Below, in pieces: positions 1 to 64,000 of a stretch of DNA of 64,000 nt. Position numbers and translations under genes: made by a program. The notes beneath the pieces are model-generated. The model did not search any database. It was not told the origin of the DNA and was given only the letters and a program-made list of their open reading frames with translations. Numbering within the stretch: position 1 is the first letter of the stretch; each line of letters opens with the position of its first letter. The stretch is from Spirosoma fluviale (GTDB lineage Bacteria; Bacteroidota; Bacteroidia; Cytophagales; Spirosomataceae). The stretch spans positions 62,001-126,000 of the forward strand of contig NZ_OCNH01000007.1 of the NCBI RefSeq assembly GCF_900230225.1, given 5' to 3'.

Positions 1-59
1 GAAAATCGTCGGACAGAAACGTAGGAGCGGGAGCGAGCGTGTACATAAGTATTAAAGTA

Positions 60-96
60 AAAGCCGGGTTGTTTCTCCCGGCTTTGTATTATTTTT
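60..96 (+). terminator. Intrinsic terminator of a gene left of the window
   Basis: A 9-bp stem (60-68 with 77-85, AAAGCCGGG/CCCGGCTTT) with an 8-nt loop is followed on the plus strand by a T-rich run (to about 97). The better T-tract is on the plus side, so it probably ends a plus-strand gene whose last codons lie in the first 55 bases. The reading frame of that gene cannot be decided, because stop codons are available at 22-24 and 53-55. Confidence 0.7.
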
Positions 97-188
97 TTGT
101 GATTTGAAGAGCAAATTTGAGCTTTTTGGTGGCATCCGTTGGCTCCTGCAAGATAAACAAATAATTTATGTCACTGGTAGCTGGGGGA

Positions 189-1388
189 CTACTCCCCCGC
201 CGATAACCCAAGCATCAATCCACGAATTTCGGCCAGTCCGCGCAAACGACCGATGGCCGTGTAGCCCGGATTGGTTCGTTTCCCGGAGGTCAGGTCATCG
301 AGCATGCGGTGCCCGTGGTCGGGCCGGAAAGGCATACGGGTATCCTGACGACCTTCCGCAATGCGCCGTTTCTGCTCGGCGAGCAATGCCCGTGTTACGC
401 CCACCATCGGCACATCGCCTTCGAGGTGATTGGCTTCCTGAAAGCTATGCCGACCGGGTTGATTGTCCGCATCGCGCTGGGTGCTGCGAAGGTGAACGAA
501 ATGAATGCTTGGTCCCAGTCGCTCAACCATCCCGACGAGGTCGTTATCGGCCCGAACACCGTACGAGCCGGTGCAAAAGCAGAGTCCGTTGGCAGGTGAG
601 TCAGTAGCGGCCAGCAAAGCGCGGGCGTCGGCTTCGGTACTCACTACGCGGGGCAGCCCTAAAATCGGATACGGCGGATCGTCGGGGTGAATGGCCAGCC
701 GGACGCCAGCCGATTCGGCCACGGGTACGATCTCACGCAGAAACGAGTACAGATTCTGACGTAACTCCTGATCGCTAATATCTTTGTACGCATCCAGCGC
801 ATCACGAAACTGCTCGACCGTGTAACTCTCTTCCGAACCGGGCAAACCGGCAATGATGGTACGAACCAGCCGCTTCACCTGCGCATCGGTCATGCCATCG
901 AGTTTGGCACGGGCCTGTTGCTTTTGATGGTCATTGTACAAATACTGGGCACCCGGCCGCTGAAGAATGAATAGTTCAAAAGCGGCAAACTCAATGGCAT
1001 CGAAACGAAGCCCCGTTGAGCCATCGGGCATGGGAAAGTCGAGGTCGGTGCGGGTCCAGTCGAGTACGGGCATAAAGTTGTAACAGACCGTATCAATACC
1101 GGCCTTTGCCAGATTAACAATAGACTCCTTGTAGTTTTCGATGTATTGCCGGTAGTCGCCGGTGCGGGTTTTGATGCCCTCATGGACCGGTATACTTTCA
1201 ACGACCGACCAGGTCAGCCCTTTTTCTTCGATAATCGCTTTCCGATCCAGAATATCCTCCAGCGACCATACTTTTCCATTTGAAATCTGGTGGAGGGCGG
1301 TAACGATACCGGTAGCACCCGCCTGTCGGACATCATTGAGCGATACGGGGTCATTCGGACCGAACCATCGCCAGGTTTGTTCAAGCAT
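189..1388 (-). CDS. uxuA: Mannonate dehydratase
   Basis: UxuA dehydrates D-mannonate to 2-keto-3-deoxygluconate (KDG) in the cytoplasmic glucuronate branch of hexuronate catabolism. The start was placed at the ATG at 1388 because the protein then begins [17 protein letters not shown], as family members do, and is 399 aa, the usual length. A longer reading from 1562 would add 58 residues without family character. Visible family motifs are WRWFGP near the N-terminus, [14 protein letters not shown] in the middle, [14 protein letters not shown] and HLRSTQRD, which carry the metal-binding Cys, His and Asp residues. It is transcribed divergently from the hexuronate transporter at 1505, and KDG kinase follows that gene, so the substrate pathway is coherent. 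Confidence 0.95.
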
Positions 1389-1398
1389 TATAATGTGG

Positions 1399-1441
1399 TT
1401 GGTAAGTGAGTAAGTGGTAAGTGGGTACACCAACTTACCGA
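1399..1441. repeat. GTAAGTG tandem repeats with an inverted arm between uxuA and the transporter
   Basis: The 116-bp divergent spacer holds three near-tandem copies of GTAAGTG (1402-1408, 1410-1416, 1417-1423). The segment 1399-1407 (TTGGTAAGT) can pair with 1433-1441 (ACTTACCGA) with one wobble. The position between divergent genes would suit an operator, but the same GTAAGTG word recurs in unrelated intergenic hairpins at 8942 and 52957, so a general intergenic repeat is equally likely. Confidence 0.5.
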
Positions 1442-1504
1442 CTAAATAAGGTAAAAAAGCACTCCCATCTCCTTTTCTCCCCAAAACTCCTGGTTGTTTT
1501 GCAA

Positions 1505-2854
1505 ATGCCAACCCCTTCCGGCCGCTTTCGCTGGCGTATTGTCGCTTTATTGTTTCTGGCAACGACGATCAATTACATCGATCGGCAAGTGTTGTCTTTT
1601 ACCATGACGGACGAAGTCTTTCGGAAGGAAATGCTGGATATCGCTCCCGACTCCATTCTGACCAAAGAGGCAACTGACCGGTTCAAAGTGCTTTATGGTG
1701 ATGTCGATGCCGCCTTCAAATTCGCTTATGCCATTGGTTTTCTGCTGGCTGGCTGGCTGGTTGACCGCATTGGTACGAGACGGGGGTTCTCACTGGGTAT
1801 TCTGGTCTGGAGCGTTGCGGGCGTTCTTACGGCTTCGGTCAATACCATTGCCGGATTAAGCTGGATGCGGGCGTTGCTGGGGCTAGGCGAATCGGCAAAT
1901 TTCCCTTCAGCCATCAAAACCATTGCCGAGTGGTTTCCCCGGCGCGAACGCTCCTTTGCCAATGGCCTCTTCAATGCGGGCACTAACGTAGGCATTATTT
2001 TAACGGCCCTCGCCGTTCCTTACCTTATTTTACAATTTGGCTGGCGTAGTTCCTTTTTGGTAACGGGCGTACTGGGCTTTGGCTTGCTTATTTTCTGGTG
2101 GCTGAGCTACAGCAAACCCGAGCGACACCCAAAACTCTCTGCCGAGGAGTTGGCTTACATCCGGGCAGACAGCGAGAAAACCCCGCCACTAAAAGTCTCC
2201 TGGAGCCGGTTACTAAGCTACAAACAAACCTGGGCTTTCGCGGTCGGGAAGCTTATGTCCGACCCGATCTGGTGGTTTTATATGTCGTGGTTACCCGATT
2301 TTTTCAACTCGAACGATGCCCTCGATGAAAAGCTTGACCTCAAGAGTTTTGGCTTACCTTTCCTGATCATCTACGTCGTTTCCGACGCAGGCAGTATTTT
2401 CTTCGGCTGGCTCAGCACCCAGTTTATGCGTTGGGGGTGGTCGGCGAATCGCGCTCGCAAAACAACCTTGCTGATTTGTGCTCTGTGTGTTGTGCCTATT
2501 TTCTTTGCCGCCCAAACTAACAGCCTCACCACCGCCATTGCTCTCATTGCGCTGGCAACGGCCGCTCACCAAGGTTGGTCAGCAAATATGTATACCTTCG
2601 CGTCGGATTTATTTCCAAGGAATGTAGTGGCTTCCGTAACCGGCATTGGCGGTATGTTTGGCACAGTTGGCGGTATTCTGCTGGCCTTGCTGGCCGGGCG
2701 AATCATTACCGCTTTTGGTTATCTGCCCATGTTTATCATTGCCAGCTGCTCCTATCTGATCGCCCTTGTTATTATTCATTTGGTTTTACCCAAATTAGAG
2801 CCCGTAAAAACCGAAGAATTAATGGGTGACTACATGGTAGACACTAAGCGATAG
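1505..2854 (+). CDS. MFS hexuronate transporter (ACS/ExuT-like)
   Basis: This is an inner-membrane major-facilitator symporter, about 449 aa from the chosen ATG at 1505 ([17 protein letters not shown]). An upstream ATG at 1421 would add 28 polar residues and is less likely. The N-terminus has the motif [10 protein letters not shown] typical of the anion:cation symporter group, followed by [15 protein letters not shown], which matches the conserved loop 2-3 motif. About twelve hydrophobic segments are visible. Neighbours argue for a hexuronate or aldonate substrate: uxuA lies divergently upstream, and KDG kinase starts 39 bp downstream on the same strand, probably in the same transcript. The exact substrate (glucuronate, galacturonate or an unsaturated derivative) cannot be read from sequence. 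Confidence 0.87.
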
Positions 2855-2893
2855 ACTTATACTGTAGTTGCTTTAGCTTTTTAACTCGTACGC

Positions 2894-3886
2894 ATGAAAC
2901 TAATCACCTTTGGCGAAGTCATGCTTCGGCTAAGTCCGCCGGGCGTTGACCGCTTTACCCAAACCGACAGCCTAACTATGCATTTTGGTGGCACAGAAGC
3001 CAATGTAGCGGTTTCGCTGGCGCAGTTTGGTATGCAGGCGGCTCATGTTACCCGCTTTCCGGACCATGCTTTGGGGCGGTCGGCGGCAGGCTACCTGCGC
3101 AAATACGGCGTTGACACCCAACACATCCAATACGGTGATGGGCGGCTGGGACTGTATTTCCTCGAAACGGGAGCCGGAAGCCGGGCAAGTCAAATCATTT
3201 ACGACCGGGTAGACTCCGCTTTTGCACGCATCGGCGCAAATTCAATTGATTGGGAAACCGTACTGAGTGGCGCGTCGTGGTTTCACTGGACGGGCATCAC
3301 CCCTGCTCTATCGCAGGGGGCAGCGGATTGTTTGCTGGCCGGGATTCAAACGGCGAATCGGCTGGGCATTCCCGTCTCGGCCGATATCGTTTACCGCAGC
3401 AACCTGTGGCAATACGGCAAAACACCCCAGGAAATCATGCCCGCCCTAACCCAGGGCTGTACGCTGGTTCTGGGCAGTAAAAACCTATTTTCGGACCTTT
3501 ATGGGGTTGTTGGCAGCACATTTCAGGAATCGGGTCGGGCGCTCATGAAGCGTTTCCCCAATGTCCGGTACATTACCGATACCAAACGACGGTCCATCAG
3601 CGCATCGCATAATCAATTAGCGGCCAAGCTATTCGACGGCGAAACCGTTTACAAATCCAGAACCCATGACATTAAATCCATTACCGACCGTATTGGTACG
3701 GGCGATGCTTACATGGCTGGCTTGATTTATGGTTTGCTGACCTTCAATGACCTGCAACGAACCGTTGAGTTTGGCGCGGCTGCCTCTGCGCTGAAACACA
3801 CCATTCCGGGCGATGCCAACCTGGCTACTATTTCTGAAGTAGAAACGCTGGCCAATGGCGACAGCTCAGGAAAACTGAAACGATGA
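2894..3886 (+). CDS. kdgK: 2-keto-3-deoxygluconate kinase (PfkB family)
   Basis: This cytoplasmic sugar kinase is predicted to phosphorylate KDG to KDG-6-phosphate, the step before KDPG aldolase. It is 330 aa, standard for the PfkB/ribokinase family. The N-terminus reads MKLITFGEVMLRLSPPG, a KdgK hallmark. The first PfkB signature region (FGGTEANVAVSLAQFG) and the second (DRIGTGDAYMAGL, catalytic Asp at about residue 271) are both present. It lies 39 bp after the hexuronate transporter and ahead of tagaturonate reductase, consistent with one uronate-use cluster. The kinase class is certain. The KDG substrate rests on N-terminal similarity and context. No KDPG aldolase gene is in the window. 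Confidence 0.9.
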   Translation: MKLITFGEVMLRLSPPGVDRFTQTDSLTMHFGGTEANVAVSLAQFGMQAAHVTRFPDHALGRSAAGYLRKYGVDTQHIQYGDGRLGLYFLETGAGSRASQIIYDRVDSAFARIGANSIDWETVLSGASWFHWTGITPALSQGAADCLLAGIQTANRLGIPVSADIVYRSNLWQYGKTPQEIMPALTQGCTLVLGSKNLFSDLYGVVGSTFQESGRALMKRFPNVRYITDTKRRSISASHNQLAAKLFDGETVYKSRTHDIKSITDRIGTGDAYMAGLIYGLLTFNDLQRTVEFGAAASALKHTIPGDANLATISEVETLANGDSSGKLKR

Positions 3887-4009
3887 GCAGTCATTTTGTG
3901 CTTACGATAAAATACCAGCTATGGGTAACGATGTAGTTCGTATTATTGCTGAATTATGATGAACTCATAAAAAAAGTCAATTTAAGTTAATAGTAAATCC
4001 GTCTGACTG

Positions 4010-5551
4010 ATGACCGCAGACCAGATTGCAGCACGTCCAACCATGGCTAAATTAAACCGTTCAACCCATCCAGTACCTGTTTACCCTGAAAAAATTCTTC
4101 AATTCGGTACGGGTGTACTCCTGCGAGGCTTACCTGATTATTTAATACAAAAAGCGAACAGCGAAGGGCGATTCGAAGGGTCTATTGTTGTCGTAAAGTC
4201 GACCGATAGCCAGACGAATGAGTTCTCGGACCAGGACAACCTGTATACGGTTGCGGTTCGGGGCGTTCAACAGGGTCAGGAAGTGGCCGAAAATACCATT
4301 GTTTCGGCGATCAGCCGGGTACTGGCCGCACAAACCCAGTGGCATGACGTGCTGGTGCTGGCCCGCAATCCAAAACTACAGATCATCATTTCCAATACGA
4401 CCGAAATTGGTCTTAACTACGTCGAAGAGAGCATCTTTCAGCATCCGCCCCAATCATTTCCGGCCAAACTAACGGCATTTCTGTATGAGCGGTTTCGCAG
4501 TGTGGGCGGTTCAAAAGCCAAGGGACTGGTCGTTATTCCTACCGAACTCGTCACCGATAATGGTCTGAAATTGCGGGAAGCCGTGGAGAAACTGGCCCAG
4601 TTCAACGAGTTGGGCAAGCTCTTCACCAAGTGGCTCAAATTCCACGTTCGGTTCTGTAACTCGCTCGTCGATCGAATCGTTACGCGCCCCACGGAGGAAG
4701 ATAAACTGGCTCTTGAAAACGAAGTAGGCTACGAAGACGACCTGCTCACGTTTACAGAACCTTATCACCTCTGGGCCATTGAAGGCGATGACCGTGTTCG
4801 ACAGACATTGTCGTTTGCGGGTCCGTTAACCCCGCAGATCATCATTGACGAAGACATCAATTTTTATAAAGAGCGAAAACTGCGGGTACTGAACGGCACG
4901 CATACGCTGACCATGCCCCTGGGTTATCTGCTCGGGCTGGAAACCGTAGCGGATGAAATGCGCCACCCGGCCATGAGCAAATTCGTTGAACAGCTGATGC
5001 TCAGCGAAATTGTGCCAACCGTTCCTGACTACGACATTCCGGGTATGGACAAAGCCGCCGTTGCCCAGTTCGCCCACGACGTGCTGGACCGGTTCCGCAA
5101 CCCGCATCTAGACCATTTACTGTTGAATATTTCGCTTCAGCAAACGGCTAAAATGCAGGCCCGTAATGTGGCGACGCTGCAACGCTATTACGAGCAGTTC
5201 AACACCGTTCCCAAACTCATGGCCTTCGGCTTTGCGGCTTATCTGTTGTTCATGAAAGTTGTTCGGGAAGAGAAGGGGCAGTTCTTCGGCGAAATCGCCC
5301 TGCCGGGTGGTGGAGTACTCAACTACCCGATTCGCGATGATAAAGCAGGTTATTTCTACGGCGACTGGAAAACGGTGAAAGAAGGAGATTCGGCTACGGT
5401 AGACGCCTTTGTAAAAAGTGTATTGTCTGATACAACGCTCTGGCAAGCTGACCTAACCACGTTAGCCGGATTTAGTGAGGCCGTTGCCGAAACCCTCAAT
5501 TCGTTATTGGCAGAAGGTGTCGAAAAAAGCCTCAAAAAAGTGATTGGTTAG
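4010..5551 (+). CDS. uxaB: Tagaturonate reductase (mannitol dehydrogenase family)
   Basis: UxaB interconverts tagaturonate and altronate with NADH, in the galacturonate branch of hexuronate catabolism. The N-terminal half carries the Rossmann start (YPEKILQFGTGVLLRG), and the C-terminal half has the mannitol-dehydrogenase-type catalytic segment KLRVLNGTHTLTMPLGYLLG. Length is 513 aa from the ATG at 4010. An ATG at 4043 (MAKLNRSTHPVPVYPEK) aligns better with the family N-terminus and would give 502 aa, so the start is uncertain. It lies 123 bp after kdgK on the same strand and ends at a very strong bidirectional terminator. Altronate dehydratase and uronate isomerase are not in the window. Confidence 0.9.
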   Translation: MTADQIAARPTMAKLNRSTHPVPVYPEKILQFGTGVLLRGLPDYLIQKANSEGRFEGSIVVVKSTDSQTNEFSDQDNLYTVAVRGVQQGQEVAENTIVSAISRVLAAQTQWHDVLVLARNPKLQIIISNTTEIGLNYVEESIFQHPPQSFPAKLTAFLYERFRSVGGSKAKGLVVIPTELVTDNGLKLREAVEKLAQFNELGKLFTKWLKFHVRFCNSLVDRIVTRPTEEDKLALENEVGYEDDLLTFTEPYHLWAIEGDDRVRQTLSFAGPLTPQIIIDEDINFYKERKLRVLNGTHTLTMPLGYLLGLETVADEMRHPAMSKFVEQLMLSEIVPTVPDYDIPGMDKAAVAQFAHDVLDRFRNPHLDHLLLNISLQQTAKMQARNVATLQRYYEQFNTVPKLMAFGFAAYLLFMKVVREEKGQFFGEIALPGGGVLNYPIRDDKAGYFYGDWKTVKEGDSATVDAFVKSVLSDTTLWQADLTTLAGFSEAVAETLNSLLAEGVEKSLKKVIG

Positions 5552-5563
5552 TCTTATTGACAC

Positions 5564-5612
5564 AAAAACAGAAGTCCCGACAGCAAATGTAGCTGTCGGG
5601 ACTTCTGTTTTT
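5564..5612. terminator. Bidirectional terminator between uxaB and the HIT gene
   Basis: A perfect 20-bp inverted repeat (5564-5583 with 5593-5612) has a 9-nt loop. The arm ends are A-rich on one side and T-rich on the other, so either strand yields a hairpin followed by a U-run. It lies between convergent genes and should serve both. Confidence 0.88.
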
Positions 5613-5643
5613 CACAAGAGGCTACTGTAGTATCGAAAAAGAT

Positions 5644-6036
5644 TTACCCTAAAAACGCCCGAATTTTCTCAGCCGTTGCGGCTAGCTCATCCTGGCTGGG
5701 TTTTAGTTTGTTGTGAAAATTCATGTCGGCCATGGAGTTGAGTGGAATCAGGTGGACATGCGCATGCGGCACCTCCAAACCAACCACCGCCACACCGATG
5801 CGGAGACAGGGTACCGCCTTCTCAATTGCCGGGGCAACTTTTTTGGCGAACGCCATCAGCCCGACATACAATTCATCGTCCAGATCGAACAGGTAATCGA
5901 CCTCTTTCTTGGGGATAACCAGCGTATGGCCCGTAGTGGTCGGCATCACGTCCAGAAACGCCAGATAATCGTCTGTTTCGGCAATTTTGTGCGCCGGAAT
6001 CTCACCAGCTACAATTCGGGAGAAGATAGAAGGCAT
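5644..6036 (-). CDS. HIT family protein (histidine-triad nucleotide hydrolase)
   Basis: This is a small cytoplasmic histidine-triad protein, 130 aa from the ATG at 6036 (MPSIFSRIVAGEIPAHKIAE, the classic HIT start). The longer reading from 6096 adds 20 residues that run into an inverted repeat and is rejected. The catalytic triad motif is visible as HAHVHLIP near residue 95. Family members hydrolyse purine nucleoside phosphoramidates or adenylylated substrates. It lies 89 bp downstream of greA on the minus strand, an arrangement common in Bacteroidota, and both are probably one transcript. The specific cellular substrate is unknown. Confidence 0.93.
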   Translation of the reverse strand: MPSIFSRIVAGEIPAHKIAETDDYLAFLDVMPTTTGHTLVIPKKEVDYLFDLDDELYVGLMAFAKKVAPAIEKAVPCLRIGVAVVGLEVPHAHVHLIPLNSMADMNFHNKLKPSQDELAATAEKIRAFLG

Positions 6037-6055
6037 AAAAAAGTAAGAAGTAACA

Positions 6056-6114
6056 AGTTTAGCGTGAAGAATATAGTGGCGCAGTCCTTTATTCAATATT
6101 CTTCACGCTGAACT
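6056..6114. repeat. Inverted repeat between greA and the HIT gene
   Basis: Arms 6061-6074 and 6096-6109 are a perfect 14-bp match (AGCGTGAAGAATAT and its complement), extendable to about 19 bp (6056-6074/6096-6114) through one G-U pair. The loop is 21 nt. There is no immediate T-run on the minus strand, so it is more likely an intergenic hairpin or attenuator than a strong terminator. The word TTTAGCGTGAA resembles the arm at 19756 (TTTAACGTGAATAAT). Confidence 0.7.
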
Positions 6115-6125
6115 CTTCATTAAAA

Positions 6126-6599
6126 TTACCGGGCTATTTCCATTACTTCGAATTCCAGCACGCCAGCAGGTACTTTTATCTCGGCGGTATCGCCAACACG
6201 TTTCCCTAACAAGCCTTTACCAATGGGCGAACCCACCGAAATACGGCCGGTTTTGAGGTCAGCTTCTTCTTCCGAAACCAATATGTAAAGCATTTCTGCC
6301 CCACTTTTCTTGTTTTTGATCTTTACTTTCGACAACACCGATACCTGTGAGGCATCAATGGTCGATTCGTCCAGCACACGTGCGTTCGAAAGTACCTCTT
6401 CAAGTTTCGATATTTTCAGTTCATGTAACCCCTGAGCATCTTTTGCCGCATCATATTCAGCATTTTCGCTAAGATCTCCCTTGTCGCGGGCTTCGGCAAT
6501 CTGACGGGCAATCGCGGTTCGACCTTTTGTTTTCAACTCAACCAATTCAGCTTTCAGCCGGTTAAGTCCTTCTTCTGTGTAATAAGAAATCTTTGCCAT
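6126..6599 (-). CDS. greA: Transcription elongation factor GreA
   Basis: GreA enters the secondary channel of RNA polymerase and stimulates cleavage of backtracked transcripts. The 157-aa length and architecture are canonical. An N-terminal antiparallel coiled coil (about residues 5-75) carries the tip motif GDLSENAEYDAAK, with the acidic Asp and Glu needed for cleavage. The C-terminal FKBP-like domain is readable from KISVGSPIGKGLLGKRVGD to the end. The start ATG at 6599 gives MAKISYYTEEGLNRLKAEL, the normal N-terminus. It precedes the HIT gene on the minus strand. Confidence 0.97.
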   Translation of the reverse strand: MAKISYYTEEGLNRLKAELVELKTKGRTAIARQIAEARDKGDLSENAEYDAAKDAQGLHELKISKLEEVLSNARVLDESTIDASQVSVLSKVKIKNKKSGAEMLYILVSEEEADLKTGRISVGSPIGKGLLGKRVGDTAEIKVPAGVLEFEVMEIAR

Positions 6600-6644
6600 A
6601 ATGTAGTCGTACTTACTCGTTATTCGTATTTATTGGTGTGCTCC

Positions 6645-6747
6645 CTAAAAACAAAAAGAACGGTACACCGACCGTTCTGCAACCAAATTGGTTTTCTTTG
6701 CAGACGCGTCAGAGTCGCCGTCGGGTTTCCGAAGCGCTCGGTCCAAG
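6645..6747 (-). ncRNA. Candidate small RNA upstream of fmt
   Basis: On the minus strand a promoter-like pair (TTG at 6781-6783, 19-nt spacer, TAATTTTT at 6754-6761) points to a start near 6747. An intrinsic terminator closes the unit: an 8-bp stem (6671-6678 with 6657-6664, AGAACGGT/ACCGTTCT) followed by TTTTTGTTTTT. The 100-nt interval contains a second hairpin, in which CTGCAA and TTGCAG flank AACC and GGTT. An open frame of 73 codons crosses it, but starts upstream of the predicted promoter and has no recognisable character. I do not recognise the RNA family. It could instead be the end of a short leader transcript. Confidence 0.4.
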
Positions 6748-6753
6748 GATGTA

Positions 6754-6783
6754 AAAAATTATTCGTTGCATAGGCTAAGCCAA
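6754..6783 (-). promoter_or_regulatory. Putative Bacteroidota-type promoter of the small RNA
   Basis: Minus-strand TTG (6781-6783) and TAATTTTT (6754-6761) are separated by exactly 19 nt. This matches the TTG-N19-TAnnTTTG consensus except for the final base. Confidence 0.4.
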
Positions 6784-6856
6784 TTGCAGGCCAGTCATAT
6801 TCTGTTGAAACGTGCGGGAAGCATCGCTTCTTGTGATACAAAAGTAAAAATACTTC

Positions 6857-6880
6857 CCGGCTATATCAACACATAGCCGG
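6857..6880. repeat. Hairpin upstream of fmt
   Basis: An 8-bp perfect stem (CCGGCTAT at 6857-6864 with ATAGCCGG at 6873-6880) with an 8-nt loop lies 30 bp before the fmt start. It could sit in the fmt leader. There is no T-run on the plus strand. Confidence 0.5.
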
Positions 6881-6910
6881 TTGTCTTCGTAAAAACTGAT
6901 TTACCGAAAC

Positions 6911-7849
6911 ATGCCACAACCCCTTCGTATTATATTCATGGGCACGCCCGATTTTGCGGTTGCCAGTCTCCAGCGGCTTCTGGGAGCCGGTTTTCAGGTC
7001 GTTGCCGTCGTTACCGCCCCCGACCGGCCGTCCGGGCGCGGGCTCCAGTTAACGCCGTCGCCGGTAAAGAAAGCCGCCGAAGCCGCTAATTTACCGGTCC
7101 TTCAACCTGAAAAGCTCCGCGATCCGGCTTTTCTGGAACAACTCGCCAGTTACCAGGCCGATTTACAGGTCGTAGTGGCCTTTCGGATGCTGCCGGAAGT
7201 GGTTTGGGCAATGCCCACCATCGGAACATTTAACCTGCATGGCTCACTGTTGCCGCAATACCGCGGAGCCGCTCCTATTAACTGGGCCATCATCAACGGC
7301 GAGACAGAAACCGGGGTAACAACGTTTTTTATCGAGAAAGAAATTGATACGGGGCAAATGATCTTCCAGGACTACGAACTCATCTACCCGGACGATACGG
7401 CCGGAACGGTGCATGACCGGCTGATGGAGCGGGGCGCTCATCTGGTCGTAAAAACGGTTCATGCCATTGAGGCCGGTACGTATCCCCGCACGCCCCAACC
7501 CGTAGCCGATGACCTGAAACCGGCCCCTAAACTCAGCCGCGAAACCACCGAAATCAACTGGAACCAACCGGTAATCCAGATTCGTAACTTCGTACGGGGA
7601 CTATCGCCCTACCCCACTGCCTGGACGAAAATCAACGGGAAGGTTTTCAAGATTTACGCGGTTTCCGTCGCCAATGAGTCGCCTTTTGCCGCCGAACCGG
7701 GCTGGTCTGCCACGGCGGAATCTTATTCCGATAACAAGAAGGTGATTCTAGTACGGGCGTCTGACGGCTGGCTTCAGATCGACTCGCTTCAGGCAGAAGG
7801 CAAACGGCGTATGACGGCGGAAGAGTTTTTGCGGGGGAATAAGTTGTAA
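6911..7849 (+). CDS. fmt: Methionyl-tRNA formyltransferase
   Basis: Fmt formylates the initiator methionyl-tRNA using 10-formyltetrahydrofolate. The 312-aa length is standard. The N-terminal catalytic domain shows IIFMGTPDFAVASL at the start, APDRPSGRG in the tRNA-contact loop, and the catalytic triad region FNLHGSLLPQYRGAAPINW (Asn and His) with EIDTGQMI (Asp). The C-terminal OB-like domain begins after about residue 205. folA, a folate-pathway gene, lies two genes downstream on the same strand, though separate hairpins in the gaps argue against a tight operon. Confidence 0.96.
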   Translation: MPQPLRIIFMGTPDFAVASLQRLLGAGFQVVAVVTAPDRPSGRGLQLTPSPVKKAAEAANLPVLQPEKLRDPAFLEQLASYQADLQVVVAFRMLPEVVWAMPTIGTFNLHGSLLPQYRGAAPINWAIINGETETGVTTFFIEKEIDTGQMIFQDYELIYPDDTAGTVHDRLMERGAHLVVKTVHAIEAGTYPRTPQPVADDLKPAPKLSRETTEINWNQPVIQIRNFVRGLSPYPTAWTKINGKVFKIYAVSVANESPFAAEPGWSATAESYSDNKKVILVRASDGWLQIDSLQAEGKRRMTAEEFLRGNKL

Positions 7850-7936
7850 GCTGGGATTTGTAATAAAGAAGCGATAAATAGTAAAACATGGGACTAGTAC
7901 TTCTTTGACTTATAACACCTTACCCCCATTCCTTAC

Positions 7937-8932
7937 ATGAAATTAGCCCTACTATCTGTAATCTTCATCCTCCTAACTCTTTTGACCAGCAACGCCCAAA
8001 CGGAAACCTACGCGGAGAAACTGGGTTTCCCTAAAGGAAAGAAAGTCGTCATTTTCCACGTCGATGATGCCGGGATGAGCTACGAATCGAACGTGGGAAC
8101 GATAAATGCCATGGACAAAGGCATTGCCAGTTCAACCAGTGTCATGATGCCTTGCGGCTGGGTTCCTCACTTTTTTGAGTACGTAAAGAAGCACCCGACC
8201 GCCGATGTGGGCGTTCACCTGACGTTGACGTCGGAGTGGAACGGCTATCGATGGTGCCCGTTAGTAGGTCGCGAAAAAGCGCCCGGATTATATGATGAGC
8301 AGGGTGCATTCTGGCATTCGGTCGAACAGGTCGTTCAACACGCGTCGGCGGATGAGGTGGAAGCCGAGATTCGGGCGCAACTGGCTCGCTACCGCGCATT
8401 TGGCGTACAGCCTACGCACATGGATTCGCACATGGGAACCCTCTTCGAGCCGAAATTCATTACGCGCTACGCTAAAGTGGCCATCGAAGAAAAAATCCCG
8501 GTTCTGTTTCCGGCGGGTCACGCCACCTTGATCTTCAAAGCCAATAACGTACCCGCCCCTATGCAGCAACTGGCGCAACAGGTTGGCAAACAACTCTGGG
8601 ATGCAGGCTTACCCGTTATGGACGACCTCGACGGCACAAGTTACGGCTGGACGCTACCCGCCGGAACACCCGTTACCGATGCTACTATTCAGAAATATAA
8701 AACGCAGAAGTTTATCGAACTGCTCAAGTCAACGAAGCCCGGCCTGACGTACATTATTATGCACTGTACGGCCCCAAGCCCTACCTTTGACCAGATAAGC
8801 GGCTCCGGGCAATCCCGTAACGGCGACATGCTGGCTATGATGGACCCCACATTGAAAGCGTTTGTCGACAAAGAAGGAATCATCATCACCACCTGGCGCG
8901 AGCTAATGGAACGGCGTGGTAACGTTAAGTAA
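7937..8932 (+). CDS. Secreted ChbG/HpnK-type carbohydrate deacetylase
   Basis: The 331-aa protein has an N-terminal signal peptide (MKLALLSVIFILLTLLTSNAQT) and a YdjC/ChbG-type deacetylase fold. The metal-site motifs are visible: HVDDAGMSYESN (Asp), VGVHLTLTSEW (His) and THMDSHMGT (His). Family members remove N-acetyl groups from oligosaccharides such as diacetylchitobiose. The signal peptide implies periplasmic or outer action, so this paralogue probably trims glycans outside the cytoplasm. The substrate is not deducible. It stands alone between fmt and a perfect 27-bp hairpin before folA. Confidence 0.82.
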   Translation: MKLALLSVIFILLTLLTSNAQTETYAEKLGFPKGKKVVIFHVDDAGMSYESNVGTINAMDKGIASSTSVMMPCGWVPHFFEYVKKHPTADVGVHLTLTSEWNGYRWCPLVGREKAPGLYDEQGAFWHSVEQVVQHASADEVEAEIRAQLARYRAFGVQPTHMDSHMGTLFEPKFITRYAKVAIEEKIPVLFPAGHATLIFKANNVPAPMQQLAQQVGKQLWDAGLPVMDDLDGTSYGWTLPAGTPVTDATIQKYKTQKFIELLKSTKPGLTYIIMHCTAPSPTFDQISGSGQSRNGDMLAMMDPTLKAFVDKEGIIITTWRELMERRGNVK

Positions 8933-8936
8933 GTAT

Positions 8937-9004
8937 GTGTAGTAAGTGAAATGAGTGGAATAGGTAAACAGGTTCAACTATTCCACTCATTTCACTTACT
9001 ACAC
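8937..9004. repeat. Perfect 27-bp inverted repeat, 68-bp element
   Basis: Arms 8937-8963 and 8978-9004 are perfectly complementary over 27 bp with a 14-nt loop. The element fills almost the whole gap between the deacetylase gene and folA. No T-run follows, so it is not a classical terminator. Elements of identical 68-bp span with unrelated arms occur at 14036-14103 and 49744-49811. Confidence 0.9.
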
Positions 9005-9017
9005 CAAATCACCAACT

Positions 9018-9515
9018 ATGAAAATCAGTCTAATCTCTGCGGTTGCACAAAATGGTGTTATCGGTCGCGATAACGATATGGTCTGGCATTTACCCGACGA
9101 CTACGCGTTTTTTAAACGCAAAACCAGCCATCACCCCATCATCATGGGTCGTAAGTCGCTGGATGCGCTCGGGAAACCGTTGCCCAACCGAACCAACATC
9201 GTTATTACCCGCAACCCCGACTTCACCGCAGCGGGCACAATTGTGGTGCACACCCTCGACGATGCCATTGCAGAAGCTAAAAAAGCGGATGGTGCCACCG
9301 ACGAGATATTCGTCATTGGCGGGGCTGAAATTTATAAAATGGCGCTACCCATTGCCACAACGCTTTACCTGACCGAGATCCATCAGGCTTACGAGGGTGA
9401 CGCCTACTTCCCGACATTCGACAAAAGCGAGTGGATCGAAGTTAGCCGACACCCACACCCCATCGATGAGCGCCATGCCGCTGCCTTTGATTTCGTGGAG
9501 TACGAAAGGCGCTAG
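9018..9515 (+). CDS. folA: Dihydrofolate reductase
   Basis: DHFR reduces dihydrofolate to tetrahydrofolate with NADPH in the cytoplasm. At 165 aa it has the usual length, and it starts MKISLISAVAQNGVIGRDNDMVWHLPDD-type, with the catalytic acidic residue in WHLPDD. The NADPH-binding motifs IIMGRKSLDALGKPLPNR and FVIGGAEIYKMAL are clear. It starts 13 bp after a perfect 27-bp hairpin. Its stop codon lies inside a small hairpin (9509-9527) that begins the cluster shared with the convergent hydrolase gene. Confidence 0.96.
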   Translation: MKISLISAVAQNGVIGRDNDMVWHLPDDYAFFKRKTSHHPIIMGRKSLDALGKPLPNRTNIVITRNPDFTAAGTIVVHTLDDAIAEAKKADGATDEIFVIGGAEIYKMALPIATTLYLTEIHQAYEGDAYFPTFDKSEWIEVSRHPHPIDERHAAAFDFVEYERR

Positions 9516-9641
9516 AATTGCTAGCGCGGACTACCGGTAGCTGGCGCGAGTATTTACTCGTGCCTTTCCATAAAGTCAGTATTCACTGACGCAAGCGAAT
9601 GCTTGCTTAAAGCGAAGGCACGAGTAAATACTCGCGCCAGC
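9509..9641. repeat. Multi-hairpin element between folA and the convergent hydrolase gene
   Basis: The outer arms 9540-9566 and 9615-9641 are perfectly complementary over 27 bp. Each arm is itself a near-palindrome (CGAGTA facing TACTCG). Between them are two further hairpins with 6-bp stems, GTCAGT-ATTC-ACTGAC (9575-9590) and GCAAGC-GAAT-GCTTGC (9591-9606), whose loops ATTC and GAAT are complementary to each other. Just upstream are GCGCTAG-AATTG-CTAGCGC (9509-9527) and the 10-bp palindrome CTACCGGTAG (9531-9540). It probably also acts as a bidirectional transcription barrier. Confidence 0.9.
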
Positions 9642-9644
9642 AAC

Positions 9645-10412
9645 CTACGCGCAGACGGCGTAGACGGGGGTTTCTTCGAAACGGGAAGCTACGATTACCT
9701 CCGTTGTATCCCGGTGCAGGGTGAATAAGTCCTTTGTGAGTTGGGGGCAGTTATTGTCTTTGGACAGGTGCGACAACAGCACGTGGCTCATAAAGGCCGG
9801 TTTATGCGTTTTAAACAGGTCCAGCGCCTGCTGATTGGACAAATGCCCTTTACCACCCCGGATTCTGTTCTTCAGAAAATACGGATACCGACCTCTCTCC
9901 AGCATTTCCTCATCGTAATTCGCTTCCAGGAAAGCAGCGTGGCACTGCTTAAAGTGATGAATCAGGTGTTCGCAAGGGGCACCTATATCGGTGAACACCC
10001 CCACTTTTGTATCCCGGCCCGCGATCAGAAAACTGTGCGGGTCCGAGGCATCGTGGTGCTTGGGAAAGGCCGTAATGCACAATTCGCCAATCCACACCGG
10101 CTCGTAACCTCGTAGTGGACGAAGTGGGAAACCAGTCTGCGGCAAGCCGGAATTATTGAGCGTTCCGGGCGTGATAAAAACGGGAATCTGGTGTTTTTTG
10201 GCCAGTTGGGGAATGCCCCGGATGTGGTCGCTGTGTTCGTGAGATACAAAGATGGCTTTAACGGTTTGCAATGACAAACCAAGCCGCTCCATTCGCCGTT
10301 CGGTTTCCCGACACGAGATACCGGCGTCGATCAGGACAGCTTCCCGTTCATTGCCAACGTAATAACAATTCCCGTTGCTGCCCGAATTCAATGAGGTAAT
10401 GAACAATTGCAT
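9645..10412 (-). CDS. Metallo-beta-lactamase-fold hydrolase (YycJ/WalJ-like)
   Basis: This 256-aa cytoplasmic protein starts at the ATG at 10412 (MQLFITSLNSGSNGNCYYVG). The longer frame from 10472 adds 20 unlike residues. The HxHxDH zinc motif is seen as SHEHSDHIRG, and further metal ligands fall in FPKHHDASDPHSF, FTDIGAPCEHL and SHVLLSHLSKDN. The SLxSGSxGN start and overall length match the YycJ group, proposed exonuclease-type enzymes, but the substrate is not established. It converges on folA across a hairpin cluster. Its start lies 68 bp from the divergent ABC transporter gene. Confidence 0.85.
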   Translation of the reverse strand: MQLFITSLNSGSNGNCYYVGNEREAVLIDAGISCRETERRMERLGLSLQTVKAIFVSHEHSDHIRGIPQLAKKHQIPVFITPGTLNNSGLPQTGFPLRPLRGYEPVWIGELCITAFPKHHDASDPHSFLIAGRDTKVGVFTDIGAPCEHLIHHFKQCHAAFLEANYDEEMLERGRYPYFLKNRIRGGKGHLSNQQALDLFKTHKPAFMSHVLLSHLSKDNNCPQLTKDLFTLHRDTTEVIVASRFEETPVYAVCA

Positions 10413-10480
10413 AATACCACAAGGTAAGGGTAAAAATTGACATAATCTGCCTTGTACGCTCTGAAGCGGCAATCGTTATT

Positions 10481-11971
10481 ATGTCTACCGATCAGGATTA
10501 TATACTTAGCGTATCAGGACTTACGAAAACGTTTTCGGGGGTGAAAGCACTGGACAACGTCCGGCTGAACCTCCGAAAAGGCGAAGTTCACGCGCTGATG
10601 GGCGAAAATGGGGCGGGAAAATCTACCTTCATGAAGGTGCTCATTGGCCTGCTGACGCCCGATTCGGGCGAAATCATCTTTAAGGGCGAAGACCTGAAAA
10701 CCGGTAATGTCAACGACATCCTGAAAAAGGGTATCTCTATGATTCACCAGGAGATTCTGGCCGTTCCGGAGCTAACCGTAGCGCAGAATATCTTTCTGGG
10801 TCGGGAAACGAGTAGCCGATTGTTTGGCTGGCTCAACGACCGGCAGCAGATAAAACAGGCGGGCGACCTACTGGAGCAAATGGGGCTCACCATCCAGCCT
10901 ACCACGCCCATGAAGTATTTGAGCGTGGCCGAAATGCAGATGGTTGAGATCGCCAAAGCCATTTCTAACGAGGCTAGCGTCATTATCATGGACGAGCCCA
11001 CCTCCGCCCTCTCCGATAAGGAAGTGGCCACGCTTTTCAGAATCATCGGCGACCTGACCCAAAAAGGCGTTGCCATTATTTATATCTCGCATAAGATGGA
11101 CGAGATATTTACCATTGCCGATACCATTACGGTGTTGCGGGACGGGAAATACATCGTTACCAAACCCGCATCGGAGCTGGACACGACTCAACTGATCGCC
11201 CTCATGGTGGGCCGCGAGATAAACACCCTTTTCCCGGAAAATACCAGTCCCAAAGGCGACGAAGTGCTGTCGGTTAAAAACTTCAGTCAGTCCGGCAAAT
11301 TTACCAACATCAACTTTGCCGTTCACGCGGGCGAAGTGTTGGGCCTTGCGGGCTTGATGGGAGCAGGAAGAACCGAGATAGCCCGCGCTATTTTTGGGCT
11401 GGACGGCTTCAACGATGGCGCGATTTATGTGCGGGGAGAAAAAGTCCGCATACAATCACCAGCCGACGCCATTCGGCAGGGTATCGGCTACGTGAGCGAA
11501 GACCGCAAAGCCCTTGGCTTTATCCCCCGCCTGTCGGTGAAGGACAATATTACCCTGTCGAGCCTGCGTGGCTTTTTCACGCAACCCAAACAGGAAACCG
11601 AAACAGCCCTGTCGCTGATGGCGGATTTGCGGATAAAAGCCAACGGCCCCGATCAGGCCGTAACCTACCTCAGTGGCGGTAATCAGCAAAAAGTCGTGAT
11701 CGGTAAGGTGCTGCTGGCCAAACCGGCGGTGGTTATTCTCGATGAGCCAACGCGGGGCATCGACATCGGGGCTAAAGCTGAAATCTATAAGTTAATCAAC
11801 CAGTTAACCGCCGATGGCATCGCTGTTATCCTGATCTCGTCGGAACTGCCCGAAATACTGGGTCTGAGTGACCGGATACTCGTCCTCTCGCAGGGACGGC
11901 AAACCGCCATGCTCTCCCGTTCCGACGCGACCCAGGAAACCATTATGCGGTACGCCATGCCCGCCAACTGA
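10481..11971 (+). CDS. Sugar ABC importer ATPase (RbsA/MglA type, two nucleotide-binding domains)
   Basis: This 496-aa ATPase has two fused ABC domains, as in ribose, galactose and arabinose importers. The first has Walker A GENGAGKST, a signature-like LSVAEMQ and Walker B VIIMDEPTSAL. The second has the degenerate loop GLMGAGRTEIARA where Walker A would be, LSGGNQQK and VVILDEPTRGIDIGAK, the pattern expected of this family, in which the second site is often weak. The permease follows after 21 bp and the binding protein after that, so it drives a three-gene importer. The sugar cannot be assigned from sequence. Confidence 0.93.
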   Translation: MSTDQDYILSVSGLTKTFSGVKALDNVRLNLRKGEVHALMGENGAGKSTFMKVLIGLLTPDSGEIIFKGEDLKTGNVNDILKKGISMIHQEILAVPELTVAQNIFLGRETSSRLFGWLNDRQQIKQAGDLLEQMGLTIQPTTPMKYLSVAEMQMVEIAKAISNEASVIIMDEPTSALSDKEVATLFRIIGDLTQKGVAIIYISHKMDEIFTIADTITVLRDGKYIVTKPASELDTTQLIALMVGREINTLFPENTSPKGDEVLSVKNFSQSGKFTNINFAVHAGEVLGLAGLMGAGRTEIARAIFGLDGFNDGAIYVRGEKVRIQSPADAIRQGIGYVSEDRKALGFIPRLSVKDNITLSSLRGFFTQPKQETETALSLMADLRIKANGPDQAVTYLSGGNQQKVVIGKVLLAKPAVVILDEPTRGIDIGAKAEIYKLINQLTADGIAVILISSELPEILGLSDRILVLSQGRQTAMLSRSDATQETIMRYAMPAN

Positions 11972-11992
11972 CAAATTCCTTACCCATTATCC

Positions 11993-12979
11993 ATGAAAAA
12001 CGGCTTTATCACTACCTTTTCCCAGACCGGACAATCTTACAAAACACACATCCGGGGCATCGGCAAATACGGCCTTCTGCTCGCTTTCTTCGTCATTTGC
12101 CTGGCTCTCTCCCTGATAACCCCGAAGTTCCTGACGGTTCAAAACCTGATGATCATCGTGACGCAGGTATCCATCAATGCGTTGCTGGCGTTTGGCGTTA
12201 CGTTTGTCATCATTGCGGGCGGCATTGACTTATCCATCGGGTCGATGGTGGCGGTTACGGGGGTGGTAGCGGCTTCGTTTGCCCACCCGGATACTTACCC
12301 CGTGGCCGTTCCCATCGGGATGGGGCTGCTGGCGGGTCTGCTCTTTGGCGCTTTCAACGGTTTCGTCGTTACCCGAAGCAAAGTCCCGCCATTTATTGTC
12401 ACCCTGGGCACCATGACCATTGGCCGGGGACTGGCCCTGATCATAAGCAAAGGGCGGCCCGTTTCCAACCTCTCCGACTCGTTCAACTTTTTAGGTGGCG
12501 GCAAAATCCTTGGTATTCCAACGCTTATCATCATTCTGATTGTGCTGTTCATCGGTTGCTCCATTCTTCTGAAACGAACGGTGCTTGGCCGCTATATTTA
12601 CGCCGTTGGTGGTAACGAGCAGGCGGCCAAAGCCTCCGGCATTCAATTGAACAAGGTAAAAATGGTGGTTTACACGCTATGCGGTGGCCTGGCGGCACTG
12701 GCGGGTATCTTACTGACCTCGCGCATTACAACGGGGCAGCCCAACGCGGGAACCGGTTTTGAGCTCGACGCCATTGCTGCGGCCATCATCGGCGGCACCA
12801 GCACATCGGGCGGTACCGGCACCATGACGGGCACGCTTATTGGTGCGCTGTTGATCGGTGTCATCAGCAACGGACTTGATTTGCTCAATGTAACGTCCTA
12901 TTACCAGCAGGTGGTTATGGGCGTCATTATCATTGGCGCCGTAGTGCTGGACAGTATGAATCAGACAAACAAAGGGTAA
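11993..12979 (+). CDS. Sugar ABC importer permease (RbsC type)
   Basis: This 328-aa integral membrane protein of the branched-chain/ribose permease family has about eight to ten hydrophobic segments. Family features include the ITPKFLTVQNL segment after the first membrane helix, AGGIDLSIGSMVAVTG, VTLGTMTIGRGLAL, and the cytoplasmic EAA-like region GGNEQAAKASGI followed by AGILLTSRI. It lies 21 bp after the ATPase gene and is followed by an 84-bp gap that holds a hairpin pair before the binding protein. Substrate unknown. Confidence 0.93.
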   Translation: MKNGFITTFSQTGQSYKTHIRGIGKYGLLLAFFVICLALSLITPKFLTVQNLMIIVTQVSINALLAFGVTFVIIAGGIDLSIGSMVAVTGVVAASFAHPDTYPVAVPIGMGLLAGLLFGAFNGFVVTRSKVPPFIVTLGTMTIGRGLALIISKGRPVSNLSDSFNFLGGGKILGIPTLIIILIVLFIGCSILLKRTVLGRYIYAVGGNEQAAKASGIQLNKVKMVVYTLCGGLAALAGILLTSRITTGQPNAGTGFELDAIAAAIIGGTSTSGGTGTMTGTLIGALLIGVISNGLDLLNVTSYYQQVVMGVIIIGAVVLDSMNQTNKG

Positions 12980-12983
12980 ATTA

Positions 12984-13049
12984 TGTACCAAACAGCTTCT
13001 AGCTGTTTGTATAGCCTTCACGTCAAACAGCCAGAGGCTGTTTGGTACA
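12984..13049. repeat. Two mini-hairpins inside a 13-bp inverted repeat
   Basis: The outer arms 12984-12996 and 13037-13049 pair over 13 bp. Each end forms its own hairpin, AAACAGCT-TCT-AGCTGTTT (12990-13008) and AAACAGCC-AGA-GGCTGTTT (13025-13043). The two stems differ at one compensated base pair, and the triloops are reverse complements. It lies between permease and binding-protein genes and could adjust their relative expression. Confidence 0.85.
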
Positions 13050-13063
13050 ACCTAAAAACCAAT

Positions 13064-14017
13064 ATGAGACGTCTTTCACTAACTTCTATCACCGCTACCC
13101 TATCCGTATTCCTTTTGCTCTCAGGCTGTTCTCAATCCGGCACGAATGAAACCGGTCAGGAGGGAGAAGGCAAAAAACTGGTGGTGGGTGCCACCATGCT
13201 GAGCATGCAGAATGAGTTCATCGTCAACGTGCATGACGAGATGGACAAGGAAGCACAAAAGGCAGGTATTGAGTTGATTACCGTCGATGCGGAACGGTCG
13301 GCGCTCAAGCAGGTGGAGCAGGTAGAAAGCTTTATCGCGCAGAAAGTCGATGCCATTATCATGAATCCGTGCGAAGTGGAAGCCAGTTCGCCAGCCGTTG
13401 CCAAAGCACTGGCCGCCAAAATACCGATCATCAACGTCAACTCCGAAACGAGTTCAAAGCCCTCGGCTTTCGTTGGGTCAGACGATATAGAATCGGCCCG
13501 AATTGCCATGAAATTTATTGCCGATAAGCTGGGCGGCAAAGGCAACGTGGTCATGATGCACGGCTACATGGGTCAGGCAGCTCAGATAAAACGCGAACAG
13601 GGGGCGCGGGAAATCCTGAAGCAGTACCCGAACCTGAAACTCATAGCCCACCAAACGGGCGAATGGGACCGCGCCAAGGCGATGTCGCTGATGGAAAACT
13701 GGATTCAGTCGTATGGCTCGCAGATTAACGCGGTCTTCGCACATAATGACGAGATGGGCCTGGGTGCCGTAAAAGCCCTGACCGATGCGGGTTTGAAAGA
13801 TAAGGTGATTGTTGTTAGTATCGACGCCATTCCGGATGCTTTGCAGGCAGTAAAGAAAGGCTCACTGGATGCTACCGTTTTCCAGAATGCCGAGCAGCAG
13901 GGATCAAAAGCTATTGAAACGGCCATTAAAGCCGCCAAGAGACAACCGTTTGACAAAGAAACACTTGTGCCGTTTCAACTGGTTACCAAAGATAATTTGA
14001 GCAAATTTTTAAAGTAG
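13064..14017 (+). CDS. Sugar-binding lipoprotein of the ABC importer (RbsB type)
   Basis: This is a periplasmic-binding-protein-like family 4 protein of 317 aa from the ATG at 13064. The start was chosen because it gives a lipoprotein signal (MRRLSLTSITATLSVFLLLSGC, lipobox LSGC, Cys22). The longer frame from 12983 would translate through the hairpin element. The mature part has typical segments: DAIIMNPCEVEASSP, INVNSETSSKPSAFVGSDD, FAHNDEMGLGAVKAL and SIDAIPDALQAVKKGSLDATV, which match the ribose/inositol-binding group. It completes the importer with the two genes upstream. The ligand is unknown. Confidence 0.93.
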   Translation: MRRLSLTSITATLSVFLLLSGCSQSGTNETGQEGEGKKLVVGATMLSMQNEFIVNVHDEMDKEAQKAGIELITVDAERSALKQVEQVESFIAQKVDAIIMNPCEVEASSPAVAKALAAKIPIINVNSETSSKPSAFVGSDDIESARIAMKFIADKLGGKGNVVMMHGYMGQAAQIKREQGAREILKQYPNLKLIAHQTGEWDRAKAMSLMENWIQSYGSQINAVFAHNDEMGLGAVKALTDAGLKDKVIVVSIDAIPDALQAVKKGSLDATVFQNAEQQGSKAIETAIKAAKRQPFDKETLVPFQLVTKDNLSKFLK

Positions 14018-14027
14018 GTATATTTGA

Positions 14028-14120
14028 TAGGAACGCGGATGAAACAGATGGAACGGATAAAAACTGATTTCATGATTTTTATCCGTTCCATCTGTTTCAT
14101 CCGTTCCATCCGTGTTCCTA
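14028..14120. repeat. 28-bp perfect inverted repeat with extended arms
   Basis: Arms 14036-14063 and 14076-14103 are perfectly complementary over 28 bp with a 12-nt loop (68 bp in total). Outside them the left flank TAGGAACG pairs with TGTTCCTA (14113-14120, one wobble) only after skipping a 9-nt tandem duplication of TTCCATCCG in the right arm. It separates the binding-protein gene from the DUF1549 gene and may partly terminate transcription. Confidence 0.88.
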
Positions 14121-14143
14121 TAACCTGTAATTAACTTCCAGAG

Positions 14144-17100
14144 ATGGTGATATATCAACGCCTACGTCTTCTTATTGGAATCGGCTGTTTCAGTCTGGCC
14201 ATAAGCTTGCAAAGTTGTGGCGTCGACAAACCGGCGGAGATTGCTCAACTGGACGATAAGCTTCCCGAAACGATCGATTACAATCTACACGTGAAGCCCA
14301 TCTTGTCCGACAAGTGTTTCTTCTGCCATGGGCCGGACAAAAATAGCCAGAAAGCCGGACTGGAATTAGCCACGCCGGAAGGCGCTATGGCCGCCCTCAA
14401 AAAAGCGAAGGGTAAACACGCCATTGTTCCCGGTGACCTGGCCAATAGTGAAGTCTACCACCGGATTTTGAGCACCGACGACCATGAGATGATGCCGCCG
14501 AAAGCCTCAAATCGTTCGCTGTCGGTTTACGAGAAGGCCGTTCTGATCAAATGGATTGAGCAGGGCGCCGAATACAAACCGCACTGGGCGCTCATTAAAC
14601 CGGATAAGTCGGTCTTGCCAGCCGTAAAAAATACCATTTGGCCCAAAAATCCAATCGACTACTTTACTCTGAGCAAGCTGGAAGAAAAAGGCCTCAAACC
14701 ATCGCCCGAAGCTGACAAGGAAACGCTCCTCCGCCGGGTAACCCTCGACCTCACCGGTCTACCCCCTACCCTGGCCGAAACCGACGCGTTTCTGGCCGAC
14801 ACCTCGCCCGATGCCTACGAAAAAGTAGTTAACCGCTTACTGAAATCACCGCATTACGGCGAAAAGATGGCGGTCGACTGGCTGGATTTATCCCGCTATG
14901 CCGATACACACGGCTATACCGTTGACCGGTACCGGCCGATGTGGCCCTGGCGCGATTGGGTCATTCAGGCGTTTAACCGCAACCGGCCATTCAGCCAGTT
15001 CATCACCTGGCAACTGGCGGGCGATCTGCTGCCTAACCCAACCCCCGAACAGCGATTAGCGACGGCCTTCAACCGAAACCATTCGCAGAATATGGAGGGA
15101 GGCATTATCAACGAGGAGTTCCGGGTGGAGTACGTTGCCGACCGGACCAACACGCTGGGCACAGCCCTGATGGGCATGACCGTCGAGTGCGCCCGCTGCC
15201 ACGACCATAAGTTCGACCCCATCTCGCAGAAAGACTATTACAGTTTGTTCGCTTTTTTCAACAACGTGGACGAAGCCGGGCAGATTTCGTGGGACGATGC
15301 CATGCCGGTGCCCACGATGCTGCTCACCCAGCCCAAAGAAGATAGCCTGCTGACTTTCATCAACACGAAGATCCGAAAGGCAGAAACAGATTTGAAGCAA
15401 ACCGTACAGACCGAGCAAAAAGCATTTGAGGCTTGGCAATCGAAAACCAGTGCCGTTCCGTTCGATCCGCGCAAGGGCTTACAGGCGCACTTTACCTTCG
15501 ATAAACTGGTGAAGGGACGGTTCGTGAATGAGGTGAGCGTTAAAGACAGTGGCAAAGTACTCGACCCGGTACTTGTGCCGGGCAAACGGGGCAATGCCTT
15601 TCAATCCAACGGCGACGACATCCTGACGCTGGGACAGGCTGGTGTTTTCAGTCGGTCGCAGCCGTTTTCCATTGGCGTGTGGATCAACATTCCGAAGGGC
15701 GTTTCGAAAGCGGCCCTCGTTCACAAAGGCAACGGCGATATTCTGTATAATTTCCGGGGGTACTTCCTCAACCTCCGCGACGACAAAGCCGAACTGCTGA
15801 TGGCCCACACCTGGCCCTACAACAGCATTGTTAGGGTCAGCAGACAGGTGCTGCCCAAGGAAAAGTGGATTCAACTAACCATGACCTACGACGGCTCCAG
15901 CAAAGCGAGTGGCTTCCGTCTGTACGTCGACGGGCAGGAAACGGCACTCCTGACCGAGCGGGACAATCTCTACAAAGACATTTTATTCAACGGAAAACAG
16001 ACGGGTCTGATGGTGGGGGCAGATATGCGTGGGCCAGGTTTCAAGAAGGGACTGGTCGATGAACTGGTTGTCTATAACCGCACATTAAGCCCGCCCGAAG
16101 TTCAGGCGCTGGCCCAATCTGTGCAACAGGTAACGCCCATGAAAGGCGACCCGTTGAAACAGTATTATTTCAGTCATCTTTCGCCCGTTTACCAGCAACA
16201 GCAACAGGCTTTGCAGCAACTCCGGGCCGAGCGGAATAAACTGGTCGAGGCCATTCCGGAAATTATGGTGATGGACGAGATGAAAACGCCCCGTCCAACT
16301 TATCTTCTGAAACGGGGGGTGTACGACGCCAACGGCCCGCAGGTGAAGCCCGATGTTCCGGCCAGTGTGCTGCCTTTCTCGCCGGAGTTTCCCCGTAATC
16401 GGCTGGGGCTGGCCAAATGGCTCCTTCACCCCGATAACCCGCTGACGGCGCGGGTGGTAGTAAACCGGTACTGGCAAACGTATTTCGGCAACGCCATTCA
16501 GAAGTCGGCCAATAACTTCGGGAATCAGGGCGGGCTGCCTACGCACCCGGAACTGCTCGACTGGCTGGCCGTTACGTTCCGCGAAGGAGGCTGGAACATG
16601 AAAGCCATGCAGAAACTGATTGTAATGTCGGCCACCTACCGGCAATCGTCCTACGGCACCCGCGAGAGTCTGCAAAAAGACCCGGAAAACACCTGGCTGT
16701 CGCGCGGCCCCATTTCTCGCCTAACCGCCGAGATGATCCGCGACAACGCGCTGGCCGCCAGCGGCCTGTTAGTCAAACAACTGGGTGGCCCCAGTGTAAA
16801 ACCTTATCAGCCCGAAGGGCTCTGGGCGGTCAATAACACGACGTATGAGCAGGATAAAGGAGACAGCCTATACCGCCGAAGCCTGTACACGTTCTGGCGC
16901 CGGACCAACCCGCCCCCGTCCATGAACACCTTCGATGCTCCGTCGCGCAGCTATTGCGTGGTTCAGCGGCAGAAAACCAGCACACCCTTGCAGGCGCTGG
17001 TGCTGCTCAACGATCCACAGTTTGTTGAAGCCGCCAAAGTCGTTGCCGAACGGTCACTCGCTCAATACGCAACTATTTCGGATCGGCTAACGTACACGTT

Positions 17101-17326
17101 TAGGCTCCTGGCCAGCCGGAAGCCAGCCCCCAAAGAACTGGCTATTCTGACCCGATTGTATCAGCAGGAATACCAGTTGTTCACGAAAAATCCGGCCAAA
17201 ATGCAGGGATGGCTACAAGCAGGAGAGTACAAACTGAAAGCCGTGGCCGACAAGCCTGCCCTGGCCGCTGTTGCCGTTGTGGCCAGCACCGTCATGAATT
17301 CCGAAGCGTTCGTTACCAAGCATTAA
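14144..17326 (+). CDS. PSCyt1-DUF1549-LamG-DUF1553 lipoprotein
   Basis: This large 1060-aa protein has a planctomycete-type architecture. A lipoprotein signal ends at LQSC (Cys25). A cytochrome-like PSCyt1 domain follows with one haem motif, CFFCH (residues 58-62), and a distal MMPPK. DUF1549 starts near residue 165 (NPIDYFTLSKLEEKGL, LLRRVTLDLTGLPPT). A LamG/concanavalin-like insert spans about 445-650 (LQAHFTFDKL, QPFSIGVWINIP, LYVDGQETAL). DUF1553 occupies about 735-1000 (RNRLGLAKWLLHPDNPLTARVVVNRYW). These proteins regularly travel with DUF1501 partners, as here, and are thought to act in breakdown of complex polysaccharides, but no biochemical activity is established. Position after the sugar importer suggests a shared glycan substrate. 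Confidence 0.88.
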   Translation: MVIYQRLRLLIGIGCFSLAISLQSCGVDKPAEIAQLDDKLPETIDYNLHVKPILSDKCFFCHGPDKNSQKAGLELATPEGAMAALKKAKGKHAIVPGDLANSEVYHRILSTDDHEMMPPKASNRSLSVYEKAVLIKWIEQGAEYKPHWALIKPDKSVLPAVKNTIWPKNPIDYFTLSKLEEKGLKPSPEADKETLLRRVTLDLTGLPPTLAETDAFLADTSPDAYEKVVNRLLKSPHYGEKMAVDWLDLSRYADTHGYTVDRYRPMWPWRDWVIQAFNRNRPFSQFITWQLAGDLLPNPTPEQRLATAFNRNHSQNMEGGIINEEFRVEYVADRTNTLGTALMGMTVECARCHDHKFDPISQKDYYSLFAFFNNVDEAGQISWDDAMPVPTMLLTQPKEDSLLTFINTKIRKAETDLKQTVQTEQKAFEAWQSKTSAVPFDPRKGLQAHFTFDKLVKGRFVNEVSVKDSGKVLDPVLVPGKRGNAFQSNGDDILTLGQAGVFSRSQPFSIGVWINIPKGVSKAALVHKGNGDILYNFRGYFLNLRDDKAELLMAHTWPYNSIVRVSRQVLPKEKWIQLTMTYDGSSKASGFRLYVDGQETALLTERDNLYKDILFNGKQTGLMVGADMRGPGFKKGLVDELVVYNRTLSPPEVQALAQSVQQVTPMKGDPLKQYYFSHLSPVYQQQQQALQQLRAERNKLVEAIPEIMVMDEMKTPRPTYLLKRGVYDANGPQVKPDVPASVLPFSPEFPRNRLGLAKWLLHPDNPLTARVVVNRYWQTYFGNAIQKSANNFGNQGGLPTHPELLDWLAVTFREGGWNMKAMQKLIVMSATYRQSSYGTRESLQKDPENTWLSRGPISRLTAEMIRDNALAASGLLVKQLGGPSVKPYQPEGLWAVNNTTYEQDKGDSLYRRSLYTFWRRTNPPPSMNTFDAPSRSYCVVQRQKTSTPLQALVLLNDPQFVEAAKVVAERSLAQYATISDRLTYTFRLLASRKPAPKELAILTRLYQQEYQLFTKNPAKMQGWLQAGEYKLKAVADKPALAAVAVVASTVMNSEAFVTKH

Positions 17327-17327
17327 T

Positions 17328-17416
17328 GTAGCACCGAGCGTCGGCCCGGCGACCATCACGGTCGGGAGATTAACGTTTAAACATAATACACTCCCGACCG
17401 GGACGGTCGGCATTAC
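17328..17416. repeat. REP/BIME-like inverted element
   Basis: Two inverted units lie between the DUF1549 and DUF1501 genes. The left unit starts GTAG (17328) and holds CCGA-GCG-TCGG and GACC-ATCAC-GGTC. The right unit read on the minus strand begins GTAATG followed by CCGACCGTCCCGGTCGG. CGGTCGGGAG (17359-17368) pairs with 17391-17400. The 17-bp core recurs at 62463-62479. Confidence 0.75.
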
Positions 17417-17421
17417 AAGCC

Positions 17422-18870
17422 ATGAGTGAGAAACTAGCCCAGCATCTGGCCGATACATTTAACCGACGGTCTTTTCTAACCAAAGCCTCGCTGAGCTTAG
17501 GCTCGGTGGCTCTCGGGGCGTTGTTGCCTCAGAATCTTTTCTCCAACCCCACTGCCCAAGAGGCACTCACGGCCCCCAATCGCCCACCCAGGGCCAAACG
17601 GGTAGTGTATATGTGCCAGAGCGGGGGGCCATCGCAGCTGGAGTTATTTGACTATAAGCCGTATCTGGAAAAGATGCACGGCAAAGACCTGCCCGAATCG
17701 GTGCGAAAAGGGCAGCGGCTTACCAGCATGAGCGCCCAGCAGTCGGCGTTACCGCTGGTGAGTTCGCCCTATAAATTTGCCCAGCACGGCAAGAGCGGGG
17801 CGTGGCTTAGTGAACTCATGCCCTATACCGGCAAAGTGGCCGACGATCTCTGCTTCATCAAGTCGATGTACACGGAGCAGATTAACCACGACCCGGCCCT
17901 CACCTTTTTTCAGACGGGTAACCAACTGGCCGGACGCCCGAGTATTGGTGCCTGGGTGAGTTATGGTCTGGGAAGTGCCAATGAGAACCTGCCTGCGTTC
18001 ATTGTTCTGGTTTCGAACGATGCTCCCAAAGATCAGCCTTTGTACGCCCGGCTTTGGGGAAATGGTTTTTTACCGTCTAAACACCAGGGCGTGCAGTTCC
18101 GCTCCGGGGCCGATCCCGTACTTTATCTGAACAACCCCAACGGCTACAGCACCACCGACCGGCGCTATATGCTCGATGCGCTGAAAGACCTCAATCAGGT
18201 GCAGGAGGAAATGTACGGCGACCCGGAAGTGGCGAACCACATTGCTCAGTACGAGATGGCGTTCCGGATGCAAACGTCCGTCCCCGATGTAAACGACCTC
18301 TCTAACGAACCCGACTGGGTATTTGATCTCTACGGCCCGGAATCCCGAAACCCCGGCACGTTTGCCGCCAACTGCCTGATGGCCCGCCGACTGCTGGAAC
18401 GCGACGTCAAATTCGTTCAGCTTTATCACCAGGGCTGGGACCAGCACGGCAATTTACCGTCGGGGATAACCAAACAGTGCAAAGCCACGGACCAGGCCTC
18501 GGCGGCTCTGGTTCAGGACCTCAAACAGCGGGGCCTGCTGGACGATACGGTCGTCGTATGGGGGGGCGAATTTGGCCGGACGAATTACTCGCAGGGCAAA
18601 CTTACCAAAGATAATTACGGGCGCGACCATCACCCGCGCTGCTTTACGATGTGGATGGCGGGCGGTGGCATAAAGTCGGGAATTACCTACGGCGAAACGG
18701 ATGAGTTTGGCTATAACATCATCAAAAATCCCGTTCACGTGCATGATTTTCAGGCTACGCTGTTGCACCTGTTGGGCGTCGACCACGAAAAGCTCATCTA
18801 CGAATTTCAGGGACGCCGTTTCCGGCTGACGGATGTCGAGGGGAAACTGGTAAAGGGCATTCTGGCGTAA
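17422..18870 (+). CDS. DUF1501 protein (Tat-exported, sulfatase-like fold)
   Basis: The 482-aa protein carries a twin-arginine signal (NRRSFLTKASLSLGSVALGALL, split around residues 14-36), so it is exported folded. The body has DUF1501 features: VVYMCQSGGPSQLELFDYKP, HDPALTFFQTGN, GWDQHGNLPSG, VVWGGEFGRTNYSQG and GRDHHPRCFTMWMAGGG. The family belongs to the alkaline-phosphatase-like superfamily, but its reaction is unknown. It is the usual partner of the DUF1549/DUF1553 protein encoded just upstream across a 95-bp REP-like spacer. Both should meet outside the cytoplasm. Confidence 0.9.
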   Translation: MSEKLAQHLADTFNRRSFLTKASLSLGSVALGALLPQNLFSNPTAQEALTAPNRPPRAKRVVYMCQSGGPSQLELFDYKPYLEKMHGKDLPESVRKGQRLTSMSAQQSALPLVSSPYKFAQHGKSGAWLSELMPYTGKVADDLCFIKSMYTEQINHDPALTFFQTGNQLAGRPSIGAWVSYGLGSANENLPAFIVLVSNDAPKDQPLYARLWGNGFLPSKHQGVQFRSGADPVLYLNNPNGYSTTDRRYMLDALKDLNQVQEEMYGDPEVANHIAQYEMAFRMQTSVPDVNDLSNEPDWVFDLYGPESRNPGTFAANCLMARRLLERDVKFVQLYHQGWDQHGNLPSGITKQCKATDQASAALVQDLKQRGLLDDTVVVWGGEFGRTNYSQGKLTKDNYGRDHHPRCFTMWMAGGGIKSGITYGETDEFGYNIIKNPVHVHDFQATLLHLLGVDHEKLIYEFQGRRFRLTDVEGKLVKGILA

Positions 18871-18876
18871 ACTAGT

Positions 18877-18906
18877 GATGGCGCAAGGCTCTGGCCTTGT
18901 GCCATC
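18877..18906. repeat. 13-bp hairpin with distant inverted copy
   Basis: The stem 18877-18889 with 18894-18906 has one G-U pair and the loop TCTG. Bases 18877-18901 are repeated exactly, inverted, at 20127-20151, so the two copies flank the amj gene. There is no T-run after it. Confidence 0.8.
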
Positions 18907-18940
18907 GGAAGAAATTACCAATAATCACTAACCCTTTCCA

Positions 18941-19741
18941 ATGTCTGCACAAATCCTTTGGGTACTGCTGTTAACGTTTCTCATAAATCTAATCAGCACC
19001 CTCTCCTATTCGGTGCGGATTGTGGGAATTCGAACCCGAAAAATAGCGGTGTCTTTTGCCTTATTCAATGTGTTGGTACTGGTATCAAGGACCGCAAACG
19101 GCTTTCAGGCACCTATTTTAGCCAACATTGTTGAGAAAAACATTCGCCTTGGCCGTGCCAATCCCATCGACCAGTTTTACTGGGTTTTGTGGATGACATC
19201 GTTGTCTACGCTGGTGGGGGCCTTGCTGATTCCGTCTTTTCAGCGGCTATTTTCCTATGCGGTTGTCCACTTCAGCCGCCACAAATCAATGCCCGGACTA
19301 GTACTGGCCAGTGTATCGTCGCGGGGTTTCGATCTAATTCGTTCGAGCACAGTAGCGCCAAGTTTCCAGAATATGACCCGTTTAGTTGACAAAGGGCCGT
19401 TTCCGTGGCGGGTGTTTGTATTCAACGTTGTTGCGGTGGCAGTTTTGACGGTGGGGGTACTGGCGTCGTTGTATGCCGGTTACCTGAATCCGGGTTTACG
19501 GACAACATCGAGCAATTTATCGTCGGTCATTAATGGACTTGCTACGATCCTGATGTTTTTGTTCATCGACCCGTATTTGTCTATTCTGACCGATGAAGTG
19601 GCCGAGGGAAAGTACCAGGAGCCTGCCTTCCGAAACCAGGTTGTCATTCTGGTTATTGCCCGGCTACTGGGCACCTTACTGGCTCAGCTTGTCTTTTTAC
19701 CCGCTTCGCAATTGATTGTACTGATTGCGGAGCACATGTGA
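18941..19741 (+). CDS. amj: Lipid II flippase Amj
   Basis: The 266-aa polytopic membrane protein resembles Bacillus subtilis Amj (YdaH), the alternate flippase that moves lipid II across the cytoplasmic membrane. The match is clear in the N-terminal region LLTFLINLISTLSYSVRIVGIRTRKIAVSFALFNVLVLVSRTANGFQAP (quoted here only for residues 11-59 as a whole; key words SYSVRIVGIRTRK and SRTANGFQAP). About six to eight hydrophobic segments follow. It is monocistronic, flanked by hairpin elements, and converges with an ABC exporter. Whether MurJ is also encoded elsewhere cannot be seen here. Confidence 0.85.
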   Translation: MSAQILWVLLLTFLINLISTLSYSVRIVGIRTRKIAVSFALFNVLVLVSRTANGFQAPILANIVEKNIRLGRANPIDQFYWVLWMTSLSTLVGALLIPSFQRLFSYAVVHFSRHKSMPGLVLASVSSRGFDLIRSSTVAPSFQNMTRLVDKGPFPWRVFVFNVVAVAVLTVGVLASLYAGYLNPGLRTTSSNLSSVINGLATILMFLFIDPYLSILTDEVAEGKYQEPAFRNQVVILVIARLLGTLLAQLVFLPASQLIVLIAEHM

Positions 19742-19755
19742 GGTTGTCTTTTCTA

Positions 19756-20151
19756 TTTAACGTGAATAATAGAATACAGCCTTTGACATTCAGAGGTTTA
19801 AGTACCGTTGTCGCTACGCGGCCATTATTCACGTTAAAATTAGGTTTTGAGAAACCTCCGTGGTCAGGTTTGAGAACCTGACTTCACAAAAAAGGTTTAA
19901 CCACAGAGACGGTCCGCCGTTGCGGCACGGAGTTCACAGAGGTTGATTGGGGTAGAAAGTGCCTCTGACCGGAGTAAATGACCAGCCTGATACGCCGGTC
20001 AGAGACCGGATAACACCACAACATAGTCACAGACTATGCCCAACCACCCTGGGAGACCCGTCTTTACCCTCTGGCCGGTGTATTCAACTGTTATGATTTA
20101 CCGGCCAGAGGCCGGAGAATAATAGACACAAGGCCAGAGCCTTGCGCCATC
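19756..20151. repeat. Gene-free array of small hairpins between amj and the ABC exporter
   Basis: At least seven inverted repeats lie in 400 bp. They are a 15-bp pair 19756-19770/19824-19838; AGGTTT-TGAG-AAACCT (19842-19857); GTCAGGTT-TGAG-AACCTGAC (19863-19882); CCGGTC-AGA-GACCGG (19995-20009), whose left half recurs inverted at 19963-19972; CATAGTC-ACA-GACTATG (20022-20038); CCGGCC-AGA-GGCCGG (20101-20115), whose left half recurs inverted at 20069-20079; and CAAGGC-CAGA-GCCTTG (20129-20144). A CACAGAG-type repeat with a GC-rich insert lies at 19899-19945. No open frame is credible here. Confidence 0.85.
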
Positions 20152-20165
20152 CGCCATTATTAATC

Positions 20166-21962
20166 TCAATTCAACGCCAACGGCTTCTGGACGGGTACGG
20201 AAATTTCTTTCCGTTCGCCGATTTGTTGCCGCCACATGGCGTAGTAAAGCCCTTTTTGTTCCAGTAATTCGGCATGAGCACCCTGCTCGGCTATATGCCC
20301 CCGTTCGAGAACGAAGATTCGGTCGGCGTGTAAAATCGTGCTTAGGCGGTGTGCAATCAGGATGGTGATGTGCTGCCGGGAACCGGATAGCTCGCGGACA
20401 GTCTTGCCGATCTCTTCTTCCGTGAGCGAATCCAGCGCCGATGTGGCCTCGTCAAAGACCAGCAACGTTGGCTTGCGCAGTAACGCGCGGGCAATGCTCA
20501 GTCGCTGTTTTTCACCACCTGACACCTTGACTCCGCCCTCGCCAATGACCGTGTCGAGGCCCTGGGGCGCCCGGCTGAGCAACGTATCAGCAGCAGCCTG
20601 ACGCAGAGCCAGCAAACATTCCTCATCCGTAGCTTTGGGCGCTACAAACCGGAGGTTCTCACGAATGGTACCGGCAAAAAGCTGCGTATCCTGCGTAACA
20701 AAGCCGATTTGCTCGCGCAATTCGTCCATGTTAATCTCAGAACCCGGAATATCGTTATACAGAATTTTTCCGGCCAATGGCGGGTAAAGGCCAACCAGCA
20801 GTTTCACCAGCGTTGTTTTCCCGGAACCCGATGGCCCAACAAACGCGATGGTCTCCCCAAGCTTGGCCCTGAAGGAAATACCGGCCAGGGCGGGAATATG
20901 GGCCGTGAGGTGTTTGAAACGTACATCCTCGAAGGCCAGCGTTTCAATCTTGTTGATGGCCTGCGGGTGAGCAGGCCGAACATCGCGGGGCGTGTCGAGA
21001 ATCTGCTGAAAGTTGGCCAGCGACGCTTCCGTCTCCCGATATACGTTAATAATATTGCCCAGTTCCTGCAAAGGCCCGAAGATGGCGAAGGAATAAATGA
21101 AAAGAGAGAAGAACTCACCCACCGTAATCCGCCCCTGCACCACCAGAAACAGCATGAGCAGCATAATGGCGTTGCGCAACAGGTTTACAAACGTGCCCTG
21201 AATAAACGACAGCGACCGGATGTACTTCACCTTTTTGAGTTCCAGACGCAGGATTTTATCCGTCGTGGCGTTCAGACGCTCGGTTTCCTGCTGGGCCAGT
21301 CCCAGGCTTTTCACCAGTTCAATGTTACGCAGACTTTCGGTCGTTGAACCCGCCAGCGCCGTCGTTTCGGCCACGATCGTCTTTTGAACGACCTTGATTT
21401 TTTTACTCAGCAATGAACTCACGAAGCCCAGGAGCGGGATGGTCAGGAAGTAGGCAGGGGCAATGGGCCAGTAAACGGTGGTGGCGTACCACATCACGAA
21501 AATGATGCCCACAACGGATGTAAACAGCACATTTACGAACAACTGGATCAGCTTCTCTACATCGGCCCGTACCTTTTGCAGTTTGCCCAGGGTCTCCCCG
21601 GAACGCTGGTCTTCAAATACCTGATAGGGCAATTCCAGCGAGTGGCGCAGTCCATCGGTATACAACTTGGCACCCAACCGCTGGGTGATCACATTAACGT
21701 AATAATCCTGGAAGTTCTTGGCGATCCGGCTCACCATGGCTACGCCCAATGCCTGTAAAATGAGCAAACCGGCACCGTCGCCCAGAAACTGCCAGAAGTT
21801 GATGTCCGATAGCTTTCCACCGGGTTTAACAACATACTGGTCAATGATTTTACGAAAAATATATGGGTCAAGCAGAGAGAAGATCTGATTGATGGCCGCC
21901 AGAACCAGGGCCAGAATCAACAGCCCCCAGTATTGACGTAAGTAAGAGTAGAGTAACCGCAT
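20166..21962 (-). CDS. ABC exporter half-transporter (membrane plus ATPase domain)
   Basis: This 598-aa fused half-transporter begins at the ATG at 21962 (MRLLYSYLRQYWGLLILAL). The frame extending to 22052 adds 30 residues without family character. Residues 1-310 are the six-helix exporter domain. The ATPase domain has Walker A GPSGSGKTT, Q-loop FVTQDTQLFAGTIREN, signature VSGGEKQR, Walker B TLLVFDEATSALD and the His switch ILIAHRLST. It should work as a homodimer in the inner membrane, exporting a lipid, drug or peptide that cannot be named. It is separated by 158 bp from the sensor kinase upstream and converges on amj. Confidence 0.9.
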   Translation of the reverse strand: MRLLYSYLRQYWGLLILALVLAAINQIFSLLDPYIFRKIIDQYVVKPGGKLSDINFWQFLGDGAGLLILQALGVAMVSRIAKNFQDYYVNVITQRLGAKLYTDGLRHSLELPYQVFEDQRSGETLGKLQKVRADVEKLIQLFVNVLFTSVVGIIFVMWYATTVYWPIAPAYFLTIPLLGFVSSLLSKKIKVVQKTIVAETTALAGSTTESLRNIELVKSLGLAQQETERLNATTDKILRLELKKVKYIRSLSFIQGTFVNLLRNAIMLLMLFLVVQGRITVGEFFSLFIYSFAIFGPLQELGNIINVYRETEASLANFQQILDTPRDVRPAHPQAINKIETLAFEDVRFKHLTAHIPALAGISFRAKLGETIAFVGPSGSGKTTLVKLLVGLYPPLAGKILYNDIPGSEINMDELREQIGFVTQDTQLFAGTIRENLRFVAPKATDEECLLALRQAAADTLLSRAPQGLDTVIGEGGVKVSGGEKQRLSIARALLRKPTLLVFDEATSALDSLTEEEIGKTVRELSGSRQHITILIAHRLSTILHADRIFVLERGHIAEQGAHAELLEQKGLYYAMWRQQIGERKEISVPVQKPLALN

Positions 21963-22120
21963 AAATGTAGTGCAAGGTTGGTATACAGTGGACAAACGGC
22001 TTACGGCGAACGCGTTATTACCGTTGTTATCCTGGAACTTACTCAATAACAATACTAATCCCAGATAATTCCGGGATGGGTTAATGTTAATAAAATAGCC
22101 AAAATCAACGATTCTTCTTT

Positions 22121-25100
22121 CTATGAAAACGGAAAGTATACTTTAAATGAAGTCCCGGCCCCTTCTTTACTTTCACAGGTAATGCGGCCATTCTGTAGCG
22201 TAATGTATTCCTGGCAGATGGCCAGTCCCAGACCGGTACCCTGGAAGGCCGTAACGTTACTGGCTCTAAAGAATTTGCCGAATAAATTTGCAATGTCTTT
22301 TTCGGGTATACCAATGCCTTCGTCACGTATGGTCATCATGACTTCTTCCGTGCTGAAGCTGATCGTCAGTCGTGGGTTTTTGGTTGAAAACTTAAACGCG
22401 TTCGACAACAGATTTGTCAGAATATGTTCGGTCAACTTCCTGTCGAGGTTCACGGCAACCGGGTTGCCAGTATAGCCAAATTCAACAAATCGATTATCCT
22501 CACGATCACTGAAATAGTGCTTTACTGTGTTCTCGTACAGTTCTATCAAATCGGTTGACTCTAAGTTGACATTCACTCGTCCTTCATCTATTTTGCTGAT
22601 TGTCAATGTATCCGTAATCAGATCGTTAAGTAAGAACACCTTCTGATATATCTTCTCAATGTGCTGATTAATGACTCTCGTTATCGGCGTATCCGAATGA
22701 TCAATATTGACATAATGTTTTACCAGTTCAACACTGGAATTGATAGCGGCCAGCGGTGTTCTGAATTCGTGGGAAGCGGTTGAAATGAACTGGGATTTCA
22801 ACGCGTTTAACGTTCGTTCTTTTTTGAGTGACTCCTCCAGAATAAGTTCTTTCTCAATAGAAGTTGTAATGTCGGTAGCCATACCAATCCGGCGTATCAA
22901 CACGCCCTCTTCATTCACTACCCGGAAAAGCCGAACATCCAGATGCCGAAGGGTACCATCTTTATGCCAGGCTCTGAACTGGAACGTTGAGTCTTGATTG
23001 GCTTCGCTCACAAAAGTGGCCAATACCTTTGAGCGATCTTCTTCCAGAATGAAGTTCAAAAAAACCATAGGATTGCCATACAATGTTTCGGCCCGCTCGC
23101 CGGTAAACTTCTCATAGGCTGGATTTATGTAGATGAACGTTGGCGCATGCAGGTCACGAATCCAGAAAATTTCATCAACGTTTTCGGCAATATCCCGAAA
23201 CCGCTGCTCGCTTTCCAGCATGGCGTCTTCTGCCTGCTTGCGCTCGGTGATGTCTGTTAGAGTACCCGCAAGACCCGTAACTTCATCCTGTTCGTTTACG
23301 GTAAGCTGAGCAAACACGTCAATCCACCGGTAGCCGCCGTCCTTGTGGGTATAGCGCACAACATGTCGACAAATTGCTTTTTGACGACATATGAGCTGGT
23401 CACATAAATACCGGTTTCGTTCCCGATCATCCGGAAATACAAATTCCAGAAAGGGTTTACCGAGTGCTTCTTCTACGCTGAATCCCGTGATCTTTTGCCA
23501 GACAGGATTCAGGTACGTCAGGCAACCCGACAGATCGGTTTGGAAAACGATGTCTTTCAAATGGTCGACCAATGAACGGTATCGCTTTTCACTGACTTTA
23601 AGTGCCTGATCGGCCTGTCGTTTTTTTGTCCGATCCCGAATGACGCCGATCAGCCGGTTGTTTATACCATCTTCATTCTGGACAATTAAGCCATCGGCCT
23701 TTAAGTAATGGGTTGTTTTTGTGGCGGGGAAATACACCCGAAACTCAACGTCGAACGGTTTCTGCCATTTTATAATATCCTTTACATTTTGCTTGAAATA
23801 CGCCAGATCGTCGGGGTGAACGATTTGCTCCAAGTCTTCTATCCGTTTGATTGGTGCATTTTCGGGCAGACCGAACAGCACAAGGAAATTCTCGTCCAGC
23901 ACTAGCTCGTTGGTAAGCAGATTCCACTCCCACACACCCAGTTTTCCCGCCATAGTGGCTAAACGGCTGCGCTGGTTAGCCTGCATCAGCTTATGCTCAA
24001 TGGTTTTCAAATAGGAGATGTCGGCTACGATATCGACAAACCCAATGAGCACGTTGTTATCATCATACAAACCGCTAACTGTCGACAAAACAGGTATACG
24101 CTGTCCCTGTTTGGTGAGGATGGTGTTTTCCCGCCGTAGAAAATCGTTTTTTTGGATATACTCAATAATCAGTTCTTCTCCGGTACCGTCGTCCACTACG
24201 TCGGGGTTCAACTTCTGGAGTAAACTATGATGGGTGGCAGGGTCTCGTAGTGCTCTGGGCTTTACTTTTCCAATCAGCTCGTCGGCGGTGTAGCCGGTCA
24301 GGCTTTCCAATGCTGGATTTACGAGTTGAATAACGCCCTGGGCATCTGTTGCAGTGATTGCCAGTCCGGCATGCATGAACACAGCTTTCTGCATGGCAGA
24401 AAGCTGCTGTATTTCGCTGGTTCTGACGGCTACACGCTTTTCCAGTTCGGTATTATCCTGCCTAAGTTTGTCTTCTACCTGCTTCAGGTGGGATATATCT
24501 TTGATGGTTAGCAAGACATTTCCGCCAACCTGAACCAGCGAGTATTCGCCCCACAGATCCCTGTTCCGTATCTTGTACTTAAGCTGAAACTGCTGCGACT
24601 CACCGGTTTCGGCAACTTCTACCGCCCGATTGAATATTCCGTTTTCGTGCGTAAACGGAAACAAGCCAACCAACGTGCCCTGCATTAGCTCGTCATGACT
24701 GTAGCCAGTAACGGCTGAATTTACCGGATTCGATAACAGGTATTTAAAATCAACAATACGGCCATCGATACGAACCGGTTCCCACAATGCCAATATAGCC
24801 GGCGTATGGTCAATAATAGCCTGTAGAAGCTGGTTATTCTCGTGCAGTTTGCCAGCCTGTTCTCCCAGTTGTCGATTAACATCTTCCTGCAGGAGAACAA
24901 CGGATAGTTGAGCGGCTACTTCGCGGGCAATTAATACATGTTCTCTGGTGAAGAATTTCGGCGTTTTGTCCAGCAGTACAACGAGGCCCAGGTATTGCTG
25001 ATGAGCGAAGAGCGGAATGGCCAGAAATGAGCGATGGCCCCACTGATGCGGGTTGAATCCTGGCGGGAAATCGAGCATCCCGGCTTCTAACTGATTTATG

Positions 25101-26326
25101 AGTAGCTCCCGTCCCTGTTCAAAAATTGGATGGTGAAGAAACTTCGCCGAAAAACGAATATCCGGTAAGCGCTCCTGCCTACCGTGTCGAAGTCGGCTTT
25201 CCGTAAAAGCAGACTGGTTCTCCTGATCGACACGAAACAGGATTCCGACCTCGCACGGAATCATTTCATAAACGTATTTCAGGGCTGTTAGACCCGGTTG
25301 CACATTGAGCAACCTACTATTCAGTAAGGCCGAACTAATTTTGCTTACCCCCTCAAGTCGCTTGTTGACCCGTTGCAAAAGTTGTTCCCGGCCAACCCGG
25401 CTAGTTGCGTTAATTAAAAGAGAAGCAAAGGTTTTTAGTAGGTCCGTATCGTTCTTATCCCAGTTTCGCTCCTCCCGAACGGCATCAAAACCCACATACC
25501 CGATCAGTTCGTTATCCAAAACCATAGGCACAACCAACAGCGACTGGATACTTTGTCTTTCCAGGCTTTTCCGCTCCGGAATAGCATGAGGTGGCAAATC
25601 ATCCAGAGTAACCAATCGAATGGCCTCCTGATTAACCATTTTCTGATGCCACCACGGATAAAGCGAAATAGGATCGTTCTGCATATGAGGCAACTGGGGT
25701 TCAATTCCCTCAGCGCACCATTCATGCGAACAACTCATGATTGTCCCATTCTTCAAATACTTGAAAACATACACCCGATCAGCCCGATTGTATTCGCCAA
25801 TCTGGGCTAACGATTCAACTATAAACGCATCCAGCTCGGGTGCTGTGATGGAGAGCAGACGACTGGACATAGAAGAAATAATTGCTTCCAGTTGCAGTCG
25901 ACGTTGTAAACTATTGTTTAGATTTTCCGGGGGTGCGGCCTTCTCCAGATAAATGATACATTGCTCCTTATGCCACCTGATTGAACAGGTTAGCCATTGC
26001 GCGCTTTTCGTCCTGTAGAGATCGGCCGCAACGGGGATACCCGTTTCCATTACCTGAACAGCCGACTTATACAGCGTGGCCAGCTCCGGCGTTTCATCAA
26101 GATAAATCGCTCCTTTAGTATCAACCTGTAACCCAAAGAGCGACGCTGCGCAGGGATTGCAATAAGTAATTTTCAACTTAACAACCGCACCTGTTTTATC
26201 ATCTGCTGGTATGCAGGCTATAACCCCAATTGGCAGATCGGGCAGATCGTCAATTAGTATATTGGATGTAGAAAAACCAGCATGGTTTTCCTCGCTTGTT
26301 TTGGATGGTGGGCTAGATTGGCTCAT
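22121..26326 (-). CDS. Multi-PAS/GAF sensor histidine kinase
   Basis: This 1401-aa soluble kinase has no membrane segment. The order is an N-terminal PAS-like region (about 30-125), GAF (about 150-310, including CSHEWCAEGI), a second GAF (about 325-480), then at least five PAS units, each closed by a PAC-like stretch, then HisKA with the phospho-acceptor in STASHEFRTPL (His about 1186) and HATPase (N-box LTNLLSNAFKFS, DEGIGIP, GTGLGLA). It has no receiver domain of its own. It is the last gene of a minus-strand set after a receiver-kinase (35-bp gap) and a paralogous kinase, so it probably signals to those receivers. Cytosolic GAF/PAS ligands are unknown. Confidence 0.92.
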   Translation of the reverse strand: MSQSSPPSKTSEENHAGFSTSNILIDDLPDLPIGVIACIPADDKTGAVVKLKITYCNPCAASLFGLQVDTKGAIYLDETPELATLYKSAVQVMETGIPVAADLYRTKSAQWLTCSIRWHKEQCIIYLEKAAPPENLNNSLQRRLQLEAIISSMSSRLLSITAPELDAFIVESLAQIGEYNRADRVYVFKYLKNGTIMSCSHEWCAEGIEPQLPHMQNDPISLYPWWHQKMVNQEAIRLVTLDDLPPHAIPERKSLERQSIQSLLVVPMVLDNELIGYVGFDAVREERNWDKNDTDLLKTFASLLINATSRVGREQLLQRVNKRLEGVSKISSALLNSRLLNVQPGLTALKYVYEMIPCEVGILFRVDQENQSAFTESRLRHGRQERLPDIRFSAKFLHHPIFEQGRELLINQLEAGMLDFPPGFNPHQWGHRSFLAIPLFAHQQYLGLVVLLDKTPKFFTREHVLIAREVAAQLSVVLLQEDVNRQLGEQAGKLHENNQLLQAIIDHTPAILALWEPVRIDGRIVDFKYLLSNPVNSAVTGYSHDELMQGTLVGLFPFTHENGIFNRAVEVAETGESQQFQLKYKIRNRDLWGEYSLVQVGGNVLLTIKDISHLKQVEDKLRQDNTELEKRVAVRTSEIQQLSAMQKAVFMHAGLAITATDAQGVIQLVNPALESLTGYTADELIGKVKPRALRDPATHHSLLQKLNPDVVDDGTGEELIIEYIQKNDFLRRENTILTKQGQRIPVLSTVSGLYDDNNVLIGFVDIVADISYLKTIEHKLMQANQRSRLATMAGKLGVWEWNLLTNELVLDENFLVLFGLPENAPIKRIEDLEQIVHPDDLAYFKQNVKDIIKWQKPFDVEFRVYFPATKTTHYLKADGLIVQNEDGINNRLIGVIRDRTKKRQADQALKVSEKRYRSLVDHLKDIVFQTDLSGCLTYLNPVWQKITGFSVEEALGKPFLEFVFPDDRERNRYLCDQLICRQKAICRHVVRYTHKDGGYRWIDVFAQLTVNEQDEVTGLAGTLTDITERKQAEDAMLESEQRFRDIAENVDEIFWIRDLHAPTFIYINPAYEKFTGERAETLYGNPMVFLNFILEEDRSKVLATFVSEANQDSTFQFRAWHKDGTLRHLDVRLFRVVNEEGVLIRRIGMATDITTSIEKELILEESLKKERTLNALKSQFISTASHEFRTPLAAINSSVELVKHYVNIDHSDTPITRVINQHIEKIYQKVFLLNDLITDTLTISKIDEGRVNVNLESTDLIELYENTVKHYFSDREDNRFVEFGYTGNPVAVNLDRKLTEHILTNLLSNAFKFSTKNPRLTISFSTEEVMMTIRDEGIGIPEKDIANLFGKFFRASNVTAFQGTGLGLAICQEYITLQNGRITCESKEGAGTSFKVYFPFS

Positions 26327-26361
26327 AGGCGACTCACTGTTGGGCTAAACGTCTGTGCTGA

Positions 26362-27459
26362 TTAGTCTCCACGGGGTAACCAAATAACGGCTTTGGTCAG
26401 GCCCGGCGAAGGACTTTCGATGGTCAACCGGCCTTTATTCAACCCCAGGATTACGCGTACAATAGCCAATCCTACACCAAAGCCCTGCTGTTCATACTTT
26501 TTCCGGTCAAACTGCACATAAGGACCTATACTTGTGTCGTTTTCAGGAGTAAACGGCTGGCCTGTATTGGTAATGGTCAGGCTGTATCCAGCTTCATCCT
26601 GTTCTCCTGTTATATGTACGGTTTGACCGGGGTACGAGAATTTAAAGGCATTATCAATCAATTCTTCCAGGCATTTTTTCAAATTAATTGCTGAAAGCTG
26701 AAGTTGAGCGCTGGCAATCTCCTGCCACCAGTCTACTTTCCTATCGAGCCGGAGTTCAATTGACTCGACACAGGCCGTAACAAGTTCTGCCGAAATGGGG
26801 GAACTACCACTTGTGTAGTAGACATATTCGGGATGGGATGGCTCCAGTTTTTGTAAGAGGTCCATTAACTGGATATTGTCCAGAGAGCGTTTCAGCCGGA
26901 GCCCACTCACCTTAATCATGTTGAGCATCATCTGTGTATCCTCACCATTGAAGGACTGACTCCGATCCGTTAACATGGAGGCAAACCCAATTATACCCGT
27001 CAGACAGGTGTTGTATTCGTGAACCGATACAGAAGCTAACGAGTGGCGGAAGTTTTCCATTTGCGCTTTCAAATCCGCCTTCCGCGTTGTTTCCCGCTGC
27101 AACCGGCTTTCAATAGCACTTAGCAGGCTCTGGAACGTAAAGGGTTTGGTCAGGTAGTCATCGGCTCCCATAACCATGCCCCGGCGCAGATCGGCGGGTT
27201 CGGTCTTGGCGGTCAAAAATATGAATGGGATATTGGCGGTTGTCCGGTTGTTACGAACCACATCCAGCACCTGATAGCCATCCACTTCCGGCATCATGAT
27301 ATCACATAAAATTAAATCCGGTTGTTGCAATAGAGCCTGACTTATGCCCTCACGACCGTTCACTGCCGTCTCTACCTGAAAGCCATGCAGAGTAAGTAAT
27401 TCGGCTACGTTTTCCCGAATTTGGGTTTCGTCTTCAACAAGTAAGATTTGAGTAGTCAT
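26362..27459 (-). CDS. Receiver-histidine kinase fusion (short)
   Basis: The 365-aa protein has an N-terminal receiver (Asp53 in LCDIMMPEVDGYQV, switch Lys in DDYLTKPF), a short linker and a divergent kinase core. The acceptor region reads SVSVHEYNTCLTGIIGF, with His147 in HEYN rather than HEFR, a form common in receiver-kinase hybrids. The HATPase domain has LEELIDNAFKFSYPG and GFGVGLAIVRV. It sits 19 bp after one large kinase gene and 35 bp before another, so it is probably co-transcribed and can accept phosphate from either. The receiver is close to that of the LytTR regulator at 31439 (RENVAELLT versus RENIAELLT), suggesting duplication. Confidence 0.88.
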   Translation of the reverse strand: MTTQILLVEDETQIRENVAELLTLHGFQVETAVNGREGISQALLQQPDLILCDIMMPEVDGYQVLDVVRNNRTTANIPFIFLTAKTEPADLRRGMVMGADDYLTKPFTFQSLLSAIESRLQRETTRKADLKAQMENFRHSLASVSVHEYNTCLTGIIGFASMLTDRSQSFNGEDTQMMLNMIKVSGLRLKRSLDNIQLMDLLQKLEPSHPEYVYYTSGSSPISAELVTACVESIELRLDRKVDWWQEIASAQLQLSAINLKKCLEELIDNAFKFSYPGQTVHITGEQDEAGYSLTITNTGQPFTPENDTSIGPYVQFDRKKYEQQGFGVGLAIVRVILGLNKGRLTIESPSPGLTKAVIWLPRGD

Positions 27460-27478
27460 TAACTTCGTAAAAAAATAA

Positions 27479-30400
27479 TTAGTGGGACGTTACGGTTGAA
27501 GGTGTATTTATTAATGATGTAGCCACTGGCTCGTTGGTAAGACTTGTAGGCAAGGTAACAATACAGGTAGTTCCTTTCTTTTCTTCGCTCCGGATGTCAA
27601 GATAGCCGCCATGCAGTTCGATAAACTGCCGGGCAATGACCAATCCCAGGCCTGTGCCCGGTATTCCATTTGAATTACTAGCGCGAAAAAAAGCCTGAAA
27701 TAACGCCGACATTTCCCGCGCCGGAATACCCACTCCCTGATCGGTTATTTGAACGATAATCGCTTTTTCTTTAAAAATAAGCCGCAAGGAAGGGTTATCC
27801 GTCGAAAACTTAAAAGCGTTTGACAGTAGGTTAACAATGACATGGCTGATCAGCTTTTGATCAATAAAAACAATGTAGGGTATCCCTTCTATTGACACAT
27901 TGACAGATCGATTAGTTGACTGCTCACTAAAGTGCGTTTTAATAATGTCGGTACAAAGCGCCACCATGTCGACATGGCGAGGAGAAAACTTTACTTTTCC
28001 GGCGTCGATAGTGCCAATCGTCAATATGTTTGAGAGGAGGGTTCCAAACTGATCAATTTCTTTACCAATCACATTTAAGTGATGGTGAATCGACTTGTTG
28101 CCAGTGGCCGTTGGCAAGTCGAGGTAAAACCTTATCAAATCGACACTGGATTGAATGGTTGCCAGCGGTGTACGAAACTCGTGCGAAGCGGTAGAAACAA
28201 ACTGCGACTTAAGCTGATTCAGTTCCTGTTCCCGTTGCAGCGATTGCTGCAACACTAATTCTTTCTCTTTCTGACTTGTTACATCGTTGGCAATGCCAAT
28301 GTGCCGGACAATTTTACCGTAGCTATCATGCACCACGAACGTACGGATCGACAGCCAGCGGACATTGCCATCCATACCCTTCAGACGACAGTAAAACTGG
28401 CCTTCGTAACCGGCTTTGTACTGGTCTATAAAAGCTTTGACGAGTGGTTTATCCTCCTCCACGATGGAATTCATGAATGAACGCGGATTGTCGTATAAAC
28501 TCTGGCAACTGGCGTTCCACACCCGCTCATAAGCCGGGTTGACATACAACAATTCAAACGGTTCTGCCGAGTGAATCCAGAAAATCTCATCAACATTTTC
28601 GGCTATTTCCCGGAACCGGCGCTCACTTTCCCGAAGGGCATCTTCGGCCACTTTTCGCTCCGTTACATCGGCAACGACCCCAATCGCTCTAACGGGCTTA
28701 CCGGCTTCATCTGTCAGGACGATCCCGTTAGATTCCATGTAGCGGATGGTCCCGTCTGGCCGTACAATGCGCGCTACTTCGTTTGAGATCAAATTGGTTA
28801 GCGGTATGGTAACAACGGCATCCCGATCATCGGGATGAAGCATCTTTGCAAAATCTGAAAAATGCCATTCCGTTCGACCCGGCCTTAACCCATGCATTTC
28901 CCACAGGCGGTCGTCCCAGATTAGTGTATCCTTTTTAAAGTCTCTTTCCCAGATTCCCTGACCAGCTGCACTGGTAGCCACCTGAAGCCGCTGATTGAGG
29001 TTAATCAATTGCCTTTCGGCCTGCTGGCGTTCCGTTACATCCCGTGCGGAGGCATAAAATATAGCGTTTACCCGTATCGCATTCCACTCCAGCGACCGGT
29101 AGGTACCGTCTTTTTTCAGAAACCGGTTCAGTTGATTGCGAACCGGCCTGTAGTTCGTTAGTTCCCATACACTTTGCTGAAGAAGTTCCTGCTCATCCGG
29201 GTGTACTAACTCTGCAAACGTTAACTGATCGAGTTCTTCTCTACTATATCCCAGGGTCATATCCCACGCCCGGTTGGCAGTCAGGAGTTTTCCATCAACG
29301 GTTACTACACAGTGCAGATCAATGGCCCCTTCGAAAAAGGTACTTAACTCCTCATTCTTCTCCTGAAGCTCTGATTCAATCGCTTTCAGCCCGGAAATAT
29401 CCGTAGCAATGCCCACATAGCCGATAGTTTCGTTGTTCTCATCGGTTAAAACACTCGACGCCATCAGTACCGGTATCAGGCTTCCGTCTTTGCGGCTAAG
29501 TAGACATTCGGCCTGAAAATAGCCGTGTTCGGCCAGCATATCGAGCAAACCAGCCGAAACAACTTCATCAGGTTGGGTAGTAACATAAGTTATTACCGGC
29601 ATTGGACTGTAGCCCTCCCTTAATTCAAGGTACGCTACCCGGCCAACTAATTCCTCGACCCGGTAACCGATCAACTTTTCGCAGGCTCGATTAGCCGTTT
29701 GAATAACTCCGTAAATATCGGTGGACAAAATAGCCTGACTGGCGTGTTCAAAGATAGCCCGTTGTACTGTCGACAACTGTCTGACTTCTCTCGTTCGTTC
29801 TTCTACCCGTTGTTCAAGCTGTTCGGTGTACTCCTCAAGCTGTTCATCCAACTGTTGTTGATACAGGACGATAGCTAGCTGGCTGGCTACTTCCTGGGTA
29901 ATATGCCGGTACTCTTCCGTGAAGAAATGCGGAGTTACCGCAGCCAGCGTTAAAGCCCCTATGCATTCCTGCCGACTAAACAACGGAATAATAACGAGCG
30001 ACTGAAAGCCCTCTTCGTGCAGAACTGCACTTAAGGCAAGCGACGAATTCGTTGCACCCGGCCGTAAATCGGGCAGGTAGGTAAGCTTCTCGCCAGCCAG
30101 AAACTGTTCATAGAAGCAGGGGTCGGTAATAACCTGACGCGGATTGCTGACGGGAACACCGTTTACCAGCCTGCACTTGGCCACGGCCAGTTGGGTGACC
30201 TCATCAATCTGAAAAACCGTTATTCGTTCGCACGGCACCATAAAGTGAATGTACTTCATGGCAATTAAGAGGGGGGGTCTATCGGCCAACCGGGAGCTTA
30301 ATAATGCCTGGTCAATTTCATGCAGGCCCTCTAACCGCTGATTGGCCCGTTTGATAGCCGACTCTTGCTTTAGTCGGCCAAATACGTTGATAATGAGCGT

Positions 30401-31255
30401 ACCGAAAGTTTGTAGAAGAGAAACATCACTTTGCCCCCATTTATGGGCCTGGGTGAGCGTAAAAAACGCAATAAACCCCTGTGTTTTTCGGTTCTGAATC
30501 AGTGGAACGGCAATTAGGGAACGAACCGCCATTGCTTTCAGGATACTTTCATCATTGATCTCGTCTAACTGCGTCTCATCGATACTAAATTGAATCAGCT
30601 GCCCGGTTTCCAGCTGATGTGACCAGGCAAAACTGTGTATGGGAACATTCTGGTTGGCTTGTTTTCGGGAGTCTATACCCGGAGCGCACCATTCATGGGT
30701 ACAACTCCCGTACTGATGGTCGTCCGAATAGATAACTACGGCTGCCCGTTCGGCAACAATGTGGGTGCCGATCTGCTCCAGCGCTTCAATCATATAGGCA
30801 TCCAGCTCCGCAGATTCGAGGATAATCATCCGGCTCGACACGGTCGACAGGATTGATTCCATAGCCAGGCGACGCTGTAACTCCTGCTCCGATTTCTTTT
30901 GTTCGCTGATGTCCTGAATAGTGACCATGAGTTGCCGGTCCATTCGGGTTATTATCACGTGGAGCCATACCTCTTCGCCTGCGCACTGCCCATATTGATG
31001 GAACTGTTGCGACTCGCCAGTTTGCAGGCTGGTCAGGAGTTGACCAACGAAGGCACAGTCCTCTTCGTTCTGAAAAAGGCCAGCTACGAACTGCCCGGTA
31101 AAGTCGTCCCGGGTTCGTCTGAGAATCGTGGCAAAAGCAGTATTAACCAGTTTATAGCGAAACGTCGCTATCAGCAACTTATCGGTATAGACAGGCTCAA
31201 CAAAGGCAACTCCCTGAAGCGAAACATCAAACCAAAACTGCGAAAACTCATCCAT
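27479..31255 (-). CDS. Multi-PAS/GAF sensor histidine kinase
   Basis: This 1258-aa soluble kinase is paralogous to the one at 22121. An N-terminal PAS-like part (1-115) is followed by GAF (CTHEWCAPGID marks the same position as in the paralogue), a second GAF, a coiled segment, then four PAS/PAC units. HisKA has STASHEFRTPLATI (His about 1025), and the HATPase core has VNLLSNAFKFST, DQGVGIP and GTGLGLV. It is first of three closely spaced minus-strand genes and probably the promoter-proximal gene, with a 183-bp gap to the LytTR regulator upstream. The ligand is unknown; a soluble redox, light or small-molecule signal is plausible. Confidence 0.92.
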   Translation of the reverse strand: MDEFSQFWFDVSLQGVAFVEPVYTDKLLIATFRYKLVNTAFATILRRTRDDFTGQFVAGLFQNEEDCAFVGQLLTSLQTGESQQFHQYGQCAGEEVWLHVIITRMDRQLMVTIQDISEQKKSEQELQRRLAMESILSTVSSRMIILESAELDAYMIEALEQIGTHIVAERAAVVIYSDDHQYGSCTHEWCAPGIDSRKQANQNVPIHSFAWSHQLETGQLIQFSIDETQLDEINDESILKAMAVRSLIAVPLIQNRKTQGFIAFFTLTQAHKWGQSDVSLLQTFGTLIINVFGRLKQESAIKRANQRLEGLHEIDQALLSSRLADRPPLLIAMKYIHFMVPCERITVFQIDEVTQLAVAKCRLVNGVPVSNPRQVITDPCFYEQFLAGEKLTYLPDLRPGATNSSLALSAVLHEEGFQSLVIIPLFSRQECIGALTLAAVTPHFFTEEYRHITQEVASQLAIVLYQQQLDEQLEEYTEQLEQRVEERTREVRQLSTVQRAIFEHASQAILSTDIYGVIQTANRACEKLIGYRVEELVGRVAYLELREGYSPMPVITYVTTQPDEVVSAGLLDMLAEHGYFQAECLLSRKDGSLIPVLMASSVLTDENNETIGYVGIATDISGLKAIESELQEKNEELSTFFEGAIDLHCVVTVDGKLLTANRAWDMTLGYSREELDQLTFAELVHPDEQELLQQSVWELTNYRPVRNQLNRFLKKDGTYRSLEWNAIRVNAIFYASARDVTERQQAERQLINLNQRLQVATSAAGQGIWERDFKKDTLIWDDRLWEMHGLRPGRTEWHFSDFAKMLHPDDRDAVVTIPLTNLISNEVARIVRPDGTIRYMESNGIVLTDEAGKPVRAIGVVADVTERKVAEDALRESERRFREIAENVDEIFWIHSAEPFELLYVNPAYERVWNASCQSLYDNPRSFMNSIVEEDKPLVKAFIDQYKAGYEGQFYCRLKGMDGNVRWLSIRTFVVHDSYGKIVRHIGIANDVTSQKEKELVLQQSLQREQELNQLKSQFVSTASHEFRTPLATIQSSVDLIRFYLDLPTATGNKSIHHHLNVIGKEIDQFGTLLSNILTIGTIDAGKVKFSPRHVDMVALCTDIIKTHFSEQSTNRSVNVSIEGIPYIVFIDQKLISHVIVNLLSNAFKFSTDNPSLRLIFKEKAIIVQITDQGVGIPAREMSALFQAFFRASNSNGIPGTGLGLVIARQFIELHGGYLDIRSEEKKGTTCIVTLPTSLTNEPVATSLINTPSTVTSH

Positions 31256-31438
31256 ACTGTTCTAGTTCAACTCTAGACTTAATTACACTAATCGATCTTA
31301 TTTACACTATAAACATTGTAGAATAAGCCAAAAAGTCATCTTGCTTACTACTGTCAGGCGTTGTCCTGTCTTTTCCCAAAAAAGTTAATCAAAAGGCTTC
31401 AGAAATATACAGTCAATTTTCTATCTGGTATGCGACGG

Positions 31439-32179
31439 CTATCCCGATAGCCAATTTTTAAAATCCCTGAATCTGGCCTTCGCTAATGTGGTCTCATAGG
31501 TTTCCTGACCAATTGTCAAAAAAAGACAATATTTACCTTTATCCCAGTATGTATATTTCTGGACGGTTTTTCGGTGCAGCAGAATGTTTCGGTTAGCCCT
31601 GAAGAAAAGCATTGGGTCCAGCCCGGCGGTTAACTTATCGAGGCTTATATTCACTTGAAAAGTACCTGCCGGGTGATTAACAAAATACTCTCTATTCTTC
31701 GTAAAAAAGCAGAAGCACTCGTCGACCGCCAGCACCATCGTTCCCCGTCTGTCACGTCCATTAACGGTCTTTAAATAATGATCCGAAGTTGGTACCCCAT
31801 TCTGCTGCTGAACTCTGGTCAATCGGCTTTCAATGGCTTTTAGAAGCTCGGAGGTCCGGAAAGGCTTGGTCAGGTAATCGTCGGCCCCTAAATTCATACT
31901 GTAGCGCAGATCCAGCATATCCGATTTAGCGGTTAAAAATATGAAGGGCGTATGCGCCAGATTAGGATTCATTCGCACCCTTTGCAGCACCTGATACCCG
32001 TCCATATCCGGCATCATGATGTCACTCAAGATGAGTTCCGGCAGACACTGTTGGGCCAGGGAGATTCCTTTGACACCATCGGCAGCCGTTTGTACCTCAT
32101 ACCCACTAATTGTTAACAGTTCCGCTATATTTTCCCGAATCTGTGCAACGTCTTCAATAACTAGTATCCGGATTGACAT
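31439..32179 (-). CDS. LytTR-type response regulator
   Basis: The 246-aa DNA-binding regulator has a receiver (residues 1-125, Asp53 in LSDIMMPDMDGYQV, DDYLTKPF with the switch Lys) and a C-terminal LytTR domain (about 140-246), seen from AVDECFCFFTKNREYF and FFRANRNILLHRKTVQKYTYW. LytTR proteins bind paired short direct repeats upstream of targets. It is the only DNA-binding protein of the signalling island and so the likely transcriptional output for the minus-strand kinases. A plausible promoter lies 57 bp upstream. Confidence 0.92.
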   Translation of the reverse strand: MSIRILVIEDVAQIRENIAELLTISGYEVQTAADGVKGISLAQQCLPELILSDIMMPDMDGYQVLQRVRMNPNLAHTPFIFLTAKSDMLDLRYSMNLGADDYLTKPFRTSELLKAIESRLTRVQQQNGVPTSDHYLKTVNGRDRRGTMVLAVDECFCFFTKNREYFVNHPAGTFQVNISLDKLTAGLDPMLFFRANRNILLHRKTVQKYTYWDKGKYCLFLTIGQETYETTLAKARFRDFKNWLSG

Positions 32180-32813
32180 GTATTAAGTGGACACGGTTAA
32201 ATAAGGAGAGTCTTTTATGCCAGATAGCCTTATAGCAATCTTATGTCCAGGGCTGAAGCCAACGACATAAATTTTATTGCTGCCTGCTTAAACGCCCTGT
32301 TTTTGTAGAGACAGGACGGATTTAGGCTTTGCAGACCAACCAGTAAAGCATAACACGTTGAGAAACAGATAGGTCAAGACAGTTCGACCGGTACAGCGAC
32401 AAACATTACCGCAATGCGGAACAGATCATCAAGCTTATATCAATTAAGAATGTAGTATAAAACATAATTCCACAAATCTACTGAAACACAAATAAGTAAA
32501 CAAAAAGTATAAAAATAATTTGAATTTAGTTATCAGATTTTACCTCTTATGAGTTGTTCGACATCCTAAAATACAGGTTCTTCAGTTAATATAGTTCAGC
32601 AGACGCTGCAGACAATAGCTTATGGACAAGTAAGCGTTTAATTCCCATAAACTAAGTACAGCGCAGACAATCCTGCCTGAATTTGGAAACACACCTTGTC
32701 AGGTTTTATCTTCACAGTTAATTTTCCCTGACGTATAGCGGTCAGGTTTTCACTACGAAAGTGTATAAACGTTCATTATGCACTTCTTCTCAACGTTTTA
32801 TTGATTCGTAACC
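32180..32813. other. 634-bp divergent intergenic region
   Basis: This AT-rich spacer separates divergent signalling genes and contains no credible open frame. A promoter-like pair faces the LytTR gene (32236-32263). The word GTCAGGTTTT occurs twice in direct orientation (32698-32707 and 32741-32750), and GCAGACAAT occurs twice nearby. Direct repeats upstream of a receiver-kinase gene could be regulator sites, but none matches a defined LytTR box. Confidence 0.5.
32236..32263 (-). promoter_or_regulatory. Putative promoter of the LytTR regulator
   Basis: On the minus strand GTTG (32260-32263) precedes TAAGATTG (32236-32243), one base off TAnnTTTG. The spacer is about 16 nt, shorter than ideal. 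Confidence 0.3.
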
Positions 32814-34397
32814 ATGATTCTGCTCGTTGATGATAGGCCAGAGAATCTTCTTCCACTGAAAAAGATTCTGGAATTGCATCGGTTTTCGGTTGATACCGCC
32901 GAGTCTGGTGAAGAGGCCTTGAAAAAAGTTCTAAAGGCGGATTACTCGGTTATTGTGCTCGATGTACAGATGCCCGGTATGGATGGGTTCGAGGTGGCGA
33001 ATGCCATTGCCGGTTTTAGCCGGGCCCGCGACACCTCCATTCTTTTTCTTTCCGCCGTTAATACCGATAAGAAATTTATTACCAAGGGGTATACTTCAGG
33101 CGGTATCGACTATTTGACCAAGCCGGTTGACCCTGATATTCTGGTTTTAAAAGTTAAAACATTTCACAAACTTTACGAGCAGCAGCAAGAACTCCGGGCT
33201 ACACAGGCATCTCTTCGCAAGGAAGTTGAGGTTCGAAAAAAAGCACAGGAAGAACTGGCCGAACGCATGCAGGAGTTACAGGCTGTGCTGTCTTCGCTGC
33301 CACAAATGGCCTTTACGGTAGCCCCCGATGGCCGGATCGAATACGTAAACGAACACTGGTATCAGTATGCCAGCGACACATCGACGTTCCCTAACTCCCA
33401 CCCCGACGACCACCTTTGCCACGATTGGGAACAGGCACTTGGCAATGGCGTTGAGTTTACCCGCGAAGTACGGCTGAAAGCCCTGAATACGGACAACTAT
33501 CGCTATCATTTACTTCGTGTCATTCCCATTCAGCAGCAGGGGACTCTGGTTCGGTGGATTGGTACCTTTACCGACATTCACCCTCAAAAACAGGCAGCTG
33601 AGCTACTGGAGCAGCAAGTCAGGCTACGAACTAACGAGCTACTCACCAAAAACGAAGAACTGGAACGAATTAATCAGGAACTTCAGCAATTTACCTGGGT
33701 CGTTTCGCACGACCTCAAAGAGCCCCTTCGTAAAATTCAGTTGCTCAGCGACATAGTCAAGGTAAAGTACCTGAGTACCAATCCCGAAGCTGCAGCCTAC
33801 CTCGACCGGTCCATTCAATCATCGGCCCGGATGTCTGATTTAATTAAAGACCTCCTGGCCTATTCGCAACTGTCCGTACACGAACCGTTCCAGGCCACCA
33901 ATCTCAACACGCTGCTGGCCGATCTTTTACAGGATTTCGATGAGTTGATCTATCAAAAGCAGGCCATCCTGACGATTGATGAGTTGCCCGTAATTGATAT
34001 TATTCCCACCCGAATCCGTCAGGTATTTCAGAATCTGCTGAGCAATGCCCTCAAGTTTTCAAAGCCAGACGTACCACCCACCATTAATATCAGTGCAGAA
34101 CGGGTAGCCAGCAAAACAATTGATAGCCCTCCCTCCCCCACGGGCGATTACTGCCGGATTATTATTCGTGATAACGGAATCGGCTTCGATGAAAAATTCC
34201 TGAACCGCATTTTTATAATTTTCCAACGGCTGCACCACCGTACTCATTACGAAGGAACAGGTATTGGCCTGGCCATTGCCAAGAAAAACATGGATAAGCA
34301 TAACGGGCTCATTTCCGCTCAAAGCCGCGAAAATGAAGGAGCCAGCTTTATCCTGGTCCTACCCGTCAGACAGGCGGGTGCCCTATTGCCCAATTAA
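32814..34397 (+). CDS. Receiver-PAS-histidine kinase
   Basis: The 527-aa protein begins with a receiver (Asp50 in IVLDVQMPGMDGFEV, GIDYLTKPVDPD), followed by a coiled coil (about 120-160), a PAS domain (about 155-260, VAPDGRIEYVNEHW), a second coil, HisKA with QQFTWVVSHDLKEPLRK (His299) and HATPase (LLSNALKFSKP, RDNGIGFDEKF, GTGIGLAIAKK). The HDLKEPLR form resembles phytochrome-type kinases. It is first in the plus-strand signalling set, 29 bp before the hybrid kinase at 34427, so they should be co-transcribed and may pass phosphate between them. Confidence 0.92.
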   Translation: MILLVDDRPENLLPLKKILELHRFSVDTAESGEEALKKVLKADYSVIVLDVQMPGMDGFEVANAIAGFSRARDTSILFLSAVNTDKKFITKGYTSGGIDYLTKPVDPDILVLKVKTFHKLYEQQQELRATQASLRKEVEVRKKAQEELAERMQELQAVLSSLPQMAFTVAPDGRIEYVNEHWYQYASDTSTFPNSHPDDHLCHDWEQALGNGVEFTREVRLKALNTDNYRYHLLRVIPIQQQGTLVRWIGTFTDIHPQKQAAELLEQQVRLRTNELLTKNEELERINQELQQFTWVVSHDLKEPLRKIQLLSDIVKVKYLSTNPEAAAYLDRSIQSSARMSDLIKDLLAYSQLSVHEPFQATNLNTLLADLLQDFDELIYQKQAILTIDELPVIDIIPTRIRQVFQNLLSNALKFSKPDVPPTINISAERVASKTIDSPPSPTGDYCRIIIRDNGIGFDEKFLNRIFIIFQRLHHRTHYEGTGIGLAIAKKNMDKHNGLISAQSRENEGASFILVLPVRQAGALLPN

Positions 34398-34426
34398 CCA
34401 TCAATAGCGGCTCTAATTCATTTACT

Positions 34427-37400
34427 ATGTCACAATCGTCTACATCGAACTCTGTTATACGACAGCTACAGCTTGTTTTTACCCTGTCAACGCTGTTGCT
34501 GCTGATCAGTTTGACAGCTTCTTATTACAGTATTCAGAAGTTGATCAGCAACTCCAAACTGGTCAACCATACCAATCAGGTATTGATTGAGGCCGAAAAC
34601 ATTATTTCCTACATGAAAGATGCGGAGACCGGGCAACGCGGCTACCTCGTTACGCTCGATCCGGTCTTTCTCGAACCGTATAATGGGAGCCGTACAAAAG
34701 TAGCGGTGAGTTACGACCTGCTCCACGAACTAACAAATGACAATCCGGCCCAGCAACGAAGCCTTAACCGAATAAAATCATTGTATGAAGCCAAGTTCAA
34801 GCAAATGCAGCGCGTTATTGACTTGACCAAAGGCAATAAACTCTTTAACCGGGATACGCTTACCCAGCATCGGGAAATGACCCGTGGGAAACAGATCATG
34901 GACGATCTGCGTGTGCTTATTAATCGGTTTAAATTGGACGAGAACCGACTGCTCGACACCCGTATTCAACAGCAGCAGATATACATAAACTACACGCCTT
35001 TTTTACTGTTGTTTGCGGCTGCCGTATCCATGCTGATTACCGCACTTACCTACGTGCGCATAAAGCGGGATCTGGACGATCGGATTGAAAAACAGCAGCT
35101 CGACGAAGCAAAGTACATTGAAACAGCCGGTCGTATTTCGGTGATGGAGTCTATAACCGGTAAAATTGCCGGGGGTGATTATGCTATCCGAAGTGAGGAT
35201 ACTCAGGATGATGAACTGGGCCGCATTGCCAAAGCGCTGAATCAGATGACAGCCTCTCTCGAACAGACCTTTACGGACTTGAAAAGCAGGAACTGGCTAC
35301 AAACGGGAAACGTAAAAATAGGCGATGCCATGCGGGGCGAAAAAGAACTGAAAAAACTGGGTAACCGCCTGATCGACGCCATTGCCGATTACCTGAGCGC
35401 CCCGCAAGCCACTATTTACCTGATCGACACCGATTCGATGTATAAGCTGGCGGGTAGTTATGCAGCCCAGCAGCCACCCATGAGCATCAGGCCCGGCGAG
35501 GGGCTGGCCGGTGAAGCGATTGAACGCAAAAAACTCATTGTCATTCAAAATATTCCGCCTACGTACAGTCGGATTGCGTCTTCTCTGGGCAATGCCGTCC
35601 CCACGGCCCTGGTTATTGCCCCGTTGGTATATGCCGACGTTTGTATTGGCGTCATTGAAGTGGGTTTGCTCCACAATCCCGACCCCATGGAGGTTGCCTT
35701 TCTGGAACATAATCTGGAAGCGATGGCCATTGGCGTTAACTCTGCTCTGGATTACCTCCGGCTCCAGAACTTCCTGGAAGAAACCCAGGCTCAGGCCGAG
35801 GAGTTGCAGGCACAGCATACCGAAATGGAAAACCTGAATGCCGAGCTGGAAATGCAGGCCCAAAAGCTCCAGGCATCGGAAGAAGAACTACGGGTTCAGC
35901 AGGAAGAATTACAACAGACCAACACCGAGCTCGAAGAACGGGGGTTGTTGCTGGAAGAGAAAAACGATGAGATTCAGAAAAAAGCCGATGAACTGGAACT
36001 GACCACCCGGTATAAATCGGAGTTTCTGGCCAACATGTCGCACGAGTTACGGACACCGCTCAACTCCATTCTTCTCCTGAGCCGGTTACTGGCCGAGAAT
36101 AACGAGGATACCCTCACCCCCGATCAGGTCGAGTATGCGCGCGTCATTCAGTCGTCGGGCAACGGGCTGCTTGGGCTGATCGACGAAATTCTGGATTTGT
36201 CGAAGATTGAAGCGGGGCAGATGAAACTGGATTTTCAGGATGTGGCTGTTTCCGAAATTACGGATGAATTACAGTCGCTGTTCGGGTTGGTTGCCAAAGA
36301 AAAAGGGTTGAACTTCTCGATAAACGTAAACCCTAACGTACCGACAGTGATTGAGACGGATCGCATGCGTCTGGGTCAGGTTCTCAAAAATCTGCTCTCC
36401 AATGCCATCAAGTTTACGTCGGGTGGTCAGGTATCCCTGACTATTCAGCGCAGCACCTCAGCCCCGTCAACCCTTTGCTTTATGGTTAAGGATACGGGCA
36501 TTGGCATTCCTCCCGAAAAACAGCCCCTCGTCTTCGAAGCGTTTCAGCAGGCCGATGGGTCAACCAAGCGAAAATACGGTGGCACCGGCCTCGGCTTATC
36601 CATCAGCCGGGAACTGGCCAAGTTGCTTGGGGGCGAAATTACCCTATCCAGCCAGGTGAACGTGGGTAGTGAATTCACCATCCACCTGCCGCTTTCCAAA
36701 GACATTCCCCAACCTGTGTCGCAGGAGATCCCAAGGTCGGAACCACAACTCTTGCCCGCCGTCGACCCAAAGCCCAGGCGATCGACCGAGTACATTAGCC
36801 TGACTATTCCGGAGCCCATTCCGGACGATCGACACGCCATTGCGGAGGGCGACAAAACGATTCTGATTGTTGAGGACGACCCTAATTTCGCAAAATCACT
36901 GCTCGACTACGCCCGCAAAAAAGGATATAAGGGCATTGTAGCCGTTCAGGGAGACGAAGGCTTAAAACTGGCATCAGTGTACAAACCGCTGGGCATTCTG
37001 CTCGACATCCAGTTGCCGGTTATGAGCGGCTGGGAGGTTATGGACGCCCTGAAAGCCAATCCGCAAACGCGGCCTATTCCAGTACATATCATGTCGTCGC
37101 ATAAGCTAAAAAACGAAAGTCTGCTGAAAGGTGCCATTGATTTTGTGGACAAGCCGGTTGCCTTCGAGCAGTTGCAGGAAGTCTTTCAAAAGATCGAATA
37201 CGTCCTCAACCGCAACCCCAAGAAAGTGCTGATCGTTGAAGACAACCCCAAACATGCCAAAGCACTGGCGTATTTCCTGGAGACATTTAACATTACCTCC
37301 GAGTTAAAAAGCAACATTACCGAAGGAATCGACGCCCTGAAACGCAAAGAGGTCGACTGCGTTATTCTGGACATGGGAGTACCCGATTCTACGGCTTACG

Positions 37401-38032
37401 AAACGCTGGAGGTTGCCAAGAAGAACCCCGGTCTGGAAAACCTGCCGATCATTATTTTCACGGGCAAGAGCCTGTCGATGTCGGAAGAGCTGAAAATCAA
37501 AAAATACGCGGACTCTATCATTGTAAAAACCGCCCACTCCTACCAGCGTATGCTCGATGAAGTATCGCTCTTCCTGCACCTGGTTGAGGAGAACAAGCAA
37601 ACTGCACCAGCAAACGGTACGGCTAAGAAACTAGGCGCACTGAGTCAGGTTCTGAAGAACAAAACCGTACTGGTAGCGGACGATGATGTACGAAATATTT
37701 TTTCCCTCTCCAAAGCACTGGAACAGTTCAACATGACCGTCATAGCGGCCCTGGATGGAAAGGAAGCCCTCCAGAAATTAGAAGAAAACCCCGATATCGA
37801 TATCGTGCTGCTGGATATGATGATGCCCCAGATGGATGGGTACGAAACAGCCCGAAAAATAAGGGAGCATTACCAATGGAAAAACTTACCCGTTATTGCC
37901 GTAACGGCCAAAGCCATGACCGGCGACCGGGAAAAATGCATTCAGGCGGGCGCGTCGGATTACATCACCAAGCCAGTCGATATTGACCAGCTCATATCCC
38001 TGCTGCGTGTCTGGCTGTACGAACGAAATTAG
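34427..38032 (+). CDS. CHASE3-HAMP-GAF hybrid histidine kinase with three receivers
   Basis: In this 1201-aa membrane kinase, helix one (about 20-37) and helix two (about 185-205) flank a periplasmic CHASE3-like sensor containing DAETGQRGYLVTLDP. Then come HAMP, GAF (about 300-445), a long coiled coil rich in EELRVQQEELQQTN, HisKA (MSHELRTPLNS, His about 539), HATPase (LKNLLSNAIKFTSG, GTGLGLSI), and receivers starting near 809, 929 and 1078. The third has DMMMPQMDGYE and ITKPVD. The second keeps VEDN and LDMGVPDS but is less typical. Its neighbours, CheY-like, CheR and CheB, suggest methylation-linked adaptation in this pathway. Confidence 0.93.
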   Translation: MSQSSTSNSVIRQLQLVFTLSTLLLLISLTASYYSIQKLISNSKLVNHTNQVLIEAENIISYMKDAETGQRGYLVTLDPVFLEPYNGSRTKVAVSYDLLHELTNDNPAQQRSLNRIKSLYEAKFKQMQRVIDLTKGNKLFNRDTLTQHREMTRGKQIMDDLRVLINRFKLDENRLLDTRIQQQQIYINYTPFLLLFAAAVSMLITALTYVRIKRDLDDRIEKQQLDEAKYIETAGRISVMESITGKIAGGDYAIRSEDTQDDELGRIAKALNQMTASLEQTFTDLKSRNWLQTGNVKIGDAMRGEKELKKLGNRLIDAIADYLSAPQATIYLIDTDSMYKLAGSYAAQQPPMSIRPGEGLAGEAIERKKLIVIQNIPPTYSRIASSLGNAVPTALVIAPLVYADVCIGVIEVGLLHNPDPMEVAFLEHNLEAMAIGVNSALDYLRLQNFLEETQAQAEELQAQHTEMENLNAELEMQAQKLQASEEELRVQQEELQQTNTELEERGLLLEEKNDEIQKKADELELTTRYKSEFLANMSHELRTPLNSILLLSRLLAENNEDTLTPDQVEYARVIQSSGNGLLGLIDEILDLSKIEAGQMKLDFQDVAVSEITDELQSLFGLVAKEKGLNFSINVNPNVPTVIETDRMRLGQVLKNLLSNAIKFTSGGQVSLTIQRSTSAPSTLCFMVKDTGIGIPPEKQPLVFEAFQQADGSTKRKYGGTGLGLSISRELAKLLGGEITLSSQVNVGSEFTIHLPLSKDIPQPVSQEIPRSEPQLLPAVDPKPRRSTEYISLTIPEPIPDDRHAIAEGDKTILIVEDDPNFAKSLLDYARKKGYKGIVAVQGDEGLKLASVYKPLGILLDIQLPVMSGWEVMDALKANPQTRPIPVHIMSSHKLKNESLLKGAIDFVDKPVAFEQLQEVFQKIEYVLNRNPKKVLIVEDNPKHAKALAYFLETFNITSELKSNITEGIDALKRKEVDCVILDMGVPDSTAYETLEVAKKNPGLENLPIIIFTGKSLSMSEELKIKKYADSIIVKTAHSYQRMLDEVSLFLHLVEENKQTAPANGTAKKLGALSQVLKNKTVLVADDDVRNIFSLSKALEQFNMTVIAALDGKEALQKLEENPDIDIVLLDMMMPQMDGYETARKIREHYQWKNLPVIAVTAKAMTGDREKCIQAGASDYITKPVDIDQLISLLRVWLYERN

Positions 38033-38033
38033 A

Positions 38034-38159
38034 TTAGCCACAGAGCGGCACGGAGAGACACAGAGCTACGCAGAGAAAAATTGGTAGTTCTGCGGATACA
38101 CAATGAAAAATAAAAACTCTGTGTATCTCCGTGCATCTCTGCGAATCTCTGTGGCCTAA
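38034..38159. repeat. CACAGAG-type imperfect inverted repeat
   Basis: GCCACAGAG (38037-38045) pairs with 38147-38155, and an inner 18-bp pair 38048-38065/38117-38134 has one mismatch. The words CCACAGAG, CGGCACGGAG and CACAGAG occur in the same order as in the array at 19901-19942. It fills the gap between the hybrid kinase and the CheY-like gene. Confidence 0.75.
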
Positions 38160-38171
38160 AACTCCAACAAA

Positions 38172-38549
38172 ATGACTAAAAAAACGGTCTTAATCATCGA
38201 CGACGATCCCCGCAATATTTTTGCGTTGAAAGCTACCTTGAAAGCGAAGTCATTTGACTGCATAGCGTGTGGCAGTGCACAGGAAGCTATTGACCTTTTA
38301 ATAACGGATGCGGTTGTCGACGTGATTCTCATTGATATGATGATGCCCGAAATGGACGGGTACGAAGCCATTCCGCGCATTAAGAATTTAGAGAACAGAG
38401 AGCAGACGCCCATTTACGCCGTTACAGCGCAGGCGATGGTTGGCGATCGGGAAAAATGCCTGCGCGCCGGTGCCACCGATTACATCGCCAAGCCAATTGA
38501 TGTTGATCGGTTGCTGCAATTATTGTCGGGTAGTGAACGATTGCTATGA
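38172..38549 (+). CDS. CheY-like single-domain response regulator
   Basis: This 125-aa stand-alone receiver has acidic pocket IIDDDPRN, phospho-acceptor Asp55 in LIDMMMPEMDGYE and switch Lys in DYIAKPIDV. It most resembles the third receiver of the hybrid kinase upstream (VTAKAMTGDREKC versus VTAQAMVGDREKC), suggesting it arose from it. Its stop overlaps the start of the following cheR by 4 nt, which implies translational coupling. With no DNA-binding domain, it probably acts by protein contact or as a phosphate shuttle. Confidence 0.93.
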   Translation: MTKKTVLIIDDDPRNIFALKATLKAKSFDCIACGSAQEAIDLLITDAVVDVILIDMMMPEMDGYEAIPRIKNLENREQTPIYAVTAQAMVGDREKCLRAGATDYIAKPIDVDRLLQLLSGSERLL

Positions 38550-39355
38550 TTGAGGAGGAAGAAATTGATTTGTTGCTGACAGACTTGATTGAGGTGCATG
38601 GATACGACTTCACCCATTACTCCAGAGCATCCTTAAAACGACGTATCAATCGACTGTGGCAACTGGACAAGTTCCCGAGTTTCGCCGAGCTGCGGTATCG
38701 CGTCCGGTCGGATACGGATTACCTCAAACGCTTTGTGGAAGAGGTGACCGTAAACGTAACCGAAATGTTCCGCGACCCCCAGTTTTACCGGGCACTTCGG
38801 AACGACGTTTTGCCTACGCTGGCGGCCAAACCGTTTATTCGTATCTGGCACGCGGGTTGCTCAACGGGTGAAGAGGTCTTTTCGATGGCGATACTGCTCA
38901 ACGAAGCCAACCTGCTTCATAAATCGTTGCTGTATGCTACCGATTTGAATCCGGAGGTACTGGAGACAGCCCGTGCGGGTATTTTCGCCATGGCACCCAT
39001 GAAACAGTACTCGGAAAACTACATACTATCGGGGGGTAAAAACGACTTTTCCATTTACTATACGGCTCAGTATGGATATGTTAAATTCAACAGCAGCCTG
39101 TCGGAGAAGATGGTATTCTCGACGCATAATCTGGTATCGGACCAGTCGTTCAACGAATTCGATTTAATCCTCTGCCGAAACGTACTGATCTACTTCGACA
39201 AGGCACTCCAGCAGCGGGTATTGACCCTCTTCGACGATAGCCTGGGGCCACTCGGCTATCTGGCTCTTGGTGCGAAAGAAACGCTGAAATTCTCTACGCT
39301 ACAGGCAACCTACCGGCAACTGGCCGGCGAAAAAATATGGCGGAAACAAAGCTAA
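38546..39355 (+). CDS. cheR: CheR-type protein-glutamate methyltransferase
   Basis: The 269-aa SAM-dependent methyltransferase has a helical N-terminal subdomain (DLIEVHGYDFTHYSRASLKRRI) and the SAM fold with IWHAGCSTGEEVFSMAILL (motif I), YATDLNPEVLE and FDLILCRNVLIYFDKALQQRV. CheR normally methylates glutamates of chemoreceptors. None is encoded here, so the target may be the HAMP or coiled-coil part of the adjacent kinase, or a receptor elsewhere. It overlaps the upstream CheY-like gene by 4 nt and the downstream cheB by 19 nt, a tight translational unit. Confidence 0.93.
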   Translation: MIEEEEIDLLLTDLIEVHGYDFTHYSRASLKRRINRLWQLDKFPSFAELRYRVRSDTDYLKRFVEEVTVNVTEMFRDPQFYRALRNDVLPTLAAKPFIRIWHAGCSTGEEVFSMAILLNEANLLHKSLLYATDLNPEVLETARAGIFAMAPMKQYSENYILSGGKNDFSIYYTAQYGYVKFNSSLSEKMVFSTHNLVSDQSFNEFDLILCRNVLIYFDKALQQRVLTLFDDSLGPLGYLALGAKETLKFSTLQATYRQLAGEKIWRKQS

Positions 39356-39924
39356 CCCATCGGGCAGAGGCTATCCTGATTGGAGGCTCCACGGGAAGCA
39401 TAGAAGTGCTACTGCGCCTACTACCCACCTTGCCCGACCCCTTGTCGTTTGCTCTGATTATCGTACTCCATCGTAAAAACACCGCCGATTCGACGCTGGC
39501 AAACCTGTTGTCACTAAAGACAAACAGCCCTTTTCGGGAAGTAGATGATAAAGACCTCATAAAGCCGGGCACCATTTACCTGGCTCCTGCCGATTATCAT
39601 CTACTTATTGAACAGGATAAGAGCTTTTCGCTGGACGATTCCGAAAAAGTAAACTACAGCCGCCCGTCCATTGATGTCACCTTCGAATCGGCGGCCGATG
39701 TATACGGCTCTTCATTAATTGGCATACTCCTGTCGGGAGCCAACGCCGACGGTACCAAAGGGATGCAGGCCATTAAGAAAAGGGGGGGCTTGCTCGTTGC
39801 CCAACATCCCGACACAGCTCTGGTTGGGTATATGCCCCAACAAGCTATCGAGAACACCACTGTCGACCATGTGCTGGACGTAGCCGGTATCATTGAGTTC
39901 CTAAACTCGGTGAATACGGCTTAG
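39337..39924 (+). CDS. cheB: CheB-type methylesterase, catalytic domain only
   Basis: This 195-aa methylesterase/deamidase lacks the N-terminal receiver of chemotactic CheB. The catalytic triad is visible: Ser18 in LIGGSTGSIEV, His45 in VLHRKN and Asp138 in LSGANADGTKGM. It would remove the methyl groups placed by the CheR encoded by the overlapping upstream gene. Without its own receiver, activity would depend on partner proteins, perhaps the CheY-like protein two genes upstream. Regulation by that partner is inference. Confidence 0.92.
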   Translation: MAETKLTHRAEAILIGGSTGSIEVLLRLLPTLPDPLSFALIIVLHRKNTADSTLANLLSLKTNSPFREVDDKDLIKPGTIYLAPADYHLLIEQDKSFSLDDSEKVNYSRPSIDVTFESAADVYGSSLIGILLSGANADGTKGMQAIKKRGGLLVAQHPDTALVGYMPQQAIENTTVDHVLDVAGIIEFLNSVNTA

Positions 39925-40068
39925 TAAAAGCCTACATCAGCCCAAGTTCCTGGACAAACACCCTTACCTAGCTAAGCACGAACTCGTGCCGTACATAAAG
40001 CAGGTGATAGATTGGTATAATCAACTATTATCGCAATATTGTGCAAAGATAATTAACCTATTTATCCG

Positions 40069-41532
40069 ATGGCGTACGACTTTCAGGTGGGCATCATTGG
40101 TGCAGGATTCGCCGGGCTGGTAGCGGCTCTGCGCCTGAAAAAGCAGCATAAAGAATCTTTTGTGATCTTTGAGCGGGCCGCCGATGTTGGCGGCACCTGG
40201 CGGGATAACGTTTACCCGGGCTGCGCCTGTGATGTGGCCTCGCCCCTGTATTCGTTTGCCGACGAACCGAATCCCAACTGGGCTAATCTGTACTCCAGCC
40301 AGCCTGCCATTCTGGAGTACATGAAATTGGTGGTTGAGCGAAACGACCTTCGGAAACATATTCGATTCAATTCGGACATTGTGAAGGCTCAGTTCATGTC
40401 CGATAAAGGATGCTGGCAACTCACCAATGCACAGGGTACAACCACCACCGTCAACGTTTTACTGGCCGCACTCGGTCCGTTGAACCGCCCGAATATCCCC
40501 GACTTTCCGGGGCTTGCTTCGTTTCAGGGTCAGGTGATCCATTCGGCACGCTGGGATACAACCTGCGACCTGACGGGTAAACACGTAGCCGTTATTGGCA
40601 CCGGAGCCAGCGCCATTCAACTCGTGCCAGCCATTGCCCCAATGGTGAAGTCGCTAACGGTTTTTCAGCGCACTCCTGCCTGGATTAGCCATAGGCTGGA
40701 TCGAACCGTGTCGGAAGCTGCCCGTCAACGGTTCAGTCGGTTTCCGTTATTGATGAAGGTACAGCGTGAATCAATTTACTGGCTCAATGAGTTTGTAGGG
40801 ATGGGGTTCACTGGCAGCCAATGGCTTAATGGCCTTATGAAACACATTTCTCTGAAAAAGCTGGCCGATGAGGTAAAAGACCCTGAAACCCGAAAAAAAC
40901 TGACCCCAAACTATACCATTGGCTGCAAACGAATCCTGAAGTCCGACGACTTTTACCCCACCTTCAACCGCTCCAACGTTCATCTGGTAACGGACCCAAT
41001 CGACACGTTTGTACAAACAGGCATTAAAACCATCGATGGGCAGGAACACGCCCTCGATGTGGTTATTCTGGGTACGGGATTCAAGGTGGCCGACCTGAAT
41101 TTTTACACGGAGTTTATGGGTAAAGCGGGTACTCGTTTACAGGATGTCTGGAAGAAAACGGGTGGAGAAGCATTCAAGGGCGTTACAACGGCCAACTTCC
41201 CCAATCTGGCCTTCATTTTAGGCCCCAATACCGGATTGGGTCATAACTCCGTCATTCACATCATGGAATCGCAGATGAATTACATCATGCAGTACATCAA
41301 TCAGATTGAGCAGTTGGGCGGGGCCGGGTATCTGGATGTAAAAGAATCCGTTCAGCAGGACTATAACCAACGCCTGCAACAGCAGTTTAATGGCACCGTT
41401 TGGGCATCGGGCTGCCAGAGCTGGTACATGAATGAGGCCGGTAAAAATACAACCCTATATCCGCGCCTGAACACCCATTTCCGTCGGCTCACAAAGCGGT
41501 TCTCCATAGCCGATTACCAGGTTAACAGTTGA
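40069..41532 (+). CDS. FAD-dependent monooxygenase (Baeyer-Villiger type)
   Basis: This 487-aa flavoprotein has an N-terminal FAD site GIIGAGFAGLVAALRL, the GGTWRDNVYPG segment typical of this class, the fingerprint FQGQVIHSARWD (FxGxxxHxxxWD) at about residues 148-159, and a second dinucleotide site VAVIGTGASAIQLVP for NADPH. These define a class B monooxygenase that converts ketones to esters or lactones, or oxidises heteroatoms. The alpha/beta hydrolase right behind it could open the ester product, a pairing seen in ketone degradation. The two genes interrupt the signalling island, and nothing in them suggests a signalling role. Confidence 0.9.
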   Translation: MAYDFQVGIIGAGFAGLVAALRLKKQHKESFVIFERAADVGGTWRDNVYPGCACDVASPLYSFADEPNPNWANLYSSQPAILEYMKLVVERNDLRKHIRFNSDIVKAQFMSDKGCWQLTNAQGTTTTVNVLLAALGPLNRPNIPDFPGLASFQGQVIHSARWDTTCDLTGKHVAVIGTGASAIQLVPAIAPMVKSLTVFQRTPAWISHRLDRTVSEAARQRFSRFPLLMKVQRESIYWLNEFVGMGFTGSQWLNGLMKHISLKKLADEVKDPETRKKLTPNYTIGCKRILKSDDFYPTFNRSNVHLVTDPIDTFVQTGIKTIDGQEHALDVVILGTGFKVADLNFYTEFMGKAGTRLQDVWKKTGGEAFKGVTTANFPNLAFILGPNTGLGHNSVIHIMESQMNYIMQYINQIEQLGGAGYLDVKESVQQDYNQRLQQQFNGTVWASGCQSWYMNEAGKNTTLYPRLNTHFRRLTKRFSIADYQVNS

Positions 41533-41546
41533 AAAATCAACATCGT

Positions 41547-42224
41547 ATGCGGCTTATTTTCATACCCGGCTTTGGGGAGGGTCCCACTATTTTCGAGCAT
41601 ATAGCTCCTTCACTTCCCGGCAATAAACTCTTTATCAATAATCTGGATTTGCTGGGCGTCGACTACTCCCCCACACGCACGGTTACACAATACGCCGAAC
41701 AACTGATTGAACACCACAACATAAACAGGCAGGATGTACTGATTGGTCATTCGATGGGGGGTTGGGTAGCTTATGCCATCAAACAGCTGACGGGCTGTGC
41801 CATTGTTCAGATTGCCTCCTGGACAGATCCCGAAAAAGTCCGGTCACCGGTCAAAGATCTGGTTGTTCTGGAGTGGCTGGTCCGAAAAAACCTGTATTTA
41901 AATGGCACCACCAAAAAATTGATCCTTTGGCTGGGTTACCGGGACAAACCCTCGGCTCAGGTCATGAACGACGTTTTTCAAAATCTGATCAATAGCCCCA
42001 AAGGTTACATTATGAATCAATTGGGAATTATCCTTAACCCGGCTAACCCACAAACCCCGGCGCAACCGGACCTGCGTATTCATGCCCGAAACGATTCAAT
42101 TGTTGGGTTCCCGGATCAACAAACTCAGTTCGTACCCGGTGATCATTTCAGCCTGGTTACCCATCCTGGGGACGTTTCGGCCTTGCTGAACGACTTTCTA
42201 AAAGCGGCTTACACAAACGAATAA
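41547..42224 (+). CDS. Alpha/beta hydrolase
   Basis: The 225-aa hydrolase starts at the ATG at 41547 (MRLIFIPGFGEGPTIF). A TTG at 41529 would overlap the preceding gene by 4 nt and add six residues, an equally possible translationally coupled start. The nucleophile elbow is VLIGHSMGGWVAYA, with a late Asp in HARNDSIVGF and His in GDHFSLVTHPG completing the triad. It probably hydrolyses an ester or lactone made by the monooxygenase upstream. A strong terminator lies 34 bp downstream. Confidence 0.83.
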   Translation: MRLIFIPGFGEGPTIFEHIAPSLPGNKLFINNLDLLGVDYSPTRTVTQYAEQLIEHHNINRQDVLIGHSMGGWVAYAIKQLTGCAIVQIASWTDPEKVRSPVKDLVVLEWLVRKNLYLNGTTKKLILWLGYRDKPSAQVMNDVFQNLINSPKGYIMNQLGIILNPANPQTPAQPDLRIHARNDSIVGFPDQQTQFVPGDHFSLVTHPGDVSALLNDFLKAAYTNE

Positions 42225-42257
42225 ACACGTTGTAGAAAGCCAACAATACGATAAACG

Positions 42258-42294
42258 AAGCCGTCCGGGTATTGATCTACTCAGACGGCTTTTT
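42258..42294 (+). terminator. Intrinsic terminator after the hydrolase gene
   Basis: An 8-bp stem AAGCCGTC/GACGGCTT (42258-42265 with 42284-42291), extended inside by GGGTA/TACTC, is followed by TTTTT on the plus strand. Confidence 0.8.
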
Positions 42295-42370
42295 GATGTT
42301 CAACGAGTACATTATTAAAATTACCCTAATTTTTTTATCAGATATGCTGATCATATGCCTACCAAATCTA

Positions 42371-42378
42371 TATATTTG
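42371..42378 (+). promoter_or_regulatory. Putative -7 element of the second kinase module
   Basis: TATATTTG matches the Bacteroidota -7 consensus TAnnTTTG exactly and would start transcription about 48 nt before the kinase at 42433. No clear -33 TTG is visible, and the region is very AT-rich. Confidence 0.4.
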
Positions 42379-42432
42379 TTTTCATATATTAAATTACGAA
42401 TACCTATAGTATAAATTTATAAAATATAGTAA

Positions 42433-45400
42433 ATGAGAAAATCTTTAGCTGGTCGGATATATTTTGGGGCAGCCCTTACTTTTATAACGGTACCGGTCAT
42501 TATCATACTTTACTTCAGCGCCTTCCGAAGGCATGATGCATTACTGATACAATCAACTGAATCGGAGAAGATTACTGAACTGGTTTTCAGGCTGCAACTG
42601 GCGCTGGCCGATATAAACGGTACGGTAAAGAGCCCCCATGCGCCATCAGTTAAACCCCAGTTGAATCCACTCGCCATAGCCACTGTTGATCGGCTACTCA
42701 GCGACCTGGATAATCTGCTCAGTGCTGACCAGCGCCAATCGAATCGAATACGTCGGATCGACGAAGCAACAACTGCTTACCTGGCTGGTGACGCGGGTAA
42801 GCTGAATGTCCTGCGCACCGAATTGACCGAACTCAGGCAGGAAATTCGGCAAAGCTTACTGCTACGCCAACAAAAAGAGCTGGATACCGACTACGTTGAA
42901 GAGTGTGCCATGTGGGTGGCCGTTTTGGTAGCGGTAGTCAACATCACGATTTTAATACTGGTCATTTTTGACGAGTTCAGAAAACGCCGACGGGCTGAGC
43001 GTGAGCTCAAAGCCAACCTGGCCACCATGCAAGCTTTTAATCAGGAAAGTGAAGAACAGAACTGGCAACTCTCCGGCATTTCGGCAATAAGCCATAGTTT
43101 ACAGGATCAGGACACTTCGCAGGGTATGGCCAAACGGATCATTGACACTCTGGCCGATCATCTGGACTTACCCGCTGCCGCCCTATACCTGTATAATTCA
43201 GATGAAAAGCTCCTCGAACGGGCGGCCGCTGTTGGGTTGCCAGGTGCCGTATCAACTACATTTTCGCTGGGCGAAGGACTGGTTGGACAGGCCGCCCAGG
43301 GGCAGAAAATTCTGACAATAAATGAGGTGCCTACCAACTACTGGATGCTTCAGTCGGGTAGCGGACAGGCACAGCCGGGGCAGTTGGTACTGGTACCGTT
43401 ATGGTATCGAAAAGATAAAGAACTGATTGGCGTTCTGGAACTGGCGTCTTTCCGAATCCTTGAGCCAGCCGTCATGAAACTGCTCAAACGCCTGATGGAG
43501 CCGCTGGCCGTAGCCATTAACTCCTCGCAAACGCACGAACAGGTGCGCGCTCTTCTGCAACAGGTTCAGCAGCAAAACGAACTGGTTGCCGAACAGCAGG
43601 AAGAACTCCGCCAGTCCAATGATTCTCTGCTCCGCCATGCCGAGAGCCTGCAGGCTTCGGAAGAAGAGTTACGGGTTCAGCAGGAAGAACTGCGGCAGAT
43701 CAACGCTGAACTGATCGAGAAAAATGAAGTGGTAGAGATTGCCCGGCAATCGCTGGCCCTCAAAGCCAGAGAGCTGGAAGTGACCAGCCAATATAAATCG
43801 GCCTTTCTGGCCAACATGTCGCACGAATTACGGACGCCCCTGAACAGTGTCCTGATTCTGGCCAAATTACTGGCCGACAACAAACCGGAGAACCTCACAC
43901 CCAAACAAATTGAGTACGCAACCATCATCCATAAGTCCGGCAATGATTTGTTGACCCTCATTAACGACATTCTGGATTTGGCCAAGATCGAGGCCGGTCA
44001 CATTACTGTTTTGCGGGAGCCGGTACCCGTTAAAAGTATAGTTCGGGATCTCACGCAGCTTTTTACGGTTGTCGCCGAAGAGAAAAAGGTACGATTTATC
44101 ACCGACCTGCATGAATCCGTACCGGCAGAGATCGTGACCGACCGGCTTCGGGTGGAGCAAATTCTCAAAAACCTGCTGTCTAACGCGTTTAAGTTTACCC
44201 CGCGCGACGGACGGATTACCCTGACGTTTTCCATTGAAACGAGTTTCCCGAAAATTACGCGCCAGGAGCTACGGCAGGAAAAATCGCTGTTGGCCATATC
44301 CGTATCCGATACGGGTATTGGCATTCCACCCGACAAACAGCAACTTATTTTTGAAGCTTTTCAGCAGGTAGATGGCTCCACAAGCCGTAAGTACGGCGGC
44401 ACCGGCCTCGGGCTGTCCATCAGTCGCGAATTGATTAAACGACTGGGTGGCGAAATTACCCTTCACAGCGAAGAGGGCAAAGGAAGCACCTTCACCTTAT
44501 GGCTTCCGCTATCGTTTTCTCCTACTGATCAACCAGAATCTACTCCGGTTAAAAAGGGCAACACAACTCGATTCAGCACTCCGGTTCCGGCTTCGCTTCC
44601 TGTGCCGCAGGCAACCGTGACCGACGACCGCGACACGATTCAGAAAGGCGATAGGCTGATGCTCATCATTGAGGATGATGCCCGCTTTGCCAGTATTGTT
44701 CGGGATTTTGCCCGTACCAAAGGCTATAAAACGCTGGTGGCGCTTCAGGGCGACGAGGGGCTTGCCTACGCCCGTCGGTATGAGCCAACGGCCATTATTC
44801 TGGATTTGCAATTACCGGCCCTCGACGGCATCAGCGTATTGAAATTACTCAAGGATGATAAAAAACTAAGTTCAATTCCGGTGCATGTAATGTCGGCGAG
44901 TGACGAACAACAGCTTGTGCTGCCGGGGGCGCTGGCGTATTTGCAGAAGCCGCTGACCAAACAGGATCTGGAAGATGCGTTCAACCGAATTGGTGACTGC
45001 ATTACCGAACAGATAAAAAACATTCTTGTTCTGTCTGGCGACTATCTGCCTAATAACTCACTGACTAAACTAATTGGAGAACGGCACTTCGATATCAACT
45101 GCGATTATGCCGTACTCAATGACGAAGCTCTGCAAAAAGTCCATGCCCGAACTTATGACTGCATCATTGCCGACATCGGTAAAGACCTCGAACTGGGTAT
45201 TCAGAAGCTACGTCAACTACAAGCCGCTATGGCGGGCGATCAGACACCGGTTATTATTTATCTGGATAAAGAATTGTCTTCATCCGATGAATTACAATTA
45301 AAGAGACTATCTGATACGGTTGTTCATGACTCCGCCCAAGCGAAAGACCGGCTGATGGACCAACTCGAATTGTTCCTTTACAATGTTCAGCAGGAATCCC

Positions 45401-45828
45401 GTACCGAGATGACACCAACGCCCGCCATTCCCCTCCTGCCAACCAATGTCAACTGGCAGGGTAAAACCGTATTGCTGGTTGACGACGACATGCGGAATGT
45501 CTTTTCGATCAGTACGCTGCTGGAAGAGAATAAATTGACCGTCATCACTGCCAGTGATGGACAGGAAGCCATTGATACCCTAATTAGCCAATCGCCGATC
45601 GATCTGGTACTGATGGATATCATGATGCCCATCATGGATGGCTACGAAGCGACCCGAAAAATCAGAGCGGAGAAGCAGTTTGCAAAATTGCCAATCATAG
45701 CCCTGACCGCCAAAGCCATGCCCGGCGACCGCGAGAAATGCCTTGAAGCGGGCGCGTCGGACTACATCACCAAACCACTGGACGTTAAGCAGTTGCTTTC
45801 TGTCATGCATACCTGGATGCCTTCCTGA
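42433..45828 (+). CDS. GAF hybrid histidine kinase with three receiver-like domains
   Basis: This 1131-aa membrane kinase is paralogous to the one at 34427. Helices at about 10-28 and 158-178 flank a short periplasmic region. A GAF domain (about 215-365), a long coiled coil with SEEELRVQQEELRQ, HisKA (MSHELRTPLNS, His464) and HATPase (LKNLLSNAFKFTPR, GTGLGLSI) follow. Receiver one starts near 739. The middle domain (about 860-980) is degenerate: the acidic pocket reads VLSGDY and the switch Lys is replaced (VVHDSAQ). The last receiver (about 1010-1131) is canonical, with LMDIMMPIMDGYE and ITKPLD. CheR follows after 2 bp. Confidence 0.93.
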   Translation: MRKSLAGRIYFGAALTFITVPVIIILYFSAFRRHDALLIQSTESEKITELVFRLQLALADINGTVKSPHAPSVKPQLNPLAIATVDRLLSDLDNLLSADQRQSNRIRRIDEATTAYLAGDAGKLNVLRTELTELRQEIRQSLLLRQQKELDTDYVEECAMWVAVLVAVVNITILILVIFDEFRKRRRAERELKANLATMQAFNQESEEQNWQLSGISAISHSLQDQDTSQGMAKRIIDTLADHLDLPAAALYLYNSDEKLLERAAAVGLPGAVSTTFSLGEGLVGQAAQGQKILTINEVPTNYWMLQSGSGQAQPGQLVLVPLWYRKDKELIGVLELASFRILEPAVMKLLKRLMEPLAVAINSSQTHEQVRALLQQVQQQNELVAEQQEELRQSNDSLLRHAESLQASEEELRVQQEELRQINAELIEKNEVVEIARQSLALKARELEVTSQYKSAFLANMSHELRTPLNSVLILAKLLADNKPENLTPKQIEYATIIHKSGNDLLTLINDILDLAKIEAGHITVLREPVPVKSIVRDLTQLFTVVAEEKKVRFITDLHESVPAEIVTDRLRVEQILKNLLSNAFKFTPRDGRITLTFSIETSFPKITRQELRQEKSLLAISVSDTGIGIPPDKQQLIFEAFQQVDGSTSRKYGGTGLGLSISRELIKRLGGEITLHSEEGKGSTFTLWLPLSFSPTDQPESTPVKKGNTTRFSTPVPASLPVPQATVTDDRDTIQKGDRLMLIIEDDARFASIVRDFARTKGYKTLVALQGDEGLAYARRYEPTAIILDLQLPALDGISVLKLLKDDKKLSSIPVHVMSASDEQQLVLPGALAYLQKPLTKQDLEDAFNRIGDCITEQIKNILVLSGDYLPNNSLTKLIGERHFDINCDYAVLNDEALQKVHARTYDCIIADIGKDLELGIQKLRQLQAAMAGDQTPVIIYLDKELSSSDELQLKRLSDTVVHDSAQAKDRLMDQLELFLYNVQQESRTEMTPTPAIPLLPTNVNWQGKTVLLVDDDMRNVFSISTLLEENKLTVITASDGQEAIDTLISQSPIDLVLMDIMMPIMDGYEATRKIRAEKQFAKLPIIALTAKAMPGDREKCLEAGASDYITKPLDVKQLLSVMHTWMPS

Positions 45829-45830
45829 TC

Positions 45831-46658
45831 ATGAACCTGGATTACGAATTGAGTACCTCTGAACTGGAAGAAATTCTAACCCTTATCAAGCTGGTACACG
45901 GGTATGACTTTACGAATTACGCGCAAACGTCGCTCAAACGTCGGGTCGTTCGCTGCATGGGGCTATCCCATATCCGAACCGCTTCGCAACTTCGATTTCA
46001 GTTGGCGAATGATTCCACTTTTTTTGCCTGGTTCCTGCAGTCAATTATGGTCAACGTCACCGAAATGTTTCGGGACCCTCCTTTTTACCAAAACATCCGC
46101 GAGAAAGTCCTGCCCATACTGGCTTCCTACCCGATCATCAAAATCTGGCATGCGGGCTGCTCTACGGGCGAAGAAGTGTACTCAATGGCCATCCTGCTTA
46201 AAGAAGCCAATCTGCTGGAGCGATGCCGACTTTACGCTACAGACCTTAACCCGGCTAATCTGGAAAATGCCCGGCAGGGTCTGGTTCCGGTACAACACCT
46301 CGACGAGTATGCCGAAAGCTACCGGCAGGCCGGTGGACAGCGCGATTTTTCGGACTACTACACCCGGCAGGGCAACCACATACAAATGCACAAAACGCTT
46401 CGGGATTCCATCCTGTTTGCCCAGCATAATCTGGTTACCGACCGCGTTTTCAACGAGTTTCAGTTGGTTTGCTGCCGTAATGTATTGATCTACTTTAATA
46501 AAGAACTGCAAAATCATGTCGTCCGGCTTTTTCATGATAGCCTTGCTTCGCTTGGTTTCTTAGCCATTGGTCCGAAGGAATCACTCTTGTTTACGGATTT
46601 ACGCGACCAGTTTGCGCCCATCACTACTGACACGAAAATATTTCGCCGTATACGATAA
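45831..46658 (+). CDS. cheR: CheR-type protein-glutamate methyltransferase (second copy)
   Basis: The 275-aa paralogue of the CheR at 38546 has the same landmarks: LVHGYDFTNYAQTSLKRRV, IWHAGCSTGEEVYSMAILL, YATDLNPANLE and CCRNVLIYFNKELQNHV. It starts 2 bp after the hybrid kinase stop, so it is translationally linked to it. Unlike the first module, no CheB or CheY-like gene directly accompanies it. Targets are unknown. The linkage to a GAF hybrid kinase in both modules suggests the kinase pathway itself is the methylation target. Confidence 0.92.
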   Translation: MNLDYELSTSELEEILTLIKLVHGYDFTNYAQTSLKRRVVRCMGLSHIRTASQLRFQLANDSTFFAWFLQSIMVNVTEMFRDPPFYQNIREKVLPILASYPIIKIWHAGCSTGEEVYSMAILLKEANLLERCRLYATDLNPANLENARQGLVPVQHLDEYAESYRQAGGQRDFSDYYTRQGNHIQMHKTLRDSILFAQHNLVTDRVFNEFQLVCCRNVLIYFNKELQNHVVRLFHDSLASLGFLAIGPKESLLFTDLRDQFAPITTDTKIFRRIR

Positions 46659-46744
46659 ACCGACTTTTAAGCCAGCCACTCAGGCAGTGCAGTCGACCTA
46701 AAAATAACAGCATTACCCCCGTAACGTACTCTTTTCAACCAATC

Positions 46745-47860
46745 ATGAAACCTACACTCAGTACTAATCCCAGCCCGTTTACCATACTACTGGTAGACGA
46801 TCGGGACGAAAACCTGCTTGTTCTCGAAGAACTTCTGGAAAATGGAAACAGGCAGTTCATCAAAGCAACCTCCGGCAACGAAGCCCTTAAGTATGCGCTA
46901 AAAAATGATCAGATCGGGCTTATCATGCTGGATGTACAGATGCCTGAAATGGACGGCTTCGAGGTAGCCCAATTCCTCAAAGCCAACCCTAAAACCCGCG
47001 ACATAGCTATCATTTTCGTTACGGCAATTAATAAGGAAGAACAATATGTCCTGAAAGGATTTGAAGAAGGAGCCGTCGATTATTTGTCGAAGCCGCTGGA
47101 TAGTAATGTTACCAGGGCCAAGGTCAATGTCTTTGAACAATTGTGGCGCTCACAACAGGCATTAAAGAAATCGGCTACAGATCTGGCGACCATCAATAAG
47201 CAGTTGGAGAAGTTTGTCTATATGGTGGCTCATGACCTCAAATCACCATTAACCGGTCTGATAACCCTGCTCCATCTGGTCGAGAATATGAATGAAAGTC
47301 GGCCTATTGAACAGGCTGAACTCGCCAATTATCTGAGTTACCTGAAAGAAGCGGGGTACCATCAGTCAACAATGATCAGCAACATTCTGGAGTACTCACG
47401 TCAGAGTATTGACCAACAGGCATCCGAATGGGTAGATGTGGCTCAGCTTCTATCCCAGACAACCAAGTTACTGTTCCCACCCAAACACATTCAGGTTAAT
47501 GTTGCTGAGCCAATGCCGGTAATTTATACTAAAAAGATAAAGTTGCAGCAAGTATTCCAGAACCTGCTCAGCAACGCCATAAAGTACAATAACAAAGCCC
47601 TGGGAGCGATAGAAATCGGTTATACAGATCAGGAAAACTTTTTTGAATTCTATGTTCGGGATAATGGACCTGGCATGACGATCGACCAGCAGGCAAAACT
47701 TTTCACCCTGTTCCGCCCAGTTGGTCATTCGCAGCACGAAAGCAGTACGGGTGTAGGGCTCAACACCCTCAAGATGCTTGTTGAAGAACAGGGAGGAGCC
47801 TTACGGGTAAACACCTCACCGGGAGAAGGCTGTACTGTATTCTTTAGCTGGAGAAAATAG
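46745..47860 (+). CDS. Receiver-histidine kinase fusion
   Basis: The 371-aa protein has a receiver (Asp63 in LIMLDVQMPEMDGFE, AVDYLSKPLDS), a coiled linker and a kinase core with KFVYMVAHDLKSPLTGL (His163), the N-box QNLLSNAIKYNNK, RDNGPGM and GVGLNTLKML. The HDLKSPL box is of the same class as in the kinase at 32814, which also begins with a receiver, and the two may be paralogues. It follows the second CheR by 86 bp. Reverse domain order (receiver first) suggests it integrates phosphate from the upstream hybrid kinase. Confidence 0.9.
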   Translation: MKPTLSTNPSPFTILLVDDRDENLLVLEELLENGNRQFIKATSGNEALKYALKNDQIGLIMLDVQMPEMDGFEVAQFLKANPKTRDIAIIFVTAINKEEQYVLKGFEEGAVDYLSKPLDSNVTRAKVNVFEQLWRSQQALKKSATDLATINKQLEKFVYMVAHDLKSPLTGLITLLHLVENMNESRPIEQAELANYLSYLKEAGYHQSTMISNILEYSRQSIDQQASEWVDVAQLLSQTTKLLFPPKHIQVNVAEPMPVIYTKKIKLQQVFQNLLSNAIKYNNKALGAIEIGYTDQENFFEFYVRDNGPGMTIDQQAKLFTLFRPVGHSQHESSTGVGLNTLKMLVEEQGGALRVNTSPGEGCTVFFSWRK

Positions 47861-48036
47861 TACTAACGAACTTACATACATGCAGTTGCTTAAGCTTACT
47901 ATCGAAAATAAATACAATTATCTTAACCCATGATGACCGTTAGATAAACTAATTATTTACCATATAATCAAATCGCATATATTTAGTTATCATTTTTTTC
48001 ATAGAGAATCGACTTTTCGACGACAACCAAGCCTAA

Positions 48037-48411
48037 ATGGAAAACAGGTATCAAATATTACACGTAGACGACGACATATACATACGGAAGATTGTACAGT
48101 TGGCATTGAGTAAAGAATTTAAGCTCAGTTCCTGTACGAACGGCATGGAAGCGATGACATGGCTCGAAGATGGCAACCTACCTGACGTAATAATCACCGA
48201 TTTACTGATGCCGCAGTTGAATGGTCAGCAGTTAATCAAGTTGATCAGGAAGAATTCGGCCTTCGAAAACGTACCCATTATTGTCTTATCGAGCCTGGAA
48301 GATGGGGCAACAAAAACCAGTTGCCTTGAGCAGGGAGCCAATGACTTTATCTCAAAACCGTTTAACCCTCGGGAAATAAAGGTAAAAATTAACGCTGCTC
48401 TCCACCGCTAA
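48037..48411 (+). CDS. Single-domain response regulator
   Basis: This 124-aa receiver has acidic residues in HVDDDIYIRK, phospho-acceptor Asp55 in VIITDLLMPQLNGQQ and switch Lys in DFISKPFNPREIKVKI. The sequence is less like the CheY-like protein at 38172 than like receivers of DNA-binding regulators, but no output domain follows. It lies 176 bp after the receiver-kinase and is probably its own unit. It closes the signalling island on the right. Confidence 0.9.
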   Translation: MENRYQILHVDDDIYIRKIVQLALSKEFKLSSCTNGMEAMTWLEDGNLPDVIITDLLMPQLNGQQLIKLIRKNSAFENVPIIVLSSLEDGATKTSCLEQGANDFISKPFNPREIKVKINAALHR

Positions 48412-48511
48412 TTCGCCTGTTTAGTCTCGGCGAACCAATGCCATCGTATTTATAGCCCCCCCAACTTGTAAAGCAGCAAACTGTTTTTCAGCGCTTTACT
48501 ACAGCCTGATT

Positions 48512-49738
48512 ATGCTACACTATTTACTCTTCTTGTGTCTGGGCATACTTGCTTACACGTATGCAGGATACGGAATCCTGATTACAGTGCTGGCTAAAAT
48601 CAGAAGTTTACTTAAACCTGCCCGTTCAGTTATAGACGGGAATACGTATACCCCTCAGGTAACTCTACTCATAAGAGCTCACAATAAAATGACCTGTCTG
48701 CCGGCTAAACTTCAGAATTTGTATTCACTGAATTACCCCGCCGACAAACTTAGCTTTTTGTTCATGACAGAAGGGTCTACAGATGGGTCTACAGACTGGC
48801 TGGAATCATTACGTGATGATGGCGCTCAGCAGATTATGGTACAAGGCGGATCGAAGCAAGGGGGTAACATACCGTCTGTGAATCGCGCGATGAAGTACGT
48901 TACTTCACCGATCGTTATTTTCTGCGATGCCACCACCCAACTAAATAGTCTGGCTATCCGTAATCTGGCCCGTCACTTTCAGGATGAACGCATCGGGGCC
49001 GCTGTGGGGGAGAAACGCATTGGCAACTACCTCCACGAACCTGCCGGAGTCTGGGGAGAGCGTTTGTACGGGACATATGAGTCGTATTTAAACCGACAGG
49101 ATGCGCAGTTTCACACGGTCGTTGGCGCAACGAGTGGATTGTTGGCCATACGAACGGCCCTGTATGAACCCGTTCAGGCGGACACACTCCTGGACGATTT
49201 TTTAATCTCAATGAGAATAGCCGGAAAAGGGTACCGTGTTACCTACGAGCCCGATGCTTACACGCTGGAACGGCCTCCGTTCTCAATAGAAGAAGAGCAG
49301 AAACGGACAGTTAGCATAGCTACGGGTAGATTTCAGTCCGTAATTCGCTTACGTCACTTAGTTAACATAGCTTGCTACGGCTGGCTTTCCTTTCAATTCA
49401 TTTCGCGCCGAGTGCTATGCTGGGCAGTAGCCCCCTTTTGTTTACCAATCATCTGGCTCATCAATCTCGTACTGATTTTCCCGGGTAAGTCACAAACGTC
49501 TTTGCCTTTGTTTTGGGTTATATCTTTTGTAATTCAGTGTGTATTCTATGGTCTTGCGTATACAGGGTATCGGTTACAACAAAAAGGCCGCCGAATTAAA
49601 GCTTTACAGCTTCCGCTCTACATCACATTCATAAACGTTTGCGCTATTCAGGGCTTCGTTCATTTTTGGCGTGATAAAACATCCGGTATCTGGAAAAAGA
49701 CCCGTCGCTCCAACGATATAGAACTGCAAACGAGTTAA
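48512..49738 (+). CDS. Membrane-anchored family 2 glycosyltransferase, atypical motifs
   Basis: The 408-aa protein has an N-terminal membrane helix (about 4-24), a GT-A catalytic domain (about 50-280) and two or three C-terminal helices (about 300-365). GT2 landmarks are present but altered. The usual AYNE segment reads LLIRAHNKMTC, and the usual SDGSTDGT reads TEGSTDGST, Glu for Asp at the nucleotide-binding site. The metal-site region is IVIFCDATTQL, and the acceptor region keeps DDFLISMRIAGKGYRV, with QKRTVSIATGRFQS in place of QxxRW. It may make a processive or cell-surface glycan. It has no glycan gene neighbours. Confidence 0.8.
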   Translation: MLHYLLFLCLGILAYTYAGYGILITVLAKIRSLLKPARSVIDGNTYTPQVTLLIRAHNKMTCLPAKLQNLYSLNYPADKLSFLFMTEGSTDGSTDWLESLRDDGAQQIMVQGGSKQGGNIPSVNRAMKYVTSPIVIFCDATTQLNSLAIRNLARHFQDERIGAAVGEKRIGNYLHEPAGVWGERLYGTYESYLNRQDAQFHTVVGATSGLLAIRTALYEPVQADTLLDDFLISMRIAGKGYRVTYEPDAYTLERPPFSIEEEQKRTVSIATGRFQSVIRLRHLVNIACYGWLSFQFISRRVLCWAVAPFCLPIIWLINLVLIFPGKSQTSLPLFWVISFVIQCVFYGLAYTGYRLQQKGRRIKALQLPLYITFINVCAIQGFVHFWRDKTSGIWKKTRRSNDIELQTS

Positions 49739-49743
49739 TGTTT

Positions 49744-49811
49744 GGTAATTAGTTATTAGTTAATGGTTATTGGATGAATTTCTGATAACCATTAACTAAT
49801 AACTAATCACC
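49744..49811. repeat. 27-bp inverted repeat filling a convergent gap, 68-bp element
   Basis: Arms 49744-49770 and 49785-49811 pair over 27 positions with one G-U and a 14-nt loop, the same geometry as 8937-9004. It starts 6 bp after one stop codon and ends in the stop of the convergent gene. It is a likely bidirectional terminator, though without G+C-rich stem. Confidence 0.88.
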
Positions 49812-51019
49812 TACTTAAAGGCAGGAATACCGGTGATTTCAGCGCCTAGTATAAGCAATTGAATGTCGTGGGTACCCTCGTAAGTACTTACTGATTCGAG
49901 GTTCATCAAGTGACGCATAATTGGGTATTCTCCCGAAATACCTATAGCACCCAGAATTTGGCGGGCTTCCCGCGCCACGCGTAGCGCCATTTCCACATTA
50001 TTGCGCTTGGCCATGGAGATTTGGGCAACGGTGGCTCTATCTTCATTTTTAAGCACACCAAGGCGCCAGCAGAGTAACTGCCCCTGGGTGATATCGGTCA
50101 GCATTTCGGCCAGTTTTTTCTGAACCAGCTGAAAACTGGCAATTGGCTTACCAAACTGAATTCGTTCCAATGCATACCGGCGGGCCACTTCGTAGCATTC
50201 CATGGCAGCTCCCAATGCGCCCCAACTAATTCCGTAGCGAGCTTGCTCCAGGCACTTGAGCGCACTTTTCAATCCAAACGAATCGGGCAGTAGGTTTTCC
50301 TTCGGGACTTGTACATCCTGAAAAATTAACTCCCCCGTTGTGCTGGCCCGTAACGACCATTTGTTTTTTATTTCGGCGGTAGAAAAGCCCTCGGTGCCCC
50401 GCTCCACGATCAGAGCACGCACTTTTCCCTGGTCATTTCTGGCCCAGACGATGGCAATATCAGCGATGTTGGCGTTCGTAATCCAGAGTTTCGAGCCATT
50501 GAGCAGGTAGTAATCGCTCCGCTCGATAAAGTTGCTTTCCATACCGCCGGGGTCCGATCCGTGGTTAGCTTCGGTAAGGCCAAAACAGCCAATCAACTCA
50601 CCCGTGGCCAGGCGAGGAAGGTATTTCTGCCGCTGTGCTTCTGAGCCAAATGCCCAGATTGGGTACATGACCAAAGAATTCTGAACCGATACGCACGAGC
50701 GCATACCAGAATCACCCCGCTCAATTTCCTGCGTCATAAGGCCGTACGAGATTTGATCCAGTCCTCCACCGCCATACTCGGTTGGGATGGTGGCACCAAA
50801 CACGCCGATCTGGCCAAACTTAGGCACAATATGCCTCGGAAACTCAGCCCGCTGGGCATACTCCTCGGCGATTGGCGTGATCTCACGCTTAACAAAATTG
50901 CGTACAGCAGACCGAACCAGTTTATGTTCAGCCGTTAGCAGATCATCCAGACAATAGAAATCAGGCGACTCAAATGAGTCGACTTTATTCCGGGGCGAAA
51001 TTAAGGAAGGGGATTGCAT
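49811..51019 (-). CDS. Acyl-CoA dehydrogenase, glutaryl-CoA dehydrogenase-like
   Basis: The 402-aa flavoenzyme is of the acyl-CoA dehydrogenase fold. Landmarks are CFGLTEANHGSDPGGM (FAD/substrate loop), KLWITNANIADIAIVWA, the central beta domain, QARYGISWGALGAAMECYEVA, and the C-terminal catalytic glutamate in VSTYEGTHDIQLLILGAEITG (Glu about 381). The YEGTHDI and following segment are those of glutaryl-CoA dehydrogenase, which oxidatively decarboxylates glutaryl-CoA to crotonyl-CoA in lysine and tryptophan breakdown. The assignment to that substrate is moderately sure. It is divergent from the GMC oxidoreductase and convergent with the glycosyltransferase. Confidence 0.88.
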   Translation of the reverse strand: MQSPSLISPRNKVDSFESPDFYCLDDLLTAEHKLVRSAVRNFVKREITPIAEEYAQRAEFPRHIVPKFGQIGVFGATIPTEYGGGGLDQISYGLMTQEIERGDSGMRSCVSVQNSLVMYPIWAFGSEAQRQKYLPRLATGELIGCFGLTEANHGSDPGGMESNFIERSDYYLLNGSKLWITNANIADIAIVWARNDQGKVRALIVERGTEGFSTAEIKNKWSLRASTTGELIFQDVQVPKENLLPDSFGLKSALKCLEQARYGISWGALGAAMECYEVARRYALERIQFGKPIASFQLVQKKLAEMLTDITQGQLLCWRLGVLKNEDRATVAQISMAKRNNVEMALRVAREARQILGAIGISGEYPIMRHLMNLESVSTYEGTHDIQLLILGAEITGIPAFK

Positions 51020-51214
51020 AGGGAGTTAACCAGAAAAAACAGGGCTTGTTACTAAAGTATATAATTTTTACAGACAATGTAAAATTGGTCTCATAAATCG
51101 CCGAAAGACTATACTAACAAAGATGCACTCTACCCAGGCGGGCTTGCAAAAAAGGGGACAAGCCACAGGAGATACCGACGAGGCACAAAAGAAGGGCGGA
51201 TATGGTTAAGAAAT

Positions 51215-51222
51215 TAAATTTG
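51215..51222 (+). promoter_or_regulatory. Possible -7 element of the GMC oxidoreductase gene
   Basis: TAAATTTG fits TAnnTTTG exactly, but it would leave a leader of only about 10 nt and no -33 TTG is seen. Confidence 0.22.
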
Positions 51223-51238
51223 TCTGCTTTTATCCTAC

Positions 51239-52960
51239 ATGGCCAATTTAACGATCGACAGCCAGAAAGCCCGTACTTACGATGCCATTGTCATTGGCTC
51301 TGGTATTAGTGGCGGCTGGGCAGCAAAGGAACTTACCGAACACGGTCTGCATACGCTTTTACTGGAGCGGGGACGGGATGTGAAACACGTCACCGACTAC
51401 CCTACGGCTACGCTTAATCCCTGGGAAATGGACCATCGGGGACAGGTGCCGCTCGCTATTCGACAGGAGTACTCCATCGCCAGTCGAAATTATGCCTTTC
51501 GTGAAGATACCCGGCATTTTTTCGCTAAAGACAGCGACCAGCCTTATATTCAGGAAAAGCCGTTCGACTGGATTCACGGCTATCAGGTGGGTGGCCGTTC
51601 GCTGCTCTGGGGACGACAAACCCAACGATGGAGCGATTTCGACTTTACGGGTCCCGCCCGCGATGGCTTTGCGGTTGACTGGCCCATTCGCTACGCCGAT
51701 CTGGCCCCCTGGTATAGCCACGTAGAGAAGTTTGCGGGTATTTCGGGAAATAAAGACGGGCTGGCGACCTTACCGGACGGTGAATTCCTTGCTCCGCATG
51801 AAATGTCGTGCGTTGAAAAACATTTTAAAAAACAAGTAGCTGCCAAATACCCGGACCGGCACGTGATCATCGGCCGGGCGGCTCATCTGACAACTCCCAA
51901 AGACATTCATTTTCGGCAGGGGCGTGCCCAGTGCCAGCACCGGACGTTGTGCGAACGCGGCTGCCCCTATGGCGGCTATTACAGCAGTAATGCCTCCACC
52001 ATTCCGTGGGCATTACAAACCGGAAAGCTCACGTTGCAGACCAACTCGGTAGTGCATTCGATTATTTTCGACGACAAAAAGACGTCTGGCGGAAAAGCCA
52101 CAGGTGTGCGGGTCATCGATACGAACACCGGGCAACTGACGGAGTACTACGCTCGGATCATTTTCTTGAACGCATCGGCTCTGCATACGAACCTTATTTT
52201 GCTTAATTCGACCTCCAATCGCTTCCCGAATGGGTTGGGGAATGACAACGGACTGCTTGGTACGCACATGGCGTTCCACAGTTATCGGGGCCGTATGTCG
52301 GCCACCTACGAAGGACTGGACGAATTTACGACCGATGGGCGCCGACCAAACAGCAGCTATATTCCCCGGTTCAGGAACGTCTATAAGCAGGAAACCGACT
52401 TTCTGCGTGGGTATGCTTCTACCTTTCATGCGTCGAGAGAACCGATTCAAAACCAGGATGGCATCGGGGCAGTGCTAAAACAGCACTTACTCGACTCAAC
52501 GCTGGGCGACTGGCATGTTGGCTCTGCCATGATGGCCGAAACCATTCCGAAAGCCGAAAGCACCGTGCGACTGGACCCGGTCCTGAAAGATAAGTTTGGT
52601 ATCCCTCAACTCCGGGTGTCGGTTGGCTACGATGCCAATGACGAAAAGATTCTCAAGGACTATTTCGAGCAACTAACCGAGATGTTTACATTGGCTGGCT
52701 TCAAAAACATCCGCACGCAGGATACCGGCCGATTACCCGGCAGCGAGAACCACGAGATGGGAGGTGTTCGTATGGGCCGCGACTCTAAAACGTCACTGCT
52801 GAACCGCTGGAATCAGCTTCACCACTGCCCGAACGTCTTTGTTACCGACGGTGCCTGCATGACCTCAACCAGCACCCAAAACCCATCTCTGACCTACATG
52901 GCCCTCACCGCAAGGGCCGCCAACTATGCCCTTAAGCAAATGAAAGCGGGAGCGTTGTAA
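51239..52960 (+). CDS. GMC-family FAD oxidoreductase
   Basis: The 573-aa protein begins with a Rossmann FAD motif (DAIVIGSGISGGWAAKEL, then LLLERG). It continues with GGRSLLWGRQTQRWS (flavin contact), a cysteine-rich CQHRTLCERGCPYGG segment, and the C-terminal GMC motif STQNPSLTYMALTARAANYAL with His residues in ENHEMGGVRMG. This arrangement is typical of gluconate/2-keto-gluconate or sugar dehydrogenase-like GMC proteins. No Tat or Sec signal is evident at the N-terminus. The partner small subunit of membrane gluconate dehydrogenases is not present. The substrate, probably a sugar or sugar acid, is inferred only. Confidence 0.87.
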   Translation: MANLTIDSQKARTYDAIVIGSGISGGWAAKELTEHGLHTLLLERGRDVKHVTDYPTATLNPWEMDHRGQVPLAIRQEYSIASRNYAFREDTRHFFAKDSDQPYIQEKPFDWIHGYQVGGRSLLWGRQTQRWSDFDFTGPARDGFAVDWPIRYADLAPWYSHVEKFAGISGNKDGLATLPDGEFLAPHEMSCVEKHFKKQVAAKYPDRHVIIGRAAHLTTPKDIHFRQGRAQCQHRTLCERGCPYGGYYSSNASTIPWALQTGKLTLQTNSVVHSIIFDDKKTSGGKATGVRVIDTNTGQLTEYYARIIFLNASALHTNLILLNSTSNRFPNGLGNDNGLLGTHMAFHSYRGRMSATYEGLDEFTTDGRRPNSSYIPRFRNVYKQETDFLRGYASTFHASREPIQNQDGIGAVLKQHLLDSTLGDWHVGSAMMAETIPKAESTVRLDPVLKDKFGIPQLRVSVGYDANDEKILKDYFEQLTEMFTLAGFKNIRTQDTGRLPGSENHEMGGVRMGRDSKTSLLNRWNQLHHCPNVFVTDGACMTSTSTQNPSLTYMALTARAANYALKQMKAGAL

Positions 52961-53030
52961 GTGGTTATTTATTGGTTAGTAGTGATTGGTTATTGTACCA
53001 CAGTCAGCCTAATAACCAATAACTACTTAC
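52957..53030. repeat. Inverted repeat across both stop codons of a convergent pair
   Basis: Outer arms 52957-52969/53018-53030 (13 bp, one G-U) and inner arms 52985-52994/53011-53020 (10 bp, perfect, 16-nt loop) share three bases and may be alternative pairings. The outer arms include the stop codon of each gene. It contains GTAAGTG and TTGGTTAT words also found at 1402, 8942 and 49744. Confidence 0.75.
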
Positions 53031-54957
53031 CAGCCACCAGCCAGATCGCCAATTCTTTGGCAGCCTGAAAGTTCTGAAATTTAGCGGGTATCCGGCGACC
53101 GTCGACATACTCATTATAGAGCCAGGGATCACCCACGGCAAAAACCCTTCCTTTGCCAACCGTCGCTACCCCTATGATCACGTCACCACCATCGGTCACA
53201 GCGGCTTTGGCGGGTGCTTTTATGGCCAGTGGAGCTAATTCTTTAATATACACCGTCCGGGTGGTTGGGAAAATAGTCTGCCCACTGGCGGGAATTGAGA
53301 TTGTCCCCTGATCCCACTGTGTACCCTGTACCATATTCCGGTTTTTAGGCAGGAACTGCATCCCAAATCGGGCGGCCAGCTTATTGAAGTTTACGTGTTC
53401 ACAGTTCGATGTGTCGTTGGCCATGAGCACCAGCGTACCACCCGCCTGTACCCAATCGGCAATGGCGTTGATATCCGTTTCGCTAACGTAATTGGGTTTC
53501 GCCGTCTCTTTCGGCGTGTCGGGGTCTACGATTATGTAAACATCCGCTCCTTTCAACGATGCAGCCGTTGGCGCTCCCGAAATGGTAGCCGTTTTGGCCC
53601 CTAAATTTCGGAAAATGGAACCCCACCAGTAAAAGCCCGAGTGCATCTGGTCTTCCCAGGTGTAATGGAAAAGTTCCTGTTCACCGTTTACTCCTTTCCG
53701 AAACTCGTGGTTAAAGTAGTTATCGACAGCAACGGTTTTGCCTTTGGCGATGCCCCGCTCAGCGGCTATCTCCATTTCCACGCTGGCCATAATGAACGGG
53801 CCAACGCCTTTTAAGTCATCCTGACGCAGCGGCTCACTCAGGTAGTATTCATAACTTCCATCGCGGTACGGGTTCCCACCGAGCCCGCTCACCAGTACCG
53901 TTTTCTCTAAATGAATCTGGCCCTGTGCATCGGTGGTGATAAAGTTTTTCAGTATCCCGGCATACCCTTTCTGGGCCGGTACCGCTAGTGATGCAGGCAG
54001 ATACCCCATCCGAACACCCTTGGCCAGCGCATACACGAACATCGACGTTCCCGACGCTTCAATGTAATTTCCTTTGTCGCCAGGGCGATCAGTTACCTGA
54101 TACCAGCAGCCCGACTTAGCGTCCTGGTATTTCACAATGGCAGGCATTACCCGCTGTAAAATAGCGACCAGCTCACCCCGGCGCGGGTGCGACTGCGGCA
54201 CATAATCGAGCGCATCAACCAGCGCCATTACGTACCAGCCAATGGATCGACTCCAGAAGTTAGGCGATTTGCCCGTTTGTTTATTGGCCCATTTCTGCTC
54301 CCGGCTTTCGTCCCAGCCGTGATAGAGCAAGCCCGTTTTTTGGTCGCGGGCGTGGTTTTCCATCCACACAAACTGATTGACAATGTCGTCGAAGTTCTTT
54401 TCATCGCCGTACAGACGGGTATATTCGGCATAAAACGGCTCGGCCATGTACAGGCCATCGAGCCACATCTGATAAGGGTATCGCTTCTTATGCCAGAAAC
54501 CGCCTTCGTTCGTACGCGGCTGCTGGGCGAGTTGTTTACGCAGAACGTCGGCCGCTTTGCGGTATTTCGCATTGCCGGGCAACGATTGTTGGGCAAGCAG
54601 GAGCAAAGCCCGGCCGGGTGTCACAAAGTCAATATTGTAGTCATCCATTTTGTAGGTTCGGATGTTGCCATCGGCGTTTACATACCGATCCATATTTTTC
54701 TGGATGTATTGAAAATACCGATCGTCGGCCGTGCGGTACCAGACTTGTTCAACGGCCTCCAGCAGCACCCCCATTTCATACTCCCAACGCGCGTCTTTAC
54801 CTTCCTTGACGTAGGCAATGGAATCGGCGTTGTTGGTCATGATCGTGGCCACCATACGTTGTGACCAGGGTATATTGCTCCCGGATTTACTCGCCGTCGG
54901 CTGCGCCAGTGTACAATAGCTGACCGTCAGCAGACAACCTAAAAGACTCAACTTCAT
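53023..54957 (-). CDS. GH105-like unsaturated glycuronyl hydrolase with C-terminal GATase-like domain
   Basis: The 644-aa secreted protein has a signal peptide (MKLSLLGCLLTVSYCTLAQ). Residues about 30-400 form the (alpha/alpha)6 barrel of GH88/GH105 hydrolases, seen in MWLDGLYMAEPFYAEY (catalytic Asp167), HAWDES-like HGWDESREQKW, FWSRSIGWYVMALVDAL and LLASGTSMF-like EASGTSMFVYALAKG. These enzymes remove the terminal unsaturated uronic acid left by polysaccharide lyases, often from rhamnogalacturonan. Residues about 430-640 are a DUF4350/GATase-like beta-alpha domain (ADVYIIVDPDTPKET, WVQAGGTLVLMAND) of unknown role. It supplies substrate for the uronate genes at the left end, an inference. 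Confidence 0.87.
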   Translation of the reverse strand: MKLSLLGCLLTVSYCTLAQPTASKSGSNIPWSQRMVATIMTNNADSIAYVKEGKDARWEYEMGVLLEAVEQVWYRTADDRYFQYIQKNMDRYVNADGNIRTYKMDDYNIDFVTPGRALLLLAQQSLPGNAKYRKAADVLRKQLAQQPRTNEGGFWHKKRYPYQMWLDGLYMAEPFYAEYTRLYGDEKNFDDIVNQFVWMENHARDQKTGLLYHGWDESREQKWANKQTGKSPNFWSRSIGWYVMALVDALDYVPQSHPRRGELVAILQRVMPAIVKYQDAKSGCWYQVTDRPGDKGNYIEASGTSMFVYALAKGVRMGYLPASLAVPAQKGYAGILKNFITTDAQGQIHLEKTVLVSGLGGNPYRDGSYEYYLSEPLRQDDLKGVGPFIMASVEMEIAAERGIAKGKTVAVDNYFNHEFRKGVNGEQELFHYTWEDQMHSGFYWWGSIFRNLGAKTATISGAPTAASLKGADVYIIVDPDTPKETAKPNYVSETDINAIADWVQAGGTLVLMANDTSNCEHVNFNKLAARFGMQFLPKNRNMVQGTQWDQGTISIPASGQTIFPTTRTVYIKELAPLAIKAPAKAAVTDGGDVIIGVATVGKGRVFAVGDPWLYNEYVDGRRIPAKFQNFQAAKELAIWLVAGK

Positions 54958-55130
54958 TGTGCTCGATGCTTGTTTCTACCTTAAATAGCGCAATTAAGAG
55001 AAATTCTACCCAAACATACAAAAAAGGGATTCACTCAAAAAAGCGGTCATGGGAGGTCTGTGGGAAGAACACTGTAGAAATCGAGGCAAAAGAACCCAAA
55101 CCTTTTTATCCCTGTTACCTAACCGGATAC

Positions 55131-55162
55131 TTGTATATCGTTTTGTGAACCTTATACGTTTA
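55131..55162 (+). promoter_or_regulatory. Possible promoter of the COG2509 gene
   Basis: TTG (55131-55133), a 21-nt spacer and TACGTTTA (55155-55162) approximate the Bacteroidota consensus with the last base changed. The start codon is 55 nt downstream. Confidence 0.28.
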
Positions 55163-55216
55163 GTCAGTTTATTTGCCGATTAGCCGTGACAACGGCCCCT
55201 GCCGGTCTCTTCAACA

Positions 55217-56794
55217 ATGATTCATCAACTTTCGCTTACATTACCTCCCGAGTTAGCCCTTGACGAACTTGCTTTCCGGGAGCAGGCATTAACGCACCTT
55301 TCCCTACCCGATTCGGCCGATGTAGTCGTGCGGAAACGTCGCCAGTCGATTGATGCCCGTAACCGGCAAGTTCGGGTGAAAGTCGATGCCGATGTTTATG
55401 CCGGTGAAACTCCTCCCCCACTTATTCAGTACCAAAAGCCGGAAACAGACGTTAGCCGGGCACCGCAGGCCATTGTGGTTGGTGCCGGACCGGCGGGCCT
55501 TTTTGCGGCCCTGCGTCTGATTGAGTTGGGCATAAAACCCATCGTGCTGGAACGTGGCAGCGATGTTCGCGCCCGCCGACGCGATTTGGCGGCCATCAAC
55601 AAAGATCATGTTGTCAACCCTGAGTCGAACTATTGTTTTGGCGAGGGCGGAGCCGGAACCTATTCGGACGGTAAATTATATACCCGCTCCACCAAACGGG
55701 GCGACGTTCGCCGGATACTGGAAATTTTTGTGGCCCACGGCGCTACGGAGCAGATTCTGGTCGATGCCCACCCGCATATTGGCACCAACAAACTCCCCAA
55801 CGTTGTAACGGACCTTCGGGAAAGCATTCTGAATGCCGGGGGTGAGGTTCGTTTCGATACAAAAGTAACAGACCTGATTCTGGCTGGTAATGAGCTGAAA
55901 GGCGTGGTGCTGGCCAATGGTGATTCCCTAACGGGCATTGGCGTCATCCTGGCTACGGGCCACTCCGCCCGTGATATTTTTTACCTGCTTCACAATCGAA
56001 ATGTGCTGATCGAAGCCAAACCGTTTGCCATGGGCGTTCGTATTGAACACCAGCAGAGCCTGATCGACCAGTTCCAGTATCACAGACCAACACGGGGCGA
56101 TTATTTACCGGCGGCTTCGTACAGTCTGGTCGCTCAAACACGTTTCAAAGGTGTTGAACGGGGCGTTTTCTCATTTTGTATGTGTCCCGGCGGGTTTATC
56201 GTTCCGGCCGCAACGGCACCGGGCGAGCTGGTAGTTAACGGCATGTCGCCCTCCCGTCGTGATTCGCAGTTTGCCAACTCCGGGTTGGTTGTTGCCATTG
56301 CCGACGAAGACCTGGCTCCGTATGCGGAGGAGGGTCCGCTGGCTGGATTAGCTTTACAGCAGGATCTCGAACGGTGGGCGTGCCAGATGGGCGACGGTCG
56401 GCAGACTGCTCCGGCCCAGCGCATTGCCGATTTTGTGGACGGACACGTATCGAACCAGCTCCTGCCTACCTCCTATCAGCCGGGGTTAGCTTCGGTCGAT
56501 ATGCGTGAAGTACTCCCCGACCACATTGCGCAACCCCTGCGGCAGGGACTGCGCGATTTTGGGCGCAAGATGCGCGGCTACCTGAGCAACGACGGCCAGG
56601 TAATTGGCGTTGAAAGCCGAACATCATCGCCCGTTCGTATTCCCCGCCACCGCGAAACCTGCGAGCATGTTCAGGTAAGCCGCCTGTTCCCCTGTGGTGA
56701 AGGAGCGGGGTATGCCGGGGGGATTGTTTCTGCTGCGATGGACGGAGAACGTTGCGCGGAAGAATTAGTAAAATTGTACAAAAAAGGGTTGTAG
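55217..56794 (+). CDS. Uncharacterised FAD-dependent dehydrogenase (COG2509)
   Basis: The 525-aa cytoplasmic flavoprotein has an N-terminal domain of about 85 residues (VVVRKRRQSIDARNRQVRVKV) and an FAD site AIVVGAGPAGLFAALRL at about residue 96. Its family block is NPESNYCFGEGGAGTYSDGKLYTRSTKRG, and the C-terminus is FPCGEGAGYAGGIVSAAMDGERCAEEL. This matches a broadly conserved group annotated as NAD(FAD)-utilising dehydrogenases, whose reaction is unknown. The start at 55217 gives IHQLSLTLPPE, in line with the family. The following spacer has interleaved inverted repeats before the Nudix gene. Confidence 0.88.
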   Translation: MIHQLSLTLPPELALDELAFREQALTHLSLPDSADVVVRKRRQSIDARNRQVRVKVDADVYAGETPPPLIQYQKPETDVSRAPQAIVVGAGPAGLFAALRLIELGIKPIVLERGSDVRARRRDLAAINKDHVVNPESNYCFGEGGAGTYSDGKLYTRSTKRGDVRRILEIFVAHGATEQILVDAHPHIGTNKLPNVVTDLRESILNAGGEVRFDTKVTDLILAGNELKGVVLANGDSLTGIGVILATGHSARDIFYLLHNRNVLIEAKPFAMGVRIEHQQSLIDQFQYHRPTRGDYLPAASYSLVAQTRFKGVERGVFSFCMCPGGFIVPAATAPGELVVNGMSPSRRDSQFANSGLVVAIADEDLAPYAEEGPLAGLALQQDLERWACQMGDGRQTAPAQRIADFVDGHVSNQLLPTSYQPGLASVDMREVLPDHIAQPLRQGLRDFGRKMRGYLSNDGQVIGVESRTSSPVRIPRHRETCEHVQVSRLFPCGEGAGYAGGIVSAAMDGERCAEELVKLYKKGL

Positions 56795-56891
56795 TGTCAA
56801 GTTTCTGAAAAGCGGATCAACTTTTCAAATTTCAGGTTGTTACAAGCATACACAAACTATTGACACGTAACTAATGAGCCGTTGATCCGTT
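56794..56891. repeat. Interleaved inverted repeats (pseudoknot-like order)
   Basis: GTGTCAA (56794-56800) pairs with TTGACAC (56860-56866), and the 11-nt AGCGGATCAAC (56811-56821) pairs with GTTGATCCGTT (56881-56891, one G-U). The order A-B-A'-B' is that of an H-type pseudoknot. GAAAAG/CTTTTC (56807-56812/56821-56826) offers an alternative local hairpin. Confidence 0.5.
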
Positions 56892-56914
56892 ACCTATAAA
56901 CCCTGAACCGACTA

Positions 56915-57544
56915 ATGATTGGCACCAGCTTCCATACCTTCTCCGAACATCTACACCAACGCTTACAAAAGCAGTTGCCTGGTGAAGCCGCCCATCAAAA
57001 AATGGCGTCGACAGCCCGGTATCGGCTCGGTATCAAACCGAACGAGCGAACACGTCGGAGTGCGGTGCTGATCTGTTTTTACCCCTATCAGAACTCTATT
57101 TACCTACCCCTGATTCTCAGGCCTCAGTATGACGGTGTTCATGCCGGTCAGATGGCTTTTCCGGGCGGACGTATGGAGCGTATTGATGAAAACCTCACCC
57201 GTACGGCCTTGCGCGAAGCCCAGGAAGAGGTGGGCATCCGGGTGTCTGACGTGAAAGTACTGGGGCTGCTGACCGAGTTGTACATTCCACCCAGTAACTT
57301 CTATGTACAACCCGTAGTGGGCGTACTCCCCTACCGACCCGATTTTTATCCGGACCCGCGCGAAGTGGAAGCGGTTGTAGAAGTAGATCTGGACACCCTC
57401 CTGGACGAAACCATCGTTGGCGACAGCCAGATTGAAGTTCGGGGCGTAACGATCGATGCGCCTTTTTATCAAATTCAGGGGTACCGCGTTTGGGGTGCTA
57501 CCGCTATGATGATTAGTGAACTGCTGATGGTCATCGATTCTTAG
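56915..57544 (+). CDS. Nudix hydrolase, CoA pyrophosphatase-like
   Basis: The 209-aa Nudix enzyme has core VHAGQMAFPGGRMERIDE followed by ALREAQEEVGI. This gives the REAxEExG half of the Nudix box intact, while the Gly-to-Glu spacing in the first half is slightly irregular, as in the CoA/acyl-CoA pyrophosphatase subgroup (NudL-like). The NERTRRSAVLICFYP segment before the box and PxxFYVxPVVG (SNFYVQPVVGVLPYRP) after it also fit that subgroup. It would hydrolyse CoA or its esters to 4'-phosphopantetheine and 3',5'-ADP. Substrate is inferred. Confidence 0.88.
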   Translation: MIGTSFHTFSEHLHQRLQKQLPGEAAHQKMASTARYRLGIKPNERTRRSAVLICFYPYQNSIYLPLILRPQYDGVHAGQMAFPGGRMERIDENLTRTALREAQEEVGIRVSDVKVLGLLTELYIPPSNFYVQPVVGVLPYRPDFYPDPREVEAVVEVDLDTLLDETIVGDSQIEVRGVTIDAPFYQIQGYRVWGATAMMISELLMVIDS

Positions 57545-57956
57545 CGTAGACTCGTCATTAACATTTAAATTCTACCGAATAACTCTACTTAATTGATTCA
57601 GAGACAAAAGCTTATACCCGCCGGTCAACTATAAAAATTCGCTTCCCTGAGTACTTCCTGAACACCACGCTTGTCTTTACGAAGTTGGTAAAATCTACAG
57701 ATAGACGCTTCATAACCAGTAAAAAAACCTACGAAACGATTAAAAACACCTAGTTATCGAGCTTAAAAAACTAAGGATTTATACGCATCGAATTGGGTTT
57801 ACTGCCAAGTTAAAAGTTGGAATAATTCAAATAAAATCCATTCATATTCAATCCGCTACCGATTGTTATAGTCGTCATCCTTGATAGCTTTGTAGTTTAA
57901 GAACAAACACGGCTGTTTAGCCGTTTAATTGTAGGCCCTTCTGACTAAATTTTCCT
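57545..57956 (+). promoter_or_regulatory. Leader and promoter region of the efflux operon
   Basis: This 412-bp AT-rich gap has no credible gene. It contains the best promoter of the window: TTG at 57863-57865, a 19-nt spacer and TAGCTTTG at 57885-57892, an exact TAnnTTTG match, giving a start near 57899 and a leader of about 58 nt. The leader contains a small hairpin ACGGCT-GTTT-AGCCGT (57909-57924). No clear repressor operator is recognised. Confidence 0.6.
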
Positions 57957-59129
57957 GTGAAAAGATGGATTGCTATCGTTCTCGTCGTTTTGGTACTCGG
58001 CGGGATAATTGTGTACAATAAGGTATTACACCCGGCTCCTGGTGCGTCGGCAGGTGGGGGGGGTGGCAAAGGTGGACCAGACGCTAAAGGCGGGCCTGGT
58101 GGTAAAGGTGGACCCGGCGGACCGGGGGGCGGTGGACCAACGAATGTAAACGGTTACGTGGTTATATCCCAGAACCTGCGCGAAGATGTTGTTTCCAGTG
58201 GCTCGCTGCTACCCAACGAGCAGGTTGACATTTACCCCGAGATTTCAGCCCGTATCACCCAACTCAACATTCAGGAAGGTATGCCAGTAGCCAAAGGAGC
58301 ATTACTAGTTAAGCTTTTTGACGCCGACTTACGGGCACAACTTCAAAAACTTCAGGCCCAGGCCGACAATGCCCGCCGTACCGAAGAACGGAACAAACAA
58401 TTACTGGAACGGGGTGGTATCAGTCAGCAGGAATATGACATCGTAACAACAAACTTACGCTCATCCCTTGCCGACATCGAACTGGTGAAAGCGAACCTGC
58501 AACGAACGGAAATCAGGGCTCCTTTTTCGGGAGTTATTGGTCTTCGAAACGTAAGTGCCGGAGCCGTTGTGTCGCCCAATACGCTCATTGCCCGTCTGCA
58601 ACAGATATCATCGCTTAAACTTGACTTTTCTATCCCCGAAAAATACGGCCCAGCCGTACACAATGGCAGCCAGATTTCGTTCCTGGTAGACGGAAGTGGT
58701 CAATCAAGTCAGGGCGTTGTATATGCCATTGAACCGGGCGTGGAAGAACAGACGCGTAACCTCCGCATCCGGGCGAGGGTCAACAATACGGGCGTTGAAA
58801 AAGGACAGCCCCGTTTTCGTCCGGGTACGTTTGCGCGGGTAACCTTAACGATTCAGAACGAACAGAGTCTGGTTGTTCCAACGCAGGCGATTATTCCGCA
58901 AACACGAACCAACCAGGTTATTCTGGTGAAGAATGGAAAAGCCCTGTTCAAGGATGTAAAGACCGGTTTGCGTACCGCCGGGACAATACAGATTTTATCC
59001 GGCTTGCAGAAAGGCGATACAGTAGCAACGACGGGTTTACTGTTTTTAAAGCCAGATTCACCCGTCAAGGTCAATAAGGTGATTACACTGCCAGCTACCG
59101 GTACAGAGCCGAAAGTAGCACTTAAATAA
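57957..59129 (+). CDS. RND efflux periplasmic adaptor with glycine-rich linker
   Basis: The 390-aa membrane fusion protein starts with GTG at 57957. Its N-terminal anchor (MKRWIAIVLVVLVLGGIIVYN) is followed by an unusual linker of about 35 residues (about 31-62) made almost only of Gly, Pro and Lys (GGPGGKGGPGG type). Then come the barrel-sandwich/lipoyl halves (VDIYPEISARITQLNIQEG and LQRTEIRAPFSGVIGLRNVSAG), a coiled hairpin (QLQKLQAQADNARRTEERNKQLLERGG) and a beta-barrel (LVVPTQAIIPQTRTNQVILV). It bridges the pump encoded 55 bp downstream to an outer-membrane channel that is not encoded here. Confidence 0.93.
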   Translation: MKRWIAIVLVVLVLGGIIVYNKVLHPAPGASAGGGGGKGGPDAKGGPGGKGGPGGPGGGGPTNVNGYVVISQNLREDVVSSGSLLPNEQVDIYPEISARITQLNIQEGMPVAKGALLVKLFDADLRAQLQKLQAQADNARRTEERNKQLLERGGISQQEYDIVTTNLRSSLADIELVKANLQRTEIRAPFSGVIGLRNVSAGAVVSPNTLIARLQQISSLKLDFSIPEKYGPAVHNGSQISFLVDGSGQSSQGVVYAIEPGVEEQTRNLRIRARVNNTGVEKGQPRFRPGTFARVTLTIQNEQSLVVPTQAIIPQTRTNQVILVKNGKALFKDVKTGLRTAGTIQILSGLQKGDTVATTGLLFLKPDSPVKVNKVITLPATGTEPKVALK

Positions 59130-59184
59130 AAAGGCGTTTGCGGAGTATGGCCTGCCAAACCCGACCAAATAAACTCAATCAATC

Positions 59185-62100
59185 ATGAGTCTTCCCGAGC
59201 TTAGTCTGAATCGACCGGTCTTTGCCATGGTGATGTCCATCGTCATCGTCCTTTTTGGCATTATCGGTTTCACCTTTCTGGGTGTTCGCGAATACCCGGC
59301 TATCGACCCGCCGGTTATTTCGGTACGGACAAACTATACCGGTGCCAACCCCGATATCATTGAATCGCAGATTACGGAACCCATCGAGAAATCGCTGAAC
59401 AGTATCGAAGGGATTCGTACAATTTCATCGAACAGTGCGCTTGGTGCCAGTACCATTACCGTCGAGTTCAATCTGGATGCCAATCTGGAACAGGCCGCCA
59501 ACGATGTACGCGATAAGGTAGCCCAGGCCCAACGGCAATTGCCGCAGGATATTGACGCACCACCGGTAGTAACAAAGGCCGATGCCAACTCCGATCCTAT
59601 TATTTTTATGACTGTTCAGAGTACGACCCGCAATCCGACCCAGTTGTCGGATTATGCCGAAAACGTACTTCAGGAACGTCTGCAAACCATTCCGGGCGTT
59701 AGTCAGGCCAATATTTACGGCTTGAAGCGTCAGGCCATGCGTCTCTGGATCGACCCTATCAAACTATCGGCTTATCGGCTAACGTCTCAGGATATACAAG
59801 CAGCCCTGACCGCTCAGAATGTTGAGTTGCCCAGCGGTAAAGTATACGGCAACAACACGGAATTAACGGTAAAAGCTGTAGGTCGTCTGACAACCGAAGA
59901 TGATTTCAACAACCTCATTCTTCGCCAAACGAGTAATCAAATTGTCCGTCTTAAAGATGTTGGCTATGCAACCATCGGAGCGGAGAACGAAGAAACTATC
60001 TCTAAACAGAATGGAGCGGTGGGCGTTATTCTTGCCCTCATTCCTCAGCCCGGTGCCAACTATGTGAGCATTGCCGATGAGTTTTATAAGCGCTTCGACC
60101 AGCTCAAGAAAGACTTACCCGAGGATATCATCGTGAGTATCGGCGTTGACCGGAGTACATTTATCCGGCGGGCCATTGAAGAAGTAGGCGAAACGCTGCT
60201 TATTTCGTTTGTACTGGTCGTACTGGTTATCTATTTCTTCTTCCGCGACTGGCTCATTGCGTTCCGGCCATTGATTGATATTCCGGTGTCGCTTATCGGC
60301 GCCTTTTTCATCATGTACATAGCCGATTTCAGTATCAACGTATTAACACTCCTCGGTATCGTTCTGGCAACGGGACTTGTGGTCGACGACGGTATTGTGG
60401 TTACGGAGAATATCTTCAAGAAGATTGAGCAGGGCATGGACACCAAGGAAGCTGCCCGCGAAGGCTCCAATGAAATTTTCTTTGCTGTTATTGCTACCAG
60501 TGTTACACTGGCTATTGTATTCCTGCCTATTATATTCCTGGAGGGTTTTGTGGGTCGCCTATTCCGTGAGTTCGGTATTGTTGTTGCGGGTGCCGTGTTG
60601 ATTTCGGCCTTCGTTTCGCTGACGCTGACGCCGGTACTGAGTGTAAAACTCACCAGCAAAAACCACGGCCGGTCCTGGTTCTACCGCAAAACGGAGCCCT
60701 TCTTCGAATGGCTGGATACCTCCTACCGATCGTCATTGAACAGCTTCCTAAAAAAACGGGGCTGGGCGTTTGTGATGATTGGTGCCTGTCTGCTACTTAT
60801 CTTCGGACTTGGCTCCATGCTCAAATCGGAACTGGCTCCCCTCGAAGATCGTAGCCGAACCCGCCTGGTTATCACTTCGCCCGAAGGAACAAGCTATGAG
60901 GCTCAGGCATCCTTAACAGACCGGGTCATGCAATTTGTACTGGATTCTATCCCCGAAACCAAATTAGCCTTTAGCGTGGTTGCACCGGGCTTTTCGGGAG
61001 CGGGTGCGGTGAACTCTTCGTTCGTAATGGAGAACCTGGTAGAACCCGGTAATCGTGAACGGTCTCAGCAGGAAATTGTTGATTTCATTAACAAAAACCT
61101 CAAAAAGTTCAACGAAGCCCGGATGTTTGCTACCCAGGACCAGACCATTCAGGTGGGTCGGGGCGGTGGATTACCCGTTCAGTTCGTTATTCAGAACCTG
61201 AACTTCGAGAAGCTCCGCGAGAAACTGCCAACGTTTATGGACGAGGTAGCCAAAGACCCTACCTTCCAGAACTCCGATGTGGATCTGAAGTTCAACAAGC
61301 CGGAGTTGAACATCAGTATCGACCGCGAGAAAGCCACGAACCTGGGCATTTCGGTACAGGATGTTGCCCAAACGCTCCAGCTTGCCCTTAGCAACCGGCG
61401 TCTGGCGTACTTCCTTATGAACGGAAAGCAGTATCAGGTAATTGGTCAGGTAGACCGCGCCGACCGGGATGCACCCGTTGACTTAGCCTCCTTTTATGTT
61501 CGCTCCAACCAGGGACAACTGATTCAGTTAGACAACCTGGTTAAGTTTCAGGAGGTGAGCAGCCCGCCCCAGGTATATCACTACAATCGATTTAAATCGG
61601 CAACGGTATCCGCAGGTCTGGCACCGGGCAAAACGGTTGGCGATGGCGTGGAAGCCATGCGGGCCATTGCAGCTCGTACCCTCGACGAAAGCTTCCAGAC
61701 GGCCCTTTCCGGCCCTTCCCGCGACTATGCCGAGAGTTCATCCAACACGCTGTTTGCCTTCGGTCTGGCTCTGATTCTGGTTTATCTGGTTCTGGCGGCA
61801 CAGTTCGACTCGTTTGTCGATCCGCTCATTATCATGATTACCGTACCACTGGCCCTTGCCGGTGCGGTGTTCTCGCTCTGGATGTTTAACCAGACGTTGA
61901 ATATCTTCAGCCAGATTGGCATTATCATGCTGGTTGGTCTGGTTACGAAGAACGGTATCCTGATTGTTGAATTTGCCAATGAACAGCGACTAACGGGTAA
62001 GAATAAGTTCGAGGCCGCTGCAGAATCGGCTGCGTTGCGCCTTCGTCCTATCTTGATGACCACACTCGTAGCGGCCTTTGGTGCGTTGCCACTGGCTCTT

Positions 62101-62298
62101 GCGCTGGGTTCTGCTTCAAAAAGCCGGGTACCACTGGGTATCGTTATTGTGGGCGGGCTGATGTTCTCGCTCATTCTGACGCTGTATGTGGTGCCGGTTA
62201 TTTACACCTACATGTCTCGCCGGAAAGACGTTCAGCCAGAAGTTGATCCCAAGTCGGAAGACAAAGAAAAACCCAAAGAACTGGAAATACACGCTTAA
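59185..62298 (+). CDS. RND multidrug efflux pump (HAE1 type, AcrB-like)
   Basis: This 1037-aa inner-membrane proton-driven pump has its first helix at about 10-30 (VFAMVMSIVIVLFGIIGF), a large periplasmic loop, helices 2-6 with the proton-relay pair Asp401-Asp402 in LATGLVVDDGIVVTENIFKKIE, a second periplasmic loop and helices 7-12 (LALILVYLVLAAQFDSF, LVGLVTKNGILIVEFANEQR, lysine in the relay position). Length is typical. It forms a trimer and takes substrates from the periplasm or outer leaflet. Transcribed with the adaptor from the strong promoter at 57863. A terminator lies 28 bp after the stop. The substrate cannot be inferred. Confidence 0.95.
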   Translation: MSLPELSLNRPVFAMVMSIVIVLFGIIGFTFLGVREYPAIDPPVISVRTNYTGANPDIIESQITEPIEKSLNSIEGIRTISSNSALGASTITVEFNLDANLEQAANDVRDKVAQAQRQLPQDIDAPPVVTKADANSDPIIFMTVQSTTRNPTQLSDYAENVLQERLQTIPGVSQANIYGLKRQAMRLWIDPIKLSAYRLTSQDIQAALTAQNVELPSGKVYGNNTELTVKAVGRLTTEDDFNNLILRQTSNQIVRLKDVGYATIGAENEETISKQNGAVGVILALIPQPGANYVSIADEFYKRFDQLKKDLPEDIIVSIGVDRSTFIRRAIEEVGETLLISFVLVVLVIYFFFRDWLIAFRPLIDIPVSLIGAFFIMYIADFSINVLTLLGIVLATGLVVDDGIVVTENIFKKIEQGMDTKEAAREGSNEIFFAVIATSVTLAIVFLPIIFLEGFVGRLFREFGIVVAGAVLISAFVSLTLTPVLSVKLTSKNHGRSWFYRKTEPFFEWLDTSYRSSLNSFLKKRGWAFVMIGACLLLIFGLGSMLKSELAPLEDRSRTRLVITSPEGTSYEAQASLTDRVMQFVLDSIPETKLAFSVVAPGFSGAGAVNSSFVMENLVEPGNRERSQQEIVDFINKNLKKFNEARMFATQDQTIQVGRGGGLPVQFVIQNLNFEKLREKLPTFMDEVAKDPTFQNSDVDLKFNKPELNISIDREKATNLGISVQDVAQTLQLALSNRRLAYFLMNGKQYQVIGQVDRADRDAPVDLASFYVRSNQGQLIQLDNLVKFQEVSSPPQVYHYNRFKSATVSAGLAPGKTVGDGVEAMRAIAARTLDESFQTALSGPSRDYAESSSNTLFAFGLALILVYLVLAAQFDSFVDPLIIMITVPLALAGAVFSLWMFNQTLNIFSQIGIIMLVGLVTKNGILIVEFANEQRLTGKNKFEAAAESAALRLRPILMTTLVAAFGALPLALALGSASKSRVPLGIVIVGGLMFSLILTLYVVPVIYTYMSRRKDVQPEVDPKSEDKEKPKELEIHA

Positions 62299-62325
62299 TA
62301 ACCGGTCGTCTGAATTTTACGTACC

Positions 62326-62362
62326 GAAGGGCATCCGATTAGCCGGATGCCCTTCTTTTTTT
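62326..62362 (+). terminator. Intrinsic terminator of the efflux operon
   Basis: A perfect 12-bp stem GAAGGGCATCCG/CGGATGCCCTTC (62326-62337 with 62344-62355), with a 6-nt loop, is followed by seven T on the plus strand. Confidence 0.9.
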
Positions 62363-62441
62363 CCCTACCCTGCCTTACCAAACTTACGGTATCGAGCGTT
62401 GAATTAACAGCCTGGTTAAATTTTTTATCTTATCAAAAATG

Positions 62442-62538
62442 GTGGCTTATAAGCTGTAGTACCGACCGTCCCGGTCGGGTGAGAAGCGATTAGATACACG
62501 CCCAACCGGAACGGTCGGTACTACAGCTTATAAGCCAC
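62442..62538. repeat. 97-bp REP/BIME-like inverted element
   Basis: Arms 62442-62469 and 62511-62538 are perfectly complementary over 28 bp and extend to about 40 bp with three mismatched or wobble positions, leaving a loop of about 17 nt. Each arm carries GTAGTAC ahead of a hairpin core, CCGACCGTCCCGGTCGG on the left. The core is shared with 17392-17410 on the other strand. Confidence 0.85.
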
Positions 62539-62742
62539 TTTTCATTCAACATATAGTAGAAAAGTTTAAACAGGTTCACAATAAAGGATGGTAGTCATTG
62601 TAATTAAAAAGTGAACCGGCTTTCTAAACAAACTTTGCCGATAGCAATGGTTTACTGATTAAAAAGTTAGCCTTTTCTGCTTACTACACAATGGAGTCTG
62701 TCATAATCTAAAAACTGAACTCTTCTCCTGAAACAAACACGC

Positions 62743-63924
62743 ATGAAACGTTCTCTTTTACTTTGTTTGCTTTTTACAGCGCAGATCACCTTCGCCCAAA
62801 CAGCCATTGATGTTGACAAAGAATTTGCCTTTGCCGCAAAGCAGTATGCGCTCATGCTGAAAAGTCACCCCGATACAACCCGGTTTCCCCAGTCGACCAA
62901 ACCGGATGGATCACCGGACGACCGTAAGTCGGATTGGTGGTGCAGTGGTTTCTTTGGGGGTTCACTCTGGCACATCTACGAACGGACCAAAGACCCGATG
63001 TGGAAAGACGCGGCTAACAAATGGACAATGGCCGTGGCAAAAGAGCAATACAATACGGGTACGCACGACCTGGGCTTTATGCTGTACTGCCCTTTTGGCA
63101 ACGGCTATCGGCTTACTAAAAACGAAGCCTATCCGCCTATTCTACTAACCGGTGCCAAGTCGTTGTCAACGCGTTTTGATCCAAAGCGGGGCGTAATCAA
63201 ATCCTGGAACAAATTTCAGACTTACGATTATCCGGTTATCATTGATAACATGATGAATCTGGAATTCCTTTTCTGGGCCGCTAAACGATCGGGCAACAAA
63301 GACTTTTATAACCTCTCGGTCACTCATGCGGACAATACCATAAAGAACCACTACCGGCCCGACTACAGCAGTTACCACCTTGTTTGTTACAATCCCGATG
63401 GATCGGTTGCGGCTAAGAAAACCGCACAGGGGTATGCCGATAACTCGGCCTGGGCCAGAGGTCAGGCATGGGGACTGTATGGTTTTACGGTCATGTACCG
63501 CGAAACGAAAGACAAGAAATACTTGGAACAGGCTCGGCACATTGCCGACTTCTATTTAAATCACCCCAATCTGCCAGCCGATAAGGTGCCGTATTGGGAT
63601 TTCAACGCTCCCAATATTCCAAACGAGGAGCGCGATGCTTCGGCAGCCGCTATTACCTCGGCGGCTCTGTTCGAACTCTGCACCTATGGCGGCCCATCGG
63701 CCAAAACCTATTACCAATTGGCGGTAAAAATGCTGGAGAGTCTTTCAAGCCCGGCTTATAAAGCTAATCTGGGCGAAAACAACAACTTCATCCTGAAACA
63801 CAGTGTAGGCCATAAACCTGCCAAAAGTGAAGTGGACACGCCCATTATTTACGCAGACTATTATTACCTGGAAGCGCTGCTACGTTACGATGCACTGCGC
63901 AAAAAGAATTCATTCCGGTCATAA
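62743..63924 (+). CDS. GH88 unsaturated glucuronyl hydrolase
   Basis: The 393-aa secreted enzyme has signal peptide MKRSLLLCLLFTAQITFAQ and an (alpha/alpha)6 barrel with the GH88 catalytic acids: Asp109 in GTHDLGFMLYCPFG and Asp168 in VIIDNMMNLEFLFWA. SAWARGQAWGLYGFTVMYRET is also family-typical. GH88 enzymes release the unsaturated uronic acid from oligosaccharides produced by polysaccharide lyases (glycosaminoglycans, gellan, xanthan or ulvan-type). The product can be converted to KDG by other enzymes and enter the pathway through the kdgK at 2894. It ends at a perfect terminator hairpin. The gene set beyond the window edge is not seen. Confidence 0.92.
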   Translation: MKRSLLLCLLFTAQITFAQTAIDVDKEFAFAAKQYALMLKSHPDTTRFPQSTKPDGSPDDRKSDWWCSGFFGGSLWHIYERTKDPMWKDAANKWTMAVAKEQYNTGTHDLGFMLYCPFGNGYRLTKNEAYPPILLTGAKSLSTRFDPKRGVIKSWNKFQTYDYPVIIDNMMNLEFLFWAAKRSGNKDFYNLSVTHADNTIKNHYRPDYSSYHLVCYNPDGSVAAKKTAQGYADNSAWARGQAWGLYGFTVMYRETKDKKYLEQARHIADFYLNHPNLPADKVPYWDFNAPNIPNEERDASAAAITSAALFELCTYGGPSAKTYYQLAVKMLESLSSPAYKANLGENNNFILKHSVGHKPAKSEVDTPIIYADYYYLEALLRYDALRKKNSFRS

Positions 63925-63930
63925 AACCAG

Positions 63931-63982
63931 GGATTATAAAAAAGGGGGCTGGTTCTACAACCAGCCCCCTTTTTTATAATCC
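63931..63982. terminator. Bidirectional terminator after the GH88 gene
   Basis: A perfect 22-bp stem (63931-63952 with 63961-63982) with an 8-nt loop contains GGGGGCTGG and T/A-rich outer parts, giving a six-base T-run on the plus strand and A-run before the stem. Confidence 0.9.
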
Positions 63983-64000
63983 TTCTTTAGAAGCGGTTCA

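What the first reader, a model, noticed from the sequence alone, without database searches (positions are those of the whole stretch)
8937..62538. Intergenic hairpin elements whose stems vary while loops, words and geometry recur
At least ten gaps (near 6.06, 8.94, 9.51, 12.98, 14.03, 17.33, 18.88-20.15, 38.03, 49.74, 52.96 and 62.44 kb) hold long, often perfect inverted repeats. The arms are mostly unrelated in sequence, yet triloop AGA or TCT, tetraloop TGAG, and the words CAGAG, GTAAGTG, GACCGT and CACAGAG recur, and three elements span exactly 68 bp. Constant structure with covarying stems suggests selection on the folded form, or a hairpin-generating mechanism such as RAYT-type single-strand transposition or template switching, rather than ordinary terminators, because most lack a T-run. 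Which process acts is inference.
Basis: partly seen in the sequence, partly recalled or inferred. Interest (0 to 1): 0.75.

Follow-up and report, generated by a model that had tools for sequence, protein, structure and literature searches.

The report
Self-rewriting hairpins at Spirosoma gene ends
Many genes in this bacterium end in a long, nearly perfect DNA hairpin that is rewritten between sister species, most likely because the copying enzyme switches template inside the hairpin; some of the hairpins are ordinary mobile repeats.

Summary
The inverted repeats are real and beyond chance: 181 in 864 kb of this Spirosoma genome, 1 in a random sequence of equal size. Most sit just behind stop codons (median 12 nt): 58 of 84 convergent gaps hold one, 6 of 99 divergent. 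(1) Elements at 17.3/62.4 and 12.98 kb belong to two REP families whose copies flank RAYT-type transposase genes. (2) Some are terminator-like. (3) Others have arms of 7-8-nt micro-repeats. Between sister species the site is often kept while the stem is replaced. Where the stem is kept the loop is often inverted: 11 of 27 orientable long stems, 3 of 24 short ones; one arm is sometimes copied onto the other; mismatches show no clear G·U bias. These are marks of polymerase template switching. Two genomes in which no Y1 or RAYT match was found have similar hairpin density and inversions, so RAYTs seem not to be needed. New here: micro-repeat arms are C-poor on the stop side (35 of 36) and have excess stop triplets.

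The parts
   Evidence: G009, G027 and G015 also have a perfect hairpin here; the G009/G027 stem differs from the window's and from G015's; loop inverted between G009 and G027
6056..6114 (.). 19-bp arms, 21-nt loop, behind a minus-strand gene
   Evidence: G009 and G027 have CATTATTCATT-type micro-repeats in this gap; only G027 forms a hairpin of score 13 or more
8937..9004 (+). micro-repeat palindrome 4 nt behind a stop codon; near arm (27 nt) without C
   Evidence: different micro-repeat hairpins at the same site in G027, G015, L057 and L072; none found in G009
9536..9645 (.). composite palindrome; inner 32 nt (9575-9606) inverted relative to G009
12984..13049 (.). GTACC REP-type inverted pair (tip TCT), of the family that flanks the L008 RAYT-like gene
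   Evidence: loop aligns better inverted between G015 and G027 (score 13 against 6)
14036..14103 (+). micro-repeat palindrome (GGATGAAACAGATGG), perfect 28 bp
17327..17416 (.). BIME of GTAG REP (ACCGACCGTCCCGGTCGG family, left copy diverged)
   Evidence: present in G009 and G015, absent in G027
18877..18906 (.). REP-like hairpin GATGGCGCAAGGCTCTGGCCTTGTGCCATC
   Evidence: resembles the outer arm of a larger nested palindrome in G009
19756..19838 (.). 15-bp arms TTTAACGTGAATAAT, 53-nt loop
19842..19882 (.). two TGAG-loop hairpins (AGGTTT-TGAG-AAACCT, CAGGTT-TGAG-AACCTG)
19950..20160 (.). cluster of AGA-tip hairpins (CCGGTCAGAGACCGG, CCGGCCAGAGGCCGG, AAGGCCAGAGCCTT); approximate ends
   Evidence: not in the G009 and G027 gaps (68 and 29 nt with margins)
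38037..38155 (+). CACAGAG micro-repeat palindrome; approximate ends
   Evidence: gap of about 16 nt without hairpin in G009, strong hairpin in G015
49744..49811 (.). GTTATTAG micro-repeat palindrome between convergent genes
52966..53032 (.). GGTTATT micro-repeat palindrome overlapping the end of the minus-strand gene
   Evidence: G009 has an unrelated perfect 25-bp stem at the same site, G027 a related one
62442..62538 (.). BIME of the same GTAG REP, with arms extended beyond the REP (GTGGCTTATAAGCT)
   Evidence: absent from G009

Best explanation
Gene ends in Spirosoma are often capped by long palindromes of mixed origin: intrinsic-terminator-like hairpins, REP/BIME copies spread by RAYT transposases, and palindromes with 7-8-nt micro-repeat arms. 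Once a quasi-palindrome exists, replication template switching inside it makes one arm a copy of the other, lengthens it and flips the loop, so stems are rewritten while staying nearly perfect (the sequence changes are shown by comparison; the enzymatic step is inferred). Palindromes are kept mainly behind stop codons, probably as two-way transcript-end signals (position shown; function inferred).
For: Excess over chance. Gap types: G000 58/84 convergent, 6/99 divergent; G009 36/63, 5/74; G027 25/56, 6/70; G004+G005 23/38, 9/47. Loop orientation in 79 matched hairpins of two sister pairs: stems >=14 bp 11 inverted, 16 same, 6 neither, 5 self-complementary loops, 8 of unequal length; stems <14 bp 3, 21, 5, 2, 2; non-orthologous loops of equal length match as reverse complement in 8 of 255; Fisher p 0.031 for stem length. 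Clear cases: 19-nt loop, 18 of 19 inverted against 3 of 19 direct; 32-nt loop, 30 of 32 against 17 of 32; exact 32-nt inversion in the window element at 9.54 kb. One-arm cases: of 185 hairpin sightings in the sister pairs (arms >=14, each side taken in turn) 107 have both arms at >=80% in the sister gap, 58 neither, 20 only one; clearest A#17 (14 to 26 bp, with loop inversion), B#26, B#83. Paired changes 54 (14 of them in one doubtful hairpin) against 24 one-sided, 1127 unchanged. Mismatches in G000: 31 G·T, 25 A·C, 9 other in 2563 pairs. REP core in 8 of 36 genomes; all 5 genomes with a >=70% RAYT have >=25 copies. G004 and G005: no Y1_Tnp match and no L007-RAYT match at 1e-20, yet 19.0 and 16.5 hairpins per 100 kb and 6 inverted loops among 27 matched. 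Template switching as a cause of arm homogenisation and spacer inversion: PMC8604942 and PMC8794818 (passages read).
Against: Only two species pairs were compared for loops, and direction of change was not polarised by an outgroup. The hairpin finder requires good pairing, which hides one-sided changes. Of 79 matched hairpins 37 keep loop orientation and 14 are inverted. In G004+G005 divergent gaps (9/47) hold hairpins about as often as codirectional ones (33/156), which weakens the transcript-end reading there. Template switching alone does not explain why the same micro-repeat words stand at unrelated genes, nor why some gaps swap to an unrelated perfect stem. No transcript ends were mapped.
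Confidence: 0.75

Rival explanations
1. All are REP-like elements moved by RAYT/TnpA single-strand transposition; stems differ because each RAYT has its own REP.
For: Two RAYT-like genes (L007, L008; NCBIfam REP_Tyr_transpos 76 and 71.7 bits, cut-off 80) are flanked on both sides by the REP families seen at 17.35/62.44 and 12.98 kb; the L007-type RAYT and its REP go together.
Against: G004 and G005 gave no Y1_Tnp or L007-RAYT match and no REP words in 200 kb each, but have similar hairpin density, micro-repeat palindromes and loop inversions. A diverged RAYT below both thresholds is not excluded.
Confidence: 0.12
2. Ordinary intrinsic terminators under selection for RNA pairing; arms covary by two-step compensatory mutation.
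For: Position at gene 3' ends; 43 of 115 hairpins that are neither REP-like nor periodic have T>=4; enrichment of inverted repeats behind bacterial stop codons is general (PMC13155455, passages).
Against: No clear G·U excess among mismatches (31 to 25; 13 to 9 one-sided changes); loop inversions and one-arm copying; arms of 20-50 bp exceed what a terminator needs (general knowledge).
Confidence: 0.16
3. Loops are inverted by homologous or site-specific recombination between the arms.
For: Inversion between inverted repeats is the usual product of recombination (general knowledge); arms are nearly identical.
Against: Loops of 3-6 nt are among the inverted ones, too short for looping of double-stranded DNA (general knowledge); the stems involved have different sequences.
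Confidence: 0.06

Closest known systems
Template-switch mutations in hairpins (PMC8794818; PMC8604942; passages read)
   Same: loop/spacer inversion, arm homogenisation, multiple paired changes, preference for long arms
   Different: described there in RNA genes (rRNA among them) and yeast coding genes; here at gene-end hairpins of one bacterial genus, with 11 of 27 orientable long stems flipped between sister species
GTAG REP / BIME with RAYT (PMC3733652; passages read)
   Same: GTAG-tagged palindromes, inverted pairs, many copies, flanking the RAYT gene
   Different: the word Spirosoma is not in the main text of that paper; the second family here starts with GTACC
TAACTGA heptamer repeats (PMC4679880; abstract and section 12 read)
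   Same: 7-nt units with stop triplets in gaps, found in some Bacteroidetes
   Different: direct repeats, mostly before start codons in the main species; here two-armed palindromes behind stop codons with many different units
Intrinsic terminators
   Same: hairpin just behind the stop codon
   Different: longer, nearly perfect arms, mostly without T-run

Membership tests
REP/RAYT system (17.35 and 62.44 kb elements) | GTAG tag before a palindrome | tested here: met
REP/RAYT system (17.35 and 62.44 kb elements) | high copy number, often inverted pairs | tested here: met
REP/RAYT system (17.35 and 62.44 kb elements) | RAYT gene flanked by the same REP | tested here: met
   L007; same arrangement by coordinates in G009 and G003
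REP/RAYT system (17.35 and 62.44 kb elements) | RAYT protein family | tested here: inconclusive
   NCBIfam REP_Tyr_transpos 76 bits, cut-off 80; Y1_Tnp 28.7 bits, cut-off 23
REP/RAYT system (12.98 kb element) | RAYT gene flanked by the same REP | tested here: met
   L008 flanked by GTACC...ACAGC-TCT elements; the window copy differs in the stem; L008 protein 71.7 bits, cut-off 80
REP/RAYT system (micro-repeat palindromes) | a Y1 transposase in the genome | tested here: not met
   palindromes present in G004 and G005, where no match was found
Intrinsic terminator (micro-repeat palindromes) | T-run at the 3' side of the stem | tested here: not met
   0 of 15 with T>=4
Intrinsic terminator (remaining hairpins) | T-run at the 3' side of the stem | tested here: inconclusive
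   43 of 115 with T>=4 in the distal arm plus 8 nt
Intrinsic terminator (all) | RNA 3' end mapped there | not testable with these tools
   no transcript data
Template-switch hairpins | loop inversion between relatives | tested here: met
   14 of 79 matched hairpins; 8 of 255 in control pairs
Template-switch hairpins | copying of one arm onto the other | tested here: met
   20 of 185 sightings with only one arm in the sister, three clear cases; direction not polarised

The most novel reading that the evidence does not exclude
The micro-repeat palindromes are a distinct gene-end device: a C-poor (16 of 36 wholly C-free), 7-8-nt-periodic arm laid directly behind the stop codon offers stop triplets in all three frames to ribosomes and, paired with its G-poor copy, a two-way transcript-end hairpin that can hardly misfold within an arm; template switching and slippage build it repeatedly at the same gene ends, without any transposase.
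Probability: 0.25. Interest if true: 0.75.

Novelty: new variant of a known kind. Interest (0 to 1): 0.6.

Why it matters
It offers a natural system in which hairpin birth, arm copying and loop flipping can be counted between close relatives. Paired changes in stems are usually read as proof of selection on RNA structure; here they seem to arise at least partly from replication, so covariation alone could mislead. It may also bear on the raised substitution load in inverted-repeat spacers near terminators reported in PMC13155455 (passages); that link is my inference.

Tried and rejected
Fixed 68-bp geometry: dropped, 6 of 181. A single element family with constant loops: dropped, the loop words split into REP families and others. 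Rfam: no match in the window. Micro-repeats seeded by the gene's own stop codon: not supported in periodic arms (concordance p 0.136); in non-periodic arms it is above chance (p 0.0015), perhaps because arms overlap the stop. Literature: the six micro-repeat words gave 6 papers, by title none on intergenic repeats; Spirosoma with REP gave 1 paper, listing only; searches for template switching or loop inversion at terminators showed no listed title on bacterial gene-end hairpins rewritten that way (up to 12 rows of each listing; from these I read passages of PMC8794818, PMC8604942, PMC10434271 and PMC13155455); heptanucleotide palindromes, 10 rows, nothing fitting by title. A control for loop inversion outside Spirosoma was planned and not done; only hairpin density was compared. 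In one search the printed 'co' row also counts convergent hairpins; the right figure is 57+49=106. Dropped before counts: hairpins holding N; one hairpin without a gene on both sides; gap pairs with a gap above 3000 nt, both gaps very short, or unlike gene strands; hairpins in divergent gaps and in genes, and arms with autocorrelation 0.55-0.7; gene ends more than 30 nt from the hairpin.
Full report
What was checked. The window lies in a 7.8-Mb genome, G000, and is 50% G+C; its closest named relatives by dihydrofolate reductase are Spirosoma species. A scan of the window plus 800 kb of the same genome found 181 hairpins of score 13 or more with loops up to 60 nt, against 1 in 860 kb of order-3 Markov sequence. 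One of the 181 is a run of N; later counts exclude it.

Where they sit. With a simple codon-usage gene caller of my own, 179 hairpins could be placed: 65 in convergent gaps, 106 codirectional, 6 divergent, 2 inside genes. Gaps of at least 40 nt that hold a hairpin: G000 58/84 convergent, 100/324 codirectional, 6/99 divergent; G009 36/63, 65/263, 5/74; G027 25/56, 59/264, 6/70; G004+G005 23/38, 33/156, 9/47. In the last pair divergent gaps are not clearly poorer than codirectional ones. The median distance from the stop codon is 12 nt (171 hairpins). Hairpins per 100 kb: 20.8 in G000; 16.5 (G009), 14.6 (G027), 13.8 (G015), 19.0 (G004), 16.5 (G005). For comparison 2 hairpins in 50 kb of E. coli K-12, 1 in 45 kb of Paenibacillus, 2 in 32 kb of Pedobacter, 13 in 52 kb of named Spirosoma, 5 in 13 kb of Fibrisoma and Rudanella, 5 in 69 kb of other bacteria (small samples, around one gene except for K-12).

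REP part. The genome has 8 Y1_Tnp matches; a search with the L007 protein found a third RAYT-like gene besides L007 and L008 that is not among the eight. L007 and L008 are flanked on both sides by inverted pairs: GTAGTACCGACCGTCCCGGTCGG for L007 (the second pair incomplete at one end), GTACCCGACAGCATCTTGCTGTCGG for L008. Both proteins score just under the NCBIfam cut-off for REP-associated tyrosine transposase (76 and 71.7 against 80 bits). The exact core CCGACCGTCCCGGTCGG occurs 75 times in G000 and in 8 of 36 Spirosoma genomes (G000 75, G003 33, G009 79, G015 39, G022 25, G027 9, G032 35, G035 5); the reversed pattern in none. The L007-type RAYT at 70% identity or more is found in 5 of 36 (G000, G003, G009, G015, and G022 in part), all with 25 or more cores; of the other 31 three have cores. 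By hand, 5 of 5 falling among 8 of 36 has a chance of about 1.5e-4, kinship ignored. So 17.35 and 62.44 kb are REP/BIME elements and 12.98 kb belongs to the second REP family.

Turnover. The window's gaps were compared with G009, G027 and G015 (synteny, gaps). In the 52.96-kb gap G009 has an unrelated perfect 25-bp stem while G027 keeps a stem like the window's; at 8.94 kb the window, G027 and G015 have three different micro-repeat hairpins and G009 none; at 38.03 kb G009 has a gap of about 16 nt and no hairpin. At 9.54 kb the inner 32 nt of the window are the exact reverse complement of those in G009 relative to the flanks.

Template switching. Two sister pairs were used: G027/G009 (three blocks, 116+77+98 gap pairs, 95-96% mean protein identity; coding DNA 91.6% in one block) and G004/G005 (86 gap pairs, 97.5%). 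Of 151 hairpins of score 9 or more on the first-named side, 79 matched a similar stem, 35 faced another hairpin only, 37 none. Of the 79, 14 have inverted loops: stems of 14 bp or more 11 inverted, 16 same, 6 neither, 5 self-complementary, 8 unequal length; shorter stems 3, 21, 5, 2, 2. In the control of non-orthologous loops of equal length 8 of 255 match inverted and 6 of 255 directly. Short loops (3 nt) are weak evidence singly; the 12-, 13- and 19-nt cases and the two 32-nt cases are strong. Taking each side in turn, of 185 hairpins with arms of 14 nt or more in the sister pairs, 107 have both arms in the sister gap at 80% or more, 58 neither and 20 only one. Some of the 20 are borderline; in A#17, B#26 and B#83 one species has a longer perfect stem whose extra part matches only one arm of the sister. 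Stem positions: 1127 unchanged, 54 changed on both sides and still paired (14 from one hairpin whose homology is doubtful), 24 changed on one side (13 G·T, 9 A·C, 2 other), 2 unpaired in both. Within G000, 65 mismatches in 2563 pairs: 31 G·T, 25 A·C, 9 other. Selection for RNA pairing should tolerate G·U over A·C; the near equality points to a DNA-level process or to youth. Loop inversion and arm homogenisation are the known marks of template switching (PMC8794818, passages; PMC8604942, passages, which also reports spacer inversion only in arms longer than 9 bp).

RAYTs seem not to be needed. G004 and G005 have no Y1_Tnp match, no L007-RAYT match at 1e-20 and no REP words of the kinds searched in 200 kb each, but similar density, micro-repeat palindromes and 6 of the 14 inverted loops.

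Micro-repeat palindromes. In 12 blocks of six genomes, 36 non-divergent hairpins with arms of 18 nt or more have periodic arms (autocorrelation 0.7 or more; in G000 17 of 131 arms against 0.7% of shuffles). Periods are 7 (18), 8 (13), 9 (4), 10 (1). Read away from the stop codon, the near arm has positive GC skew in 35 of 36, 5% C overall, and 16 are wholly C-free; in 199 non-periodic arms the skew is positive in 111, negative in 69, zero in 19. I noticed the skew in G000 first, so that part is post hoc; of the 22 arms from the other five genomes 21 are positive, though a few are orthologous to each other or to G000 arms. Near arms hold 113 stop triplets in 844 positions against 73.6 +- 5.6 in composition shuffles, which do not keep the periodicity; non-periodic arms 241 against 235.9 +- 11.0. 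Gene ends with such an arm have stops in all three frames within 45 nt in 32 of 46 cases, non-periodic hairpin ends in 42 of 224, all genes in 15% of 1921. A purely mutational origin would not be expected to favour one strand relative to transcription, so selection or a transcription-linked origin is likely (inference). How the same words come to stand at unrelated genes is not explained.

Limits. Gene calls are approximate; thresholds were mine; the three G027/G009 blocks are one species pair; events are not polarised; no RNA data.

Noticed in passing
window 40069-42224: Flavin monooxygenase-like gene and an alpha/beta hydrolase gene with no tblastn match at 1e-20 in the syntenic stretches of G009, G027 and G015: likely a recent insertion.
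   Followed up: partly
window 14144-18870: PSCyt1/PSCyt2/PSD1 protein next to a DUF1501 protein, a pair well known from Planctomycetes (recalled).
   Followed up: no
window 18941-19741: Amj family (alternate to MurJ) gene, with no match in the syntenic stretch of G015.
   Followed up: no
window 48512-49738: Glycosyltransferase gene only 56-60% identical to its syntenic neighbours while the two flanking genes are 69-99% identical: fast-changing or replaced.
   Followed up: no
L001-L006: Five of the other six Y1 transposase genes have short hairpin words repeated nearby, seen by eye (e.g. GTCGCTAACGCGAC at L002, CATAGGGCGATGCCCCATG at L003).
   Followed up: partly
G000 864 kb sample: Several micro-repeat palindromes share an inner tip GGCTGACGC...GCGTCAGCC with different outer arms; the word occurs 22 times against 9 in an 800-kb Markov control.
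   Followed up: partly
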